Part shown: positions 1 to 47,941 of the stretch, piece after piece
Position numbering within the stretch: the stretch's first letter is position 1
Layout: the number at the start of each line of letters is the position of its first letter
DNA from: a virus
DNA length: 47,941 nucleotides
IMG/VR virus record: IMGVR_UViG_3300033571_002930
Span: 1 to 47,941 of that record
Strand: one strand, 5' to 3'
Made by a program: the position numbers and the translations under genes
Notes under the pieces: model-generated
What the model saw: the letters and a program-made list of their open reading frames with translations, nothing else
Database searches by the model: none
What the model was told of the DNA's origin: nothing

Positions 1-53
1 CTCACGCCTTTTTTCTTGTCTAACTTGTTAGCCAACTGAGTGAACTTGCTCAT
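1..53 (-). CDS. Partial small basic protein, runs off left edge
   Basis: Only the first 17 codons lie in the window. The frame opens at the ATG complementary to 51-53 and continues past base 1. Visible residues are MSKFTQLANKLDKKKGV, lysine-rich. This resembles the start of short basic proteins often seen in structural regions of environmental phages, but that is a recalled resemblance. It starts 4 bases after the stop of the preceding minus-strand gene, so it is probably co-transcribed with the small late genes to its right. Confidence 0.6.
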   Translation of the reverse strand, partial: MSKFTQLANKLDKKKGV

Positions 54-57
54 ATGA

Positions 58-396
58 TTATACTTTAGATACTCTTTTGCCCATACCAACCCTTGACTTC
101 TCTGCCTTCTTAGCCTTGAGTTTTGATGGTGATATCTCAGACTTTGTCTTGGGCGTCTGAGATGAAACCCTTTTTGTCGGCCTGCAATACTCATTCTTCC
201 CTCCTGCACCACATGCCTTACCTGTTCTTGTGTCTACCCACTTCTCGTTCTGCCACCTTTTTAATGACGTTCCCTCCTCTGTTTTCCTGACACTACCTGA
301 TGACTTCCTGCATTTAGCAATAGCCTGTGACGCCCTCGCCGAAGGGAACACGTCATACTGTGCTTTTACTTTTCTATAACAGGCGTCTTTTGGCAT
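58..396 (-). CDS. DUF5872-like basic protein
   Basis: A 112-residue, strongly basic protein with a VFPSARASQAIAKCRK segment near the start, a KRWQNEKWVDTRTGK core, a CGAGGK...YCRP cysteine pair and a lysine-rich tail with GMGKRV. This matches my memory of the DUF5872 family, found in phages and in large eukaryotic viruses. No activity is known; its charge suggests nucleic-acid or capsid association, which is inference. The ATG overlaps the stop of the upstream 40-residue gene (TAATG), so the two are translationally coupled in a cluster of small late genes. Confidence 0.8.
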   Translation of the reverse strand: MPKDACYRKVKAQYDVFPSARASQAIAKCRKSSGSVRKTEEGTSLKRWQNEKWVDTRTGKACGAGGKNEYCRPTKRVSSQTPKTKSEISPSKLKAKKAEKSRVGMGKRVSKV

Positions 397-518
397 TACT
401 TTTTCTTTTTTACAGGCATACTTGCGTTACCCTTTAAAAACTTCATAGGTCCATCTAATGATTTCTTAGATTCAAACTTAGCAGCTTTCTTTACTATTTT
501 CTTCATTGATGTTGCCAT
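396..518 (-). CDS. Small basic protein (40 aa)
   Basis: A 40-codon frame from the ATG complementary to 516-518 to the TAA complementary to 396-398, which overlaps the start of the next gene. The product begins MATSMKKIVKKAAKF, has a central SLDGPMKFLKG segment and ends VKKKK; about a third of it is lysine. It fills the gap between two better supported genes with a 4-base spacer upstream, which supports it being real. Function unknown. Similar short basic proteins accompany DUF5872/DUF6321 genes in phage late regions as I recall. Confidence 0.6.
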   Translation of the reverse strand: MATSMKKIVKKAAKFESKKSLDGPMKFLKGNASMPVKKKK

Positions 519-522
519 AGTA

Positions 523-813
523 TTAGTATTTTCCTTTTCTACCTTTAGGATTAGATGTTGTTGAACCTCCGGGTCCTGCCCATAGGTTCTTACAAGCCCA
601 ATATCTTGGTGTCAGTTTGTCGTTTGCTGTGTCGCAACCATGTCTAGCCTTGAAGCTCTTGCGAGCAGCAGCGCTATAGTTGTTGCCGTAACCTTTAGCT
701 CCGAAGTGGAGGAGTTTTTCTTCTCCCCCACTACAGGCCTTAACCATCTTCTTCTTACCTGCTTTATCAGAAGGGACAGGACGGTTGCATTTCATTTTTG
801 ACTTGTCAGCCAT
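523..813 (-). CDS. DUF6321-like small basic protein
   Basis: A 96-residue basic protein beginning MADKSKMKCNRPVPSD, followed by VKACSGGEEKLLHFGAKGYG, a KSFKARHGCDTAN segment and LTPRYWACKNLWAG, ending in a glycine/lysine tail. The combination of a KMKCN start, K(A)CxGG, RFG/HFG and KARH followed by YWA is what I recall for the DUF6321 family of phage proteins. It contains four cysteines, possibly metal-binding. The start lies 2 bases from the stop of the upstream 57-residue gene. The role is unknown; position suggests a virion or late function. Confidence 0.75.
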   Translation of the reverse strand: MADKSKMKCNRPVPSDKAGKKKMVKACSGGEEKLLHFGAKGYGNNYSAAARKSFKARHGCDTANDKLTPRYWACKNLWAGPGGSTTSNPKGRKGKY

Positions 814-814
814 A

Positions 815-988
815 TCAGATACCTTTTAAAGGTCTGCGAAAATCTCTGCTCTGATGACCAATTTGCTTTACAACAGGCTTAGCCTTGTTAGCATTTGGTA
901 AGTTAGTAGGAACTGTTTGGTTGGTAACCTTCACTTCTACTTCAACAGGAGCTTCTTCTTCTTTCTTTTTTCTTTTCAGTACTCCCAT
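815..988 (-). CDS. Small basic protein (57 aa)
   Basis: A 57-codon frame from the ATG complementary to 986-988 to a TGA at 815-817. The product starts MGVLKRKKKEEEAPVEVEVKV, then NQTVPTNLPNANKAK and ends GHQSRDFRRPLKGI: a charged, low-complexity N-terminus with a basic tail and no hydrophobic segment. It lies head-to-tail with its neighbours (1 base before the next gene, 4 bases after the previous stop), which is the main support for it being a gene. Function unknown. Confidence 0.6.
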   Translation of the reverse strand: MGVLKRKKKEEEAPVEVEVKVTNQTVPTNLPNANKAKPVVKQIGHQSRDFRRPLKGI

Positions 989-992
989 CTTA

Positions 993-1166
993 TTAGTATT
1001 TAGGTTTTACTGATTTTTTCTTTGCAGCAGTCATTACTTTCTTAGTAGTGCCTTTACCGCCTTTCATTCCTGCGGTTTCCTTAACCATTTTAGATGTCTT
1101 TGTACCACCACTAGGCATTTGCATGCGAGATGATGCGGGCAAATTCGGAGAAGATTTACTTTTCAT
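993..1166 (-). CDS. Small basic protein (57 aa)
   Basis: A 57-codon frame from the ATG complementary to 1164-1166 to the TAA at 993-995. The product begins MKSKSSPNLPASSRMQMPSG and ends with KKVMTAAKKKSVKPKY, rich in Lys, Ser, Gly and Met and probably disordered. It overlaps the end of the upstream membrane-protein gene by 11 bases, as is common in this cluster. Function unknown; basic, Gly/Lys-rich small proteins in late clusters may bind DNA or the capsid, but nothing here proves it. Confidence 0.55.
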   Translation of the reverse strand: MKSKSSPNLPASSRMQMPSGGTKTSKMVKETAGMKGGKGTTKKVMTAAKKKSVKPKY

Positions 1167-1458
1167 TGTTATCTTTTTTGTTGTTTATAAAATATTTCCA
1201 ATGGAAGATTGCGGCCCAAAGGAACAGCAATCCGAGACCAATATTAAGCAAAATATCTGAGAAAGTTGGAGTGTATAGAGTTAATATGTCAAAAAATGCA
1301 CCTGCGGCAGTAGCGCATAAGGCTATTTTTATCATCCAATGCTCCAATAAGTTCAGTCTATTTATAATCTCATTGTGTCTTCCAAAGACCCCTATGATGA
1401 ACATAATCATGCTGAAAAGCATGATAAGATTAGCTATTAGGTTTATTGCTGTGGCCAT
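1156..1458 (-). CDS. Small integral membrane protein
   Basis: A 100-residue protein with three or four hydrophobic segments (about residues 3-25, 41-60 and 66-92), ending in a short charged tail KYFINNKKDNNEK. It overlaps the upstream holin-like gene by 29 bases and the downstream small gene by 11 bases. Size, multiple membrane spans and position beside a holin-like gene suggest a lysis accessory (second holin, antiholin or spanin-like role), which is inference. No recognised family motif. No endolysin is visible in the window to complete a lysis cassette. Confidence 0.65.
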   Translation of the reverse strand: MATAINLIANLIMLFSMIMFIIGVFGRHNEIINRLNLLEHWMIKIALCATAAGAFFDILTLYTPTFSDILLNIGLGLLFLWAAIFHWKYFINNKKDNNEK

Positions 1459-1732
1459 TTTTAAAGATTTTAAAAGTAATCAATTCTACCCCTTTTAATC
1501 CCAAAAAACCAAGGATAAAGGCTATCGAAAATTTATAGTTTGATTTATTTATGCTAAGTAAATCTGCTACGATAGGTGTAAGGTAATTAGCTGAAGCAAT
1601 ACCCGCAATAATTGAGGTCAGTGTTTGCTTTAGATTATCTGCTGATGTTTTACCTACAAGCAAAAGACTACCAAAAAACCCTGCCACAGCTAGGCCAATG
1701 TTTATACCTAAGTCTTTCAGTATATCCGACAT
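1430..1732 (-). CDS. Holin-like membrane protein
   Basis: A 100-residue protein with hydrophobic segments at about residues 7-27 and 70-88, a central segment SIIAGIASANYLTPIVADLL and a polar C-terminus. The pattern GFFG, then ASANYLTPIV, then IAFILGFLGLKGVE resembles a group of phage holins or holin-like proteins I recall from Bacteroidota phages. A holin would make the inner-membrane lesion that times lysis. It is the first gene of the left minus-strand block and diverges from a plus gene 41 bases away, so its promoter should lie in that AT-rich gap, though no clear promoter match was seen. Confidence 0.65.
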   Translation of the reverse strand: MSDILKDLGINIGLAVAGFFGSLLLVGKTSADNLKQTLTSIIAGIASANYLTPIVADLLSINKSNYKFSIAFILGFLGLKGVELITFKIFKNGHSNKPNS

Positions 1733-1773
1733 ATTGAGTATTTTTACAAAACAAAAATAATAAATTAAATTAA

Positions 1774-2208
1774 ATGAAAAAGGACTACCTAAAGTATTGG
1801 AAAGTCATCCGTGAATTTACCAAAAAGAAGTACAATATCTCTCAGGCGGACCTAGACATGCTCCTGTTCCTCTACTCCGAAGAGTACTTCAGTCACGACG
1901 ACTTCACGAGATTCAACAAGTTGCTCACTTGGAACAAAAAGCGGTTCTACGACCTAATGAAAGAAAAGTGGATTGAAAAGTTCAGAGAAAAGAATGGTAG
2001 AAAGAAAGCACTATACACCATCACATACAAGTGCAGACGTGTAATTGGCGACCTGTATAAAAGGTTGGAAGGAGAAGAAATCCCTGAGACAGGAGAGAAT
2101 AACCCCATGTTCCTCAAGGGAGGCAACCACAGGGACATGCTCTACAAGAACTATATCATGAAGATGAACGAGGCTACAAGACAACGACGATATGATGCTC
2201 TTGAATGA
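1774..2208 (+). CDS. Winged-helix-like phage protein, putative regulator
   Basis: A 144-residue basic protein. Residues 20-75 (SQADLDMLLFLYSEEYFSHD to KWIEKFREKNGRKKALY) look like a winged helix: helices, a KRFYDLMKEKWIEKFR recognition-like helix and a YTITYK wing strand. A NPMFLKGG segment follows and the C-terminus is basic. I recall close relatives in marine Bacteroidota phages next to chaperonin genes. It is the only plus-strand gene between two minus-strand blocks. It diverges from the holin-like gene and its end overlaps the convergent groES stop by 35 bases. A transcriptional switch role is inference. Confidence 0.7.
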   Translation: MKKDYLKYWKVIREFTKKKYNISQADLDMLLFLYSEEYFSHDDFTRFNKLLTWNKKRFYDLMKEKWIEKFREKNGRKKALYTITYKCRRVIGDLYKRLEGEEIPETGENNPMFLKGGNHRDMLYKNYIMKMNEATRQRRYDALE

Positions 2209-2431
2209 TGGTATACTGCTCGTCGTTTATCATCATCGTAAAGCCATGCGCCTTATCGTAGTAGATGACATCGCCTTCGTGAATTACCAACACGTCGGTA
2301 CCGGGGTTGACAACAACCCCTTTTTTGTATCTCAGTTGGTCGGCATCCTTGCCCGACAGCAACAATCCTGACGCCGTCTTTACCTCTTCGTCTATTGACT
2401 TGATGATGATGTTTTTTCCTATCGCTTTCAT
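2174..2431 (-). CDS. groES: GroES-like co-chaperonin
   Basis: An 85-residue protein. The start is the ATG complementary to 2429-2431, chosen because it forms an ATGA overlap with the upstream nuclease stop and gives the family's usual N-terminus (MKAIGKNIII); the frame is open further upstream. Visible features are a mobile-loop-like ASGLLLSG (residues 20-27, hydrophobic tripeptide LLL in place of IVL), RYKKGVVVNPGTDV, and EGDVIYYDKAHG strands ending in a VVVL tail. GroES caps the GroEL ring and closes the folding chamber. It is the last gene of the chaperonin operon. It is shorter than E. coli GroES (97 residues), like other phage co-chaperonins. Confidence 0.9.
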   Translation of the reverse strand: MKAIGKNIIIKSIDEEVKTASGLLLSGKDADQLRYKKGVVVNPGTDVLVIHEGDVIYYDKAHGFTMMINDEQYTIIQEHHIVVVL

Positions 2432-2811
2432 TGTATCCTGTATTTTTCGTATCTGTGATTGCAATTTTCCCTGTGCGGGTATAGTTTTATTGACTGAGCG
2501 GTTATATCCTCTATCGGTATGATATACCATGCATCCTCAGGTATCACATATGCTGCTATAAAGTCAATGCTCTCCTTGCTATACTTAACCTTCCCTTTTG
2601 TGCCCGAAGACACGATGCAGTTGTAGTAGTGATTAGGATTCGCCTTGTTCAGATACTGCGTAGACTTTACCTGAATCCGTATCAGACAACCTTTGATGTC
2701 TATTATCATGTCATACTTGGCAATGTCAAACAAAGGCTTTGAGACGGCTATGCCCTGCTCCATACAAAGCAAAGCAAATTTAATCTCGGCTATATTTCCG
2801 TTGTTAGTCAA
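2428..2811 (-). CDS. PD-(D/E)XK nuclease-like protein (PDDEXK_5 type)
   Basis: A 127-residue protein with a compact nuclease core: Glu9 in GNIAEIKFALLCMEQG, Asp34 in KYDMIID and Gln47/Lys49 in IRIQVKST, in the order used by the group I intron endonuclease/resolvase-like PDDEXK_5 family. Such enzymes cleave DNA with Mg2+; whether this one is a resolvase or another nuclease is unknown. The start is unusual: no ATG precedes the conserved N-terminus. The likely start is TTG at 2811-2809, directly after the TGA of the zinc-ribbon gene and in the same frame. The stop overlaps the groES start. Confidence 0.8.
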   Translation of the reverse strand: MTNNGNIAEIKFALLCMEQGIAVSKPLFDIAKYDMIIDIKGCLIRIQVKSTQYLNKANPNHYYNCIVSSGTKGKVKYSKESIDFIAAYVIPEDAWYIIPIEDITAQSIKLYPHRENCNHRYEKYRIQ

Positions 2812-3243
2812 TCATAGGTTGTCGGTAACCCATATAGGGTATGGCGCTCCAAAGTTCTCGCCAATTACATCAAAGTACAAATGCCCATAAGCCGTCTCCT
2901 CATCTAACCCTTCTTTCATGAGAATCTTAATGCACTTTGCAATTGAATATACCAACCGCATACTCTCCTCGTCGATACCAATTATAGCCTCGTCAAATTT
3001 GTTTACCCTGATAATCTTCTCTTCAGGAAACTCCTCAATAATCTTTTTCAGCATCTTGTCAGTATCTCTTTTGACCGTCGTCATCTTGTGACATGACGGA
3101 CACTCAACCCTGTCGACATACTTGATGTCAACCTTTCCGTCGGGCCACACAATTTGGTCACTCTCTATGATGGCCACCCACTTGTGACCACATATCAAGC
3201 ACTCAGCGTGCGGCACCACCTCATATACTACTCCTACTCTCAT
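2812..3243 (-). CDS. Zinc-ribbon protein of the chaperonin operon
   Basis: A 143-residue protein with a probable N-terminal zinc ribbon: Cys15-x2-Cys18 (AECLICGHKW) and Cys48-x2-Cys51 (VECPSCHK). A mostly helical, mixed-charge C-terminal part contains EEFPEEKII and MRLVYSIAKCIKILMKEG. The first 23 bases overlap the end of groEL. Its stop codon is followed directly, in the same frame, by the TTG that begins the nuclease. I do not recognise the family. The conserved operon position suggests a partner or substrate of the chaperonin or nuclease, which is speculation. Confidence 0.75.
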   Translation of the reverse strand: MRVGVVYEVVPHAECLICGHKWVAIIESDQIVWPDGKVDIKYVDRVECPSCHKMTTVKRDTDKMLKKIIEEFPEEKIIRVNKFDEAIIGIDEESMRLVYSIAKCIKILMKEGLDEETAYGHLYFDVIGENFGAPYPIWVTDNL

Positions 3244-4825
3244 ATGAACGTGCCATTGTGATTATTGCATTTGTGCTCAGTATCGTCACCGCCACACTCA
3301 CAGCATTCTGCAAAGCCGACCTCGTCACCTTCACAGGGTCAATCACTCCCATCTCAATCAAGTCACCCTTCAAACCCGTTTTCAAATTATAGCCCTCTCC
3401 GAGGCTCTCTGTGCCATCGTAGATGTTTTTGGCATCTAACCCTGCATTTTCTAATATCTGCGCTCTAGGAGCCTGTAATGCAGCGTGGAGCATATTCATC
3501 GCTACAACTGTCTCAGGATTGTCATTCGGCTTAAGCGATAATGCACTTATCTCGGCGAGTGCCTTGCCTGCCCCGGGAAGTATCCCTTCCTCAAGAGCCG
3601 ACCTTACCGCCATCACCGCATCCTCAACCCTATCGTACAGCTCCTTCTGCTCAAGGTCAGTGTTGCCACCAACATAAATCACCCCGATGCCACCTGAGAG
3701 TGAGGCGATACGTTCAAGTAAAAAGTCTTTGTCGTTCTTCTTGGTGGCTTGTGCATGGGCCTCCCAAAGTTGTTTGATGCGCTCATTAATTTTATCCTCA
3801 CTACTACGCAGCGAGGATTTAAGAACTATGGTCTTATCCCTGCTCACGATGACCTTGGCCGCATGGCCCAAGTCACCGTAGTTAATCAAGCTCAAGTCGT
3901 CACCCGTCTTCTCGCTGAAGTACTTGGCACCCACGCTAAGCGCAATGTCCTGCATCAGCTCGTGTTGCTTGTACCCAAAGTTGGGCGGAGCGACAGCCAC
4001 CACCTTCAGGTTCCCCTTCACCACATTCGCAGCCAACGTGTTCACCACGTTCGTTCCGCAAGGAGAGATAATCAGCAGCTTCTTGCCCTCAGTGATGATT
4101 GGTTTCAAAACCATCTCAATCTGCAATATGTTCGCTATCTCAGTGTCAGCCACCAACACCATCACATCCTCAAAAACACACTCGTCCTTCTTGTGGTCGT
4201 TTATGAACAACGGGCTCAAATACCCCCTGTCAAATTTCATACCCTTGGTCGTCTCAGCATACGTCTCACTCGTCTGACTCTTCTCAACCGTCACAATACC
4301 ACTACGCCCCACATCCTTGTAAACCTCGCCAATTATCTTGCCTATCGACTTGTCATTGTTCGCACTAATCGTCGCTACGTCCACCAACATCTTGTTCGTC
4401 AACTTGCGTGCCCTGTCCTTGAGATTGTCCACCACCATCTCACTCATCTCCACCAACGACCTCAACACCGCCGTCCTGTTCATGCTCGGCTCTATCAAAG
4501 CCATCCCACTCTTTACCAACGCCTCTGTCAGCACAATCGCTGTAGTCGTCCCGTCACCCGCACTCGTCGCCGTCTTGTCTGCCGCCTCCTTCATCATCTT
4601 CACCGCCAAGTTCTCAATCGGGTCCAACAGCTCAATAGCCTTGGCCACCGTCACACCATCCTTGGTGACCGTGATGCCATGCGTGTGCTGAGGAGACTCA
4701 ATCAACACCGTGTTACCGTTAGGGCCCAAAGTGCTCTTCACAGCACGGGCCATCTTGTCTATGCCATCTGCCAAGCGCTTCTGCGCCTGAGAGGCAAACT
4801 CTAATTCTTTGGGAGAATATTCCAT
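3221..4825 (-). CDS. groEL: GroEL chaperonin (Cpn60), phage-encoded
   Basis: A 534-residue group I chaperonin (E. coli GroEL is 548). The nucleotide-binding motifs TLGPNG (32-37), KDGVTV (55-60) and GDGTTT (90-95) are intact. The Asp needed for ATP hydrolysis is present as Asp402 in RVEDAVMAVRSALEEG. The usual GGG after it is GAG (418-420). The C-terminus ends in ...SYESRSSI and lacks the GGM-repeat tail. GroEL folds proteins in its ring cavity with GroES; phage copies may help fold capsid or tail proteins. The gene has its own promoter match 20 bases upstream and overlaps the next gene by 23 bases. Confidence 0.97.
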   Translation of the reverse strand: MEYSPKELEFASQAQKRLADGIDKMARAVKSTLGPNGNTVLIESPQHTHGITVTKDGVTVAKAIELLDPIENLAVKMMKEAADKTATSAGDGTTTAIVLTEALVKSGMALIEPSMNRTAVLRSLVEMSEMVVDNLKDRARKLTNKMLVDVATISANNDKSIGKIIGEVYKDVGRSGIVTVEKSQTSETYAETTKGMKFDRGYLSPLFINDHKKDECVFEDVMVLVADTEIANILQIEMVLKPIITEGKKLLIISPCGTNVVNTLAANVVKGNLKVVAVAPPNFGYKQHELMQDIALSVGAKYFSEKTGDDLSLINYGDLGHAAKVIVSRDKTIVLKSSLRSSEDKINERIKQLWEAHAQATKKNDKDFLLERIASLSGGIGVIYVGGNTDLEQKELYDRVEDAVMAVRSALEEGILPGAGKALAEISALSLKPNDNPETVVAMNMLHAALQAPRAQILENAGLDAKNIYDGTESLGEGYNLKTGLKGDLIEMGVIDPVKVTRSALQNAVSVAVTILSTNAIITMARSYESRSSI

Positions 4826-4844
4826 TTGATTCGATTTTGTAAAA

Positions 4845-4875
4845 CAAATTTAGTCATTGCATACCATCCTGCAAA
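4845..4875 (-). promoter_or_regulatory. Bacteroidota-type promoter for groEL
   Basis: On the minus strand a TTTG element (4875-4872, within a T-run) is followed after 19 bases by TAAATTTG (4852-4845), matching the Bacteroidota consensus TTTG/TAnnTTTG. It sits 20 bases before the groEL ATG and overlaps the last codons of the upstream protease gene, so groEL could be transcribed independently of that gene. Confidence 0.6.
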
Positions 4876-5135
4876 AAAATTTCCTCATCGCCATCTACAC
4901 GCCTATACCCCTCAGCCCATAAAAGCAAAGTCAAAGCAACTGACACCCTCACCACCTCCTCCTCGTCTGCCTCAGGCAGAAGAAGATGCACCGCCTCGTG
5001 AACCAATATCTCCAAATGCTTCTTCCCCTTCAACCTCGCATCCAACTCAATCAAATTATCACCAATGTGAGCAAGCCCCCAAACCTTCTCCCTACCCAAT
5101 TTTGTGTAAACCACTTTGATGCGATTTCTTGCCAT
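4854..5135 (-). CDS. Small HExxH zinc metalloprotease-like protein
   Basis: A 93-residue protein with one clear motif, LVHEAVHLLLPE: His46, Glu47 and His50 of an HExxH zinc site, in a helix after the strand DNLIELDARLKGKKHLEI. Acidic EADEEEV follows and could supply the third ligand. The layout resembles minimal SprT/IrrE-like phage peptidases, and I recall close relatives in Bacteroidota phages. It is first in the chaperonin cluster, 28 bases ahead of groEL. A TAAATTTG match (5147-5140) lies close to its start but has no upstream TTTG partner. Substrate unknown. Confidence 0.8.
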   Translation of the reverse strand: MARNRIKVVYTKLGREKVWGLAHIGDNLIELDARLKGKKHLEILVHEAVHLLLPEADEEEVVRVSVALTLLLWAEGYRRVDGDEEIFLQDGMQ

Positions 5136-5149
5136 AAACCAAATTTATA

Positions 5150-5303
5150 CCGAAATGTCGAATTTTTTCTTCCCTATCTCTCTCTCTCTCTCTATTATTA
5201 TTATTATTTTTTTATGACTATAAAAGAAAGAAAAAATCAACATTATTGACATTAGTATTGATAATCAATTAGTTAGTGAAAAATAATCGTCGTAAAAACG
5301 ACA
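5150..5303 (+). repeat. 150-bp imperfect repeat, copy 1 (origin/operator-like)
   Basis: First copy of a sequence that recurs at 16530-16686 upstream of the primase. Shared blocks in order: CGAAATGTC; a pyrimidine-rich run; TTATTATTATTATTTTT; ATGACTATAAAAGAAAGA; AACATTATTGACAT; an inverted repeat ATTGAT-A-ATCAAT (5257-5269); AGTTAGT; and repeated ACGAC units. This copy adds a perfect hairpin GTCGT-AAAA-ACGAC (5289-5302) nested inside TCGTCG...CGACGA (5287-5316). It lies in a gene-free stretch between two minus genes. A binding site for a replication or regulatory protein is likely; the exact role is inferred. Confidence 0.75.
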
Positions 5304-5331
5304 CCACTAACGACGAATTTATACATAATTG

Positions 5332-5362
5332 CAAAAAAAAAGCAGGACTTAGAAAAGTCCCG
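5332..5362 (-). terminator. Rho-independent terminator after the 72-aa gene
   Basis: On the minus strand the stem GGACTT/AAGTCC with loop TTCT is followed by TGC and a run of nine T residues. It lies 28 bases past the stop of the gene at 5391-5609 and separates that gene from the chaperonin cluster. Confidence 0.8.
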
Positions 5363-5390
5363 CCCAAATCAAACGAGTAAAACCACACAA

Positions 5391-5609
5391 TTAAAACACA
5401 AATTTTTTCATATCCTCTGCTCTGTTGATGCCCTGAGCGACGATTTCGATCTTTTCTTGGCGTCTGATTTCCTTCTTCATGTCGGAAATTTGCTTGATTC
5501 CTGTCTGACCACATGGACGATTATTAATCAACATCCCGTCCTTAACAGTCAAACCGTATCCCGAACCCTTTTGCTGATAAATGCTGTTAGACAAATTTAA
5601 TCTTGGCAT
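5391..5609 (-). CDS. Conserved-looking small protein of unknown function
   Basis: A 72-residue basic protein. The N-terminal half has MPRLNLSNSIYQQKGSGYG followed by LTVKDGMLINNRPCGQ, suggesting short beta strands. The C-terminal half, DMKKEIRRQEKIEIVAQG to the end, is helical and charged. I do not recognise a family. It is a stand-alone transcription unit: a TATATTTG box lies 20 bases upstream on the minus strand and an intrinsic terminator lies just downstream. That isolation in the regulatory region suggests an early or regulatory protein, but this is inference. Confidence 0.65.
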   Translation of the reverse strand: MPRLNLSNSIYQQKGSGYGLTVKDGMLINNRPCGQTGIKQISDMKKEIRRQEKIEIVAQGINRAEDMKKFVF

Positions 5610-5629
5610 AGTAAAATATTTTAGTTAGT

Positions 5630-5637
5630 CAAATATA
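5630..5637 (-). promoter_or_regulatory. TATATTTG (-7) box for the 72-aa gene
   Basis: The minus strand reads TATATTTG, a perfect TAnnTTTG box, 20 bases before the ATG at 5609. No TTTG element is found 19-20 bases further upstream, so this is a half match, supported mainly by position. Confidence 0.45.
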
Positions 5638-5771
5638 CACCCTTTTATCGGATGGTTTCCGATGAAAGACTCATTTTATATCAGATGCCATGAATGTGGG
5701 GGTAATATACCCGTTTTGCGATTCGGCACCCGAAATGGAAACCGAAAAAAAAATTAGGGGGTGGGGGATCC

Positions 5772-5916
5772 TTTCGTGTACGCGTCACCGATATTTTGGC
5801 GTTTTCGTGTACGGGTGTGCGTTAGTACATTCGTTTCACCTATCCGTCCCCGTTAGTCCCCTTTCGTCTACGCGTCCCCGTTAGTCAGCCCGTTTCGTGT
5901 GTTCATCCCCGTTAGT
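5772..5916. repeat. Five imperfect tandem repeats of about 30 bp in divergent region
   Basis: Five diverged units starting at about 5772, 5802, 5831, 5861 and 5891, with composite consensus TTTCGTGTACGCGTC followed by CCCGTTAGT. The GTTAGT ends of units 2-5 fall at 5821, 5852, 5880 and 5911, spaced 31, 28 and 31 bases. The block contains no convincing gene and lies between the leftward gene ending its leader near 5640 and the rightward early promoter near 6215. Iterated sites like this are typical of replication origins or of operators for a repeatedly binding regulator; which applies is not decidable here. Confidence 0.75.
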
Positions 5917-5949
5917 ATAACGGCTTCGCATACACGAAAAAAATAAAAA

Positions 5950-6124
5950 ACTAACAAATGTTAGTTAGTTTTCGCATAGGGGCAATACCCCCTCCCAAAA
6001 TTTAGGTTCTTTATTTTTCGTCTATCCCTATCCGTTACTAGCCATTACATTTTCATTTCTAATTTTTTCGCCTATTCATTAAATTATTTCAAATGAAATA
6101 GTTAGTTTTTTAGATGGCATCTAA
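5950..6124. promoter_or_regulatory. Cluster of three operator-like palindromes
   Basis: Three perfect inverted repeats in the AT-rich stretch before the early promoter: ACTAAC-AAAT-GTTAGT (5950-5965), TATTTCA-AA-TGAAATA (6085-6100) and TTAGATG-G-CATCTAA (6110-6124). The first reuses the GTTAGT end of the neighbouring tandem repeats. Their sequences differ, so different proteins may bind. The rest of 5640-6190 shows no gene I can support. Confidence 0.5.
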
Positions 6125-6190
6125 CAAAATAGTCATTTCATTGAATAAAAACGAAATTTTTAATAAAAAACAAAAAAAACACAAAAAAAA

Positions 6191-6222
6191 TTTTGTAGTG
6201 TTAAAATAGTGTCTTATATTTG
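6191..6222 (+). promoter_or_regulatory. Early promoter, Bacteroidota type
   Basis: TTTTG (6191-6195) and TATATTTG (6215-6222) are separated by 19 bases, a full match to the TTTG/TAnnTTTG consensus. Transcription should start near 6228, giving a leader of about 75 bases that carries the first copy of the GAGTGTCTT hairpin before the gene at 6302. Confidence 0.8.
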
Positions 6223-6267
6223 TATTGTCAATCGGGGAAGTAGACACTCCCCAAAAATTAACAAACC

Positions 6268-6287
6268 GAGTGTCTTCAAAGACACTC
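6268..6287 (+). promoter_or_regulatory. Leader hairpin element, copy 1
   Basis: Perfect inverted repeat with 9-bp arms GAGTGTCTT and AAGACACTC and a 2-base centre (CA), preceded by AACC and followed by ACAAAACAAAAGTC and the ATG at 6302. The same element occurs at 6951 and 7974 at the same distance from a start codon. Here an extra AGACACTC (6242-6249) can pair with GAGTGTCT, giving an alternative structure. Confidence 0.8.
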
Positions 6288-6301
6288 ACAAAACAAAAGT
6301 C

Positions 6302-6826
6302 ATGAGCAACAAAAAAACAATTTTTCAGTTCGCAAAGTTCGCACAATTAAATGCAAAATTAAAGCAGTGCGAAGAAACAAAATTTGCAATTTCCATTGAA
6401 ATGGGTGAAGTTCTAAATGTTGATATCCCAAAGTTCAAAACTGATGAAGGCAAGGAATACTACAAGACGCAAGGCAATCCTTACCCAACTATTGAGGAGT
6501 TTATAAAGGGTGAATATAAGATTGAGAAATCATGGGCTTACAAAATAATGAAGGCGGCGAAAATTGACACCCAAACCCGCAAAAATTATGAGGCAATGGA
6601 GAACGCACAAGGCAATACTTGCTCAATCGCAAAGTTCATAAAATTTGCGGAGGGCGGAGAAAGTGAAGGCGAAGGCGAAGGCGAAGGCGAAGTGAAGGAA
6701 CCAAAGGCGAAGCCTCAAATGTTCAAAGCCTCATGCAGTGCGAAGGGCGATATAAAAATATCGGGTACAATATCCAAAGAATTCGCCACCATGCTGATTG
6801 AAGAAATCAAAAAAGCAATCAAATAA
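6302..6826 (+). CDS. Unknown early protein with HTH-like segment and GEGEG linker
   Basis: A 174-residue protein. The start at 6302 was chosen because it lies 14 bases after the leader hairpin; upstream in-frame codons would translate the hairpin. Residues 1-60 are Lys/Phe/Ala-rich (FQFAKFAQLNAKLKQCEETK). Residues 73-104 (TIEEFIKGEYKIEKSWAYKI and following) look like a helix-turn-helix. A linker of repeated GE follows, then a short C-terminal domain ISGTISKEFATMLIEEIKKA. I do not recognise a family. As first gene of the rightward early transcript with an HTH-like core, a regulatory or DNA-binding role is likely but inferred. Confidence 0.7.
   Translation: MSNKKTIFQFAKFAQLNAKLKQCEETKFAISIEMGEVLNVDIPKFKTDEGKEYYKTQGNPYPTIEEFIKGEYKIEKSWAYKIMKAAKIDTQTRKNYEAMENAQGNTCSIAKFIKFAEGGESEGEGEGEGEVKEPKAKPQMFKASCSAKGDIKISGTISKEFATMLIEEIKKAIK
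6665..6692 (+). repeat. GAAGGC hexanucleotide microsatellite within gene
   Basis: Four to five tandem GAAGGC units encode the Glu-Gly linker of the 174-residue protein. Unit-number changes would keep the frame and vary only linker length. Confidence 0.7.
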
Positions 6827-6828
6827 TC

Positions 6829-6857
6829 TTAGGGGCTACGGCCCCTAATTTTTTTTT
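6829..6857 (+). terminator. Rho-independent terminator of first early gene
   Basis: Stem TTAGGGGC/GCCCCTAA with a TACG loop (6829-6848) followed by nine T residues, starting 2 bases after the stop of the 174-residue gene. Confidence 0.9.
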
Positions 6858-6881
6858 CGCACTATCATACTATCATGGCGG

Positions 6882-6931
6882 GCTGTGGTCGGATGAGGTC
6901 GGGTGTGGTGGCGTGCTGTGGTGGGATGCGG
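6882..6931 (+). repeat. G-rich direct repeat
   Basis: GCTGTGGTCGGATGAGG (6882-6898) recurs as GCTGTGGTGGGATGCGG (6915-6931), two mismatches in 17. The stretch 6878-6931 is nearly free of C runs and has many GG pairs. It lies between the terminator and the second leader hairpin; no promoter match was found, so how the downstream gene is transcribed is unclear. Confidence 0.5.
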
Positions 6932-6950
6932 CTACAATTAATTTCAAACC

Positions 6951-6970
6951 GAGTGTCTTTGAAGACACTC
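6951..6970 (+). promoter_or_regulatory. Leader hairpin element, copy 2
   Basis: Arms GAGTGTCTT and AAGACACTC around TG, preceded by AAACC and followed by ACAAATCAAATCAA and the ATG at 6985, a gap of 14 bases as in copy 1. Flanks as well as arms are conserved between copies. Confidence 0.8.
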
Positions 6971-6984
6971 ACAAATCAAATCAA

Positions 6985-7239
6985 ATGCGTACATTATCAA
7001 TCTTCTTTGCAGTGGTCAGTATCTTCTACATGACCATTTCATCCTACGCCATCGTGTCGTGGGATAACACACCCTTTCAAATGCTATTCCTTCAAATGAC
7101 ATGGTCAATGTCGGCAATGTTATTTGGAGTATCTGCTCATAGTATTGGGTGGATAAGAGAAAAATACATGACTGCCATCTTCGTTGGTGGAGTCATGTGC
7201 TTCTTTATGAGCATCTTATACATATTTCATAACCTTTAA
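6985..7239 (+). CDS. Small membrane protein (84 aa)
   Basis: An 84-residue protein beginning MRTLSIFFAVVSIFYMTISS, with three hydrophobic segments at about residues 3-25, 33-53 and 62-83 separated by short polar loops (WDNTPFQ and GWIREKY). The start at 6985 is set by the 14-base spacing to the leader hairpin; a longer frame would run through it. Family unknown. An early membrane protein may act in superinfection exclusion or in altering the host envelope, which is inference. It is followed 11 bases later by a lipoprotein gene. Confidence 0.7.
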   Translation: MRTLSIFFAVVSIFYMTISSYAIVSWDNTPFQMLFLQMTWSMSAMLFGVSAHSIGWIREKYMTAIFVGGVMCFFMSILYIFHNL

Positions 7240-7250
7240 TTTCAAGTAAA

Positions 7251-7421
7251 ATGTCAAACAACGAGAAAATCAGCCACAACTTAACCCTATTGCTAATTGC
7301 CTGCATCGCCATGATGGTCGCACTATCATCGTGCGGCTACATTAAAAACTGCCGAAATGCCAAAGGCTGCCCAAACAATGCGTGCTTTGGTTCCAAAAGA
7401 TCGGGATTAATTGGATACTAA
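7251..7421 (+). CDS. Small lipoprotein (56 aa)
   Basis: A 56-codon frame, ATG at 7251 to TAA at 7419-7421. Residues 11-27 are a hydrophobic signal segment (LTLLLIACIAMMVALSS) followed by Cys28 in LSSCGY, a lipobox-like signal peptidase II site. The mature part has three more cysteines (CRNAKGCPNNAC). It should be lipid-anchored to the cell envelope. The stop overlaps the start of the next gene (TAATG). A small lipoprotein expressed early next to a membrane protein fits a superinfection-exclusion role, but there is no direct evidence. Confidence 0.65.
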   Translation: MSNNEKISHNLTLLLIACIAMMVALSSCGYIKNCRNAKGCPNNACFGSKRSGLIGY

Positions 7422-7657
7422 TGGAAACGACAAACTGCGTAAAATGTGGCGGGGCTATGCCGTTGCTCCGCCTCACGAGGTACGGCTACAAGAACTGCGT
7501 GAACTGCTCAAATGTTCAGCGTGTCGGTGGCGTACCCATCACGAACCACAAAACAGGCAACACGATACAGGTGGTGCCTCGGGATGTGGCTGACAATATA
7601 ATCAGATTATCCCAACGCAAAGGGTACGGCGTATGCAGTGGGATGAAACATAATTGA
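7421..7657 (+). CDS. Zinc-ribbon protein (78 aa)
   Basis: A 78-residue protein with the start at 7421 fixed by a TAATG overlap with the lipoprotein gene. Cys6-x2-Cys9 (NCVKCGG) and Cys26-x2-Cys29 (NCVNCSN) form a probable zinc ribbon at the N-terminus, with TRYGYK between them. The rest, VGGVPITNHKTGNTIQVVPR and then a helix ending GYGVCSGMK, resembles a conserved small phage protein I recall but cannot name. It could bind nucleic acid or a host protein. A strong hairpin follows the stop. Confidence 0.7.
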   Translation: METTNCVKCGGAMPLLRLTRYGYKNCVNCSNVQRVGGVPITNHKTGNTIQVVPRDVADNIIRLSQRKGYGVCSGMKHN

Positions 7658-7658
7658 A

Positions 7659-7678
7659 TAGTACGCTTTAGCGTACTA
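7659..7678 (+). promoter_or_regulatory. Perfect hairpin between genes
   Basis: TAGTACGC-TTTA-GCGTACTA, 8-bp arms, two bases after a stop codon and 22 bases before the next ATG. No T-run follows, so it is a weak terminator candidate. It may protect mRNA ends or act like the leader hairpins nearby. Confidence 0.55.
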
Positions 7679-7700
7679 CGAAACCATAAAATCAAATCAA

Positions 7701-7877
7701 ATGCAAGACGCGTATCAATTAGCCATCAACATCGTCAGGGATTGGACTGACAAGCAGGTGTGTGAATACCTAAACTTGAACTACTACGACTATGACGATG
7801 AGGACATGTACGATTTAAGGTATCATGCCACCATCCAAAAGGCAGAGCAACTTTTGGAACAAAATATAGTGGCGTAG
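7701..7877 (+). CDS. Small acidic protein (58 aa)
   Basis: A 58-residue acidic protein from ATG 7701, preceded by the A-rich leader ATCAAATCAA typical of this region. Begins MQDAYQLAINIVRDWTDKQ, has the acidic-aromatic segment NYYDYDDEDMYD and ends with a helix TIQKAEQLLEQNIVA. No family recognised. Two short amphipathic helices flanking an acidic patch would fit a small inhibitor or DNA-mimic-like protein, but that is speculation. Confidence 0.6.
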   Translation: MQDAYQLAINIVRDWTDKQVCEYLNLNYYDYDDEDMYDLRYHATIQKAEQLLEQNIVA

Positions 7878-7899
7878 AACAAAATAACACCCAAATAAA

Positions 7900-7931
7900 T
7901 TTGGATGTTATCTTAATATGTGCTATATTTG
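7900..7931 (+). promoter_or_regulatory. Bacteroidota-type promoter before the 423-aa gene
   Basis: TTTG (7900-7903) and TATATTTG (7924-7931) with 20 bases between. Transcription from near 7937 gives a leader of about 70 bases that carries the third hairpin element. It likely drives the gene run from 8009 onward. Confidence 0.8.
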
Positions 7932-7973
7932 TGTATTATTAGTAATTAACCACACATTTTCTATTCCTTAACC

Positions 7974-7993
7974 GAGTGTCTTTGAAGACACTA
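7974..7993 (+). promoter_or_regulatory. Leader hairpin element, copy 3
   Basis: GAGTGTCTT-TG-AAGACACTA: the last base of the 3' arm differs from the other copies, leaving 8 pairs. It is preceded by TTAACC and followed by ACAAATCAAACAGTT and ATG at 8009, a 15-base gap. Confidence 0.8.
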
Positions 7994-8008
7994 ACAAATC
8001 AAACAGTT

Positions 8009-9280
8009 ATGAACTACTCTGAAAGTTTCAGGGCTTTCCTCTGCGAGAAGCGAGAGGAGAGCAAGATTGCAAGCCTACTGCATGAGTGCGTATGGCTTAA
8101 AAGGAGTCAATACAATGCCTACAAGTTGGCTGTGACTGACAAGGAAATTGACTACCTCACGTTCAGAAATGACGGAACAATCAGTTTCCTACCCGCAGGT
8201 AAGGAGCACAAGGTCAATGACCAAGGTGATTGGTCAAGAGAAGGTCGCCAAAATGGTCGCCCCTCTCGTGTTATCCGTAAGGTCCTCACACCTAAGGCAC
8301 AGAAGCGGTTCAAGGACACTGACTACGAGGTGTTCGCAAGGTTCTACCAAGCCAAGTGTGAGGCTGAGGCGAAGACATTTGTCATCAAGCCGAACACAGC
8401 CATCCCCGATGTGTACTGCGAGAAAAGGGAGGACGGAGGTGCCTCGCTCAACGGCTCGTGTATGAATGGGGACAGGGACTACCTCACATTCTACCACCTC
8501 TTTGACGTTGACATCCTATGTATGTACAACAACGAGGGATTGCTATCGGGTCGGGCATTGCTGTGGCGACTGCCTGAGGGCAAGACGTTTATGGACAGGG
8601 TGTATGTGGCTCGGGAGCATTACTATGAGATGTTCATTGACTATGCTCGGGACCAAGAGAATTGGTTTTGGAAGAAGAACTACAAGTCCTATGACGACAA
8701 GCGTATGTTCATGTCTAACGAGGGTGAGTTTGAGAAGAAGCTGATTGTGTGGACGAAGAACAAGGGAGAAGCAGAGTGGGACTACTACCCATACATAGAC
8801 ACGTTCTCAAATGGTGACTACAACTCCCTCAATAATTACGGCAGTGGCGAATACACCTACAATGATACGGGCGGTAGCAGAGAGGGTGACACAAGGTGGA
8901 TGGAGTGCTGTGTGTGTGGGCGTGAGTATCCCGAGGATGAGATGTACTATGTTGACAGAGGTCAGTATCGGGGTGAGTATGTGTGTGACAATCACGCTAT
9001 ACATGTGGGAGGTAATGTGTGGACCACTCATGACGAGGATACTCATATCGTGCAGGTCAGTGGGGATTGGTATGAGAAGGACGATGACGATATCAGATAC
9101 CTTGACGATGAGGGCGAGTGGGTACTTGCCGATGACGCTGTGTACTGCGAGAGAGACGAGAAGTATTACAGGACCGAGGATTGCGTAGAGGACTACGAGG
9201 GCAATTGGATACTAAGAACTGAGGCGTATGAAGTAAATGGGGACTATTATCATGAATCAATCGTAAATAAAGTAGCATAA
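8009..9280 (+). CDS. Large early protein of unknown function with C-terminal cysteine motif
   Basis: A 423-residue protein; start at 8009 chosen by the hairpin spacing. The N-terminal two thirds contain SGRALLWRLPEGKTFMDRVY and EHYYEMFIDYARDQENWFWK, which I recall from uncharacterised phage proteins. Near residue 300 a CCVCGREYPEDEMYYVD segment with a later VCDNH suggests a zinc site. The last 120 residues are acidic with repeated short units of the form YYxxEDCVxDYEGNW. Fold and activity unknown. It is followed 2 bases later by the M20-like peptidase gene, so the two are co-translated and may act together. Confidence 0.75.
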   Translation: MNYSESFRAFLCEKREESKIASLLHECVWLKRSQYNAYKLAVTDKEIDYLTFRNDGTISFLPAGKEHKVNDQGDWSREGRQNGRPSRVIRKVLTPKAQKRFKDTDYEVFARFYQAKCEAEAKTFVIKPNTAIPDVYCEKREDGGASLNGSCMNGDRDYLTFYHLFDVDILCMYNNEGLLSGRALLWRLPEGKTFMDRVYVAREHYYEMFIDYARDQENWFWKKNYKSYDDKRMFMSNEGEFEKKLIVWTKNKGEAEWDYYPYIDTFSNGDYNSLNNYGSGEYTYNDTGGSREGDTRWMECCVCGREYPEDEMYYVDRGQYRGEYVCDNHAIHVGGNVWTTHDEDTHIVQVSGDWYEKDDDDIRYLDDEGEWVLADDAVYCERDEKYYRTEDCVEDYEGNWILRTEAYEVNGDYYHESIVNKVA

Positions 9281-9282
9281 TT

Positions 9283-10299
9283 ATGGAACGACTAAAAGAG
9301 GTACTCTCTATACAATCAGAGAGCTACGACCAATGGAGAATGTTTGCGTACATCGTAAGGCGTGTCAAGGCGATACCAAACACAACAATATACACACATA
9401 ACGGCAATATCTACGTGACCAAGGGCGACGCCATCACATATCCATGCATGGTGTCACACATGGACACAGTTCATGACATTGTTGAGGACCTGCATCCTAT
9501 TGAGTTTGATGGGCTGATTACGGGCTTCAATAGGGTGAGGATGGAGCAGACGGGTATCGGTGGCGACGACAAGGTCGGTGTATACATCACCCTTGAGATG
9601 TTGGAGCGGTTTGACGTGATGAAGGTGGCGTTCTTTCGCGACGAGGAGGTGGGGTGTAACGGCTCGTATGTGGCTGACATGACCTTCTTTGAGGATTGCA
9701 GGTTTGTGTTGCAGTGTGACCGCAAGGGTAATGATGACTTCGTGACGGTGGCAAGTGGTGTCGACCTCAGCTCCTGTGACTTTCAAGAGGCGGTGAAGCC
9801 CATCATCAGCAGGCATGGGTACAAGTTTGCTCAGGGGATGATGACCGATGTTATGGCGTTGAAGCAGAATGGTATCAAGTGTTCAGTCGCCAATATGTCG
9901 TGTGGCTACTACCGACCTCACATGGCTGACGAGTATGTCAATGTGTGGGACGTAGAGGATTGCTTACAGATGTGCATGACTATCATCTCTCAGTGCACTG
10001 CGGTGTACTCGCACAAGTACCGGTACAAAGCGCCGTCATATACCAAAGCGCCACCCGCTCCCAACGGCAAGTATGCCGTCAAGACACTTTGGGACGATGA
10101 CTACGTGGAGGTGAAGCAAGCCAAAAAGATTGAGGACGACTACTACTTCGGGTGGGATGATTGGGATTGGGACAAGGACGTGCCGAAGGAGCCATACGGC
10201 AGTGTGTGTCAAGATTGTTGGGGCGACGTGATACACGATGAGAAAACCAAGCTGTGCAAGTCCTGCCACTCGTGGTACAAGAAGGCAAATTATATATAA
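9283..10299 (+). CDS. M20/M28-like zinc aminopeptidase with C-terminal zinc ribbon
   Basis: A 338-residue protein with the ordered site residues of di-zinc M20-type peptidases: His59 and Asp61 in SHMDTVHD, Asp95/Asp96 in GIGGDDKVG, Glu121/Glu122 in RDEEVGCNGS, Asp146 in QCDRKGND and His213 in YYRPHMADEY. Such enzymes hydrolyse small peptides or amide bonds. The large lid domain found in peptidase T appears reduced. The tail adds CQDCWGD...LCKSC, a zinc ribbon. Substrate unknown; host peptides, a signalling peptide or a modified nucleobase amide are all possible. It is separated by 2 bases from the gene before it. Confidence 0.85.
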   Translation: MERLKEVLSIQSESYDQWRMFAYIVRRVKAIPNTTIYTHNGNIYVTKGDAITYPCMVSHMDTVHDIVEDLHPIEFDGLITGFNRVRMEQTGIGGDDKVGVYITLEMLERFDVMKVAFFRDEEVGCNGSYVADMTFFEDCRFVLQCDRKGNDDFVTVASGVDLSSCDFQEAVKPIISRHGYKFAQGMMTDVMALKQNGIKCSVANMSCGYYRPHMADEYVNVWDVEDCLQMCMTIISQCTAVYSHKYRYKAPSYTKAPPAPNGKYAVKTLWDDDYVEVKQAKKIEDDYYFGWDDWDWDKDVPKEPYGSVCQDCWGDVIHDEKTKLCKSCHSWYKKANYI

Positions 10300-10317
10300 C
10301 CAATAAACAAACAAAGT

Positions 10318-10848
10318 ATGTTGACAACAAAGCAAAACAAGATTATCAGCGACCTCAGAGACGAGTTCGCAAAACTAAACAAAACAGAGGGCGCGTCAAC
10401 GCGCCATGGTCTCATCAACCGAAACGAGATTGACAACGCCATCGGCGAATCAGCAAGGATACTTGCGGAGCATCAAGCCATCAGCGAGAGTTTACTGAAG
10501 GCGATGAAGGCGAAGGTCAGTGACGATGTGAAACGGCTCAACGAGGACTTAGAGGGGATGGGGATAATAGCGACAGATGAGTCGGACATCTATTACGCTA
10601 AGGGCAGGATAAAGAAACCGAACTCACCATACGACAGCTACAACATAAGGTGGGAGTATGTGTGTGAGTCAAAGTATCTGACGCTACCCGATGGTACTAC
10701 GCATTCATACAAGGGTGTGTTTTCGTACATCTACGTCACGTACATGGTAAATGGCAGCAACTGCTCAGGCAGATTCGAATCTATTGAGGAGGTGTTTGCT
10801 GATAAGAATATAAAGAAATGTTTAATGAGTTTATACCAATACAAATGA
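10318..10848 (+). CDS. Unknown protein (176 aa)
   Basis: A 176-residue protein. The N-terminal half is helical and charged (KIISDLRDEFAKLNKTEG, then SESLLKAMKAKVSDDVKR). The C-terminal half is strand-rich with many Tyr (YNIRWEYVCESKYLTL and FSYIYVTYMVNGSN). No recognised motif. The stop overlaps the next start in an ATGA junction. A GC-rich perfect palindrome (10390-10405) lies 72 bases inside the reading frame. Co-transcribed with the peptidase 18 bases upstream. Confidence 0.7.
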   Translation: MLTTKQNKIISDLRDEFAKLNKTEGASTRHGLINRNEIDNAIGESARILAEHQAISESLLKAMKAKVSDDVKRLNEDLEGMGIIATDESDIYYAKGRIKKPNSPYDSYNIRWEYVCESKYLTLPDGTTHSYKGVFSYIYVTYMVNGSNCSGRFESIEEVFADKNIKKCLMSLYQYK

Positions 10849-11165
10849 GATACACAATAACATTAGTCACGACTTCAACTGTATCGGTTGAGGTGGACGC
10901 AGCAGACGACCAAGAGGCAATGGACAAGGTGCCTATTGATATGCTTAGGGAGGTACCGCAAGTACCGAGTGAGCGCTACATTGTTGAGTGCCATGGCAGG
11001 ACCTGTTCAGCCACGAAGGAGGAGATGGACGAGGGGTGGGTTGTTGGCGACGGCGATGAATATTTCAAGTACGAGAAGGACGCACTTCTATATGCAAATC
11101 TTAAAGGATACAAGGACTTATCTGAGGCGTATAATGATGAGTTCATGTATTGGACACAATTCTAA
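10845..11165 (+). CDS. Unknown acidic protein (106 aa)
   Basis: A 106-residue acidic protein; start at 10845 chosen for the ATGA overlap with the upstream stop, in preference to an earlier in-frame ATG. Begins MRYTITLVTTSTVSVEVDAA, a strand-rich start, then an acidic helical part (DDQEAMDKVPIDMLREV) and ends DEFMYWTQF. Family unknown. Small acidic early proteins of this kind often bind host proteins, but there is no specific evidence here. Confidence 0.65.
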   Translation: MRYTITLVTTSTVSVEVDAADDQEAMDKVPIDMLREVPQVPSERYIVECHGRTCSATKEEMDEGWVVGDGDEYFKYEKDALLYANLKGYKDLSEAYNDEFMYWTQF

Positions 11166-11210
11166 ATAAAAAAAACGTGGAGCCACCACATAAAAAACTG
11201 TACAAGTATT

Positions 11211-11570
11211 ATGGGACGCTATTACAACGGAGACATTGAAGGAAAGTTTTGGTTCGCTGTGCAATCATCAGTAGCCGCAGAAAGATTCGGCGGAGAGATG
11301 ATCGAGCCACAATCAGTTGACTTTTACTTTGACGAGAGTCATCTACAAGATATTAAGGACGAGCTGAAGAGGATTGAGGATAAGTTAGGAGATAGGATGA
11401 AGAAAATGGACGACTTCTTTGGTAGTAGCAGAGGCTACAACGACCAAATTCTCAAGGAGAATGGCATACTTGAGACGGACCTATCTGACTATGCCGATTA
11501 CATATTGGGCAACAAGATTAAGGATTGTGTAGAGGCACAAGGCTCTTGCTCATTCAACGCAGAACTATAA
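11211..11570 (+). CDS. Conserved-looking phage protein (119 aa)
   Basis: A 119-residue protein beginning MGRYYNGDIEGKFWFAVQSS, then a strand ESVDFYF-like region and a long charged helix (LQDIKDELKRIEDKLGDRMK) likely to form a coiled coil, ending with CVEAQGSCSFNAEL. I recall similarly starting proteins in other phages but know no function. It follows a 45-base gap containing only a weak GTGG/CCAC hairpin. Confidence 0.65.
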   Translation: MGRYYNGDIEGKFWFAVQSSVAAERFGGEMIEPQSVDFYFDESHLQDIKDELKRIEDKLGDRMKKMDDFFGSSRGYNDQILKENGILETDLSDYADYILGNKIKDCVEAQGSCSFNAEL

Positions 11571-11581
11571 AACCAAACAAC

Positions 11582-11827
11582 ATGAAACAGATAGTAATAT
11601 ACAGATTAATTTTTAGCGACGATGGAACTACATACTACTTCAAAGGGATAGAAGATTTGCGTGAGTTTGGCATCAGCAGAATTGAGGACGGGTGGGAGAC
11701 GGAGATGACTATAGATGACTTGCAAGATGATGGCAATCTCGTCCACTTCATAACCAAAGATTATGGCGAGAAGTTGGATGTGCTTATGGTAATAACAGAA
11801 GATGATTTCAAAACAATTAAAAACTAA
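11582..11827 (+). CDS. Unknown acidic protein (81 aa)
   Basis: An 81-residue acidic protein; start at 11582, preceded by AAACCAAACAAC, because the longer frame would overlap the upstream gene and lacks an A-rich leader. Begins MKQIVIYRLIFSDDGTTYYF, alternating strands and acidic turns, then EDGWETEMTIDDLQDDGN and a final strand/helix LMVITEDDFKTIKN. No recognised family. It belongs to the run of small acidic proteins between 10845 and 12602. Confidence 0.6.
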   Translation: MKQIVIYRLIFSDDGTTYYFKGIEDLREFGISRIEDGWETEMTIDDLQDDGNLVHFITKDYGEKLDVLMVITEDDFKTIKN

Positions 11828-11838
11828 ATCAAATTACA

Positions 11839-12087
11839 ATGAAAGAAAAAATGAAAATCTTATCGCATTGGTGCGATGTAGCCAACAAAGTATTGGCGGG
11901 CAGAACAATTACTGAAGTCAGATACCTCACCGACGAGGAGATGGAGATGATGGGTTGGTATAAGCGACCAATCTGTTTTATGTTAGACAACAGCGAGATG
12001 TGTGTGTTGTCATCGGACGATGAGGGCAATGACGGAGGTGTATTATTTTATGGGCGCAATGGTGTAATACCAACATTAACAATCTAA
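11839..12087 (+). CDS. Unknown acidic protein (82 aa)
   Basis: An 82-residue protein starting MKEKMKILSHWCDVANKVLA, followed by TITEVRYLTDEEMEMMGW, a short hydrophobic strand ICFMLDN and an acidic loop SSDDEGNDGGVLFY. Family unknown. It lies 11 bases after the previous stop and 4 bases before the next ATG, in the small-protein operon. Confidence 0.65.
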   Translation: MKEKMKILSHWCDVANKVLAGRTITEVRYLTDEEMEMMGWYKRPICFMLDNSEMCVLSSDDEGNDGGVLFYGRNGVIPTLTI

Positions 12088-12091
12088 ACAT

Positions 12092-12292
12092 ATGACAAAG
12101 TACACAGACCACATTGAGATAGAGAGAAAGGAGATTCTTCAGTCAGTAATTGACAGACTCCTATACCTATCGGACAATGACCGCAAAACATTTTTGGAAA
12201 ACCTCAACAATCTTTTCCTTAACTACAACATCGACGTGGAGGTAGTCGATGGAATACGAATCTATAAAATCAAACGACATGAGAGCAATTAA
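12092..12292 (+). CDS. Unknown helical protein (66 aa)
   Basis: A 66-residue protein beginning MTKYTDHIEIERKEILQSVI, mainly one or two helices (RLLYLSDNDRKTFLENLNNL) and a final strand VEVVDGIRIYKIKRHESN. The end overlaps the next gene by 14 bases. No motif recognised. Confidence 0.6.
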   Translation: MTKYTDHIEIERKEILQSVIDRLLYLSDNDRKTFLENLNNLFLNYNIDVEVVDGIRIYKIKRHESN

Positions 12293-12602
12293 AATTGACG
12301 TACAGAAACGAGACGTCTACGAAATTGAAATGAAGGGTGGCGACTTCAGAGAACTGTATGGTGTTATCGGCAACAACTGCACCTGCTTCTGCGCACCTAT
12401 AAGGTTTGACAATGACGACACCATGTTCTCGGATGACGAGATACTTCTTCGCCCCAACGACATTGTGGGCGGGTTCATAATGCCCTATTGGTCATATCCC
12501 ATCTACAACAATGCGGTCATCATAGGCGCTGATGACGAGGGTGACAGCGTAAGCGCCAAGTCAGATATCAATGAAATTAAAAACCAAATCACATTCATAT
12601 GA
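12279..12602 (+). CDS. Unknown protein (107 aa)
   Basis: A 107-residue protein; start at 12279, where ATGAGAGC overlaps the end of the previous gene; an earlier in-frame ATG would extend the overlap. Begins MRAIKIDVQKRDVYEIEMKG, has a cysteine cluster NNCTCFCAPIRF (Cys33, 35, 37 region) and a strand-rich middle part with GGFIMPYWSYPIYNNAVIIG, resembling a small beta protein. Stop overlaps the SprT-like gene start (ATGA). Function unknown. Confidence 0.65.
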   Translation: MRAIKIDVQKRDVYEIEMKGGDFRELYGVIGNNCTCFCAPIRFDNDDTMFSDDEILLRPNDIVGGFIMPYWSYPIYNNAVIIGADDEGDSVSAKSDINEIKNQITFI

Positions 12603-13039
12603 CACTACAAGATGCTGAGGACTTGGCGTTTGAGCTGATGCTTGAGCATGGTCTCATAGACATCGGTTGGACGTTCAAGTTTGACAATGCCCGTCGCAGG
12701 TTCGGCGTGTGTAACTACACCAAGAAACGCATTGGCTTGTCAGCACCGCTGACAAAAATCAGGGAGCCTGACAACGTACGAAACACTATATTGCACGAGA
12801 TTGCTCACGCCTTGGTAGGCAGGGGGCATGGTCACGACAGCGTATGGCGTAGCAAGGCCATTGATATTGGGTGCAACGGACAGCGCTGTTCAAACGATGC
12901 GACCATCAAGGGCAAGTGGGTGGCAGTGTGTCCTGCGGGACACACCCACTACAAGCACCGACGACCTAGAGCCAACTCATCATGCGGGCTATGCAGTCCC
13001 GTGTACAACGTAAAATATAAACTAAACTATTCAACTTAA
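12599..13039 (+). CDS. SprT-like zinc metalloprotease
   Basis: A 146-residue protein with HEIAHALVGRGHGHD: His66, Glu67 and His70 of the zinc site, with His77 or His79 as the likely third ligand, followed by a C-terminal ribbon with Cys residues near 92-110 and CGLC near the end. This arrangement matches the SprT-like family, related to Spartan proteases that cut DNA-protein crosslinks. A phage copy could remove host proteins from DNA. It starts in an ATGA overlap and ends directly before the methyltransferase ATG, so both are coupled. Confidence 0.85.
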   Translation: MTLQDAEDLAFELMLEHGLIDIGWTFKFDNARRRFGVCNYTKKRIGLSAPLTKIREPDNVRNTILHEIAHALVGRGHGHDSVWRSKAIDIGCNGQRCSNDATIKGKWVAVCPAGHTHYKHRRPRANSSCGLCSPVYNVKYKLNYST

Positions 13040-14008
13040 ATGAGACACGGATCCTTATTCAGCGGTATAGGCGGCTTTGACTTGGCTGCCGAGTGGATGG
13101 GTTGGCAGAACGTATTCCATTGTGAGTGGATGCCATTCCCCCGACAGATATTAAAACATTATTGGCCAAACGCAATCTCTTATCATGACATTACTCAAAC
13201 AGACTTCACTATTCACAGAGGATGTATTGACATCCTTACAGGTGGCTTCCCCTGCCAACCCTACTCACTCGCAGGAAAACGACTCGGCAAAAACGATGAG
13301 CGCCACTTGTGGCCTCACATGCTTAGAGCTGTTCAAGAAATTAGACCAACCTACGTCGTGGGCGAAAACGTTCGTGGCATCTTTAATTGGTCAGGAGGGT
13401 TGGTATTCGAAGAGGTGTGTGCTGACTTGGAAGGTTGCGGCTACGAAGTACAACCGATATTACTTGCAGCTGCAAGTGTCGGTGCGCCGCATCGCAGAGA
13501 GCGATGTTGGTTCGTTGCTACCGACTCCATGTCGCTTCGACTACAACACGGCGAGGAGTCAGGAGAAGTGGGACGCAGACAAGCAGAAGTACAAGGACAA
13601 GGGGGTCAACCTTCAGATGCCACTCAAGCAGATGGCGAAGTTTCGTATGCTTCCGACACCGACAGCTTTCGACAGTTCATCGTCAGTAGGGACAATGAAG
13701 TCAACGCAAGTGAAGGATGGCAGTATGCACAGCATGACGCTGAGTCGGTTGGCATCAAAAGATGGTGGGAAGAGTTCCCAACTCAACCCCCGCTTTGTGG
13801 CGGAGATGATGGGCTTCCCACCGAATTGGACGGAATTACCTTTTCAAGGTGGCGCAAAGAGTCAATAATGGGTTACGGCAATGCGATTGTACCGCAAGTG
13901 GCCTATAAAATATTCAAAACAATAAACGATTTACATGACGATACTTCTAATAATATCAGTATGCTACGCAGTAGTAGCAATAATAATAGGAATAAAAAAC
14001 AGAAATGA
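13040..14008 (+). CDS. DNA (cytosine-5-)-methyltransferase
   Basis: A 322-residue C5-MTase transferring methyl from S-adenosylmethionine to cytosine in DNA. Motif I is SGIGGFDLAAEWMG (8-21), motif IV GGFPCQP with catalytic Cys72, motif VI ENV (112-114), motif VIII HRRERCW (151-157) and motif X GYGNAIVPQVAYKIF (278-292). The target-recognition region (about 160-275) is low in hydrophobic residues, unlike most. That region is also read in the +1 frame by a 227-codon gene. No cognate restriction enzyme is adjacent, so self-protection against host restriction is the likely role. The tail after motif X is Asn/Ser-rich. Confidence 0.95.
   Translation: MRHGSLFSGIGGFDLAAEWMGWQNVFHCEWMPFPRQILKHYWPNAISYHDITQTDFTIHRGCIDILTGGFPCQPYSLAGKRLGKNDERHLWPHMLRAVQEIRPTYVVGENVRGIFNWSGGLVFEEVCADLEGCGYEVQPILLAAASVGAPHRRERCWFVATDSMSLRLQHGEESGEVGRRQAEVQGQGGQPSDATQADGEVSYASDTDSFRQFIVSRDNEVNASEGWQYAQHDAESVGIKRWWEEFPTQPPLCGGDDGLPTELDGITFSRWRKESIMGYGNAIVPQVAYKIFKTINDLHDDTSNNISMLRSSSNNNRNKKQK
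13185..13868 (+). CDS. Gene nested in +1 frame of the methyltransferase
   Basis: A 227-codon frame wholly inside the methyltransferase gene, starting at ATG 13185 and ending just where motif X begins. The product looks protein-like: MTLLKQTSLFTEDVLTSLQV, then LTCLELFKKLDQPTSWAKTF, GQEGWYSKRCVLTWK and two LLPTP/LPTP motifs, ending NPRFVAEMMGFPPNWTELPF. I recall proteins with this set of motifs next to or fused to phage Dcm-type enzymes, sometimes annotated as hypothetical. It is rich in Trp, Leu and Pro, unlike the host frame here. A role with the methyltransferase is inferred. Whether both frames are translated needs data. Confidence 0.7.
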   Translation: MTLLKQTSLFTEDVLTSLQVASPANPTHSQENDSAKTMSATCGLTCLELFKKLDQPTSWAKTFVASLIGQEGWYSKRCVLTWKVAATKYNRYYLQLQVSVRRIAESDVGSLLPTPCRFDYNTARSQEKWDADKQKYKDKGVNLQMPLKQMAKFRMLPTPTAFDSSSSVGTMKSTQVKDGSMHSMTLSRLASKDGGKSSQLNPRFVAEMMGFPPNWTELPFQGGAKSQ

Positions 14009-14017
14009 TTAATTAAC

Positions 14018-14116
14018 AGCGGAGAGTACTTTGCCTTGTACCCTTGCATCGGGGTTGGCTCAGACATAGTTGTCCTGACTTTGGTTCCGCTAGGTTCTTC
14101 ATACCATAAGGACAGC
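14018..14116 (+). ncRNA. Possible structured RNA between methyltransferase and next gene
   Basis: The 165-base gap 14009-14173 has higher GC than other gaps and strong pairing potential: hairpin TCAGACA-TAGT-TGTC-C-TGA (14060-14078); AGCGGA (14018-14023) with TCCGCT (14086-14091); and GTTGTCCT (14069-14076) with AGGACAGC (14109-14116). The last two pairings cross, as in a pseudoknot, and the hairpin competes with the last one. No tRNA features (no GGTTCRA T-arm). It could be a small RNA or a 5' regulatory element of the gene at 14174. Confidence 0.35.
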
Positions 14117-14173
14117 AGGTGCGCGGGAACTGCGAGAGTGCCACTTTTATTAACAATCAAAAAAACAAATACA

Positions 14174-14452
14174 ATGACATTCAATCACGATGTGGATTCA
14201 ACAACAGAAGCCTTGGGTATAAACCAATCTGATTTTAGTAAGCATAACGAAGACTTAGTTTCCTTCGTAATTAAAGACGCTTTCTTTGGGAAGGAGTCGC
14301 CTAGGATGAGCATGATTGCTGAATATATACACAAAAACTTCGACTATAACGAGATACTTTTCATGGCTACAGTAGTTTCATATGAAAAGATTGCTGACGC
14401 CACTAAATTGGCTACAAAACAAATAGATAAACTTTTTGGTAAAGATAACTAA
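14174..14452 (+). CDS. Unknown helical protein (92 aa)
   Basis: A 92-residue protein; start at 14174 after the A-rich leader AAAAAACAAATACA; a longer frame would translate the structured gap. Begins MTFNHDVDSTTEALGINQSD, mostly helical (AEYIHKNFDYNEILFMATVV) and ends KLATKQIDKLFGKDN. No family recognised. The promoter for the next gene lies in its last codons. Confidence 0.65.
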   Translation: MTFNHDVDSTTEALGINQSDFSKHNEDLVSFVIKDAFFGKESPRMSMIAEYIHKNFDYNEILFMATVVSYEKIADATKLATKQIDKLFGKDN

Positions 14453-14466
14453 ACTCACTATCTTTG
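14435..14466 (+). promoter_or_regulatory. Promoter for the replication/recombination genes
   Basis: TTTG (14435-14438) and TATCTTTG (14459-14466) with 20 bases between, a full Bacteroidota consensus match, overlapping the end of the upstream gene and 22 bases before ATG 14488. Likely start of the DnaA-like, annealing protein, exonuclease and SSB-like transcript, which ends at the terminator at 16499. Confidence 0.75.
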
Positions 14467-14487
14467 CACTAATTAACAATCAATCAA

Positions 14488-14796
14488 ATGAAACGAGATG
14501 TATTTAACGAGTATGTGGACATCATCATTCGCAAGTACCACATAACGAGGGAAGAGCTTTTCTCCAAGTCAAAGAAGTCTGATATCGTAGACGCAAGACA
14601 GACGCTGTACTACCTATGCTACCACCGACCTATGCAGGTCAACTTCATCAATAGGTGCATGGCTGACAACGGGTATGAGACGGCGCACACCACCATCATG
14701 CGTGGCATAATAGCCATGGATGAGAAGATGAGAGCGGACGCAGACTATTCCAACATGGTTCACAAGATTCAGGATGGATTATCATTAACTTCATAA
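14488..14796 (+). CDS. DnaA domain IV-like DNA-binding protein
   Basis: A 102-residue protein whose order of motifs matches the DNA-binding domain IV of DnaA: YHITREELFSKSKKSDIVDA (basic loop and helix), ARQTLYYLCYHR, and AHTTIMRGI in place of the DHTTV signature. DnaA domain IV binds 9-mer boxes at replication origins. There is no AAA+ ATPase here. It is first in the transcript that includes the annealing protein, exonuclease and SSB-like genes, which fits a role in initiating or directing phage replication. A second such protein is at 24938. Confidence 0.8.
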   Translation: MKRDVFNEYVDIIIRKYHITREELFSKSKKSDIVDARQTLYYLCYHRPMQVNFINRCMADNGYETAHTTIMRGIIAMDEKMRADADYSNMVHKIQDGLSLTS

Positions 14797-14809
14797 AATC
14801 AAATCAAAC

Positions 14810-15388
14810 ATGAGCAATTCAGTTTTTCAGACGCTGTCCTCCGTCAACATGAAGGACAAGGTTGAGCGCAAAGGTCAGCTCGACTACATTTCTTGGGCCA
14901 ACGCATGGGCCGTGTTGAAAGCCCACTACCCTGACGCACAGCGTAAGGTGTACGAATGCGATCAAACAGGATTCAACTACTTCACCGATGGGCGTACCTG
15001 TTGGGTAAAGGTGGGCATCACAGTCAACGACTTAGAACACATTGACTTCCTGCCCGTCATGGACTTCAGAAACAACGCCATTGGCGTAGACAAGGTCACC
15101 TCTATGGATGTGAACAAGACCATTCAGCGTAGCACAGCAAAGGCTATCGCTATGCACGGACTTGGTATATTCCTTTGGACAGGAGAAGATATACCTGACG
15201 CCGACACGCCTGTAGCCGAGCCAAAAGAACTTGAGGTGTTGTCACCCAAGTCTGACAATTGGGAGAAGGTGAAGGTATACATACAAGCCAACAAGGCTTT
15301 GGGCGTAGACAAGATTGTTGCCCAACTATCACGAAAGTATAAAATCACCGCTCCTGTTCAAAAGGAGATTAACCTGCTTGTAAAATGA
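14810..15388 (+). CDS. Rad52/Sak-type single-strand annealing protein (DUF1071)
   Basis: A 192-residue protein with the DUF1071/Sak-type core: FQTLSSVNMKDKVERKGQLD, YISWANAWAVLK, TMDVNKTIQR-like (TSMDVNKTIQRSTAKAIAMH) and GLGIFLWTGEDIP. These proteins anneal complementary single strands during phage recombination and replication. The C-terminal 55 residues are less conserved and may contact SSB. The stop overlaps the exonuclease start (ATGA), so annealase and nuclease form a coupled pair. Confidence 0.88.
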   Translation: MSNSVFQTLSSVNMKDKVERKGQLDYISWANAWAVLKAHYPDAQRKVYECDQTGFNYFTDGRTCWVKVGITVNDLEHIDFLPVMDFRNNAIGVDKVTSMDVNKTIQRSTAKAIAMHGLGIFLWTGEDIPDADTPVAEPKELEVLSPKSDNWEKVKVYIQANKALGVDKIVAQLSRKYKITAPVQKEINLLVK

Positions 15389-16119
15389 GCCAAATAATTG
15401 AGACGCTTAAAAACGACGCAGAGTACTACAGCGGACTCGGCAAGAACTACCTCTCCAATTCTGACATCGGGGCCTTGCTTACTAACCCACAAGACTTCAG
15501 AAAGCCGAGGGAGGACAACAAGTCTTTTGCCGAGGGCCGTCTGTTCCATCAGTTATTGTTGGAGCCACACAAGGCCGTCGACTTCAAGATGGTTGACGTG
15601 AGTACACGCACCACCAAGGAGTACAAGAACTTCTGCGAGGACAACAACATAAAGTTCGCCCTACTGAAGAAGGAGGTTGACGATGTGTATAAAATGGTGT
15701 CGGTTATCAAGAGCAATATTGTTTTCTTTGATGAGATATACAAGCACGGCAACAACTACGAGAAGCCCGGTATCGGTGAGATTAAGGGTGAGATGTGGAA
15801 GGGCAAGTGCGATATCGAGACAGACACCATGCTCATTGACCTCAAGACGACAAGTGACATCAACAAGTTCAGGTACTCAGCCAAGTCGTACAACTACGAT
15901 TCGCAGTGTTTTATCTACGAGCGATTATTTGGCAAACCTTTGGTCTTTTTTGTCATAGACAAGGAATCACATCAGTTGGGTATTTATAGGCCAACAGAGA
16001 GCTTCCTACGAGGCGGAGAGGCTAAGGTTGAGAGGGCTGTTGATGTATACCGCAGGTATTTCAGTCAAAATGCCACCGACGACATCTTGAATTACTACAT
16101 CGAGGACACGCTCGACTAA
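15385..16119 (+). CDS. RecE-like PD-(D/E)XK exonuclease (PDDEXK_1 type)
   Basis: A 244-residue nuclease. Visible site residues are His55 in LFHQLLLEP, Asp143 in GKCDIETD, Asp152 and Lys154 in LIDLKTTSD and Gln174 in YDSQCFIYER, the pattern of RecE-like/Cas4-like PDDEXK_1 exonucleases. It should digest one strand of double-stranded DNA and make single strands for the annealing protein encoded just upstream, with which it overlaps by 4 bases. The two form a phage recombination system like RecET or Red in logic. Confidence 0.88.
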   Translation: MSQIIETLKNDAEYYSGLGKNYLSNSDIGALLTNPQDFRKPREDNKSFAEGRLFHQLLLEPHKAVDFKMVDVSTRTTKEYKNFCEDNNIKFALLKKEVDDVYKMVSVIKSNIVFFDEIYKHGNNYEKPGIGEIKGEMWKGKCDIETDTMLIDLKTTSDINKFRYSAKSYNYDSQCFIYERLFGKPLVFFVIDKESHQLGIYRPTESFLRGGEAKVERAVDVYRRYFSQNATDDILNYYIEDTLD

Positions 16120-16139
16120 GATACTTTGTACTGCGTTCA

Positions 16140-16177
16140 GGCGCAAGGATTCGGTACGAAGATTAACAGATTGCGCC
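16140..16177 (+). promoter_or_regulatory. Leader stem-loop before the SSB-like gene
   Basis: GGCGCAA (16140-16146) and TTGCGCC (16171-16177) form a perfect 7-bp stem closing a 24-base loop. It ends 19 bases before ATG 16197, in a 77-base gap, so it could tune expression of the abundant SSB-like protein. A near-consensus ATACTTTG lies at 16120-16128. Confidence 0.4.
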
Positions 16178-16196
16178 AATATTTAAACCATTTAAG

Positions 16197-16478
16197 ATGA
16201 CAGAAGAAAAAATCTTCGCAGACGGATTCCTCTTCAAGAGGAACGAAAACGCCCCTGACTTTGTCGTGGGCAGATTATCAATGAAAGTTGATGAAGCCAT
16301 TGCCTTCATGAAGAAGCATGACAAAGGCGGTTGGGTAAACATTAACATCAAGCAGGCACGTAGTGGCAACTACTACTCTGAGTTGGACACTTTTGAAGCC
16401 AAGCCTAAGGCTGATGCCAAGACAGCGCCCGCTTCTAAATCCAAAAAGGTACAAGAGGACGCCGACTTGCCGTTCTAA
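16197..16478 (+). CDS. SSB-like protein with acidic C-terminal tip
   Basis: A 93-residue protein. The first 66 residues form a compact strand-rich region (FADGFLFKRNENAPDFVVGR, SMKVDEAIAFMKKH, GWVNINIKQARSGNYYSEL), then a flexible Ala/Lys linker and a final EDADLPF. The tip DLPF closely matches the acidic tail used by bacterial SSB to recruit partners. I recall similar small phage proteins of unknown class. It lies after the annealase and exonuclease genes and is followed by a strong terminator. SSB function is inferred from tail and context. Confidence 0.65.
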   Translation: MTEEKIFADGFLFKRNENAPDFVVGRLSMKVDEAIAFMKKHDKGGWVNINIKQARSGNYYSELDTFEAKPKADAKTAPASKSKKVQEDADLPF

Positions 16479-16498
16479 GTATCAGAAAAACCCAAAGC

Positions 16499-16523
16499 AA
16501 AGGGGAGTTCGCTCCCCTTTTTT
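16499..16523 (+). terminator. Rho-independent terminator with TTCG tetraloop
   Basis: AAAGGGGAG-TTCG-CTCCCCTTT followed by further T residues, 21 bases past the SSB-like stop. It ends the recombination transcript just before the repeat and primase gene. Confidence 0.92.
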
Positions 16524-16529
16524 ATTCAT

Positions 16530-16686
16530 GTCGAAATGTCAATTTTCTTCTTCTATACTTTTTTTATTATTCTCTTATTATTATTATTATTTTTATGGCT
16601 ATAAAAGAAAGATAAAATTAACATTATTGACATAGTAATTGATTATCAAATAGTTAGTAAAATAATTCCGACATAAAACCGACACA
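16530..16686 (+). repeat. 150-bp imperfect repeat, copy 2, upstream of primase
   Basis: Second copy of the sequence at 5150. Shared blocks: TCGAAATGTC, a TTATTATTATTATT tract, ATGGCTATAAAAGAAAGA, AACATTATTGACAT, the ATTGAT-T-ATCAAA near-palindrome (16638-16650) and AGTTAGT. This copy ends with CCGACA at 16668, 16679 and 16690, exactly 11 bases apart, the third one inside the first codons of the primase. An AT-rich tract next to iterons spaced one helical turn is origin-like; it may also be the primase operator. Confidence 0.78.
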
Positions 16687-19128
16687 ATGCCGACACATAA
16701 TGTCACTATATTCCAAAATATAAGGGAGACTTCGACTCCATTCTTCAGAGATGTCAACGATATCTTAGAGAGGATAAAGGACGGAGCCACCAAGGATCTT
16801 GTAAACAAGATTAGATTGGAGAAGAGGAAGGCTGAGAAGAACGAACTAAAAAAGAGTTTGCCTGCAATATGCTTCAGCGGTACTTTCAACAAGAGGGCGG
16901 ACAACTCACTGATAGACCACAGCGGGCTCATATGCTTGGACTTCGATGGGTATGAGAAGCAGAAGGAGTTGTTGCAGGAGAAGGAGAGGCTGAGCAAAAA
17001 TAACTATGTCTATTCAGTGTTCATATCTCCTTCAGGGAATGGCCTAAAGGCATTGGTAAGGATACCTAAGGACCCTGAGAACCACTCCAACTACTTCAAT
17101 AGTCTAGAGAAGTACTTTAACTCTCCATACTTTGACAAGACAAGCAAGAACCTAAGCCGTGTATGCTACGAGTCATACGACCCACTGATATACATCAACG
17201 AGAACTCGTCAATATGGGACCTAATTGAGGAGCACGAGTACACTGAGGTTAACAAGTTCAAAGACCAACCTACCATACCTATTACCGACGAGAATAAGAT
17301 TGCCGAGATACTTGTTAAGTGGTGGTCTAAAAAGTATCCGATGAGCGAGGGCCAACGCAATCAGAACTGTTACATACTTGCTATGGCATTCAATGATTTT
17401 GGTGTCAACAAGGGGCTCGCCTCATATGTGCTGAACCAATACTCATCATCTGACTTTACCTCTAGAGAGATATCTACCACGATAGATTCTGCGTACAAGA
17501 ACACGATGAACTTCGGTACTAAGTACTACGAGGACGAGGAACGCATCAATCACATAAAGGCGAAACTACGCAGGGGTGTATCAAAAAAGGAGGTGCGACT
17601 GCAATTGCAGGAGAGTGACTTAGAGCCCGAGATTATAGACGCAGTGCTCAATAAAGTAGAGGAGGAGAACTCTAAGCAGATATTTTGGACCATAAACGAC
17701 AGGGGAGTCATAAGAGTGGTACACATATTGCTTAAGCAATTCCTAGAGGACAATGGGTTCTACAAGTTCTATCCCGAAGGAGGCAAGAGTTATATCTTCG
17801 TAAAGGTTACAAACAACTTGGTAGACCATACTTCCGAGAAGGAAATCAAAGACTTTGTCCTCAACCATTTATATGAGCTTGACGACATATCAATCTATAA
17901 TTACTTCGCTGACAATACTAGATTTTTTAAGGAGGAGTTCCTTTCGATGCTATCTACCATTGATATTTATTTCATTGAAGATACTAAAGACGCAGCTTAT
18001 CTATACTATAAGAACTGTGCTGTAAAGATTACCAATGACGAGGTAAAGCCTATAGACTACTTGGACTTGGGTGGCTATGTGTGGAAAGACCATGTCATAG
18101 ACCGAAACTTCACTATGTGCAGCGTAACCGATGACTGCGACTATCGTAAGTTCATATCAAACATATGCGGAGGCGATGAAGGTCGTATAAAATCAATGGA
18201 GTCGACTATTGGGTTTATGCTTCACGCACACAAGAACCTTTCCTTTTGCCCCGCAGTTATACTCAATGACGAGGTCATCAGCGACAATCCTGAGGGAGGC
18301 ACCGGGAAGGGTCTTTTCATGAATGCGCTGAGTAAGATGAAGAAGGTAGTAACCATTGACGGAAAGTCGTTCACCTTTGAGCGGTCGTTCGCCTATCAGT
18401 TGGTATCAGCAGACACGCAGATACTTGTCTTTGATGACGTGAAGAAACACTTTGACTTTGAGCGCTTGTTCAGCGTAGTTACCGAGGGGCTGACGCTTGA
18501 GAAGAAGAACAAGGACGCCATCAAAATTCCGTTCAGCAAGTCTCCTAAGATTGCCATCACCACCAACTACGCCATCAAGGGAGCGGGCAACTCGTTTGCT
18601 CGTCGCAAGTGGGAATTGGAGTTACACCAATACTACAGCAAGGAGTTTACTCCTCTTGATGAGTTTGGTAAGCTGATGTTTGGCGATTGGAACGATGACG
18701 ATTGGTGCGAGTTTGACAACTACATGATTGGTTGTTTATGCGGATATCTTAATACGGGACTTGTCAAGAGTAAGTTTGTTAACTTGAATATCAGGCAGTT
18801 ATCAGCAGAGACGTGCCACGAATTTATAGAGTGGTGTGGGCTTATTGAGAATGGCGCCAATCACTCAATATTGCAGACAGGAGTAAGGCTATACAAGAAC
18901 GACTTGTACTATGAGTTTATCAACGAGTATCCTGACTATGGACCAAAGTCAAAGATGACAATAAGCAGGACAAAGTTTTATAAATGGTTAGTATCTTACG
19001 CTATATTTAAGGAGGGCACTGTGCCTGAGGAGGGACGTGACCAAGTAGGCAGATGGATAATAATAAGAAAAAAGAATGACCATGAATACAAAGCAGATTC
19101 TGCACATAGCGATGATGAACTCTTTTAA
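16687..19128 (+). CDS. Primase-helicase with VirE_N/BT4734-like N-terminus
   Basis: An 813-residue replication protein. Residues 30-150 form a VirE_N/BT4734-like primase domain: LPAICFSGTFNKR, LDFD (84-87, metal-binding), VFISPSGNGLKALVRI and SRVCYESYDPLIYIN. A helical region follows (WWSKKYPMSEGQRNQNCYIL). The C-terminus is an SF3-type helicase: Walker A GGTGKG near 537, Walker B ILVFDD (579-584), ITTN near 623 and ARRKWE near 638. It would unwind and prime phage DNA. The gene starts inside the third CCGACA iteron, so its expression may be coupled to origin binding. Confidence 0.92.
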   Translation: MPTHNVTIFQNIRETSTPFFRDVNDILERIKDGATKDLVNKIRLEKRKAEKNELKKSLPAICFSGTFNKRADNSLIDHSGLICLDFDGYEKQKELLQEKERLSKNNYVYSVFISPSGNGLKALVRIPKDPENHSNYFNSLEKYFNSPYFDKTSKNLSRVCYESYDPLIYINENSSIWDLIEEHEYTEVNKFKDQPTIPITDENKIAEILVKWWSKKYPMSEGQRNQNCYILAMAFNDFGVNKGLASYVLNQYSSSDFTSREISTTIDSAYKNTMNFGTKYYEDEERINHIKAKLRRGVSKKEVRLQLQESDLEPEIIDAVLNKVEEENSKQIFWTINDRGVIRVVHILLKQFLEDNGFYKFYPEGGKSYIFVKVTNNLVDHTSEKEIKDFVLNHLYELDDISIYNYFADNTRFFKEEFLSMLSTIDIYFIEDTKDAAYLYYKNCAVKITNDEVKPIDYLDLGGYVWKDHVIDRNFTMCSVTDDCDYRKFISNICGGDEGRIKSMESTIGFMLHAHKNLSFCPAVILNDEVISDNPEGGTGKGLFMNALSKMKKVVTIDGKSFTFERSFAYQLVSADTQILVFDDVKKHFDFERLFSVVTEGLTLEKKNKDAIKIPFSKSPKIAITTNYAIKGAGNSFARRKWELELHQYYSKEFTPLDEFGKLMFGDWNDDDWCEFDNYMIGCLCGYLNTGLVKSKFVNLNIRQLSAETCHEFIEWCGLIENGANHSILQTGVRLYKNDLYYEFINEYPDYGPKSKMTISRTKFYKWLVSYAIFKEGTVPEEGRDQVGRWIIIRKKNDHEYKADSAHSDDELF

Positions 19129-19417
19129 TATCCTGACCAACTTGGCCACGATAGAAGAGGTTATAGATTCTGAGTTGAACATAACGGCACATGTACCTAC
19201 GGAAGAGTTGACACCAAACGTATACGATATGCTGATAGATTACTTTCAGGATGTTGAGATGTACGAGAAGTGTGTGACACTAACCCAACTTAAAGAGAGT
19301 TTGTTCAACGAAGACGGTACAATAAAGGTAGTATCATGCGAATGTGACTACCCTGAGTTTAACTCATACACAGGAGAAATTAAATGTTATAAATGTAAAA
19401 AAACAATCAAAAAATGA
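19076..19417 (+). CDS. Small protein with C-terminal zinc ribbon
   Basis: A 113-residue protein overlapping the primase end by 53 bases; ATG at 19076 or 19082 are both possible starts. The N-terminal part is helical and acidic (NILTNLATIEEVIDSELN, MLIDYFQDVEMYEKC). The end, SCECDYPEFN...GEIKCYKCKK, has two cysteine pairs of a zinc ribbon. Function unknown. The stop overlaps the next gene's start (ATGA). Confidence 0.65.
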   Translation: MTMNTKQILHIAMMNSFNILTNLATIEEVIDSELNITAHVPTEELTPNVYDMLIDYFQDVEMYEKCVTLTQLKESLFNEDGTIKVVSCECDYPEFNSYTGEIKCYKCKKTIKK

Positions 19418-19632
19418 GCAACATCAACACACCATTCATCATTGTGATGAAACACTACGACGAAAAAGTAGCAATCAAAAGAGACAGGTCAGACTTGACT
19501 TATTCAGAGGTATTCGACATGTTTATAAGAGCCTCTAAATCATTAGGGTTCCATGAGGACACCATCAACGACACAATACTTCAGAAATCATTTGAAATTG
19601 AAAGACATGACACCGATGCAACAACTATTTGA
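19414..19632 (+). CDS. Unknown small protein (72 aa)
   Basis: A 72-residue protein starting in an ATGA overlap with the upstream stop. Begins MSNINTPFIIVMKHYDEKVA, then RDRSDLTYSEVFDMFIRASK and ends in an acidic helix. The segment LTYSEVFDMFIRASKSLGF suggests one main helix pair. Family not recognised. The end overlaps the next gene by 26 bases. Confidence 0.6.
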   Translation: MSNINTPFIIVMKHYDEKVAIKRDRSDLTYSEVFDMFIRASKSLGFHEDTINDTILQKSFEIERHDTDATTI

Positions 19633-19795
19633 GGAGATAAGAAACTCAAAAGACGACGAAAATTTCGAGATAGATGTTGACAGATACTTGGAAGCCGAAC
19701 GCACAATCCTTGAGATAGCCTACGAGAGGGCGCATAGGGACGCCGACAAGGAGATGTTTGACTTCGAATCTTTTTACGAAAAAATATCAGACTAA
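19607..19795 (+). CDS. Unknown acidic helical protein (62 aa)
   Basis: A 62-residue protein from ATG 19607, chosen because the earlier in-frame ATG would overlap the upstream gene by 80 bases. It is acidic and helical: MTPMQQLFEEIRNSKDDENF and YLEAERTILEIAYERAHRDA. No motif recognised. The stop shares a TAATG junction with the next gene. Confidence 0.6.
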   Translation: MTPMQQLFEEIRNSKDDENFEIDVDRYLEAERTILEIAYERAHRDADKEMFDFESFYEKISD

Positions 19796-20109
19796 TGATA
19801 CCATGTATATGCATAGACGATTCGCACAAGCCTAACGAGATACCCAACAGCAAGTGGGTTAAGAAGTTTGAGAAGTACCATGTGATATACACCATTACAG
19901 TTTTGCCTCAGCGTATCTTGGCATTTCACTTGTCAGAGATTGAGTTGACAGAGAACGAGTATCCATATGAGTACTTTGCTGCTAGCAGGTTTGCGTTCAC
20001 CAAGGATGACTTAGAGAAACTGCATCAGATGATAAAAGATTGCAGCGAGTCTGACGAATCAGTTAATGATCTAATTAATCAATGTAAGTATGAACTTGTT
20101 GACAGATGA
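19795..20109 (+). CDS. Conserved-looking phage protein (104 aa)
   Basis: A 104-residue protein in a TAATG junction with the previous gene. The order CIDDSHKPNEIPNSKWVKKF, then YHVIYTITVLPQRILAFHLS and YPYEYFAASRFAF matches a small protein family I recall from Bacteroidota phages and prophages; it looks like an SH3-like beta fold with a short helical tail. No function is known to me. It lies in the small-gene run after the primase. Confidence 0.7.
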   Translation: MIPCICIDDSHKPNEIPNSKWVKKFEKYHVIYTITVLPQRILAFHLSEIELTENEYPYEYFAASRFAFTKDDLEKLHQMIKDCSESDESVNDLINQCKYELVDR

Positions 20110-20281
20110 TTGGGACAAAGTCTATAGGCAATATGATGAGGGACTGAAGACATCTGAGCTTATAGACTTTTTCCAATGGCTTAAAAGAAATTACGAACCA
20201 CCTAAAAACAAAATCAAACATGATACACGAATCACCCGATGGCGGAAAGACCATCAAGTCAAGGGAGATGAATCTTCCTAA
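20090..20281 (+). CDS. Unknown small basic protein (63 aa), overlaps both neighbours
   Basis: A 63-codon frame from ATG 20090. Begins MNLLTDDWDKVYRQYDEGLK, with TSELIDFFQWLKRNYEPPKN suggesting two helices, and ends in a basic segment RITRWRKDHQVKGDESS. It overlaps the upstream gene by 20 bases and the downstream one by 62 bases, and the overlapping tail may be incidental. Composition of the first 40 residues is protein-like. Moderate support. Confidence 0.5.
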   Translation: MNLLTDDWDKVYRQYDEGLKTSELIDFFQWLKRNYEPPKNKIKHDTRITRWRKDHQVKGDESS

Positions 20282-20771
20282 GGGAAGTAACAATTCCCAA
20301 ACATCAACAGAATGGTTATTCCAGAAACTATGGGACACACCAAAGGATAAGTTTACTTGGTATGCCATACTTGAACAAGCCAAAGAAATGGAAAAGCAAC
20401 AGATAATAGATGCAGCAGAAAGATGGAAAGGGACAGATTTTGCAGAGAAGTATTATGCTGAAACTTATGGAAGTAAGGGAAGTGATAACCATATTGTTGA
20501 CACCAACGAAATGGTAGAAGATACTTATAAAGTATGGGAATGTTGTGGTATGGAAGAATGTATTTGTAAGGGAAGTGATGAAGAAAAAACTAATTCACAA
20601 AGATTTGATGAGTTTATGCAGTTAGTTACATCTTCCCAAACAGAAATATCAGATAAGGAGATAGAGAAAGCATCATATACATTTTGGGAATTTAAAGAAC
20701 ATACAGCAAGTTCTGCTTGGAAGTTAGGTGCTAAATGGTATAGAGAACAATTAAAACAAAGACAATGCTAA
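20220..20771 (+). CDS. Unknown acidic protein (183 aa)
   Basis: A 183-residue protein beginning MIHESPDGGKTI, a start I recall from uncharacterised phage proteins. It contains repeated Trp-rich helical units (STEWLFQKLWDTPKDKFTWY, AKEMEKQQIIDAAERWKG, SAWKLGAKWYREQLKQRQ) and a central cysteine cluster ECCGMEECICKG. Codon use is more AT-rich than flanking genes, with many GAA/AAA, which may mark recent acquisition. The stop forms a TAATG junction with the next gene. Confidence 0.7.
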   Translation: MIHESPDGGKTIKSREMNLPKGSNNSQTSTEWLFQKLWDTPKDKFTWYAILEQAKEMEKQQIIDAAERWKGTDFAEKYYAETYGSKGSDNHIVDTNEMVEDTYKVWECCGMEECICKGSDEEKTNSQRFDEFMQLVTSSQTEISDKEIEKASYTFWEFKEHTASSAWKLGAKWYREQLKQRQC

Positions 20772-20950
20772 TGATTGACCCACCATCAGGATGGAAGTAC
20801 GGCTTCCCTAAACCTATACCTGAAGACAGAAGATACGACCCTATACCTTGGCTTATAGAGCAGGGATATCCTAAAGAAGCTATAGATAGTCTAGGTGAAC
20901 ATTTCTATTGCAGGTATTGGGAAGTCCCTGACAACGAAGGTGACGAGTAA
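20771..20950 (+). CDS. Small protein of MIDPPSGW type (59 aa)
   Basis: A 59-residue protein; start at 20771 is chosen over an ATG two codons upstream because it gives a TAATG junction and the N-terminus MIDPPSGWKYGFPKPIPED, which I recall from a family of small phage proteins. It continues with DPIPWLIEQGYPKEAIDSLG and ends HFYCRYWEVPDNEGDE. No function known. Confidence 0.65.
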   Translation: MIDPPSGWKYGFPKPIPEDRRYDPIPWLIEQGYPKEAIDSLGEHFYCRYWEVPDNEGDE

Positions 20951-20971
20951 ATGACACAAAAAACTTGACAA

Positions 20972-21202
20972 ATGAAATACATTTATTACGCAGTAACTGT
21001 AATGATATTTGCGGTACTGATTACAATTAACTTCAGACAGAAGGCTGAATTTGAAAAGAAAACTTCAGAAATGGATGATATGCTGAAAATGGACTCAGCA
21101 ATACTTCACAACTACCAAAGGGCTATGGGCGACTTCATAGATGAAAACCCTGAGTGTGCAAACAAGTTCATGATTTTAATAGAGCAACACGATATAAAAT
21201 GA
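20972..21202 (+). CDS. Single-span membrane protein (76 aa)
   Basis: A 76-residue protein with one N-terminal hydrophobic segment (YIYYAVTVMIFAVLITI, about residues 3-19) followed by a charged, helical domain (QKAEFEKKTSEMDDMLKMDS) probably in the periplasm or cytoplasm depending on orientation. Family unknown. It lies 14 bases before the PAPS-reductase-like gene. Confidence 0.6.
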   Translation: MKYIYYAVTVMIFAVLITINFRQKAEFEKKTSEMDDMLKMDSAILHNYQRAMGDFIDENPECANKFMILIEQHDIK

Positions 21203-21216
21203 TAAAAAATTAAATA

Positions 21217-21957
21217 ATGCAAAGAGTAATTTTATTCAGCGGAGGTAAAACATCTGCATATATGACTATACACGAATACAAAGAAGGTGATTTAGTTATA
21301 TTCTGCGACACAGGTAGAGAACATCCAAAGACTTACAAATTTATAAATGACTTTGAGGCTCATGAAGGCATACCTGTAATAAGATTAAAGTATATGGATG
21401 CAGAAGACCCATTCAAGGCATTGCTTATAAAGAAAAACCACAAGGTGATACCTAATAGGGTTAAAAGAATTTGCACTGATGAACTTAAAATAAAGACCAC
21501 AAAAAGATACCTAAAAACATTGGGCATATTAAGATTTGAAAACTTCATTGGATTCAGGGCAGATGAGCCACTAAGGGTAAAGAGAAGAGTTCAGAAATAC
21601 AAGAAAGTAATAGATAGATTCCCGCTATACGATAAAGGTATAACCAAGGATATGATAAATGACTATTGGTCAAAGAAGCCATACACACTTGAGATACCTT
21701 CTATACTTGGAAATTGTGACCTATGCTTTATGAAAGGTAAAAATGCCATAATCAATATACTATCTTCATTTCCTGAGTTAGCAGACAAATGGATAGCCGA
21801 TGAAGATGAAGCTCAAAAACATGGCGCTTTTGGCGGTCATACTTACTTCCCTGATATTACATATAGACAACTAAGGGACTTAGCTCAAAATAATTTATTT
21901 AAGAATCAAGATTTAGAATCGATTAAACCTGCGTTTGACTGCGCTTGTACAGCATAA
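21217..21957 (+). CDS. PAPS reductase-like PP-loop enzyme
   Basis: A 246-residue protein of the adenine nucleotide alpha-hydrolase/PAPS reductase fold. The PP-loop SGGKTSAYM (8-16) is clear, followed by VIFCDTGREHPKTY and RICTDELKIK. Cys86, Cys167-x2-Cys170 in GNCDLCFMKG and Cys242/Cys244 in the final DCACTA could hold an iron-sulfur cluster. Family members reduce sulfate, activate sulfur for DNA phosphorothioation (DndC) or thiolate tRNA. Which applies cannot be told. The next gene, an SF2 helicase, starts 1 base after its stop. Confidence 0.82.
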   Translation: MQRVILFSGGKTSAYMTIHEYKEGDLVIFCDTGREHPKTYKFINDFEAHEGIPVIRLKYMDAEDPFKALLIKKNHKVIPNRVKRICTDELKIKTTKRYLKTLGILRFENFIGFRADEPLRVKRRVQKYKKVIDRFPLYDKGITKDMINDYWSKKPYTLEIPSILGNCDLCFMKGKNAIINILSSFPELADKWIADEDEAQKHGAFGGHTYFPDITYRQLRDLAQNNLFKNQDLESIKPAFDCACTA

Positions 21958-21958
21958 A

Positions 21959-23386
21959 ATGATAATCGAACGAAAGATAGGATATACCAACGAAATGATG
22001 TTGGACTACTGCAATATGCTAGACGCTGTTGTCGGCAAGACTGTTGACGTGAAGACAGGAAGGGCACCAAAAATACAGATTGTGAAAAAGCCAAAATACA
22101 AATCAGATGAAGCTACAAAAGCCAAAATCAAAGAAAGCATTGAATACTATAGCAAGCCGAGTTTCGACTACAGGCCCTATCAGTTGGACATCATCAATCG
22201 TGGGTACAAAATCATCATGGACCACGGATTTCTCTACCTCGCCATGGAGGTTCGCACCGGGAAAACTCTCACATCATTTGGTATAGTAGAAAAAATAGGC
22301 ATCAATAACGCCCTGTTTATAACAAAAAAGAAAGCCTTATCAACTATACAGGATGACTATGACAAGCTGAGTCCGAACTTTAAGCTGACTATCATCAACT
22401 ATGAGTCTCTGCACACGGTTATGGACAGCGAAATTTGGGACCTCATCATTTGCGATGAGGCGCACAGCATGGGGGCCTTCCCCAAGCCAAGCGCAAGAGC
22501 CAAGCTCGTGCATGATCTTGTACGTAACTTAGGGTGCAAGGTCATCTTGCTGTCGGGAACACCAACGCCTGAGTCGTACTCTCAGATGTACCATCAGGTA
22601 TATGGCATACGTAACAATCCATTCAGGTCGTTCAGCAACTTCTACCGCTTCGCTGACACCTTCGTAAAGGTAAAGCAGAAGAAAGTAAACGGCATGCTGA
22701 TGAATGACTACTCAAACGGATTGGATACCATCTTGAAGGCTATGGAGACGTACACCATCTCATACACACAGGCGCAAGCGGGATTCGTATCGTCGGTACA
22801 GGAGCATGTGCTTGAGGTTGAGATGAAGCCATCGACTATGGCTCTCGTAGACAGGCTTAAAAGAGACTTGGTCATTGAGGGCAAGGACGAGCTGATACTC
22901 GCTGACACGCCTGTAAAGCTGATGATGAAGGTGCATCAGCTATGCTCGGGAACGATAAAGTTTGAGAGCGGAAAGTCAATGGTATTGGATACCACCAAGG
23001 CTGAGTTCATCCGTTCGCGGTTTGCGAACTGCAAAATAGGAATCTTCTACAAGTTCAAGGAGGAGCTGTCAGCACTTCAGTCAGTGTTCGGCGACGACCT
23101 GACCACAGACATAGACGAATTTAACGAAACGAAAAAGAACATAGCTTTGCAGATAGTTTCGGGGCGTGAGGGTATCTCTTTGAAAATGGCGAAATATCTT
23201 GTATATTACAATATAGATTTCAGCGCCACTAGTTATTGGCAGTCTAAGGATAGGATGACTACCAAGGAGCGTGCAGAGAACGAGGTTTTTTGGGTGTTCT
23301 CAAAGGGTGGCATTGAGATGGATATATACAAGACCGTAACTAAAAAGAAGGACTTTACGCTTTCTCACTTCAAAAAATTAATATGA
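21959..23386 (+). CDS. SF2 (SNF2/DEAH-like) DNA helicase
   Basis: A 475-residue helicase; ATG 21959 is used since an earlier in-frame ATG would overlap the upstream gene. Conserved motifs: FDYRPYQLDII (Q-like), Walker A EVRTGKT (about 97-103), Walker B/DEAH ICDEAH (164-169), LLSGTPTPE (197-205) and a C-terminal RecA-like half ending with VSGREGISLKMAKYLVYYN and DRMTTKERAEN. Similar phage proteins drive replication or remodel DNA-protein complexes. Linked by 1 base to the PAPS-reductase-like gene and by ATGA to the next gene. Confidence 0.92.
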   Translation: MIIERKIGYTNEMMLDYCNMLDAVVGKTVDVKTGRAPKIQIVKKPKYKSDEATKAKIKESIEYYSKPSFDYRPYQLDIINRGYKIIMDHGFLYLAMEVRTGKTLTSFGIVEKIGINNALFITKKKALSTIQDDYDKLSPNFKLTIINYESLHTVMDSEIWDLIICDEAHSMGAFPKPSARAKLVHDLVRNLGCKVILLSGTPTPESYSQMYHQVYGIRNNPFRSFSNFYRFADTFVKVKQKKVNGMLMNDYSNGLDTILKAMETYTISYTQAQAGFVSSVQEHVLEVEMKPSTMALVDRLKRDLVIEGKDELILADTPVKLMMKVHQLCSGTIKFESGKSMVLDTTKAEFIRSRFANCKIGIFYKFKEELSALQSVFGDDLTTDIDEFNETKKNIALQIVSGREGISLKMAKYLVYYNIDFSATSYWQSKDRMTTKERAENEVFWVFSKGGIEMDIYKTVTKKKDFTLSHFKKLI

Positions 23387-23670
23387 AAAGTAAACGTAAC
23401 GGATTGGCGGGCAATCACCCGTCATATGACAGACTAAACATGTCGGAGGCTTCAAAGAAGCGCAAGTTGGAGTACGACAAGGAGTACCAAGCGTCTCCTG
23501 AGAGAAAGCGCTATCGTGCAAGGCTGAATAAGGCCAATAGAGAGGCGGGAACATATGGCAATGGTGACGGCAAGGATATGAGCCATACCAAGTCAGGCAG
23601 ATTGGTTGCCGAGCGTCAGAAGGCCAACAGGGCACGCAACGGACACAACGGCAAATCAAGTAAGAAATGA
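23383..23670 (+). CDS. Small highly basic phage protein (95 aa)
   Basis: A 95-residue, very basic protein with NHPSYDRLNMSEASKKRKLE, a SPERKRYRARLNKANREAGT segment and GNGDGKDMSHTKSG, ending RARNGHNGK. I recall this order of motifs from a widely spread family of uncharacterised phage proteins. Despite the DMSH and RARN motifs there is no complete HNH site visible. ATGA junctions on both sides place it in a tight operon with the helicase and a VRR-NUC nuclease. It may bind DNA. Confidence 0.75.
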   Translation: MKSKRNGLAGNHPSYDRLNMSEASKKRKLEYDKEYQASPERKRYRARLNKANREAGTYGNGDGKDMSHTKSGRLVAERQKANRARNGHNGKSSKK

Positions 23671-23906
23671 CCGAGCAGCAGATACAAACCAAGAAGATAA
23701 AGGAGCTAGAGGCTCAGGGTTACTATGTCATCAAGCTGATTAGGACCAATAAAAACGGCATACCTGACCTTTTGGCGATACCTAAAGACGCTGACGTTTT
23801 GTTTGTAGAGGTGAAGGCAGCAAATGGTAAGGTATCCAAGTTGCAGGAGTTCAGAATGAGGGAGTTAAATGACCACGGCATCAAGACAGAAATACATAAA
23901 CCATGA
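23667..23906 (+). CDS. VRR-NUC nuclease (Holliday junction resolvase-like)
   Basis: A 79-residue minimal VRR-NUC domain: Asp34 in GIPDLLAIP, Glu48 and Lys50 in FVEVKAANG and Gln60 in KLQEFRMRELNDHG. Stand-alone phage VRR-NUC proteins act as structure-specific nucleases and can resolve Holliday junctions during replication or packaging. It overlaps by 4 bases with the gene on each side. Confidence 0.88.
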   Translation: MTEQQIQTKKIKELEAQGYYVIKLIRTNKNGIPDLLAIPKDADVLFVEVKAANGKVSKLQEFRMRELNDHGIKTEIHKP

Positions 23907-24010
23907 AAGAAATGATATTATTCCTATTGTCTTCTATATCAATACTTTGCATATCGATTTCCGCTTGGACGCTGTTCGACCTGTACAAAGAAATAAAGAA
24001 AATGAATTAG
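23903..24010 (+). CDS. 35-residue single-span membrane peptide
   Basis: A 36-codon frame starting in an ATGA overlap with the nuclease stop: MKEMILFLLSSISILCISIS is almost entirely hydrophobic, followed by AWTLFDLYKEIKKMN with a positive end. Tight coupling is the main support. Function unknown. Confidence 0.5.
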   Translation: MKEMILFLLSSISILCISISAWTLFDLYKEIKKMN

Positions 24011-24022
24011 TATTTTTGGGGT

Positions 24023-24922
24023 ATGAAAACACCCCTAACCCTAATCCTTATCCTATGGTCATTCCTGTCATTTTCTCAATGTAGAGACGCCTACGGAAAC
24101 AACGTAGAGTGTCCGACAGAAAACGACAGCTTAGCTCTTTATGACAATGCGTTGAAGGTGTTTAATTTTTATGAGAATAACAGGGCATACATCAAGACAA
24201 GGTCGCAGGAGGTACTCAGCAACAGCGAAAGGGAGGGTGTGTTTGACATGCTTTATGAGGCACGAAGAATGTTTTCGGTAATACGAAGGGAGGTTGCCAA
24301 GATTGAAGCATCAAAGTTCTCTGTTGGTAAAACCAATAAGAAGTATAAGGATATAACATACGCTCAGTATTATCAGTACATAGACGAGTACAGGTTCTAC
24401 CAAAGAGAGTTGGAGAATCAGATAGTTAACTCAAATGCACCTGTGCCGATATATGACGTCAGGATATGCCCGATAGTCGTAAACGAGTACAAGTGTATAG
24501 ATAGCAGTAGTGAGTACTACGGAGACATAGTAAATCTTCCGCTGTATGTTCCTGTTACTGTAAAGCCATACATGTTGCTTACCGCAGACGAGCTGTTACT
24601 AAGGAATCAGATACTTCACATAATACCTAAGATAGACAGTGTGAAGAAAAAGGATACCCCAAGGAGGTTCGCTGTGAAGCGGGAATATAAGGTAGAGTAT
24701 GGAGGAAAAGTAGTCAACGGATACCCTGTATATGCCATAAACGAATATGGCAGTGGGGCGTTGATAGGGTTTATGGTGAATGGAAAATTCAGGAAAATTC
24801 ATGCATCAGAGTACACAAAATACGCCGTGCCTGTGTACGCTCAGAAAATATTGGAGGACGATGAGGTGCTAAATAAATTATTACAGGTTAAATTCGGCGG
24901 TTATTATAAAGGATTGTTGTAA
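24023..24922 (+). CDS. Secreted protein of unknown function (299 aa)
   Basis: A 299-residue protein with a signal peptide (MKTPLTLILILWSFLSFSQ, likely cut after residue 19). The mature part has CRDAYGNNVECP, a helical part with ALKVFNFYENNRAYIKTRSQ and a strand-rich C-terminal half with PVTVKPYMLLTADELLLRNQ and GSGALIGFMVNGKFRKIHAS. I recall similar exported proteins in Bacteroidota phages but know no function. An exported early protein could act on the envelope or block superinfection, which is inference. Confidence 0.72.
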   Translation: MKTPLTLILILWSFLSFSQCRDAYGNNVECPTENDSLALYDNALKVFNFYENNRAYIKTRSQEVLSNSEREGVFDMLYEARRMFSVIRREVAKIEASKFSVGKTNKKYKDITYAQYYQYIDEYRFYQRELENQIVNSNAPVPIYDVRICPIVVNEYKCIDSSSEYYGDIVNLPLYVPVTVKPYMLLTADELLLRNQILHIIPKIDSVKKKDTPRRFAVKREYKVEYGGKVVNGYPVYAINEYGSGALIGFMVNGKFRKIHASEYTKYAVPVYAQKILEDDEVLNKLLQVKFGGYYKGLL

Positions 24923-24937
24923 CTTAAATTAAATAAA

Positions 24938-25441
24938 ATGTCAATCGAATTGGAAGCAGAACAACTTAAAGAAATTATCAAAAGAAAAATGAAGATTAAT
25001 GTAATGGAAAGGAAGCGGTCTAGAGAGATTGTGGATGCAAGGATGATATACGCAAAGATACTCAGAGAGAGAGGGTATACAGTGACAAACATATCGCAGT
25101 CTATAAACAAGGACCATACGACCATAGTATATTACATGTCAATAGTAGACGACATATTCTATCAATTCCCTGCCATCAAGGACAAGTACATAACCTGCAA
25201 GGATGAGTTTATGAAGGACAGGGGACCTCTTAGAACTGCCAAAGATTCTTACCTGACAAAGAAGTTGGTAGCATTGGAAGAGCAGGTGGCTAAGTTGGAG
25301 GCGATAAGAGATTATGTTGAACACAATAGAACCAAGTATAAAAGACTTCAAAACATAATTGAACTTATCGACAGCCGAACGAAGATGGGAGAAGAGAAAC
25401 TCATTGAGCGGCGAATAAACGAGATGTTCAATTGCTATTAA
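24938..25441 (+). CDS. DnaA domain IV-like protein with coiled coil
   Basis: A 167-residue protein. Residues 27-68 carry the DnaA domain IV motifs RSREIVDARMIYAKILRERG and INKDHTTIVYYM (DHTT at 59-62, the origin-box signature). A coiled-coil follows (LEEQVAKLEAIRDYVEHNRT). The AAA+ module of DnaA is absent. It could recognise DnaA-like boxes or compete with host DnaA at the origin. It is the second such protein in the window; the first, at 14488, has a weaker AHTT signature. Confidence 0.82.
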   Translation: MSIELEAEQLKEIIKRKMKINVMERKRSREIVDARMIYAKILRERGYTVTNISQSINKDHTTIVYYMSIVDDIFYQFPAIKDKYITCKDEFMKDRGPLRTAKDSYLTKKLVALEEQVAKLEAIRDYVEHNRTKYKRLQNIIELIDSRTKMGEEKLIERRINEMFNCY

Positions 25442-25451
25442 AGCAACTGAC

Positions 25452-25646
25452 ATGCAAAGCCAAAGAGAGCTAGATAATCAAAGAGCAGTACGCATATTGA
25501 ATATGACAAACGATATGCATTTAATCGTAAGTAAACTCTACGAGCATCTAGTAGACTCTGAATATGACAGGGCAATGGTAGACGCCAAGGCGTTGATAAG
25601 GGAGATAAGATTCATTCAAAAACTAATAGAGGATGAAGATTTTTGA
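25452..25646 (+). CDS. Unknown helical protein (64 aa)
   Basis: A 64-residue helical protein: MQSQRELDNQRAVRILNMTN, then HLIVSKLYEHLVDSEYDRAM and IREIRFIQKLIEDEDF. Resembles helical-hairpin adaptor or inhibitor proteins but matches no family I know. Its end overlaps the next gene by 14 bases. Confidence 0.6.
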   Translation: MQSQRELDNQRAVRILNMTNDMHLIVSKLYEHLVDSEYDRAMVDAKALIREIRFIQKLIEDEDF

Positions 25647-26046
25647 GACAGAGCAGGACTTGGTCAGGGAGAAGAAAGCTATTGAGAAGTTTACTGAGAT
25701 GAAGTCATACCGATTCCAAAAGTTGGATAAGTTTGACATAGACTACAAGATATTGGATACTGACGGCTCCCACGTTGGTTACGCAGAGGTTAAGGGTAGG
25801 ATACGCTTTATGCGGGACGCCTACCCACTCCCTGTGTCAGTAGCAAAGGTTGTGAAGTTGTTAGCCAAGCGCACAGACTGTTGGCTTATATGGGCCTGCG
25901 ATGATGGTATCATATACGGCGACCCCAAAGAGTTAGTAGGAGAGGTTAGGTGGGGCGGGACTACTCCACGCCCCGGTAGCTATAATGACCTTGAACTAAT
26001 GGCATATTACCATAAGCAGAAGGCGCTCAGATATGTAAGGTATTAA
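25633..26046 (+). CDS. PD-(D/E)XK-like protein (137 aa)
   Basis: A 137-residue protein with DKFDIDYKILDTDGS and GYAEVKGRIRF: candidate Asp35/Asp37, Glu52 and Lys54 in the order of PD-(D/E)XK nucleases. It is followed by AKRTDCWLIWACDDGIIYGD (strand) and a basic tail. Likely a nuclease, but the exact family is not recognised and the acidic residues are not proven. Its stop overlaps by 4 bases the stop of the giant late gene, so the early and late transcripts converge here with no clear terminator. Confidence 0.65.
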   Translation: MKIFETEQDLVREKKAIEKFTEMKSYRFQKLDKFDIDYKILDTDGSHVGYAEVKGRIRFMRDAYPLPVSVAKVVKLLAKRTDCWLIWACDDGIIYGDPKELVGEVRWGGTTPRPGSYNDLELMAYYHKQKALRYVRY

Positions 26047-29000
26047 GGACCTGTCCTTCTGAATCTAAGCGTACGCTTGTTTTCAAATCTAAGTCTCTGT
26101 CTTTTCGGTTTAGGAGTGTAATTACGCTCTATATCTTCCTGCTCTCTCATATACTCCCTCAATTTCTTTTCAGCCTCAATCTCTCCCCTGTTCTCCATGT
26201 AGTACTTAGTTCCTTCGCCAAATGTTCTTTCATATAAATCAGGGTCATAACGCTTCATGTCTGACTTAGAGTCGTACCCCTGCAACAGCTCTTCCATCTT
26301 CTTCTTTTCGTTTCTCCTCTCTTTTTTATCCATTCCTTTTTCAAGTTCCTTTCTTATTTTAAGGAGTTCCCTTATCACGTCAGGGTCGTTTTGTTGGTCT
26401 ATCAGTACATTTATTGATTTAATCTTTTCTTTCTTTGTTTCTTGTCTTTCTTTTTTACCTTCGGCCTTATCCTTCTGCTCTTGAGGAGTCAGTTTTGATT
26501 CTACCTTAGCGCCTTTCTTTATTATCTTGATGGCGTCTTTAACTATGGTATTAGTCTCAGCAAGACCAAGCCCTGACAAAGACAACAGTGATATCAATGC
26601 CATGTTACCCATAGCGTCTCTAGACTCATCATTTAACTTCTTGACTCTTCCGAAGTCGTCTTTAAAGTCTCCTGTAGACCAAAGATTGATAGCTTCTGCT
26701 GTCTGACCAATCCTTGAAGGCACAACACCTAGCAGACCAAATGCCTTTGTTATGTCTTGCTTTGACATACCATCAAACACATTCAGCTTGTCCTTGTCCT
26801 CTATGTCAGCCAAGTCTTGGGTTATATCAAATAACATGTTAGCTCCGTAAGATGTTGCAGCGTCAAATGGCGGCAGTGGTGAGAAGAAGTCGTTGACAAC
26901 GCCTGTTGCTGAACTCTTAATCATGGTGTTCATGTACTTATCTTCCTGCTCTTCTGTTGGCTCGTTTCCAATAAGCGCATTTGCTACCTGCCAAAGACCA
27001 TAACCTATGGCAACTCTTAGACCATTGAACATAGCAGCCTCTACTCCTGTACCTGCCAATGACCTAGCAGCGTCTAACTTCTCTTGCTTTGTAGCCACAT
27101 CGCTGAATATGGTAAACATGTCGTTGCCCATCCTTGACTTTTGGTTCATCCTAAAGTTTGAAAATGGCATGAGCGTCTGAACAAACAACTTCTCAAAAGT
27201 ATTTTGGCTTTTAAACATACCACCTTGCAATTCTCTGAGTGATACGTTCTGCTGTCTTCTTACTTGAGAGTCGGCATAGTCAGCAGCCTTTTCGTTTAAC
27301 TTATGCGTTGTATAGTCTATAGATAATTTACCTACTTGAATACCTCTGCTTTTCAATAAAGCGCTGTACAATTCTTTTGACTCAGAGACTGCATTTTTAT
27401 TTGATTCTGATGGGTCTTGCTCATATTCTCTTTCCCAAAATTTAACACTTTCTCTTTGCTCAATAAATGGATTTTTCTTCCATCTTTCCGCCCAATCGAC
27501 ATCTATTTCATGAGCATTGGGGTCATTCAATATCTCCTCAGCTTCTTTATTATATTTTTCAAGCAATTTACTTTCATTCTCAGTCATTTTCATCGCCTCA
27601 GTTTCATACAACTTATTGTCCCTTAGATACTTCTCATAATAAGCCAACCAAGATGCTTTAGCTACCCAAACGTCGGGATTCTTAAGTGTATACTTAAGCA
27701 TAGCCTTATTTGCGTTCTCTATAGCGTCTATAGATTTTCCGCCTAATGACTCAGAAGCATTTTTAATCATTGAGTTAACATCTTTGATATTGACCATGGA
27801 CTCTTGTCCTCTAACGGCAACATCCCTTCCTGACCTGTTTACAAAATCCAACCCACCTCTTGTAAGTGCAGCTATCGCACTCATGGTATTTACAACACCT
27901 GCGTTTGTCATTGTATTACCAAGCATTGGTACAACCTGCTTTGCAGGCTGAGTTACTCCTGACAATGACATGTTAACGCCCAATGTAGCAATGTTATTCA
28001 TGGCTCTTATACCACTTGACAACTCTGATTGGTCGTAAATGGTTTTATGTCTCATATCTCTGACATAAGAGCTGATTACATTTCTTAAAACGTCATAGTC
28101 TTTGCTACCTTCAAACATTGCCTGAAAGAACGGAGAGTCTACGGCTGATTTCAAGCGGGCTACCTTGGAAGCTGTGTTTATATCAATCATGGCGTCATAC
28201 AAAGACTCTGACATGTTCTTATTGAAAGAGTAGTCAACATACATATCTCTCGGAGGCTTATTCTTTGTGGCCTCCATAATTACGCCCGTCTCTCCTGTGT
28301 ATATACCACCTCTATTAGCCATAAATACCGACTCGATCTCACCAATCTCTCTTGGCTTTGACTTTATATACTTTATTGTTCTAGGAGTATAGTTCAAATC
28401 CTTGCCCAATCTTCTGTTATAAACTGATTCCAAAAGCTCAGACAATGGACCAAAATGACTGCTCCATTCGTTAATCCACCAATCAATAGCCTCAGCATTT
28501 TTTTCATTCATTTTACTCTTAACCTCTTTAGCATTATTCGAGTCCTTTACTATTTTATCATAAACCTTCTGATGCAACTCTCCTTTCTTTATTAAGTCAT
28601 CGTCTTTTGATTCTTTGAGTTTTTTAATATCTTCTTTAATAGACTCTTTCTTTGCATTGAACTCTGCTGCTATCTGCTCAGGCGTACCTTCTGTACTTCT
28701 AAGCAAATCAGCATACATACCTCTCTCCACATCATTTTCTGCTGTGTTGAAGTCGCCCTTGTTGAATTTATCTATAAACGCTTTTATCCTGTCTTGGGCT
28801 ACCCTAACACCTTTAGCGTGTCCATTTATGACGTCAGTAAGTCCAATAACTTTTGATACTTCTGCTGCTATCCCCGGGCTTCTGAATATCCTATCAATGA
28901 CATTGGTAACGCTACCAATCTTTTCTGCCCAAATCCTACCGAGTGTTTTAGGAAATAAGCCAAGCAGCATAATAGATTTCAATGACTTTGCCCTTACTCC

Positions 29001-32000
29001 TTTGTCGTACAATTCTTTAGTTTCAACCAATCCTTTGTACCTATCAGCCATAACAGACATCTTTGCTGTAGAACCATTGGTGATAAAGTTGTCTAAGGCA
29101 GCAGCAGCAGCATTGGCTTCTTTAACAGACAGATAAGACAGGTTCATATCCATGAACTCCTTAACCAATCTTTTCTGAGTATCGGTAAACTCAATATCGT
29201 CGCCCGTGAATGGGTCCTTTCCCGACTCAATCATTTCGTTTATTATGGCCGCATTCATCTCAAACTGCTTCTTTGCAATATCCCTAGCAGCTTTCTCCTG
29301 CTCGTCAGTTAACGGCTTGTCTTCTTTCAGCGCCTTCATCAGTTCAACAATCTGACTATAAGACATATCGGTGGCATCTATACCAAGCTCCTCCAACTGC
29401 TTCTGCTTTATCTCTGTCATCTTCTCAATCTGAGCGTCCATTGTCTCTTTTACGTAGTCAGACATCTTCTCTATGACAACAGTCTCGCCTAACTTTCTAC
29501 CCAACGACGCCTTCATAGCGTCTGCAATCTTTGTTGCATTCTCATTGTACAGGTCAATATTGTCAACCATTGACGGGTCAATCTCAGCGAAGCGTTCGCC
29601 CATCTCTTTCAAGTCCAAGTTGGTCTCTTTGTTTCTTGACAACTTGCTAACGCTCTTCCTAAGCGACTTTGCGTTGTTAAGTTTACTAGCATAATCCGCA
29701 TCAGCAAACAGCTTAGATGCATAGTCAACAAACTTTGTTATTGATTCTTCATTGAATATCTTAACCTTAGATGCTCTTTCTATGAGTGTAGCCGCCTGCT
29801 TGGCTGTTATCTTACCTCCCTTGGCCAAATCATTGATGGATTCTTTTATGGCATTTCTTGTTTTTGCCAATGCGTTAGCATGGCTTTTTATACCATTGAA
29901 AAAAGACTTAAGTTTTTCAGCCCAAATCCTTTTGTTTGTTGTAGTAACCTTACCACCTTCTTTAGCCCCTTCGAATAGCTTTGTTGGGAGCACCTCTTTA
30001 CGTCTTAAGAACCTATCCTCCAAGTACTTCTCCATCTTCTGCTGTCGCTCAGGAGAAGCCTTTTTGTATGTCTCAGTTTTCCTTAATGCTTTTTTTGCCG
30101 CCTCTATGTTCTTTGTCTTATACTCCTCAATCTCAGCCTTGGCTTTGTCCATGTTTCTCTTAAGAGCTTCACTAGGCTTACCTTTATTTACACTTTCGTC
30201 ATATGCAGCCTTTGCCTTCTCGTACTTGTCTTCTAAATATATCTTCGACTTTTCGGCATCCTCAAACTCAAACTTAATCTCTTCCATCGCCTTATTAATA
30301 TCAGCAACATCACCGAACAACTCCTCAGGCTTGGGCGCTTTCTTTTCTTTTAACTCAAATCTCTCTCTCATATCTCTTACCAAAGACTCACGCTGAACAT
30401 CAGAAGCTGATTTATATGTCTCACTCTCCTCTAATATCTTCATTGCCTCCTCAAGATTGCCTTCAGTATACTTCTTCAGCTCATTCTTGGCCTCTTGTAT
30501 ATCTTCCTTTAGTCTTTGCTCTGTAAGTGATCCTTTTCTATACCTTTCGCTTTTCTCGTATTTATTGTACGACTCTGTCCTACTTTTAACCTCTTCTGAC
30601 CAATATTCCTTTTTGTTAGTAGCGAAATCAGCGTAGTCCTGAATTTCATTAATCGTTTTTTCATAGTCAGGCAATTCAAGCAAATCGCCTTTTTCTTTTG
30701 CGTAAGACAATGCTGACTTGACATCATCTTCTGAAACCTTATTTTCAGCAGATACTTTTTTTATTGCATCACGCAATTTCATACCTCCTTCAACCAATAC
30801 CTTTACTCCTTTCACAACCAACCTTAATGTTTCAAGAGGAAAGAATCTCATAAACTCATTAGCCGCTGCACCAAATTTTGTCTTTTCGGTAAGATTTTTA
30901 TCTATCCTATCCAAAAAGTCATATACCTTCTTTAAGTTGTCTTTCTGACTTGTATCGGCATCCAACAAATCTTCTATTTCATTTTTTGGCTTTTCAGGCT
31001 CGGCTGCTTTTGTTGAATCTTCCATCTTCTTGTTTATATCAGCCAATTCAGTTTCTAATGCCGTTCTCTCTATTAATTGATCTCCAATGGTAACAGTACC
31101 TTTGCCATTATCAGGCTGAGCTAAAGCTGTTTCTATTTCTTCTTTGCGCTTTTGCTCTTCGGTCTTAACGACATCAAGTTCTTGGTCTCCTTCGACCACT
31201 TCTTGCAATCCCATTTCGGATTGTTTTGCGCGTAACACGCTTTCATTTGTTGTAGGTTTTTGAACGGCATATGTATCAGTTATATGTTGTTGTAATTCTT
31301 TTAATGGTATTGTCTGCGTCTCCTCACCCTTAGTTAGGATGACACTATCATCTTTTACCTCTGCCACGTCCCACTGCTCCATCTCTTTTGCAGCGTCAGG
31401 GTTCCACATCACCTTGTCTCCGATGGTAACCTTTACATCTTCAGGCTTAATCTCAGACACCTCTGAGTACTTCCCTTCTGATATCTGCCCCAAGAAGTTA
31501 TCTATTTCGGTAACTCTATCTCTCTGCTTCTTTGTAAGAGCAGGGTCGCCTTTTTCAATCTGACTTTTCAACAACACCTTCTCTTGAAGGAGCCCAAGAG
31601 ATTTTCTCTTCTGCGCATTTGTAAGACCATCAGGCAGCGACTTCATTAGTGAAGCCAACTCCTGATAGGACCTTAACTGCAACTCTCCCTGTTCTTTTGT
31701 TATCTTTCCGTCTATAATATCCTGTTTTACCTTGAGTGTAGTCAATGAGTTGAACATATCGTCCTTACTCATAAGGTCAAACATCTCTAAATGCGAGTCG
31801 CTTATTCCATTGAAGTTGTTTTTGGCTGCGGCTGACTTCAACACCTCAGGGGAAGCCAATATAGTTCCGCCTATACCCATTGATATTCCCGATTCAACTA
31901 AATGAGAAAAGAAGTCCCCGATGCTTTCGGGAGTATTGAAAGACTTCATGTAGTTTCCGCCTTCATCCTTTCTGTCTTTTACTTGATTGTACAATTCCTT

Positions 32001-34139
32001 TATACCAATTGTACCCGCCTCCATCTTTACACCCGTTTCAAAACCATGCACAAAACCTTTACCTGCCACAAGAGCACCTCTTGCGATTCTACTCTTAACT
32101 TCGTTTTGTACAAAGTTCCTAAATGTAGTGGCTGTAAAGTCAGCCCCTAAGGCACCCATCGCTTTAGCCGTCACTCTGTTTGCAAACTGCTTCACACCGG
32201 GAACCTTGCCAAGGCCAAGCTCACTTACAACGCCCATTGTTATACCAACAGGCACAGCAACTAATTCTCTTTCACCGGGAGGGATTCCTGCATCTTCTGC
32301 CTCAATCATAGTATCGTTATATCCCTGAGCAGCAAACACAGCACCTCCTGCTATAGGACCTGCGATGGCCCCTGCCGCTAATGCGGGGGCCATACTACCC
32401 AATCCCAACACAGCAGCATTGGCAACATTCTTTTCGCTCATGGCAGCAGTCCACTGTTCTGTCGTTGACTTGTCGCCAAAGTTATCTACGAAGAAATTAG
32501 TTATGCCCCTTCTCAATTCGTCTCTCTGTCTTACCATCTCAGGCTGACCTGCCATATATGGATACATAGCCACATTACCCGCCATTACTCCTAGGTCAAC
32601 AGCACCTGCCAACAGGCTTCCTGTGCCTCTTAATTCGCCTCTAGTCAATGCGCCTATCCATGTGCCTTGCTCGCTTTTCATCATGAAGTAATCACCAACT
32701 GACTTTTCTACATCCTTATACTTTACTGAAGATGCATAGTACCTGTCAGCATCTATAGAGTTGGCGTTTGCTATTGCTCTCTGTTTCATATCAATAGCTT
32801 CGTCATATCTTTTATTGTACGCATCGTCCCTTTGGTCTTCGGGTACTTTATTTAGTTCCTCAAACATTTTGTCTGCCATTGCAGACTCTTTTGAATAAGA
32901 GTTTATTTTTGCATTTATAGCATTGTATTCGTCAGAAGCTGATTTTATTGAATCTTCCGCTTGCTTTGTTGTTTCGTACTTGACTTTCTCTCCTCTGTAC
33001 ATCGACTCGTACTTAGCCAAGTCTTTGATATTTTGTGCGTTCTCTCTGATGAACATCTTCAGTTCAGAGGCAGGCTCTGCACCTTCCTTTTCAAGTCCTT
33101 CTTCATAACCAAACAACTTTCCTAATACACTAAGTACAGGGTTCCCTGTTGTCAAGTCTTGGTATAAATTTGTTGGGATTGGTATGTCTTTCTTTTTGCC
33201 GTTTGGCGCTGTAACAGTCACGTTGTTGGTTATACCTGACTCTTCAAACTTGAAACCAAGAGGGCCAAACTTGTAGTTAAGCTGAGGCACAACAAACTCC
33301 TCTTCCTTAGACATCAATTCAGGCGTAACGCCTTCAACTTGCTCAGTGACAAATTGAGGCAGATTACGCTTCTGCTCTCTTTGTTGTATCTGTTGTTGTA
33401 CTTTTTGTTGTTGTTGGATTGGGGGTACGCCTGCCCGTGTGCCTTCGCTTACGGCAGGTTGCGGCTTAAAAGGAGCCATAAAATCTTCTCCTTCTTTTCC
33501 TCCCCAAACACCGCCTTGCAACCCATCCCTCATATTATAGACGGACTCAACTGAAAATGTAGGGTGATTTGGTTTTTTACCATAATCGCTCCAATGCCAT
33601 TGATTATCTACGGGACTTATTCCTCCTGAATCTTTATTTAAAAACGCAGCTCTAAAGTCGTAGTTATACCCATATCCATTTCTTTTATAAAAATCATAGT
33701 CGCCTTGGGATATTCTGCCCAATTTAACTTGCGAATCAAGCCATTTTTGAAACTCTTGCTCTTTTTGCTGAGGTAGTTTAGTCTCGTATCTTTTAGAGTC
33801 TACATTGTATAATGGCTTAGGCTCCTCTTCATTTTGTTCTGATGTTGATGCCGATGAAGATTGGTCCGATGACGAAACCGATTGAATGGACTTTTTTTTT
33901 AAAAGGTCCTCGGCATTGTATGCGTTAGCAACAGGGCGTTGCTGTACGGGTGGTTGCTGAACAGGTGGTTGTTCTGTTGGTATATCAATACCTCTGCTTG
34001 ATGCCCAACTACTAAGTTTACCAACATATGCTTGGTCCTGCATATTGGTCTTGAATTGGTCAAATGTGTATCTCTTGCTGTATGTAGCATCAGCAGCAGA
34101 TATTCTGTTGTAAAGCTCTTGTAATTGATTCTCGTTCAT
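26043..34139 (-). CDS. Giant internal virion/ejection protein (2698 aa)
   Basis: A 2698-residue late protein. The N-terminus has an adaptor-like motif (AADATYSKRYTFDQFKTNMQ) and a Pro/Gln-rich linker. Two Gly/Ala-rich hydrophobic stretches at about 500-530 and 570-606 could insert in membranes. A very long charged, coiled-coil region follows, then ...SSHFGPLSELLESVYNRR near residue 1900 and a Lys/Arg-rich end. No DNA polymerase or RNA polymerase catalytic motif (DxDGD) was seen. Size, position after the other internal proteins and membrane-active stretches fit an ejection or capsid cargo protein. Exact class uncertain. Confidence 0.8.
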   Translation of the reverse strand: MNENQLQELYNRISAADATYSKRYTFDQFKTNMQDQAYVGKLSSWASSRGIDIPTEQPPVQQPPVQQRPVANAYNAEDLLKKKSIQSVSSSDQSSSASTSEQNEEEPKPLYNVDSKRYETKLPQQKEQEFQKWLDSQVKLGRISQGDYDFYKRNGYGYNYDFRAAFLNKDSGGISPVDNQWHWSDYGKKPNHPTFSVESVYNMRDGLQGGVWGGKEGEDFMAPFKPQPAVSEGTRAGVPPIQQQQKVQQQIQQREQKRNLPQFVTEQVEGVTPELMSKEEEFVVPQLNYKFGPLGFKFEESGITNNVTVTAPNGKKKDIPIPTNLYQDLTTGNPVLSVLGKLFGYEEGLEKEGAEPASELKMFIRENAQNIKDLAKYESMYRGEKVKYETTKQAEDSIKSASDEYNAINAKINSYSKESAMADKMFEELNKVPEDQRDDAYNKRYDEAIDMKQRAIANANSIDADRYYASSVKYKDVEKSVGDYFMMKSEQGTWIGALTRGELRGTGSLLAGAVDLGVMAGNVAMYPYMAGQPEMVRQRDELRRGITNFFVDNFGDKSTTEQWTAAMSEKNVANAAVLGLGSMAPALAAGAIAGPIAGGAVFAAQGYNDTMIEAEDAGIPPGERELVAVPVGITMGVVSELGLGKVPGVKQFANRVTAKAMGALGADFTATTFRNFVQNEVKSRIARGALVAGKGFVHGFETGVKMEAGTIGIKELYNQVKDRKDEGGNYMKSFNTPESIGDFFSHLVESGISMGIGGTILASPEVLKSAAAKNNFNGISDSHLEMFDLMSKDDMFNSLTTLKVKQDIIDGKITKEQGELQLRSYQELASLMKSLPDGLTNAQKRKSLGLLQEKVLLKSQIEKGDPALTKKQRDRVTEIDNFLGQISEGKYSEVSEIKPEDVKVTIGDKVMWNPDAAKEMEQWDVAEVKDDSVILTKGEETQTIPLKELQQHITDTYAVQKPTTNESVLRAKQSEMGLQEVVEGDQELDVVKTEEQKRKEEIETALAQPDNGKGTVTIGDQLIERTALETELADINKKMEDSTKAAEPEKPKNEIEDLLDADTSQKDNLKKVYDFLDRIDKNLTEKTKFGAAANEFMRFFPLETLRLVVKGVKVLVEGGMKLRDAIKKVSAENKVSEDDVKSALSYAKEKGDLLELPDYEKTINEIQDYADFATNKKEYWSEEVKSRTESYNKYEKSERYRKGSLTEQRLKEDIQEAKNELKKYTEGNLEEAMKILEESETYKSASDVQRESLVRDMRERFELKEKKAPKPEELFGDVADINKAMEEIKFEFEDAEKSKIYLEDKYEKAKAAYDESVNKGKPSEALKRNMDKAKAEIEEYKTKNIEAAKKALRKTETYKKASPERQQKMEKYLEDRFLRRKEVLPTKLFEGAKEGGKVTTTNKRIWAEKLKSFFNGIKSHANALAKTRNAIKESINDLAKGGKITAKQAATLIERASKVKIFNEESITKFVDYASKLFADADYASKLNNAKSLRKSVSKLSRNKETNLDLKEMGERFAEIDPSMVDNIDLYNENATKIADAMKASLGRKLGETVVIEKMSDYVKETMDAQIEKMTEIKQKQLEELGIDATDMSYSQIVELMKALKEDKPLTDEQEKAARDIAKKQFEMNAAIINEMIESGKDPFTGDDIEFTDTQKRLVKEFMDMNLSYLSVKEANAAAAALDNFITNGSTAKMSVMADRYKGLVETKELYDKGVRAKSLKSIMLLGLFPKTLGRIWAEKIGSVTNVIDRIFRSPGIAAEVSKVIGLTDVINGHAKGVRVAQDRIKAFIDKFNKGDFNTAENDVERGMYADLLRSTEGTPEQIAAEFNAKKESIKEDIKKLKESKDDDLIKKGELHQKVYDKIVKDSNNAKEVKSKMNEKNAEAIDWWINEWSSHFGPLSELLESVYNRRLGKDLNYTPRTIKYIKSKPREIGEIESVFMANRGGIYTGETGVIMEATKNKPPRDMYVDYSFNKNMSESLYDAMIDINTASKVARLKSAVDSPFFQAMFEGSKDYDVLRNVISSYVRDMRHKTIYDQSELSSGIRAMNNIATLGVNMSLSGVTQPAKQVVPMLGNTMTNAGVVNTMSAIAALTRGGLDFVNRSGRDVAVRGQESMVNIKDVNSMIKNASESLGGKSIDAIENANKAMLKYTLKNPDVWVAKASWLAYYEKYLRDNKLYETEAMKMTENESKLLEKYNKEAEEILNDPNAHEIDVDWAERWKKNPFIEQRESVKFWEREYEQDPSESNKNAVSESKELYSALLKSRGIQVGKLSIDYTTHKLNEKAADYADSQVRRQQNVSLRELQGGMFKSQNTFEKLFVQTLMPFSNFRMNQKSRMGNDMFTIFSDVATKQEKLDAARSLAGTGVEAAMFNGLRVAIGYGLWQVANALIGNEPTEEQEDKYMNTMIKSSATGVVNDFFSPLPPFDAATSYGANMLFDITQDLADIEDKDKLNVFDGMSKQDITKAFGLLGVVPSRIGQTAEAINLWSTGDFKDDFGRVKKLNDESRDAMGNMALISLLSLSGLGLAETNTIVKDAIKIIKKGAKVESKLTPQEQKDKAEGKKERQETKKEKIKSINVLIDQQNDPDVIRELLKIRKELEKGMDKKERRNEKKKMEELLQGYDSKSDMKRYDPDLYERTFGEGTKYYMENRGEIEAEKKLREYMREQEDIERNYTPKPKRQRLRFENKRTLRFRRTGP

Positions 34140-34150
34140 TTATTTATATT

Positions 34151-35914
34151 TTATGGAGCAGGAATTAATGCATTCATTAATATACTTATTCTTTCGGCAG
34201 AGGCATCTCCTCCATATCTATCAGCTAATAAATCTACTTTCATAGGTTTACCTTTTGCGTCCTTGTATCTAACTCTAACGATATCATCTGTTCCCGTTCC
34301 TATAGCTTTAGCTGTTACTCCGTATTTACCCAACGCCTTATTTATTTCAGTAGCAACATATCCTTGCTCTTCATTGAATAAATCAGTAGGCAATGTTGAT
34401 ATAGCATCTTGCAAACCTTCTTGTACAACCGCAGGAGCCTCGTATGGGTATCCTACTTTTTTAGAAGACTCTGTGAATGGTTTATTGCCTATTTCATCCA
34501 TTGCGAAATTAACTACATCATCTTCATTTAATCCCATTGTATTAAGACCCCTAACCATTCTTCTTACTGCATCTTTTCTTTGCCTTTCAGATGATGGATT
34601 AAATTCAATAGGATTTCCTGCTTTGTCATATATAGTAATTATTTGTTTTTCTTTTTCAACATAAGAAGGCCTATCTCCCAATTTAAAATATCCCGCTGAG
34701 TTTTTCACCTCAGATTCATTACCCGTAAGCAAATTAGCTATATTTTTAGCTAAGTTTCGAGCATCTTTTATGTCAATTTCTTTTTGGTATCCAACTTGAG
34801 TTTGCTGTTGTGGTTGCGGTCTATATGCCGTAGCCTGTATCTTCTGTTCTTGGTCTACACCTGCGTAGATTCTTTCTTCAATAAAGTCTCTAGCTACTTT
34901 CTTCTGCTCGTCAGATAAGACAGGCATAAGAGAGCCGTTACTCTGCTTTTGAAGGTAAATTACGTTAGGGTTCTTGGCAGCCTCAGCAGCGTCAAACTTA
35001 TTGGTAAGTTTAACCTCGTAAGGTTTATTTGTAGCAGGGTTAGAGCCAACAAAATCCCTGAGTATCGACTGAGCATTAAATGGATTTCCTTCTACACGAA
35101 CATTTGCCAAGTCTGTCACATATTTCTTAAAATCTGTGACTTGTTTCTTCTCGGGGTCAGTATTCAACTTTGACATTACAACAGGGTCGTTTATAGACAA
35201 TACAGAACCAATTTTTGTCAATGTTCCCTGAGTAAGTATAGACATAGTTTTCTTTCCTACAGTCTTTACGTCAGCATCAACAACACCTAAGTTAAACTTG
35301 TCAAACTTTTGCTTTATATAGTTCCTAAGCTCATTAACGGCAAACATCTTGCTCGGGTCGTTATCCATTGTAGTAACCTCCTTGCCATTAATAACCTCTT
35401 TCTTTGTTTTTGCCACGCTCACCATTCCATTCATCGGGTTGATATATATCTGACTGTCGGCTATGTTGCCCAATGATTCAATCATGGCCATAACATCAGC
35501 TTCAGAAATGGACGAATCTCCTTTCCTGTATCTCTCCATCTTTGATGAATAATCAGCTTGAAGTTCTTTAGCTAAGCCAAAAAGATTATTGTATCCATCA
35601 GAGACGTTTTGTCTAGTATGCACATAATCCATCTCCTTCAGCTTTCCTGCCTTAAACAACTTGTCCTGCATCTTTACATATTCAGTCAAATCTCTAGATG
35701 CCTTTGCCAAAACACCATTTGCATCTTGGTTCTCGCCCATAGGCGCATTTGCCAAATCATTAAGCACTTTTCTCGTAGCCTGATTATACGCTTCTTTCTT
35801 ATCTTCTCTTGCCTTATTCTCATCGGCAAGCATTGTAGACATATCGGTACCAATCTTGGCCCAATTCACATAATTGTCCGCTGAACGCTCTGCGTATTTA
35901 TATCCTATTGGCAT
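34151..35914 (-). CDS. Internal virion protein (587 aa)
   Basis: A 587-residue protein starting MPIGYKYAERSADNYVNWAK, with helical N-terminal third, a strand-rich central part and Gln-rich linker (YRPQPQQQTQ), then DGYNNLFGLAKELQADYSSK type helices. No transmembrane span. It lies between two other internal/ejection-type genes with 2- and 11-base gaps, so it probably is ejected with them, like T7 gp15/gp16-type proteins. Inference from position and size. Confidence 0.7.
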   Translation of the reverse strand: MPIGYKYAERSADNYVNWAKIGTDMSTMLADENKAREDKKEAYNQATRKVLNDLANAPMGENQDANGVLAKASRDLTEYVKMQDKLFKAGKLKEMDYVHTRQNVSDGYNNLFGLAKELQADYSSKMERYRKGDSSISEADVMAMIESLGNIADSQIYINPMNGMVSVAKTKKEVINGKEVTTMDNDPSKMFAVNELRNYIKQKFDKFNLGVVDADVKTVGKKTMSILTQGTLTKIGSVLSINDPVVMSKLNTDPEKKQVTDFKKYVTDLANVRVEGNPFNAQSILRDFVGSNPATNKPYEVKLTNKFDAAEAAKNPNVIYLQKQSNGSLMPVLSDEQKKVARDFIEERIYAGVDQEQKIQATAYRPQPQQQTQVGYQKEIDIKDARNLAKNIANLLTGNESEVKNSAGYFKLGDRPSYVEKEKQIITIYDKAGNPIEFNPSSERQRKDAVRRMVRGLNTMGLNEDDVVNFAMDEIGNKPFTESSKKVGYPYEAPAVVQEGLQDAISTLPTDLFNEEQGYVATEINKALGKYGVTAKAIGTGTDDIVRVRYKDAKGKPMKVDLLADRYGGDASAERISILMNALIPAP

Positions 35915-35916
35915 GG

Positions 35917-36735
35917 TTATCTTCCTATATTAAATGGGTTATAGAAACTTGATGCGTATGATGGCATGTTTGGAGTCAATGGATTGTATGGTGGTTGATT
36001 TGGCGACAACGGATTTGAACTGTACTGATTGGCAGGGTATGTGTAAAATGGTTGAGCCAACATACCACCTTGATTAGAACTTCCAAGTGTACCTACTCCA
36101 AATGGGTCATATGCAGGTTGATTTTGTCTGTTCTGCATAACAAAATTATTTGTATCGGTAGTAGGTGTTGTTTTCTTCTCCCCCTTTTTAGGGTACAATG
36201 GTATCATTTGAATGCCTTGTTGTATGCCTGTCTGAAGCGCACCGAATCCTTGTTGAATTGATTTGGCCGAAGCCTCTTGAGCGTCAGCAGCCATCTGTTG
36301 ATAACCTTGAGCTTCCTGTAAACTTATATTAGCATTTATATCACGAAGTCTGCTCTCTTCTTGAGCCGTCAACTTCTCTAATCCCATCAACTCTTGCCCC
36401 ATCTGAGTTCTTATGTCGCCTTGCCCTTGTTGCGCAGCTTCATATATCCTTCCTGCTGTAGCAGCAGTACCCCTTTCACTTTCTCTACCTGCCTCAATAG
36501 CCTGAGCTGCCGTACCCATCATAGCCTCTCTTTGAAGCTCATATGGCTCTTTTTGTATAGACAATCCCGCATAGAAATTCTTACCCAAGTCCTTACGAGC
36601 CTGAGCCATAGCCTCTGCCGCAGCAGTTTCTGCTTCTGACATTAATCTACTTTGTTTTGAAGCTTGAAAAAATGACATAGCCGCTCCTCCAATAGAAACC
36701 GCTGCTGATAAAAATGGCAAAAATGCTTCTTGCAT
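35917..36735 (-). CDS. Internal virion protein with N-terminal membrane segment
   Basis: A 272-residue protein. The N-terminus (LPFLSAAVSIGGAAMSFFQA) is hydrophobic and small-residue rich; residues 30-170 are Ala/Gln/Glu-rich coiled coil (AETAAAEAMAQARKDLGKNF, GQELMGLEKLTAQEESRLRD); the C-terminus is Pro/Asn/Gln-rich with repeated NPL/YNP motifs. This resembles small internal core proteins (T7 gp14-like) that make an ejection channel in the envelope. It begins the internal-protein gene group. Confidence 0.7.
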   Translation of the reverse strand: MQEAFLPFLSAAVSIGGAAMSFFQASKQSRLMSEAETAAAEAMAQARKDLGKNFYAGLSIQKEPYELQREAMMGTAAQAIEAGRESERGTAATAGRIYEAAQQGQGDIRTQMGQELMGLEKLTAQEESRLRDINANISLQEAQGYQQMAADAQEASAKSIQQGFGALQTGIQQGIQMIPLYPKKGEKKTTPTTDTNNFVMQNRQNQPAYDPFGVGTLGSSNQGGMLAQPFYTYPANQYSSNPLSPNQPPYNPLTPNMPSYASSFYNPFNIGR

Positions 36736-36759
36736 TTGTTTATGTTTTATATTACAAAT

Positions 36760-37578
36760 TTAAGGAAAACTTTTCATCACGTTTGACTCGACCGCAAACA
36801 ATTCTATCTTACTAGAACTGCTGTTCTCCATCTCAAAAACGCAATAGTGACCAAGTACGCCATGAGACTCTGCTACTGAGTTCTTAATGTAGAATATGTA
36901 CACCACATTCCCCGGTATAGGCGTTGTCCCTGAGATACTTGTATCTATTACTATCTGATTGGTACCTAATGGGTAGTTCTGTATGATATTGGTCACCTTA
37001 CCTGCCAAGTAAGTGACGTTGTAAGTAGGAGGTACAGCGAAATATATGTAGTCCCCAATGCTTACGATACCACCTATCGCAATAAGCGGATTGATAGAGA
37101 AATTCAACTCAGTGCCACCACCTGTAACGGTAAGCGTATTGCCTATACCATTCAGACTCCTCAGGGCATATCCCGCCACACCCACATCTTGGTTTCGTAT
37201 GAACGCAAAATAAGCCTGCTCCTTCTTCTCAAACCAATTTGACTGAATGAATCCTGATGATTGCAAATCAGTTGTAAATGTTCCGCTCCAAACGCTGTCT
37301 CCTTGCAGTGTAATGGTCTTAAATAGCTTATTATCCAATGCAGAGGCGTTCATAACACTCTTTATCCTGCTAGGTGTAAATGCATTACTTGGAGAGCCAT
37401 ACTTAGTCCACCACTGCTCATAGAATGTGTTCCTAGTATTATTTACATTGTGCTTGTACAGGTCGCCACCTTTAAATGTGTACAAGTAGTTATTCATCCC
37501 TATAATCCAATCAGGATAATATGAATAGAACGAGGGCCACCCCTCAACAGCATTACTATATGTCAGTGTATAACTCAT
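36760..37578 (-). CDS. Tail/structural protein of YSN...GWPSFYSYYPDW type
   Basis: A 272-residue, strand-rich protein. The start TYSNAVEGWPSFYSYYPDWI and GMNNYLYTFKGGDLYKHNVN match a structural protein family I recall from crAss-like and marine podoviruses, where it belongs to the tail or its distal part. Many short strands and Asn/Gly turns suggest a beta-rich fold. It follows the two cysteine-rich tail genes by 10 bases. Confidence 0.75.
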   Translation of the reverse strand: MSYTLTYSNAVEGWPSFYSYYPDWIIGMNNYLYTFKGGDLYKHNVNNTRNTFYEQWWTKYGSPSNAFTPSRIKSVMNASALDNKLFKTITLQGDSVWSGTFTTDLQSSGFIQSNWFEKKEQAYFAFIRNQDVGVAGYALRSLNGIGNTLTVTGGGTELNFSINPLIAIGGIVSIGDYIYFAVPPTYNVTYLAGKVTNIIQNYPLGTNQIVIDTSISGTTPIPGNVVYIFYIKNSVAESHGVLGHYCVFEMENSSSSKIELFAVESNVMKSFP

Positions 37579-37588
37579 TTATATTTTT

Positions 37589-38164
37589 TTAGCATTCACA
37601 AGAAAACAAAGATACTGTACCTACACCTGCAATCAATTCAGGCCTGTATCCGTCTATAGCACATACAGTTGTAGAATCGTTTTCGATTATAGATATCGTT
37701 ACAGGATTACCATCGCAGTCTTTATAGAAAAAAGAAGCGGGAGACCCCACGTAAGATTGAAGCTGCCAAGATGAGCAGGTTGTCAAGCAGCATCCGCACT
37801 CTTTCTTAAGCGTCAAGTCAGCATCTCCTGATACTAATGTCGGTGTTGTACCATATACCACACAAATATCCACGTCTGTCGGGTCAGGATATGTCACCTC
37901 AATAACATCTCCTGTCGAGCATTCGGTATAACTCACCGTGAACGCACCTACGATACTTTTGAAGTTCCAAAGAGAGCATGTGTCGTGGCAACACGATGGG
38001 CACGTAGATTCCGTAGATAAAACACAAGAAATTTGCTTTCTTGTCACAGTCCCGTCAGAGTAATATCCATCAGGAGCACATATTGTCAATGCGGCATCTA
38101 AAAATACAGCAGTCGACGACTGCAAGTCGTTACCATTAAGGTAGTATGTTTGTGGTATTGGCAT
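37589..38164 (-). CDS. Cysteine-rich tail protein with repeated modules
   Basis: A 191-residue protein starting MPIPQTYYLNGNDLQSSTAV. From residue 63 it has two copies of an about 60-residue module: C-x2-W, then Y-x-(D/E)-C and a CxC end (Cys63 to about 125; Cys130 to 191). The N-terminal ICAPDGYYSDG resembles the middle of the same module. The module also occurs three times at the end of the large tail protein upstream. Adhesion or receptor binding is plausible for a distal tail protein. Disulfides or metal sites may stabilise it. Confidence 0.75.
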   Translation of the reverse strand: MPIPQTYYLNGNDLQSSTAVFLDAALTICAPDGYYSDGTVTRKQISCVLSTESTCPSCCHDTCSLWNFKSIVGAFTVSYTECSTGDVIEVTYPDPTDVDICVVYGTTPTLVSGDADLTLKKECGCCLTTCSSWQLQSYVGSPASFFYKDCDGNPVTISIIENDSTTVCAIDGYRPELIAGVGTVSLFSCEC

Positions 38165-38168
38165 ATAA

Positions 38169-41100
38169 TTAAACTATACAATAGCATTCAAAGGTTATTG
38201 TTACACTACCCGAAGTCACCTCAGGGTATTCAGGAGTTCCGCACACAGTAAAGTTAGCGCCTCCAAGCAGATTCACAGTGGCAGGAGCGCCTGAACAATC
38301 CGTGTAATTTATTGAAGCGCTTTCCGTTGCACTATTGTTTGTAAAGTACCAAGTGTAGCATGTAGAATCTGTACAGCATCCGCAGTCGTTAAACAATATT
38401 ATATTGCAAAATCCATCATATAAAATAGGATACAATCCTATCGGAGTACATATACTTGAACTTGCAGTGAATTGTTTTATCACTTTCTCTCCACTAAAAC
38501 AATCAATGTAGTCAATCCAAACGCTAGCACCTACTATTCCCTCTATTGCAAAAGTCCAACATGACTCTTCGCATGGAGTGCAGTCGCAAGACAACGCCTG
38601 TATAATTGGCGAACCTTCAATTATTTCATACGTTTTGTTGTTCACGCAAAGTTGAATAGTTTCTCCGTCCAATACGTTAAGTGTATAAGGAGTAACTTCT
38701 CCGCATAACCCATTATTAAATAATATCTCCACATCTCCTCCGCCCGCAGGAGCTGTAACATTATAAGTAGCACAATCTTCAGGTAAACAATCTGCGCAAT
38801 TACAACAAACTTCGTCAATGCTATTGGGGTGGTAACACAACTCTGATGAAACAGAGCTTCTAAGGTCATATATCAAATAAAGATATTGACCTGACGTTGA
38901 AGGAGGAACAGCAAATACAGAGTAATACGTATTTGGACCGCCTAATATAGGAGTTGATTCTGTAGACAACGCAAGCAAAGTACTCATGTTAGAAGGAGTA
39001 TTTGTATATAGCGTACCACTTCTATAGTATCTCAGCTTATTGCTTAATATGTCAAAATTATATGTATCAAATCCAATCTTATTGGTTTGTATTTGAACTG
39101 TAGCTCCATCAGGAGGGAATCCACCTGCACCCGCATACCCTGTAAACATATTGTACGCAGACACCAAAGGATTGGATGTGCCGCTAGCAAAAAGAACCAA
39201 ATTTGATTGCGTTGGTGACACATATGTACCTGCCGCATAAAAGTATTCGGCATGTATGGTATCTCCTGAATCAGCATCTCTAGTAAGTACAATCTGAACG
39301 ATTGTCATCTCTTGAGGGTCAGGACAACTTACGGTTACATCTAAAACAACAGACCCCGTGTATGAAATACCAATATCAGCAATCTCTACATAATTAAAGT
39401 CTTTTGTAAATGTAAATGAACCACTAGAAGAAGTAGTCGGCGTAGAAACAGTAGTACCATTATAAGTTATATCAAAACTAAAGTTAGCACCGGGGTCTAT
39501 GCTTATTACATTCCAAGTTATAGTAGAGTCTCCAACCAATGGGCCCAAGTCTACACAATACTCCATCTTAGGTCCGCCATTAGCCAATGTAAACACCTGA
39601 GACACCCCACACTCCAAACATTGGTCATCTACAGGCAAGTCTCTATCTGTAGCGCAAAGCACATATTCGTTCATATAAGGGTCAAAGCCCCCTAGTTTCT
39701 GTGTATTAAATGACGCATTAAACACATCTCTAAACCAAGTACGCATACCCTGTTCCGATACCACCTTTATCTGCTCGTTAGAGTATGAGTTGCCAACCAA
39801 CTGAATGACGGCCCCTCTTTTAGCATCAGTAAAGTACCTGTCGTATCCCCACTGAACATAACTCTCAGGGTTAAAGCTGATGCCATACTTCTCAGTTCTC
39901 GCTATTTGCGTACCCAACACCTCAGGTACTGATGTGATTGCACCGCCTGCCGCAGAATCTGATAACAAGTTTTTCCCCGCCAATACATACGATATCTTGT
40001 CTTCCTGCAATACTAATACGTCAGTCTCTCTCCCGTCCAATACGTATATCGGTCCAAAAGAAACCTCTAAGTTCTTATAGTCAAGCAGACCAAGATTAAA
40101 CTCATTTAGCTTGTTAAAATTGGTCTCAGGGTTGTATATACCACTATATGTGATATCCGCAAATCTATTGGCTTCCTTGTAATCCTGAGCGGATACTGAA
40201 GTAACTCTGAGTCCCAAGCTCAATGGTTTTCCTACGATAGAGTCTCTTATCTTATAACTCTCTGCTCCGTTACCAAAAGCAAAGCAGTTGAAAAAGTTAG
40301 TGTCAACTATAGCAGGTTGGTTAAGACCAAAGTTTTGGTCCTGTACATTACCCATATGCTGACCATTGCTATCTATTTCAAAAGAAAGATTGTTCTCGTA
40401 GAATATATCAGGCAAAGCATCTGAAGGCTCTGTCTCAAATATGAAAGCACCTTCCGCTCTGAATACCTCAATGTCTGTTATTATACTTGATCTTCTTCTA
40501 GGAGGAGCTGTCCATCCCGGGCATCTTTCGGTACCCGTAATGGTAAGAACCAATCTATTTGTGACTGAACTTCTTCTAAAGAAAAAATGATTATTACACA
40601 ATTCACCTGTAACAGGACCGAATGTAGCAGATGGAATAGTTTGTACACCATAAAAAGTATTATTTATGGGACATCCTCCGCCACCAACATCCTGAACTCC
40701 TGTGTTTAATATCAACTCTACATTATCTCCGATAAACCAATCGGCCATATTATCGTAGTTGGCAGAAGAAACCAATACAGTATTTAGTATATATACTCTC
40801 TTTTCACAAAGTCCTGCACCGCCACCTGTTCCTGTTCTTTGGAATTTAATATATAGCTTTATCCTACTGCCCGCAGGTATAGTATAGTCTATATACATAC
40901 CCGGTGTAGATGGGTCCTCAATGTTCATTGGGTAGTCCATATATGGCCACTCATTGGGCGTATTCTCATCTACTTGTATAGTACCGGGAGCTATTATTGC
41001 ATTAGGGTCTTCTATAGCAGCAAACTCGCTAGGAATAATCTTCATATAAACTCCTGCGGGAGGAGTTGAGCCTGATAGAGGAGTTATAAAACCTTCTGCT

Positions 41101-43205
41101 TTTGTTTCTTTCTCAAGAACCGTAGCGTATGCGCAATTAAATACAGGACCATTACTATCTGACTTAACAATCAATCTATCTCCTTGCTCTACCTTTCTTG
41201 CATTCTCACCCTCTAAGTAAAAATATACATTATTATTGTCGGGGTCCTCAAAGAATAAGTTGCTATATATGGTCTCATAATTCTCTCTGTCAGGCTTTAT
41301 CACAAACTTGTATCTCTTAGCCCAATAAGGAGCAATCTGTGAGGTAGGTATTGTAACCTGAATAGAGTTCTTGTAACTAGACAGACTACATGATATATGC
41401 TCGGTATTGTTAAGGCTTACAAGTGCTGTACTTGACCTGTTAAACTCGTCCATATAAACGATACCAATCTCATAGTCTCTATTACTATGCAAACTCTTTG
41501 GCATCGCTATCTCTTGGAATGTAGCCTCAGAAGATACTACTTTATAATACTCAAAAGCATAGTTTGTAGGAGAAGCTGTGTCTGCATATTTAGTCGCAGC
41601 AAACTGAATCTTCACAATCGGACTGCCTGCTGTAGCAGTAGCCACAATATGCTTAGCCAATGGAGTAACACCATAGTCATACTTGGTATACGTATCCAAT
41701 GTCATTGGCGTTACGCAATTTATGTTGTCGGTGAATGTTATACCATCGCATGATAAAAACGATGGATACACCGTCTGTGTATTTGTATTCGTACCGATAG
41801 CATCTTGGAACTGAACGCTGTTTACCATGTCGGAAACAGAAGCGTAGTTCTGCGGTAAGAAGAAAGCAAAGCTAACGGTGAAGTTAGCTGTAGTATCAGT
41901 TGGGGTAACAGGCCCTGAAAACTGAGCGTGAGTAAGAGTGACATCAAAAGACAATACAGAACCCTGTACCAAATTGGCGTCTGTCAAATCTAACTCAAGC
42001 ACCGAATCAACGACAGTAACCGCACCATCAATACTATAGTTTCCTGAGCTTGTAGAGTCAGGTACATTAGTCGTTCCTATTTCTTGCGATACTAATGACG
42101 TTGTATAAGTTAATCTTGTTGGGTCGCCATTTAAGTCAATCATATCATACCCCTCAACATAGTTGCCATACATCAGCCTGTTACCCATTATAGTTTGGGC
42201 TTTAGCCAATCTAGGCACATTGTCATACAATCTAAGTATCTCTGAATCAGGCAGAACAGTAAATATCTTACTATTGGTGAATGTATACGTATAGTCTGTA
42301 TTGTCAGACAATCCTAACTCCTGCTTGTTCAGTTTCTCAATAATCTTAATGATACCACCTGATGACTGCTTGAAAAGCAAGTCGACACCAACAACAAGAG
42401 GACCGCCTGAATTGTAGGTTACAATACAAGCGTTACAGAAGTTTACCATACCCTCATTAAGTACACTGCTAATGCTGAGGTTGAATGGGTTTGGTACAAA
42501 TGATGGCTCAGACCATTGAGAAGTAGCAGAGTACTCTCCATTGGCATATCTATATCTGTAGGCAAAGCATATAAACCTTTCTGTAAGATAATTCTGCTGA
42601 CCGCCTGTTATAAATGGCTGTATTGTAGGAGACTGCGTAGGTGGCTTCTTTATAACTAAAATAGACTCTGCGCTGAATTGGTCTACGTCAGCAACAGGAT
42701 TGCTATAATTATTTCTTATATCTATAAATCTTGGTTGATTATAGTTATCAGTAAAGAATAAAAGATTCTCAATCAAGTTGACTCCCGTAATCAAATACTT
42801 TGGATTGAAGTTCAGCGTTGTTACTGCACCATTCCCATCGTCAATACTAATTACGTGATACGTTAGTATGTTTGTAAATACATTGTATGAAACAATCAAA
42901 TCCAACTTGCCCGTTGCTCCAACAGGAAAGTTTGGGTCGTGAACAAACCAATACAATGTTTCATGTGCGCTATCGGCTATAGAACCAATACAAACAGCAT
43001 CAATACTCAATGGAGTCCCGTCTGTATAGGTCAATGCAGTCAATGCGATATTACCCTTGGTGTTTTCTATGACACCAACCTCAGACAGCTCGGTAGAGCC
43101 CATTCTGATGTTCATGGCATCTATATACTCACCATCAGGAACAAGCCTCTCATCTATGAGCTTATTCATTCTACCTGCCGTAAAGTTCCTTGTAATATCT
43201 GCCAT
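38169..43205 (-). CDS. Large tail tubular/muzzle-like protein with Cys-rich C-terminus
   Basis: A 1678-residue late protein. The N-terminal part (AGRMNKLIDERLVPDGEYID, LLFFTDNYNQPRFIDIRNNY, FICFAYRYRYANGEYSATSQ, LRLYDNVPRLAKAQTIMGNR) matches the tail tubular/stabilisation type protein found in crAss-like and marine podoviruses. The middle is beta-rich. The last about 210 residues hold three cysteine modules (C-x2-(Y/W/F)...Y-x-D-C...CxC) like those of the next gene. It would form the distal tail tube. The extra modules are unusual and may add adhesin-like surfaces. Confidence 0.85.
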   Translation of the reverse strand: MADITRNFTAGRMNKLIDERLVPDGEYIDAMNIRMGSTELSEVGVIENTKGNIALTALTYTDGTPLSIDAVCIGSIADSAHETLYWFVHDPNFPVGATGKLDLIVSYNVFTNILTYHVISIDDGNGAVTTLNFNPKYLITGVNLIENLLFFTDNYNQPRFIDIRNNYSNPVADVDQFSAESILVIKKPPTQSPTIQPFITGGQQNYLTERFICFAYRYRYANGEYSATSQWSEPSFVPNPFNLSISSVLNEGMVNFCNACIVTYNSGGPLVVGVDLLFKQSSGGIIKIIEKLNKQELGLSDNTDYTYTFTNSKIFTVLPDSEILRLYDNVPRLAKAQTIMGNRLMYGNYVEGYDMIDLNGDPTRLTYTTSLVSQEIGTTNVPDSTSSGNYSIDGAVTVVDSVLELDLTDANLVQGSVLSFDVTLTHAQFSGPVTPTDTTANFTVSFAFFLPQNYASVSDMVNSVQFQDAIGTNTNTQTVYPSFLSCDGITFTDNINCVTPMTLDTYTKYDYGVTPLAKHIVATATAGSPIVKIQFAATKYADTASPTNYAFEYYKVVSSEATFQEIAMPKSLHSNRDYEIGIVYMDEFNRSSTALVSLNNTEHISCSLSSYKNSIQVTIPTSQIAPYWAKRYKFVIKPDRENYETIYSNLFFEDPDNNNVYFYLEGENARKVEQGDRLIVKSDSNGPVFNCAYATVLEKETKAEGFITPLSGSTPPAGVYMKIIPSEFAAIEDPNAIIAPGTIQVDENTPNEWPYMDYPMNIEDPSTPGMYIDYTIPAGSRIKLYIKFQRTGTGGGAGLCEKRVYILNTVLVSSANYDNMADWFIGDNVELILNTGVQDVGGGGCPINNTFYGVQTIPSATFGPVTGELCNNHFFFRRSSVTNRLVLTITGTERCPGWTAPPRRRSSIITDIEVFRAEGAFIFETEPSDALPDIFYENNLSFEIDSNGQHMGNVQDQNFGLNQPAIVDTNFFNCFAFGNGAESYKIRDSIVGKPLSLGLRVTSVSAQDYKEANRFADITYSGIYNPETNFNKLNEFNLGLLDYKNLEVSFGPIYVLDGRETDVLVLQEDKISYVLAGKNLLSDSAAGGAITSVPEVLGTQIARTEKYGISFNPESYVQWGYDRYFTDAKRGAVIQLVGNSYSNEQIKVVSEQGMRTWFRDVFNASFNTQKLGGFDPYMNEYVLCATDRDLPVDDQCLECGVSQVFTLANGGPKMEYCVDLGPLVGDSTITWNVISIDPGANFSFDITYNGTTVSTPTTSSSGSFTFTKDFNYVEIADIGISYTGSVVLDVTVSCPDPQEMTIVQIVLTRDADSGDTIHAEYFYAAGTYVSPTQSNLVLFASGTSNPLVSAYNMFTGYAGAGGFPPDGATVQIQTNKIGFDTYNFDILSNKLRYYRSGTLYTNTPSNMSTLLALSTESTPILGGPNTYYSVFAVPPSTSGQYLYLIYDLRSSVSSELCYHPNSIDEVCCNCADCLPEDCATYNVTAPAGGGDVEILFNNGLCGEVTPYTLNVLDGETIQLCVNNKTYEIIEGSPIIQALSCDCTPCEESCWTFAIEGIVGASVWIDYIDCFSGEKVIKQFTASSSICTPIGLYPILYDGFCNIILFNDCGCCTDSTCYTWYFTNNSATESASINYTDCSGAPATVNLLGGANFTVCGTPEYPEVTSGSVTITFECYCIV

Positions 43206-43208
43206 ATT

Positions 43209-44132
43209 TTATTTTATAATCTTGTCCATGCCACGCAGATTCATCAAGAGTCTACCGGGATGGATATTACTGATTCTAATTTTAGCATTACGCAGCAAAG
43301 CACTTTTCTCTTTTCTTGCACGAGCTACAATATACTCTTGAACTCCTAATTTTGAACTTATGATTTCATATAGGATGTATGCATAGATATATTTCTCAAA
43401 TAGCTTATTTACGCTTACCAATGAGTCGTCCCCATTTTCCATTCCATCTGAGATGTACTCAAGAATACATGTCTCTCCCGCCATAGACGAATCAAAGTTA
43501 ATAACTCCCGCCTTCTTATCAATATTAAAAGTAGGATTAAAGTTGGCAGTCTCTGTATTAAGACCAAACGGAGTGCCTATCGTATAATCAAAATACCAAA
43601 GACCATCTACGCACCAACCCAACTGATTATTGTATGGGCTGTTTTGATTCAGATAAATACTCTTCTTGGTCTTCATAATCCTGTCATAATCAATATTTGA
43701 ATTTTGAGGCTGAAGAATATTCCCATTTTGGTCAAACAAGATGTTGCCATTATTGTCCTGAAGATATGCGTTTGATGAAAGGGTTTGAATGTTCTCCGTC
43801 AATGGTCTAAGGTATCCATCTTTATAAAGAGAAATCCTTACCCAATTAACAAAATCGGATGGCAATACAAATCTTAAGTTGTCAACAACAGATAACTCAA
43901 GAACCTTTATCTCCTTAAAAGCATCGTAATTTAATTCTTGAACAGCTCTCTTTGCGTGAAACAATACTTTATACCTCTCCTCGTTATTAATAAGAGAGTG
44001 GTTGCCCGTATGCATCAACATGAAGTTGTTGACTATATCATACAGGGATACATATTGATACGAACCCCAATTCGCATCCTGAGGCGTATTGCCATTGTTA
44101 GTATAGTACTGATATTGGGATATATATGCCAT
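43209..44132 (-). CDS. Head-tail connector / tail ring protein
   Basis: A 307-residue protein beginning MAYISQYQYYTNNGNTPQDA and containing WGSYQYVSLYDIVNNFMLMH, RYKVLFHAKRAVQELNYDAF, LRFVLPSDFVNWVRISLYKD, then a linker of YLQDNNGNILFDQNGN. I recall this layout from the ring or tail-tubular-A-like connectors of marine and crAss-like podoviruses. It should bind between portal and tail tube. It lies 3 bases before the large tail gene. Confidence 0.85.
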   Translation of the reverse strand: MAYISQYQYYTNNGNTPQDANWGSYQYVSLYDIVNNFMLMHTGNHSLINNEERYKVLFHAKRAVQELNYDAFKEIKVLELSVVDNLRFVLPSDFVNWVRISLYKDGYLRPLTENIQTLSSNAYLQDNNGNILFDQNGNILQPQNSNIDYDRIMKTKKSIYLNQNSPYNNQLGWCVDGLWYFDYTIGTPFGLNTETANFNPTFNIDKKAGVINFDSSMAGETCILEYISDGMENGDDSLVSVNKLFEKYIYAYILYEIISSKLGVQEYIVARARKEKSALLRNAKIRISNIHPGRLLMNLRGMDKIIK

Positions 44133-44138
44133 CTGTTA

Positions 44139-45122
44139 TTATTGTTGTTGACTGAATGTTGGTTGTTCGTGTTGCTCCTGAGCCATACCAAACTGAGTAA
44201 CCTCTGCTTCTCTGATAGATATACCACAATACTGAAGAATCTTCATAGCTATCTTATACTCATCCTCTTGTGGCACCTCAAAGTCTTGATAATCAAGCTG
44301 AGATTGGTCAAAAGACGGCTCGCCACCTGCAAGTGTAATATATGTCCATTTTGGTGGTTTAGGGTACCTAAAGTACTGCGCCTGAATCTGACCTAACTTA
44401 CCTAGGACATATGTGCTAGATATAGGATACGCCTGCATCAAATAGTCCTCCTGCGTGAACACAGGGAACAAACTGCTTGGCGCTGTCAGATTTGACAGAT
44501 TCAACATAGTTATCTTAGACAGGTTCACCTTCTCCAATTCCTTATACTGTTGTGCCGACACAATGTAATAGTCGTCGCCCACATTTTGGAATATATCTGC
44601 GCTTATAATTAAGTCAGTATTACTAACTATAGTATATACAATAGCAGACTGAAGCGTTGTCCAATTGATTACAAAATCACCTTGATTGACAACTCCAACA
44701 AAAGAAGCGGTAGAATCTATTAGAAAATTAGTTAAAACATTATCGTTTACGCCAACAACAGTAACATTTGGATACCCTACAATCTTATTAATCATAAATG
44801 CCTCGCTGCCTGTAGTAGTAAGCGATGGCAAGTAGAATCTATTTCTATTTATATCAGGGTTGTCGTAGTCAAAAGGATGCAGGAAATCTGTAACAGAGAA
44901 TTGCTCTATAACCTCCATTATTTGCTTGCGAATATCGGCATAATCAGTGCCTGACATCCTATTATTTTCGCTATTTATAATCTTATTATAATTGCTAAAA
45001 TACTCTTCGTACACTTCCATCTGAGCCTGCAAGGCATACAGATTAAAGTCGGATGGAGATATGTATCCGTAATTGTTCTTATTCAATACTGACAATACGG
45101 TATTTCTTACTGAATTTATCAT
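44139..45122 (-). CDS. Head-tail connector / structural protein (327 aa)
   Basis: A 327-residue protein; the ATG complementary to 45120-45122 (MINSVRNTVLSVLNKNNYGY) is used because the only codon further upstream in frame is a TTG that lies in a promoter box. It has FNLYALQAQMEVYEEYFSNY, YLMQAYPISSTYVLGKLGQI and a C-terminal YKIAMKILQYCGISIREAEV, seen in structural proteins of similar phages. It ends in Gln-rich residues. Likely connector or virion protein; exact role inferred from its position between capsid and ring genes. Confidence 0.75.
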   Translation of the reverse strand: MINSVRNTVLSVLNKNNYGYISPSDFNLYALQAQMEVYEEYFSNYNKIINSENNRMSGTDYADIRKQIMEVIEQFSVTDFLHPFDYDNPDINRNRFYLPSLTTTGSEAFMINKIVGYPNVTVVGVNDNVLTNFLIDSTASFVGVVNQGDFVINWTTLQSAIVYTIVSNTDLIISADIFQNVGDDYYIVSAQQYKELEKVNLSKITMLNLSNLTAPSSLFPVFTQEDYLMQAYPISSTYVLGKLGQIQAQYFRYPKPPKWTYITLAGGEPSFDQSQLDYQDFEVPQEDEYKIAMKILQYCGISIREAEVTQFGMAQEQHEQPTFSQQQ

Positions 45123-45137
45123 CAGTTTCTTTTCATA

Positions 45138-45145
45138 CAAAGATA
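45138..45145 (-). promoter_or_regulatory. TATCTTTG (-7) box before connector gene
   Basis: On the minus strand TATCTTTG, a TAnnTTTG match, lies 15 bases before ATG 45122, directly after the terminator at 45147-45178. No TTTG partner 19-20 bases upstream, so the assignment is tentative. Confidence 0.45.
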
Positions 45146-45146
45146 T

Positions 45147-45178
45147 AAAAAAAGAGAGGAACTTTTTAGGCTCCTCTC
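45147..45178 (-). terminator. Rho-independent terminator between capsid-side and connector genes
   Basis: On the minus strand GAGAGGA/TCCTCTC with an 11-base loop is followed by seven T residues. It lies 11 bases past the stop of the gene at 45189-45929. Confidence 0.85.
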
Positions 45179-45188
45179 AGCAGTATAT

Positions 45189-45929
45189 TTAAAGTGAACT
45201 ATCCAATAATTTAAGCGAATCTATGCCATCGTCAGATTGCAAGTATTGGGCTACCGCAAAGAATGGATCATCACCAAATGGAATGTTCATCATCTTCTTC
45301 TTGTTTGAATGGGTATTAAACCATACCTCTTTGCTATTGTTCTTTAATATTAAAAGTCCCTTATCAAAGAATACCCTAACCTTTGATTGATGTTTCAATG
45401 TAGGGTCTTCAATTATATTGATAAAGTGCTCAGGGTCTTTCTTGGCATATACCAAGATATCACGCCTTAATTCTGCCGTAGTTAATGTAGATGGGTCTCT
45501 AGAGAACAATACCCTGTAGACAATCTCTAATTGGTCTATAGTCAGCTTTCTCGCCTCAATCATAGCGTCTACTTCTATATTGATGTCTTTTATTTCCTCT
45601 GAAGCGTCTCTTTCATTGTCAATTTCAGTGAAAACAATACCATTCTGTGGGTGGTAGTGCAAGAATTGCTGAAGTACGGGGTTGGTTCTAGGGACTCTTA
45701 ATAGTCCGTCCTCAAATACAATAGGCTCTAAGATTACGTTGTCATCCTGCTCGTCCTCAAATGGGGACTTTTGGTTTACTGCGTATCTGAGAGGTTTATT
45801 TACGTTGTTCTTTTCGTCAAACCAAAGCAGAGGGAATCTCGCGTGGTTTCTTGATGCTAAAGTGAAAGAAAGTGGGCTGCCATTTTTAAGCCTGTATATC
45901 TTATCTGTAGATATGTTTTTTTGTGCCAT
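45189..45929 (-). CDS. Capsid-associated structural protein (246 aa)
   Basis: A 246-residue protein. Conserved-looking segments: FTLASRNHARFPLLWFDEKN, RYAVNQKSPFEDEQDDNVIL, EPIVFEDGLLRVPRTNPVLQ, QFLHYHPQNGIVF. I recall proteins with this sequence directly downstream of the major capsid gene in marine Bacteroidota phages. Possible roles are capsid cement or assembly factor. It is flanked by terminators on both sides, so it is expressed separately or by partial read-through from the capsid transcript. Confidence 0.72.
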   Translation of the reverse strand: MAQKNISTDKIYRLKNGSPLSFTLASRNHARFPLLWFDEKNNVNKPLRYAVNQKSPFEDEQDDNVILEPIVFEDGLLRVPRTNPVLQQFLHYHPQNGIVFTEIDNERDASEEIKDINIEVDAMIEARKLTIDQLEIVYRVLFSRDPSTLTTAELRRDILVYAKKDPEHFINIIEDPTLKHQSKVRVFFDKGLLILKNNSKEVWFNTHSNKKKMMNIPFGDDPFFAVAQYLQSDDGIDSLKLLDSSL

Positions 45930-45951
45930 TTTATTTAAGATTTAATTTAAT

Positions 45952-45989
45952 TAAGAAAAAGAAGGAGCGCCGCATGTGGGGCGCCCCTT
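45952..45989 (-). terminator. Rho-independent terminator after the major capsid gene
   Basis: On the minus strand GGGGCGCC (45987-45980) pairs with GGCGCTCC (45971-45964), with one G-T wobble, then TTCTTTTTC. It lies 17 bases past the capsid stop. It would limit read-through and help accumulate the capsid mRNA. Confidence 0.8.
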
Positions 45990-46006
45990 TTTTATATTCC
46001 AACCGA

Positions 46007-47416
46007 TTATGAACCGTAACGGAACAATACGAAGTTGTTTGCGCCAAGAGTACAAACACAACGCTCAGAAAGGAAGTTGACTTCCATTGCATCGAGGTCG
46101 CTAGTTTGAGCCCCGCCCGCAGAACCTGTAATCCAAGTTTTGTATCTGCGGTCTTCAGCTTCAGAAGCGCGATATCTTACGTGCAAGAATGGACGCTTAG
46201 CGTTCTTACCCATAATTTGGTCGTATACTGAAGTAGAACCTGCAGGTACAAGCAAACCTGTAACGGTACCATTTGCAAAAGATCCTGTAACCATACCACC
46301 ACGCATTGTAGGGTCGTTCAGGTATTTCCAATCTGACTTATAGAAGTCATAACCACGACGGAAACCGCTGAAACCGAGGTTCAAGGCCATGTTAACGTCA
46401 TTGTCAAACAAACCATAAGAAGCAGCGTTAGCAGCACCTGTTGTACTCCAACCATTCAAGGTAGCAAGCATGTTGTCGATATCGAAGCTCATAGCACGAT
46501 TTACGAACACTACGTTCTCTTCGATAGCACCCTGCTTATCCAAACGAGATACGATTGTATCCCAATCTGCCAAAGTTGTAGGAGTACCACCGCCCCATAC
46601 GTTACCGCGGTTGTTTACTACGTAGAAGATACCTTCAGAACCTTTCAATCCTGCGGCCAAAGCACCTGAAGCAGCTTCAGCAGGTACGGCTTCAATCATA
46701 GCGGTTTCAAGATAGTCTTCAAAACGCAGACGAGTTTCGTGCTCTGATTTCAGATACCACAGATAACCTGTAGCTCCGTTCTCAGTAGTCACTTCAACCC
46801 AACCGATTTGAGCCATATCAGAACCATTAACAGCGTACTTATCTTTGATGATAATTGGGCTGTTAGAGTAGATATCGTCTTCAGCTTCCAAAGAACCAAC
46901 CATTCCGTTAGTACCTTTCTTGAACTCTGAACCATAGATGAATACAGAGCAAGTAGCACCTGCGGCAAAAGTCTGACCACCACCTTCGTAGTAAGCAACA
47001 TCAAAAGTTGTTGCAGTAGGAACGGCAGTAACAATACCTTTGTTGTAAAGACCTGTAGGTCCTTGAATCAATACGGTTTGTCCAACGCGGATTGCAATGT
47101 AGGTAACATTTGCATCAGCTACAGCAATAGTAGCAGTATCGCTACCTGCTCCCTGAGCACTAGTACAGTTAACATACTTAATGTGCAAACGACCTTGTTC
47201 AGCCCATTTAATTTGGTCTGAGTTAGAAGGCATTTCAGCTCCTACCATACGGAGGAATGAAGATACCGTTCTGTTACCATAACGCTCAAATTCTTTCTCA
47301 TAAGTATCAGGCAGATACTGATTCAAGAAGTCGAATTGAGTAATGTAGTTTGTACTTAACGCAACCTGCTCCGCTGATGGTTGCAGGGCGTAAGTGGGGG
47401 TGCCTAAAATAGCCAT
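46007..47416 (-). CDS. Major capsid protein (HK97-type expected)
   Basis: A 469-residue protein. The N-terminus (MAILGTPTYALQPSAEQVAL), FDFLNQYLPDTYEKEFERYG, NRTVSSFLRMVGAEMPSNSD, QIKWAEQGRLHIKYV and a C-terminal TWITGSAGGAQTSDLDAMEV match my memory of major capsid proteins of crAss-like/marine Bacteroidota podoviruses. Central part has Ig-like or insertion domain (VADANVTYIAIRVGQTVLIQ). Downstream of a scaffold-like gene and followed by its own terminator, as expected for the most abundant virion protein. The fold is inferred, not tested. Confidence 0.85.
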   Translation of the reverse strand: MAILGTPTYALQPSAEQVALSTNYITQFDFLNQYLPDTYEKEFERYGNRTVSSFLRMVGAEMPSNSDQIKWAEQGRLHIKYVNCTSAQGAGSDTATIAVADANVTYIAIRVGQTVLIQGPTGLYNKGIVTAVPTATTFDVAYYEGGGQTFAAGATCSVFIYGSEFKKGTNGMVGSLEAEDDIYSNSPIIIKDKYAVNGSDMAQIGWVEVTTENGATGYLWYLKSEHETRLRFEDYLETAMIEAVPAEAASGALAAGLKGSEGIFYVVNNRGNVWGGGTPTTLADWDTIVSRLDKQGAIEENVVFVNRAMSFDIDNMLATLNGWSTTGAANAASYGLFDNDVNMALNLGFSGFRRGYDFYKSDWKYLNDPTMRGGMVTGSFANGTVTGLLVPAGSTSVYDQIMGKNAKRPFLHVRYRASEAEDRRYKTWITGSAGGAQTSDLDAMEVNFLSERCVCTLGANNFVLFRYGS

Positions 47417-47436
47417 TGTTTTTTTGTTTTAAGTTT

Positions 47437-47941
47437 TTAAATTCTTTTTATGCTGCGAATCTTCAGGTTTTTGCCTGAATCAGGATTTACAGCCTTTACC
47501 TGAAAGTCACCCTTATTAGTCACCTGAACTGCTTTTCGCTCCGTCATATTGATGTTCTTAATCTTTTTAGTAACATCATCCGTAGCATCAGCAAGTCCCT
47601 GTTCGTAGAAGAACTTGGCAAACTTGTCGGGGTTCATAGCTATAGACAAAGCTCTATGATATCCTTCCGCATCCTTGATAAGACCATTCTCATCCAAAAA
47701 CTTTGATACAAAGTTTGCAGGGTTAGATTGCATCTTTTTCAATTCAGCAGAGTCACCGGGAGTGAATTTGACTTTCTTATTGTTAAGCTCGAACTCAAAA
47801 CCTTTAAATTCTCCGCTAAACAAATCATCAGTCTTCTTCTGAAACCAATCGCGCCTGCGATTTTCTTCCTCCTGATAGGTCTTTGCCTGTTTGGTATATT
47901 GCTTATAAGCCTCGTATTCTTCTTTCTCCTCATCAGGAACA
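47437..47941 (-). CDS. Partial scaffold-like protein upstream of capsid gene
   Basis: A frame open from the right edge to 47437; 167 codons visible, the start lies outside the window. It is charged and helical at the visible N-terminal end (PDEEKEEYEAYKQYTKQAKT, then EEENRRRDWFQKKTDD), followed by FSGEFKGFEFELNNKKVKFT, SNPANFVSKFLDENGLIKDA and a basic end NPDSGKNLKIRSIKRI. Acidic/coiled and directly before the capsid gene, it fits a scaffolding protein. A TTG at 47823 could mimic a start but the frame continues upstream of it. Confidence 0.75.
   Translation of the reverse strand, partial: VPDEEKEEYEAYKQYTKQAKTYQEEENRRRDWFQKKTDDLFSGEFKGFEFELNNKKVKFTPGDSAELKKMQSNPANFVSKFLDENGLIKDAEGYHRALSIAMNPDKFAKFFYEQGLADATDDVTKKIKNINMTERKAVQVTNKGDFQVKAVNPDSGKNLKIRSIKRI

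Follow-up and report, generated by a model that had tools for sequence, protein, structure and literature searches.

A duplicated repeat element as a candidate replication origin in a family of aquatic phages

To our knowledge, phage replication origins have rarely been defined outside a few model hosts. In satellite phage P4, two sites, ori1 and crr, are bound by the alpha primase-helicase, and in both P4 and R6K repeat arrays that lie far apart cooperate. The DnaA box has the sequence TTATNCACA. According to the part of the published account drawn on here, the left DnaA-oligomerisation region of E. coli oriC contains the DUE, R1, the IHF site IBS1, R5M, tau2, I1, and I2 (PMC10380432). Iteron plasmid origins can be inactivated when their phasing is disturbed, as stated in the portion of the source used (PMC5043065). 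The element described here occurs twice in the window, that is, in the whole stretch of 47,941 nucleotides of viral DNA that was analysed (IMG/VR record IMGVR_UViG_3300033571_002930). Its conserved order is inverted GACAT repeats, a meltable tract, a GACAT pair with a 9-bp step, an IHF-consensus site, and GACAT repeats every 11 bp. We found no published description of this element in the literature, no match to it by DNA similarity in the phage collection, and no instance of its exact pattern in genome contigs.

Two copies of the element in the window

The original prediction placed a sequence of about 150 bp at two positions 11 kb apart, and this duplication was borne out. By blastn, 5151-5304 matched 16532-16685 with 82.5% identity over 160 bp (E ~6e-33); local alignment of 5100-5330 with 16480-16720 scored 166, compared with a maximum of 32 in 300 dinucleotide shuffles; and a model built from relatives detected two sites in the window (59.5 and 52.9 bits, with a runner-up at 9.5 bits). 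The higher score belongs to copy 2, the primase-proximal element (16528..16696, plus strand; model match 16600-16696), and the lower to copy 1, the distal element (5150..5305, plus strand; model match 5217-5305). The coordinates and block order predicted for both copies were correct on reading the sequence. At the left end, inverted units with GACAT on the minus strand lie at 5152..5159 in copy 1, where relatives also have left inverted units, and at 16528..16541 in copy 2, where there are two (ATGTCGAAATGTCA); the CGAAATGTC block is a GACAT repeat in inverted copy. They are followed by a pyrimidine/TTATT tract (5170..5229 and 16543..16615), which stability calculations mark as a candidate DNA unwinding element. 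On the plus strand come a repeat pair at conserved positions, its members 9 bp apart (CAACAT at 5238-5243 and TGACAT at 5247-5252; TAACAT at 16619-16624 and TGACAT at 16628-16633), and, 15 bp past the second GACAT, an IHF-consensus site (AATCAATTAGTTA at 5263..5275; TATCAAATAGTTA at 16644..16656). The right repeats of copy 1, which also appear in the relatives' map, are CGTCGT (5288-5293) and CGACAC (5299-5304), 11 bp apart, and those of copy 2 are three CCGACA repeats in 11-bp steps (16668..16695). The periodicity predicted for the latter is exact, with repeats at 16668, 16679, and 16690, the third of which spans codons 2-3 of the primase open reading frame (ATG at 16687).

A palindrome to which the prediction drew attention, TTGATNATCAA, is indeed present in both window copies but is rare overall (5/76 copies 2 and 3/37 copies 1); lacking conservation among relatives, it was ruled out as a binding site. 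What is conserved at its position is ATCA-N5-TTA (61/76 copies 2 and 28/37 copies 1), which fits the IHF consensus. The strong identity between the copies is a peculiarity of the window phage, whose copies are the most alike among representative records, one per primase group. In most relatives, copy 1 and copy 2 match mainly in the repeats, the IHF-type core, and the tract. Permutation tests were run with one record per primase group at <90% identity (24 records, or 23 without the window phage). With the window phage excluded, copies within a genome were more alike than expected over the whole element (25 of 20,000 permutations); the right half alone gave 364 of 20,000.

Conservation and fixed geometry in relatives

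The phages in question form an aquatic family whose hosts are probably Bacteroidetes, and tblastn confirmed 393 stretches from environmental relatives. Among 80 loci, 73 had >175 nt upstream of the primase; these gave 66 distinct upstream sequences, 57 of which went into the model. Whole records were searched for 50 of the 80 loci, together with 29 of the 80 listed among 108 pattern matches; these additional records, each at least 29 kb long, had not been used previously. Conservation of the blocks in relatives had been named beforehand as one of the points on which the prediction could be refuted. The blocks were kept: of the 50 whole records, 37 extend sufficiently upstream, and in all 37 the model of the primase-proximal copy found the distal copy; in the remaining 13, no more than 10.4 kb lies upstream. 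These counts take one match per record and omit extra inverted matches beside copy 1, seen in 7 of the 37 records. The copies within a genome, of which there are two, lie about 10 kb from each other (range 8-14 kb). Three more distant records kept the distal copy and had no primase-proximal copy.

The conserved repeat unit is [CT]GACAT, and the direct repeats are helically spaced at conserved positions, with 11 bp in the right block and 9 bp in the left pair. The 72 relatives mapped have, in total, 61 inverted units between -120 and -101. Two records differ in their repeat letters and do so in both copies: G038 has GACAG units, and G057 has AACAG units. Covariation of the repeat letters with residues of the DnaA-like proteins, judged by eye, offered too few independent cases and was set aside. 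The IHF consensus of E. coli in its strict form is matched by 33 of 76 copies 2 and 25 of 37 copies 1, and in its relaxed form by 61/76 and 29/37, respectively; shuffles matched in 1.6% and 2.0% of cases. Among 93 distinct copies, the distance from the second GACAT to the core is 14 or 15 bp in 65 and 24 or 25 bp, one helical turn more, in 17; the rest have another spacing (2), no repeat pair (5), or no core (4). The consensus match and these spacings predict that the bending-protein site is phased with the repeats, although the 10-bp step may come from a few inherited insertions.

The layout extends to more distant primases. Upstream of one that is 46% identical (locus L277), GGACA repeats keep the 9- and 15-bp spacings unchanged, and upstream of another that is 45% identical (L279), the repeats are AAAGTGTTGC, 11 bp apart. 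In both, a separate TAnnTTTG promoter lies beyond the layout, and this separation of the element from the primase promoter lends support to the origin reading. Locus L278 has different repeats and no clear core, and in L272, L273, and L275 (56-66% identity) the element is absent directly before the primase. In Olleya phage Harreka_1, which has an annotated DnaA-like protein, 36 kb of sequence yielded neither a model match nor clustering of the IHF-type core with GACA/TGTC units.

The tract is predicted to be extremely unstable. All ten copies in five genomes fall within the least stable 0.32% of their own genome, and the 100-bp stretch of lowest stability falls at copy 2 in three of the five and at copy 1 in one. 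In the 62.4-kb record of the window phage, the least stable 100 bp overall are at copy 2, and those near copy 1 fall in the lowest 0.06%. The GC-skew check gave a mixed answer in the same five records: the cumulative minimum lies 0.7-2.1 kb to the right of copy 1 in 5/5 genomes, but it tracks gene orientation. Third-position skew showed no replichore signal in these genomes and did not shift where the half-way point of bidirectional replication from copy 1 would lie. Skew was dropped as proof of an origin, because it is not independent of gene orientation.

Neighbouring genes and rival explanations

The genes adjoining the element encode a primase, Sak, and an exonuclease. The primase-helicase (16687..19128, plus strand) has BT4734-like_N and DUF5906 domains (Pfam; PHROG 28855 and 18375); its structural model, built with 39 of 40 selected sequences, was too poor (pLDDT 45.7) to look for a repeat-binding domain. 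P0001 (14488..14796, plus strand), a stand-alone DnaA domain IV-type DNA-binding protein of 102 aa, matches Pfam Bac_DnaA_C above the cutoff and has a host-type promoter at 14436. Its AlphaFold model, based on 43 of 56 distinct homologues found, has a pLDDT of 92, and its best nine Foldseek matches are all DnaA. P0002 (24938..25441, plus strand; 167 aa) was assigned by family alignment as a DnaA domain IV-type helix-turn-helix with a C-terminal extension, and its Pfam score of 26.6 bits is under the cutoff of 31.5; predicted structure confirms the DnaA fold for P0001 only. P0001 occurs in 43 and P0002 in 46 of 50 records. Neither contains an AAA+ domain, the DNA-binding domain being the sole one recognised. 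No clear P0001-like protein was found near the L277 and L279 elements (best E 0.055 and 0.08 with the A3/A4 profile); thus, the repeats may be bound by a protein other than the DnaA-like one.

Copy 1 sits between two leftward genes. To its left are a leftward open reading frame (4854..5135, minus strand) and then GroEL (3221-4825). A minus-strand TAnnTTTG promoter element sits at 5147, beyond the repeats, and 34 of 37 copy 1 regions have one on that strand and to the left of their repeats. To its right, a small leftward gene (5391..5609, minus strand) turns its 3' end and terminator towards the copy, and a leftward terminator-like site is present there in 28 of 37 relatives vs 1.3 in shuffles. 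The stronger arm of copy 1 points towards a gene end, which argues that the copy is not simply the promoter of the following gene. Copy 2 is preceded by a small protein (16197..16478, plus strand) with no family match in Pfam or PHROG, whose C-terminus, DADLPF, we take to be an SSB-like acidic tip, and by a hairpin with a T run that resembles an intrinsic terminator (16501..16525, plus strand). Of the 66 distinct upstream sequences, 51 have a similar site. The sigma-A promoter of Bacteroidetes is TTG-N-TAnnTTTG, and its TAnnTTTG part precedes the primase in just 1 of 63 upstream regions (shuffle mean 4.1) vs 37 of 55 for P0001. With the hairpin in place and the host promoter nearly absent, transcription of the primase would have to start within copy 2 or arrive by read-through. 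For the same reasons, copy 2 may double as an operator of the primase, as the prediction allowed, and a promoter role for it is conceivable as well.

On the one hand, this raises the alternative that both copies are phage-specific promoters or operators, at which a regulator such as the DnaA-like protein, with IHF or HU, switches on or represses two rightward blocks of genes. The copies are co-oriented and each precedes a rightward block, and copy 2 lies between the hairpin and a primase start with little sign of a host promoter. On the other hand, copy 1 faces a terminator and the 3' end of a leftward gene, the first rightward genes past it have their own promoter (6193), and the L277 and L279 elements lie apart from a host-type promoter. 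Moreover, the repeats reach the primase start codon, which leaves no space for a promoter downstream of them, and a promoter would require neither DNA of the lowest stability in the genome nor phasing by one turn round a bend site. We therefore regard this explanation as rather unlikely.

Other cis sites deserve still less credit. Repeat arrays with IHF sites are also known in attP and partition sites, so that the element could serve partition as a centromere, start packaging, or direct integration as an attP with its arm sites and IHF sites. We consider this improbable, given that two copies 8-14 kb apart would be unusual for attP or pac and that the neighbours (primase, Sak, and exonuclease) point to replication. 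The exceptional likeness of the window copies might suggest a recent functionless duplication or gene conversion in the window phage, an idea that is contradicted by the same blocks in all testable records and by the strong constraints on position, and that we find scarcely credible.

A proposed mechanism and comparison with known systems

We favour, as moderately probable, the reading that each copy is an iteron/IHF-type replication origin whose layout corresponds to that of the left half of oriC in E. coli. The prediction of an origin draws support from conservation, phasing, instability, the IHF-type site, and the DnaA-type proteins; the skew adds none of its own. A phage initiator, for which P0001 would be the first candidate and the primase-helicase the next, with P0002 a candidate as well, would bind the GACAT repeats, and the WATCAANNNNTTR site, which separates the repeat blocks, would be where a host IHF- or HU-like protein bends the DNA. 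The bend would allow initiator complexes from both sides to meet, and the resulting stress would melt the adjacent pyrimidine/TTATT tract, where the phage primase-helicase would be loaded and replication would start. Copy 1, retained even where copy 2 decayed, would be the main origin, and copy 2 a second origin or helper site, whose bound initiator might also restrain transcription of the primase.

More tentatively, these Bacteroidetes phages, a widespread group, might possess a split form of the bacterial initiation machine, in which lone DnaA DNA-binding domains, detached from the AAA+ motor, mark the arrays and a viral primase-helicase melts and primes. The arrays would cooperate over 8-14 kb, one as an origin and one as a helper and primase operator, with the repeat sequence free to vary and the bend-centred geometry fixed. 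Comparison across genomes yields an origin architecture precise enough to be tested, in phages whose environmental relatives number in the hundreds. It also suggests that a DnaA DNA-binding domain can take part in controlling replication when its ATPase is missing. How distant repeat arrays cooperate could be studied in the two-copy layout.

Within the same phage family, MW202828.1 (Podoviridae sp. isolate ctfjg026) has a primase that is 78% identical, both DnaA-like genes, and two elements 10.9 kb apart, with no origin annotated in the stretch examined. The layout resembles P4 ori1 and crr in that two cis sites share repeats over a distance of kilobases and the replicon encodes a primase-helicase itself, although the primase here belongs to a different primase family. 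Within what the consulted part of the source covers, phage lambda, whose ori holds the O iterons, also combines repeated initiator sites with its own initiators (PMC5043065); unlike there, the repeats here overlap just the first codons of a gene, and the scanned proteins included none named as an O or P homologue. The same portion of that source supports a likeness to the IHF-using iteron origins of pSC101 and R6K gamma, namely direct repeats at one-turn spacing, an AT-rich neighbour, and a bending protein (PMC5043065), whereas the phage element has repeats on either side of the IHF site, with mirrored units at the left, it comes in two copies, and no Rep-type initiator was identified. With E. 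coli oriC, as far as the available part of its description extends, the element shares a TTATT-bearing AT-rich unwinding tract followed by sites, an IHF site, and further co-oriented sites (PMC10380432), as well as DnaA-type DNA-binding domains, here encoded by the phage. Unlike oriC, it has short GACAT units in place of DnaA boxes, none of which was found in the element (its conserved unit is [CT]GACAT, and AATCGACA is only partly box-like), its DnaA-like proteins have no AAA+ domain, there are two copies per genome, and the part of IHF is assumed. Thus, we do not class the phage element as a DnaA/oriC-type member, although it may work like oriC.

Duplication of the element in the window and in related phages

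The original prediction described an origin-like sequence or shared operator duplicated 11 kb apart, and reading both sequences bore out the duplication: the same order of blocks occurs at about 5150-5305 (copy 1) and 16528-16696 (copy 2, before the primase-helicase gene, 16687-19128, plus strand), and the two align at 82.5% identity across 160 bp, a level that shuffled sequences do not approach. Similarity and model searches of the window found no further such place. The window is a portion of a phage genome: IMGVR_UViG_3300032290_000471 shares 99.99-100% identity with it, carries a terminal repeat of 123 bp and can be closed to 62,236 bp. GroEL (3221-4825, minus strand) and a GroES-like protein (2174-2530, minus) are encoded just left of copy 1, and such a pair is also annotated in MW202828.1. 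At about 5740-5930, in the gap that separates a small leftward gene from the first gene pointing right, there is another repeat-rich stretch (with CCCCGTTAGT and TTCGTGTACG-like units); a host-type promoter follows it some 250 bp on, at 6193. The rightward blocks also encode SprT-like (12599-13039, plus) and PAPS-reductase-like (21217-21957, plus) proteins.

Viral contigs are rich in close primase relatives (78-83% identical among the matches listed), and 73 relatives with more than 175 nt upstream of the primase gave 66 distinct sequences for alignment. Conservation of the blocks in relatives, the absence of which would have counted against the prediction, was found in most of the 66: a terminator-like hairpin, an inverted pair TGACGAAAATGTC, CCCTAT and a CTCTATATATA/TTATT tract are followed rightward by AATTGACATAATCGACAT, the AATCA-N4-GTTA core and CGACATAAAACCGACAT reaching the start codon. 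In a 57-sequence alignment, the repeat pair and the ATCA/TTA letters are the least variable columns.

A sequence-only model built from 57 primase-upstream regions (copies 2) matched at least once in all 50 whole phage records searched. A second match with the same orientation was present in 37 of them, 7.8-14.4 kb upstream of copy 2; G017 gives 4.8 kb, a distance that wraps around a seemingly incomplete contig. In the other 13, copy 2 is preceded by no more than 10.4 kb of sequence. Among 29 records of a second set, 16 carry the primase: 11 have both copies, two have copy 2 only (at most 9.5 kb upstream), and three (G058, G072 and G076, with primases 66-68% identical) retain just copy 1. The primase-proximal site of these three is degenerate; what is left of it in G058 and G072 is inverted units plus a single CGACAT at the start codon. 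Copy 1 is thus the more constant of the two, despite a model trained on copies 2. MW202828.1 has two copies as well, and 7 of the 37 records have an extra inverted match beside copy 1, a back-to-back layout.

Copies within a genome are more alike than copies between genomes (1 in 20,000 permutations with this phage included, 25 in 20,000 without it, 364 in 20,000 for the right half alone). Such concerted change is compatible with a shared binding protein but also with gene conversion. A tRNA-Arg (TCT) gene directly follows copy 1 in the same direction in G074 (L263, 298-372), the sole case of a neighboring tRNA gene among 39 copy 1 regions scanned. Many fragments (G051, G053, G055, G060, G062-G064, G067, G068, G070 and G079) stop no more than about 2 kb from an element; the two copies may have broken the assembly, or this may reflect the manner in which the DNA ends.

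Geometry of the repeats and candidate binding proteins

The repeats occupy fixed positions relative to the core: the GACAT-type pairs lie at about -25/-16 or -35/-26, and right units lie at +25, +36 and +47, with some at +15. Of 93 distinct copies, 65 have a distance of 14/15 bp from the start of the second GACAT to the core and 17 have one of 24/25 bp, a helical turn more; the longer class may stem from few events. The remainder have another distance (two), no pair (five) or no core (four). Among copies 2, the core matches the strict, published E. coli IHF consensus in 33 of 76 and a relaxed one (A or G allowed as the sixth letter) in 61 of 76; among copies 1 the figures are 25 and 29 of 37. 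Each version is matched in about 2% of shuffles. All 10 copies from five whole records hold 100-bp stretches among the least stable 0.32% of the genome, the least stable of all being at copy 2 in three records, at copy 1 in one and elsewhere in one.

Two phage proteins have DnaA domain IV-type DNA-binding domains. P0001 (14488-14796, plus; 102 aa) matches Bac_DnaA_C above the cutoff, and its predicted structure (pLDDT 92) has DnaA as all nine best Foldseek hits, led by the DNA-binding domain of M. tuberculosis DnaA in complex with DNA (TM 0.79-0.84). P0002 (24938-25441, plus) is a weaker relative, with a KDHTTI-type motif in many members. Homologues occur in 43 (P0001) and 46 (P0002) of 50 records. 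Seven records lack P0001: six of them reach no more than 1.7 kb beyond copy 2 on its upstream side, and G006 would have the expected site spanning the record ends. The cultured Olleya phage Harreka_1 encodes a P0002-like protein (L266, 18010-18447), and the 36 kb of it examined hold no recognizable copy of the element.

The model picks up further members among 15 loci from assembled genomes. Of the distant relatives, L277 (primase 46% identical) begins with GTCC units in inverted orientation and an AT core, followed by GGACA units 9 bp apart, then 15 bp to AATCAAATAGTTA and another pair; L279 (45%) has AAAGTGTT units, TATCAAATAATTA and AAAGTGTTGCG units 11 bp apart. Both have a TTG-N-TAnnTTTG promoter between element and primase. 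A retained layout with altered repeats is as would be expected for a site co-evolving with its binder. Because a profile search of these two loci found no clear P0001 homologue, the primase-helicase or another protein remains a candidate binder. In L278 the repeats are GCAACACTT and a clear core is missing. In L272, L273 and L275 (primase 56-66%) no element was seen directly before the primase, in sequence that does not take in the expected place of copy 1. Seven primase contigs (L267-L272 and L281) are in genomes labeled Aliivibrio, Pseudomonadales or Gammaproteobacteria; others fall in Bacteroidetes bins, and the proteobacterial labels may be binning errors.

Promoter or origin

In 34 of 37 cases (5.8 in shuffles) copy 1 has on its left side a minus-strand TAnnTTTG promoter element, which serves the leftward gene, and a leftward terminator-like site stands to the right in 28 of 37 (shuffles, 1.3). 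Copy 1 is therefore no ordinary promoter for a gene that follows it. TAnnTTTG also precedes P0001 in 37 of 55 cases and the primase in just 1 of 63 (shuffles, 4.1); copy 2 could contain an unusual primase promoter, or the primase could be transcribed by read-through. In the GC-skew check proposed with the prediction, all five records have their cumulative minimum 0.7-2.1 kb to the right of copy 1, but genes diverge there. On the coding strand of minus-strand genes, third-position skew is not lower in the right half (0.085-0.240) than in the left (0.034-0.143), which gives no indication of a replichore border.

The anatomy of the element is a better match for an iteron/IHF-type origin, present twice, than for a promoter. 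The strongest reason is that sequence, gene context and the place of the promoter change from phage to phage, whereas the layout, the phasing and the instability persist. In its mode of working it would resemble oriC or an IHF-dependent iteron origin, but it is not classed with DnaA/oriC, as neither an AAA+ initiator nor DnaA boxes were found.

Follow-up and report, generated by a model that had tools for sequence, protein, structure and literature searches.

The window, that is, the whole 47,941-nucleotide stretch of viral DNA analyzed here, encodes a phage GroEL-like chaperonin on the minus strand (3221-4825; groEL is also annotated in podovirus isolate ctfjg026, MW202828, and in an Elemovirus). 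Six 22-nt repeats of the TTTCGTCTACGCGTCCCCGTTA type (5772-5914 and 6016-6037; five at 28-31 nt spacing), which are possible iterons, separate the groEL block, which runs leftward, from the early genes, which run rightward. The first early gene is ORF-A (6302-6826, + strand, 174 amino acids), the product of which is a candidate DNA-binding protein. A small hairpin (GGGGAAGTAGACACTCCCC, with GACACTC inside it) is present in its leader at 6234-6252. ORF-A is followed by an intrinsic-terminator-like hairpin with a T-run (TTAGGGGC/GCCCCTAA, 6829-6857, + strand), by a gene for an 84-amino acid protein predicted by eye to be a membrane protein (6985-7239, + strand) and, farther on, by a gene for a 423-amino acid protein (8009-9280, + strand). 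Pfam and PHROG searches gave no match for either protein, and among relatives the 423-amino acid protein is encoded only in a near-identical contig.

Each of these three genes is preceded by one copy of an inverted repeat. A search that allowed up to three mismatches found just three copies of GAGTGTCTTNNAAGACACTC in the window: at 6268-6287 (16-bp core at 6270-6285, GTGTCTTCAAAGACAC), at 6951-6970, beyond the terminator-like hairpin (core at 6953-6968, GTGTCTTTGAAGACAC), and at 7974-7993 (core at 7976-7991, GTGTCTTTGAAGACAC). By chance 0.03 copies are expected, and none of 100 shuffles of the window gave three. From the end of each copy to the ATG (6302, 6985 and 8009) there are 14, 14 and 15 nt; these gaps and the conserved AACCGA and ACAAAnCAAA flanks are all as described in the initial annotation. 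Its placement of two copies downstream of promoters is also supported: we identified putative Bacteroidota-type boxes by eye (TTTG-N20-TATATTTG), the -7 elements of which (6215-6222 and 7924-7931, both + strand) end 45 nt before copy 1 and 42 nt before copy 3. The dyads are thus predicted at about +40 and +37 in the transcripts. Folded as RNA, the copies form hairpins of 8, 8 and 7 bp, the outermost pair of copy 3 being broken by a C to A change at 7993; fold z-scores of the leaders relative to shuffles are -5.1, -3.3 and -1.1. The earlier statement that the repeat belongs to no described family holds for Rfam 15, which has no gathering-level match in the window (covariance models gave only chance-level matches across 6150-8060). 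RNase III-type processing was considered, but a stem of 7-9 bp seems too short for it. In the near-identical contig (62,359 bases; L007 and G030 in our sets) the three copies and their spacings are as in the window, and there are no others.

Pattern scans of a viral collection yielded 29 and 120 stretches, one stretch having 14 copies, and loci were also sampled independently of the motif, using the sequences of an amidotransferase-like early protein (80 loci) and of ORF-A (78 loci). Named relatives, found via a structural protein, are MW202828 (72% identity), Elemovirus, Cellulophaga phages and Maribacter phage Panino. Related phage contigs of about 60 kb have one dominant 16-bp palindrome apiece, in 3-18 copies and with a genome-specific sequence: most, including the window, have GTGTCTTYRAAGACAC, and others have versions of the GTCTCTT, GTCCGTT, GTGTCGT or GTGTA type. 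The GTGTC pattern is present in 3-18 copies in 28 of the 31 records scanned, the other three having GTCCG/RTCCG and GTCTC versions, and the reversed-pattern control gave no copies in any of the 31. A palindrome census of twelve genomes, some of them partial, recovered a single dominant family in every one (3-15 copies by that count): GTGTCTT in eight, including the near-identical contig, GTCCGTT in two (G013 and G025), GTCTCTT in one (G012) and GTGTCGT in MW202828. A literature search on palindromic repeats in Flavobacterium phages returned nothing relevant.

At homologous sites the two arms change in concert between genomes. This is the case before the amidotransferase-like, amidoligase-like and ~249-amino acid protein genes, in a ...QYWE stretch, and within the helicase gene. 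At the helicase site GTGTCTTTGAAGACAC encodes SVFEDT, and genomes of other types have GTCTCTTTGAAGAGAC or the near-site GTCCGTTTGAACGTAC instead; thus, the amino acids follow the site. The length of the helicase is nearly equal with and without the dyad, so the dyad arose there by substitution, and insertion of a mobile palindrome was rejected.

The initial annotation proposed testing related phages for a fixed spacing to start codons, and this is found for a subset only. Counting ORFs of at least 45 codons on the early-gene strand, 109 of 486 distinct GTGTC-type sites (22%) are 14-24 nt before an ATG, compared with 137 of 2430 random positions (5.6%). Other sites fall within coding sequence, upstream of hammerhead ribozymes or within hairpins that resemble terminators; copies of the last kind, with T-runs, occur upstream of the ~249-amino acid protein gene in several genomes. 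Predicted coding sequence holds 41 of 108 copies in the 12 genomes (~38%, based on crude gene prediction), which leans towards refuting an element tied to start codons. The start-codon spacing is real, but it is one use of a more widely used site. The dyads are densest in the early region and leaders, where all three copies of the window phage lie, and those of relatives are dispersed, including into late and coding regions.

The early leaders of relatives contain 150 distinct hammerhead-like cores, which without exception are on the early-gene strand and mostly lie 20-35 nt before an ATG (loci include L021, L051, L055, L147, L161, L176 and L204). A dyad is present within 75 nt upstream of 92 of these cores, and 77 of the 486 distinct sites (16%) have a core within 75 nt downstream. 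Where scored against the Rfam type III hammerhead model (RF00008), the cores reach 34-45 bits, below the gathering threshold of 48.5, and so would be missed by routine annotation. The hammerheads are neighbors of the dyads rather than the element itself, and no core was seen in the window.

Two readings of the repeat had been offered initially, an RNA element of the leader acting on translation or mRNA stability, and a repressor site within the leader. The repressor site is the better fit. A set of 530 cores has perfect GTGTC/GACAC arms; these show T or C at position 6 and A or G at position 11, largely independently, with a Y-R center; the degeneracy is two-fold symmetric, as Y6/R11 and Y8/R9 vary largely independently. 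Read as RNA pairs, positions 6 and 11 form C-A (37) as commonly as U-G (28). Compensatory arm changes, which had been proposed as a check, are not the rule within genomes: among 16 single-arm mismatches, nine break the pair, four give G-U and three give A-C, with no bias towards preserving pairing. Symmetric degeneracy combined with mismatches of this kind would be expected if each subunit of a dimer contacted the same half-site sequence. If that is correct, the repeats also caution against taking a perfect leader palindrome, on its own, as evidence of an RNA element.

We consider it unlikely that the repeat is chiefly a genome-specific mRNA hairpin, through which a phage RNA-binding protein or endoribonuclease would control translation or processing of early mRNAs. 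The location of copies in transcribed leaders would suit such a hairpin, as would the enrichment before ATGs, the proximity of hammerheads (themselves RNA-processing devices) and the surplus of CA relative to TG at the center when sites are read on the early-gene strand (304:108). Arm variation that ignores pairing, degeneracy that is symmetric about the dyad and the large intragenic share of copies do not. The exception is the leader of the amidotransferase-like gene in relatives (L147-L226), which is an RNA structure as well. Here, a covarying hairpin consists of a lower stem, an asymmetric internal loop and an upper stem; 98.5% of cells are paired, and double changes are found in nine of ten pairs. 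Doubly changed cells number 80, far more than in slid controls or in shuffles (16.9). Arm changes are thus compensatory in this leader, and for it the RNA reading holds. Together, the ATG enrichment, the CA excess and this covariation suggest an RNA-level role for some copies.

A related explanation is that there are two layers, a DNA dyad for a regulator and, in some leaders, a separately needed RNA hairpin, on top of which the palindrome would settle because it is self-complementary anyway. Of 79 amidotransferase-like-gene loci, 51 carry GTGTC-N6-GACAC and about 20 keep the paired stem without a dyad, and the lower stem covaries independently, all of which would be expected from this arrangement; the terminator-like copies with T-runs before the ~249-amino acid protein gene are also consistent with it. 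It accounts poorly for the window, where the lower stem comprises at most 1-2 pairs, and for copies in coding sequence, which have no need of a hairpin. We regard this explanation as improbable.

The most likely ligand of the dyads is the ORF-A protein. Homologs are encoded in nearly all repeat-carrying relatives, and upstream of 73 of 91 there is a dyad no more than 700 bp away, usually at 178-275 bp. ORF-A and a repeated palindrome are both missing from three outgroup phages, namely C75C1 and, in the stretches read, an Elemovirus and Maribacter phage Panino. The predicted recognition helix has K as its last residue in 82 of the 83 nonredundant GTGTC genomes; GTCCG/RTCCG genomes have D there and GTGTA genomes R. 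For pairs of proteins with 40-59% identity in the rest of ORF-A, helix identity is 0.81-0.83 when the site type is shared and 0.49-0.50 when it differs, a closer tie to site type than overall identity accounts for. In most relatives the helix starts with QKSFFYK or a near variant; the window protein has EKSWAYK instead of this sequence, which is the usual one of its type (type A), though its site is identical. The helix window ranks fourth of 183 seven-residue ORF-A windows in tracking site type, and there were only four or five independent switches of type, so phylogeny may account for the match. Because the sites are genome-specific and apparently matched to the ORF-A protein, they look more like DNA switches than RNA devices.

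Another small protein (1774-2208, + strand) has a possible winged helix and is kept in 11 of 12 genomes, its homolog in MW202828 being annotated as 'repressor protein'. This MarR-like protein was rejected as the binder, since, on visual inspection, genomes of the GTGTC type (type A) differ in its recognition region as much among themselves as genomes of different types do.

An AlphaFold2 model of the window ORF-A protein (pLDDT 83.6) has a helical N-terminus, a helix-turn-helix, an acidic linker (residues 120-137) and a C-terminal beta-beta-alpha unit. In a VIA-align comparison, ParB or VirB DNA-binding structures occupy six of the best nine rows, among them P1 ParB, Myxococcus ParB and VirB; the best is Spo0J-parS (4umk; rmsd 3.3 over 91 residues), with a Z of 6.0 that is within the common chance range. 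A second model (L021, pLDDT 76.8) produced no row with Z above 5, nor any ParB structure among the matches listed; Foldseek against the PDB gave no significant match, and Pfam gave no match for 12 ORF-A members, the ParB family included. Of 46 pattern matches to ORF-A in bacterial and archaeal genomes, none was confirmed. The helix-turn-helix is thus possibly of the ParB/Noc kind, judging by the first model.

parS and NBS are 16-bp palindromes, TGTTTCACGTGAAACA and TATTTCCCGGGAAATA (PMC7383237), and the phage dyads are likewise multi-copy palindromes of 16 bp. A further possible likeness is the helix-turn-helix of the proposed binder, which resembles ParB in one of its two models; others are the K-S pair in the recognition helix (compare K171-S172 of ParB; PMC7383237) and a specificity apparently switched by few residues. 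Unlike ParB, ORF-A has no N-terminal CTP-binding domain detectable with Pfam (12 members), and, unlike parS and NBS, the phage dyads lie in leaders as well as coding sequence and change in sequence from genome to genome. It is very improbable that the dyads serve genome organization (partition, packaging or positioning, as parS or NBS do) and not gene regulation. Their dispersal and the resemblance of the candidate binder to ParB in one model would be in keeping with such a function, and the concentration of sites in early leaders, together with the Pfam result, argues against it.

On balance, we think it probable that the repeats are DNA dyads bound by a phage homodimer, most likely of the ORF-A protein, and that they serve autoregulation and shut-off of early genes. 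Two half-sites GTGTCYTY would form the 16-bp dyad read by the dimer. In the window phage a dyad is located a short way into the transcribed leader of ORF-A and of each of the two other early genes; copies 1 and 3 are about 40 bp past the transcription start that host-type promoters would give. A dimer bound there would block initiation or elongation, resulting in repression of ORF-A and of the two other genes. Relatives have 5-18 such sites over the whole genome, coding and terminator positions included. Self-matched DNA dyads for an early phage regulator, plus RNA structure in some leaders, are in our view the best explanation.

Comparable arrangements exist elsewhere. Stoperators of Cluster A mycobacteriophages are many dispersed repressor sites with a genome-specific motif that correlates with the repressor (PMC6550527). 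The phage dyads are similarly dispersed and genome-specific, and their change with the protein is supported, across few independent switches; they differ in being perfect dyads, whereas stoperators are asymmetric and oriented with transcription, the repressor bound there blocking elongation, and no relationship of ORF-A to the stoperator-binding protein was found. KorB of plasmid RK2 is a ParB-family repressor with palindromic operators (OB) that may be far from the promoter (PMC11790492), as would be the case for a ParB-like binder of the palindromes described here. In contrast, KorB functions as a CTP-dependent clamp in concert with KorA, and nothing comparable was found in these phages. Our literature search on ParB-like phage regulators of early genes returned nothing relevant.

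More tentatively, these phages may have a previously undescribed system, in which a small ParB-like protein without a CTP-binding domain controls early genes via 3-18 self-matched dyads per genome and many leaders add a hammerhead directly behind the dyad, combining a DNA switch and an RNA processing device in one leader; we regard this fuller version as less likely than not. If the regulator and its dyads are matched as proposed, the phages would offer a natural set of proteins paired with their sites, where a single small helix has kept up with its DNA target over at least 4-5 specificity changes, and the evolution of DNA recognition could be tested with minimal parts. It would also be the first regulator and operator set for this group of uncultured, probably Bacteroidota-infecting phages.

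Leaders in this region have other hairpins. One (TAGTACGCTttAGCGTACTA, 7659-7678) is 22 nt before the ATG at 7701 in the window, and in relatives GGGAGC/GCTCCC hairpins are located about 15 nt before ATGs.

Follow-up and report, generated by a model that had tools for sequence, protein, structure and literature searches.

A gene nested in the +1 frame of a phage C5-cytosine methyltransferase gene likely encodes the motif-IX subunit of a split enzyme

Within the 47,941-nucleotide viral sequence analysed here (the window; IMG/VR record IMGVR_UViG_3300033571_002930), a C5-cytosine DNA methyltransferase (MTase) ORF at 13040-14008 entirely encloses a second ORF at 13185-13868, offset by +1. The nested ORF begins with an ATG at codon 49 of the MTase frame, its coordinates include the stop codon, and the +1 frame is stop-free from 13155 onward (237 codons). 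We call the MTase frame alpha and the nested frame beta, and number their residues with the prefixes M and N, respectively. A first-pass annotation of this DNA had noted a +1 frame open for 227 codons within the methyltransferase, quoted peptides from it, and placed its end just before motif X; the ORF and the peptides are indeed present, and the nested stop directly precedes GYGNAIVPQVA at M278-288. The features of the locus are as follows.

13040..14008, plus strand: alpha, C5-cytosine methyltransferase ORF of 322 aa, with motifs I-VIII and X and no motif IX (PF00145, M.HhaI, AF2)
13055..13087, plus strand: MTase-frame motif I, LFSGIGGFDLA, M6-16, outside the overlap (mostly invariant columns in the MTase-frame alignment)
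13185..13868, plus strand: beta, nested +1-frame ORF of 227 aa, PHROG_1008 family, proposed recognition/motif-IX subunit
13241..13267, plus strand: MTase-frame motif IV, GGFPCQPYS, with catalytic Cys72, within the overlap (mostly invariant columns in the MTase-frame alignment)
13305..13520, plus strand: nested-frame N-terminal conserved region, N41-112, with WYSKRCVLTWK (invariant residues; AF2)
13493..13519, plus strand: MTase-frame motif VIII, RRERCWFVA, M152-160 (end of the M.HhaI alignment)
13520..13774, plus strand: MTase-frame variable region, M161-245, the site of the target-recognition domain (TRD) in canonical MTases (unconserved, predicted disordered)
13776..13832, plus strand: nested-frame motif IX, SQLNPRFVAEMMGFPPNWT, N198-216 (motif-IX matrix; hhalign)
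13871..13903, plus strand: MTase-frame motif X, GYGNAIVPQVA, M278-288 (conserved GNAIVPQ; AF2 helix 285-321)

The gene that ends just before the MTase start (12599-13039) carries a LHEIAHALVGRGHGHD zinc-protease-like motif, appears SprT-like by eye and belongs to PHROG_1006, a family of unknown function. A phage recombination module lies close by, downstream of the MTase at 14810-16119, with a gene for a Sak-like ssDNA annealing protein and then an exonuclease VIII-like gene; the few neighbouring genes that were scanned included no recognisable restriction enzyme. Elsewhere in the window the minus strand bears two very long ORFs, at 26043-34139 (2698 aa) and 38169-43205 (1678 aa), and scanning the window for Rfam families and tRNAs gave no hits.

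An open +1 frame of this kind could in principle be a by-product of the codon and amino-acid constraints on the MTase and no gene at all, and composition alone does predict about 100 open codons. Relatives were collected in two sets, one fetched with the nested protein and the other with the MTase, and in both sets both frames are open in the same phase. Across 131 non-redundant related MTase loci the +1 frame has a median open length of 255 codons versus 40 for the +2 frame, and the observed +1 length was reached in only 43 of 26,200 synonymous-codon shuffles, counts which treat related loci as independent. None of 5000 such shuffles of the window MTase kept the +1 frame open for 237 codons (mean 73, maximum 200). 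The long open +1 frame is absent from canonical MTases, where we found it open for 37-128 codons only (n=34). Further evidence comes from third-base identity between relatives at MTase codons sharing the same fourfold-degenerate residue, which is 0.372 on the 5' side of the nested start and 0.339 on the 3' side of the nested stop, values outside the overlap that are close to the base-composition expectation, and which rises to 0.582 in the overlapped catalytic part, 0.809 in the overlapped recognition region and 0.825 in the last overlapped part; synonymous constraint on the MTase begins and stops with the nested ORF. Codon periodicity shifts in the same way: outside the overlap 69% and 56% of differences fall on MTase codon position 3, and in the motif-IX stretch it is nested position 3 that takes 62% (MTase alignment) or 74% (nested alignment) of them. 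Pairwise identity in the variable region M161-245 is 0.18-0.23 in the MTase frame versus 0.43 over N151-197 in the nested frame, and in the second half of the recognition region conservation is higher in the nested frame than in the MTase frame (0.43 vs 0.18), with MTase-frame alignments being unreliable there. A nested-frame ATG lies between MTase codons 36 and 61 in 121 of 121 loci, at codon 48 in 83 of them, which means that the start region is conserved and the exact start codon shifts among loci. The by-product explanation, to which we give practically no probability, is refuted by the constraint, identity, periodicity and canonical-MTase results. Because stop-free conservation is combined with synonymous constraint confined to the overlap and a shift of periodicity to the nested frame, dual coding is supported, and on this sequence evidence we regard it as near certain that the nested ORF is a real protein-coding gene. 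The true dual-coding region proposed by the first-pass annotation is therefore supported by two of the computational checks it had named, since stop-free conservation of the nested frame was found in all relatives examined and synonymous-rate depression is strong and confined to the overlap.

In canonical C5-MTases the TRD and motif IX sit between motifs VIII and X. The alpha frame carries C5-MTase motifs I, IV (PCQ), VI (ENV), VIII and X, with GGFPCQP, ENV, PH-R-R and GNA invariant in the MTase frames of 82 relatives, and lacks the in-frame TRD and motif IX of a complete monomeric enzyme. Its match to PF00145 (E=1.6e-41) covers residues 1-164 only and its alignment with M.HhaI residues 3-160 only, i.e. 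through motif VIII; it also matches PHROG_363. Similar to M.HhaI and other monomeric C5-MTases it has the catalytic core (I-VIII) and motif X, but unlike them it is without the small domain bearing motif IX. We built a motif-IX matrix from 26 canonical MTases of the searched genomes that have motif IX in frame (for example RRLTPREMFRLQGFPDTY), and it gave no match in the alpha frames (mean score -12.6). The VIII-to-X stretch of the MTase frame varies from 34 to 164 aa across relatives, is polar and unconserved, and has a median of 17% bulky hydrophobic residues vs 35% in the catalytic part, which bears out the earlier remark that the recognition region of this methyltransferase is unusually polar. 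In the AF2 model of alpha, residues 1-170 are mostly confident, 183-280 mostly fall below a pLDDT of 50 (183-241 and 243-255 entirely so), and 285-321 form a mostly confident helix. The model matches M.HhaI with Z ~20 over ~210 of 327 residues, the match being the catalytic core. By this model alpha has no predicted folded small (recognition) domain, and we read M161-245 as a passenger of the nested frame.

Profile comparison assigns the nested protein to PHROG_1008 (E=3.3e-19, profile positions 37-282 of 329). Invariant positions in the alignment of its family are C46, S75, C78, L80, W82 and G109, and AF2 predicts helices at 41-52 and 58-69 and strands at 78-86 and 92-100. The best window of the motif-IX matrix in the nested protein is SQLNPRFVAEMMGFPPNWT, which scores 7.0 (shuffles average -14.2, and 1 of 2000 reached this score), and 109 of 110 nested relatives likewise have their best match at the C-terminus; the scores are weak for the homologues of N15 and epsilon15 (-9.6 and -7.5). 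Unprompted, hhalign paired nested residues 197-217 with the canonical motif IX RRLTPREMFRLQGFPDTY (E 0.006), at a probability of only 6% because the motif-IX match is short. Since matrix and hhalign both place motif IX in the nested protein, it would supply the motif that is absent from alpha.

The nested protein could also be a real protein with a role of its own, for example as a nuclease or in anti-restriction or regulation, that has been overprinted on the MTase, its likeness to motif IX being convergent or minor. Such a role would fit with the finding that it has no Pfam or NCBIfam family at threshold and no match in a sequence search against the PDB, that no counterpart of its N-terminal region (residues 1-112) was identified in canonical MTases, and that the AF2 model of the lone chain is poor (pLDDT 63.6 from a 110-sequence alignment) and without a structural match in the PDB, although a poor model of this sort might be expected for a chain that folds on a partner. 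However, the motif missing from the MTase frame is exactly the one present in the nested frame, and the nested family keeps close company with C5-MTases: of the chromosomal loci fetched with the nested profile alone, 60 of 60 have it nested, in the same phase, inside a C5-MTase, and no free-standing nested homologue was found among them. We therefore consider an independent role quite unlikely.

Additional evidence comes from Mycobacterium and Gordonia phages (L166, L167, L170 and L232), where the nested family is divided between the two frames. Here the +1 frame holds its N-terminal half (profile matches of E 5e-28 in L167 and 4e-18 in L170, weaker in L166 and L232) and the C-terminal half lies in the MTase frame (e.g. 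5e-13 in L170), with motif-IX-like blocks such as PRLAPAFSEWMMGWPAGW directly before motif X. These actinophages thus have the block in cis, between MTase motifs VIII and X, which again speaks against an independent role. That the block is found in the MTase chain in actinophages and in the nested chain in the others is the behaviour expected of an MTase recognition module.

The same actinophage arrangement, with part of the block in frame 0, could be taken to favour programmed frameshifting, in which ribosomes would read frame 0 for motifs I-VIII, +1 for the recognition region and motif IX, and frame 0 again for motif X, giving one full-length enzyme with its motifs in canonical order along the DNA (I-VIII, TRD/IX, X). 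However, two frameshifts would be required, and conservation of the nested frame already begins close to its own ATG and extends across the catalytic region, with C46, S75, C78 and W82 invariant. The synonymous constraint in the catalytic region (0.58 vs 0.37) would be needless for a shift after motif VIII, and the position of the nested ATG, between codons 36 and 61 in every one of the 121 loci, is likewise at odds with it. We judge frameshifting to be highly improbable.

Natural precedents exist for an MTase divided between two chains. M.EcoHK31I is a two-polypeptide C5-MTase recognising YGGCCR, and M.EaeI resembles it in this respect; Lee, Kam and Shaw are said to have found in 1995 that the small subunit of M.EcoHK31I is read in an alternate frame from within the gene of the large one. 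The larger subunit of M.EcoHK31I has motifs I-VIII and X, and also the predicted TRD, with motif IX in the smaller (PMC3404938). At our locus the motifs are divided in the same way, with I-VIII and X in one chain and IX in the other, and the second chain lies in an alternate frame inside the gene of the first, both here and in the relatives; the comparison is one of published motif layout. There are also differences, in that M.EcoHK31I belongs to a bacterial restriction-modification system whereas the window MTase gene appears to be an orphan, carried by a phage close to recombination genes, and in that the TRD is predicted in its larger subunit whereas the TRD region of alpha is unconserved and predicted to be disordered. 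M.AquI, an alpha/beta C5-MTase whose split falls within the variable region and whose second chain carries motif IX (PMC3404938), is likewise a natural two-chain enzyme of the sort proposed here, but its second chain also has motif X, which here is on the catalytic chain, and in our case the second ORF is nested. An out-of-frame HNH endonuclease, the ShiLan element, has been described within mycobacteriophage methylases (PMC11855218), and it too is a second protein in another frame inside a phage methylase gene; it is, however, a homing insertion in a different frame that encodes an HNH nuclease, whereas the nested frame of the window is no insertion and covers the catalytic region. We rejected an element of ShiLan type, as there was no HNH match in Pfam, PHROGs or NCBIfam and the nested frame spans conserved catalytic motifs and not an insert.

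Taken together, we consider it very probable that the locus encodes a split C5-MTase of the M.EcoHK31I kind, with a catalytic alpha and a recognition/motif-IX beta, and from the sequences we strongly infer a beta-subunit role for the nested protein. The split kind itself is already established by M.EcoHK31I. The first-pass annotation had supposed that the two proteins perhaps work together; this is now made specific by a nested protein with the motif IX that is missing from the MTase frame and an MTase frame without a predicted folded recognition domain, and the identification as a split MTase goes beyond it. The same DNA would yield two polypeptides that make up a single orphan phage C5-cytosine DNA methyltransferase. 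Frame 0 would give alpha, with the AdoMet-binding/catalytic core (motifs I-VIII, with the PCQ cysteine), a long unstructured linker and motif X, and the +1 frame, probably translated independently from its own ATG, would give beta, composed of the conserved N-terminal region, a recognition region containing LPTP repeats, and motif IX. Beta would then dock on alpha and complete the small (DNA-recognition) domain, with beta presumably providing recognition, and the resulting heterodimer would methylate the DNA of the phage itself, most likely as a means of escaping host restriction. The predicted disorder of the alpha linker suggests that beta may hold the whole TRD; alternatively, by analogy with the prediction for M.EcoHK31I, TRD residues may remain in alpha.

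The arrangement is widespread. With tblastn the nested protein matched 39 phage records, the matched sites, where annotated, being nearly all methyltransferase or hypothetical protein, and we found the nested family in the same phase in phages of Bacteroides, Porphyromonas, Paenibacillus, Lacticaseibacillus, Xanthomonas, Rhodobacter, Synechococcus and others, in Escherichia phages K1ind1, N15 and Bas73 (BASEL), in Salmonella epsilon15, and also in plasmid records. Six further MTase matches (L287-L292), missed by tblastn with the window nested protein, contain the family by profile, in the +1 frame of the MTase in four and as the annotated gene itself in two. In two of these public phage records (L289 856-1590 and L291 883-1563) the nested frame is annotated and the MTase frame is not. 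Commonly one frame alone is annotated, in some records just the nested one, and among the copies inspected only one half is called in N15 gene 58, epsilon15, BASEL Bas73 and the Lacticaseibacillus and Klebsiella-borne copies. Three chromosomal copies have stops in the MTase frame with the nested frame open, namely L217 (2874, 2994), L229 (549, 993) and L203 (2578), the stops being TGA in L217 and L229, some at expected Trp positions, and TAA in L203; these are probably decaying prophages.

Where nested relatives in the same +1 phase of a C5-MTase are annotated, they go under names such as 'Mte8-like' (K1ind1 ORF28), 'g55 internal gene' (Paenibacillus phage Shelly_56) and XYR92439 (Xanthomonas phage PhiXhv-5), and tracing the 'Mte8' label led to no function. 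PHROG_1008 itself is described as 'DNA methyltransferase', probably from position. The database names of PHROG_1008 and the annotated nested ORFs imply a methyltransferase, whereas the nested protein is without any catalytic motif, and a beta-subunit role is stated in none of the PHROG_1008-family database records that we examined. We found no description of the phage arrangement, including the possible complete transfer of the recognition domain, in open papers, most subscription journals lying outside the search. What seems to be new is the breadth of the nested split-MTase arrangement in phages, usually with one frame unannotated.

We lean, by a little, towards a broader proposal, namely that a large share of orphan phage C5-MTases are obligate two-frame heterodimers, in which the whole TRD and motif IX would have moved to the nested +1 ORF and alpha would keep a disordered passenger. 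Specificity would then evolve in one frame with little constraint from the other, and the block could pass between cis and trans as in the actinophages. In bacteria and their phages, long genes nested on the same strand are rare and their reality is disputed; the one described here has support from well over a hundred divergent loci. Annotations of many phage cytosine methyltransferases may thus describe half enzymes, and work on the annotated frame alone, for example in codon-optimised form, would silently lose the nested partner. In one published survey, phage methyltransferase genes showed no simple relation to restriction resistance (PMC8594841), and an overlooked second subunit is one possible factor to consider. 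The locus and its relatives would also offer a natural system where recognition specificity could evolve in a separate frame.
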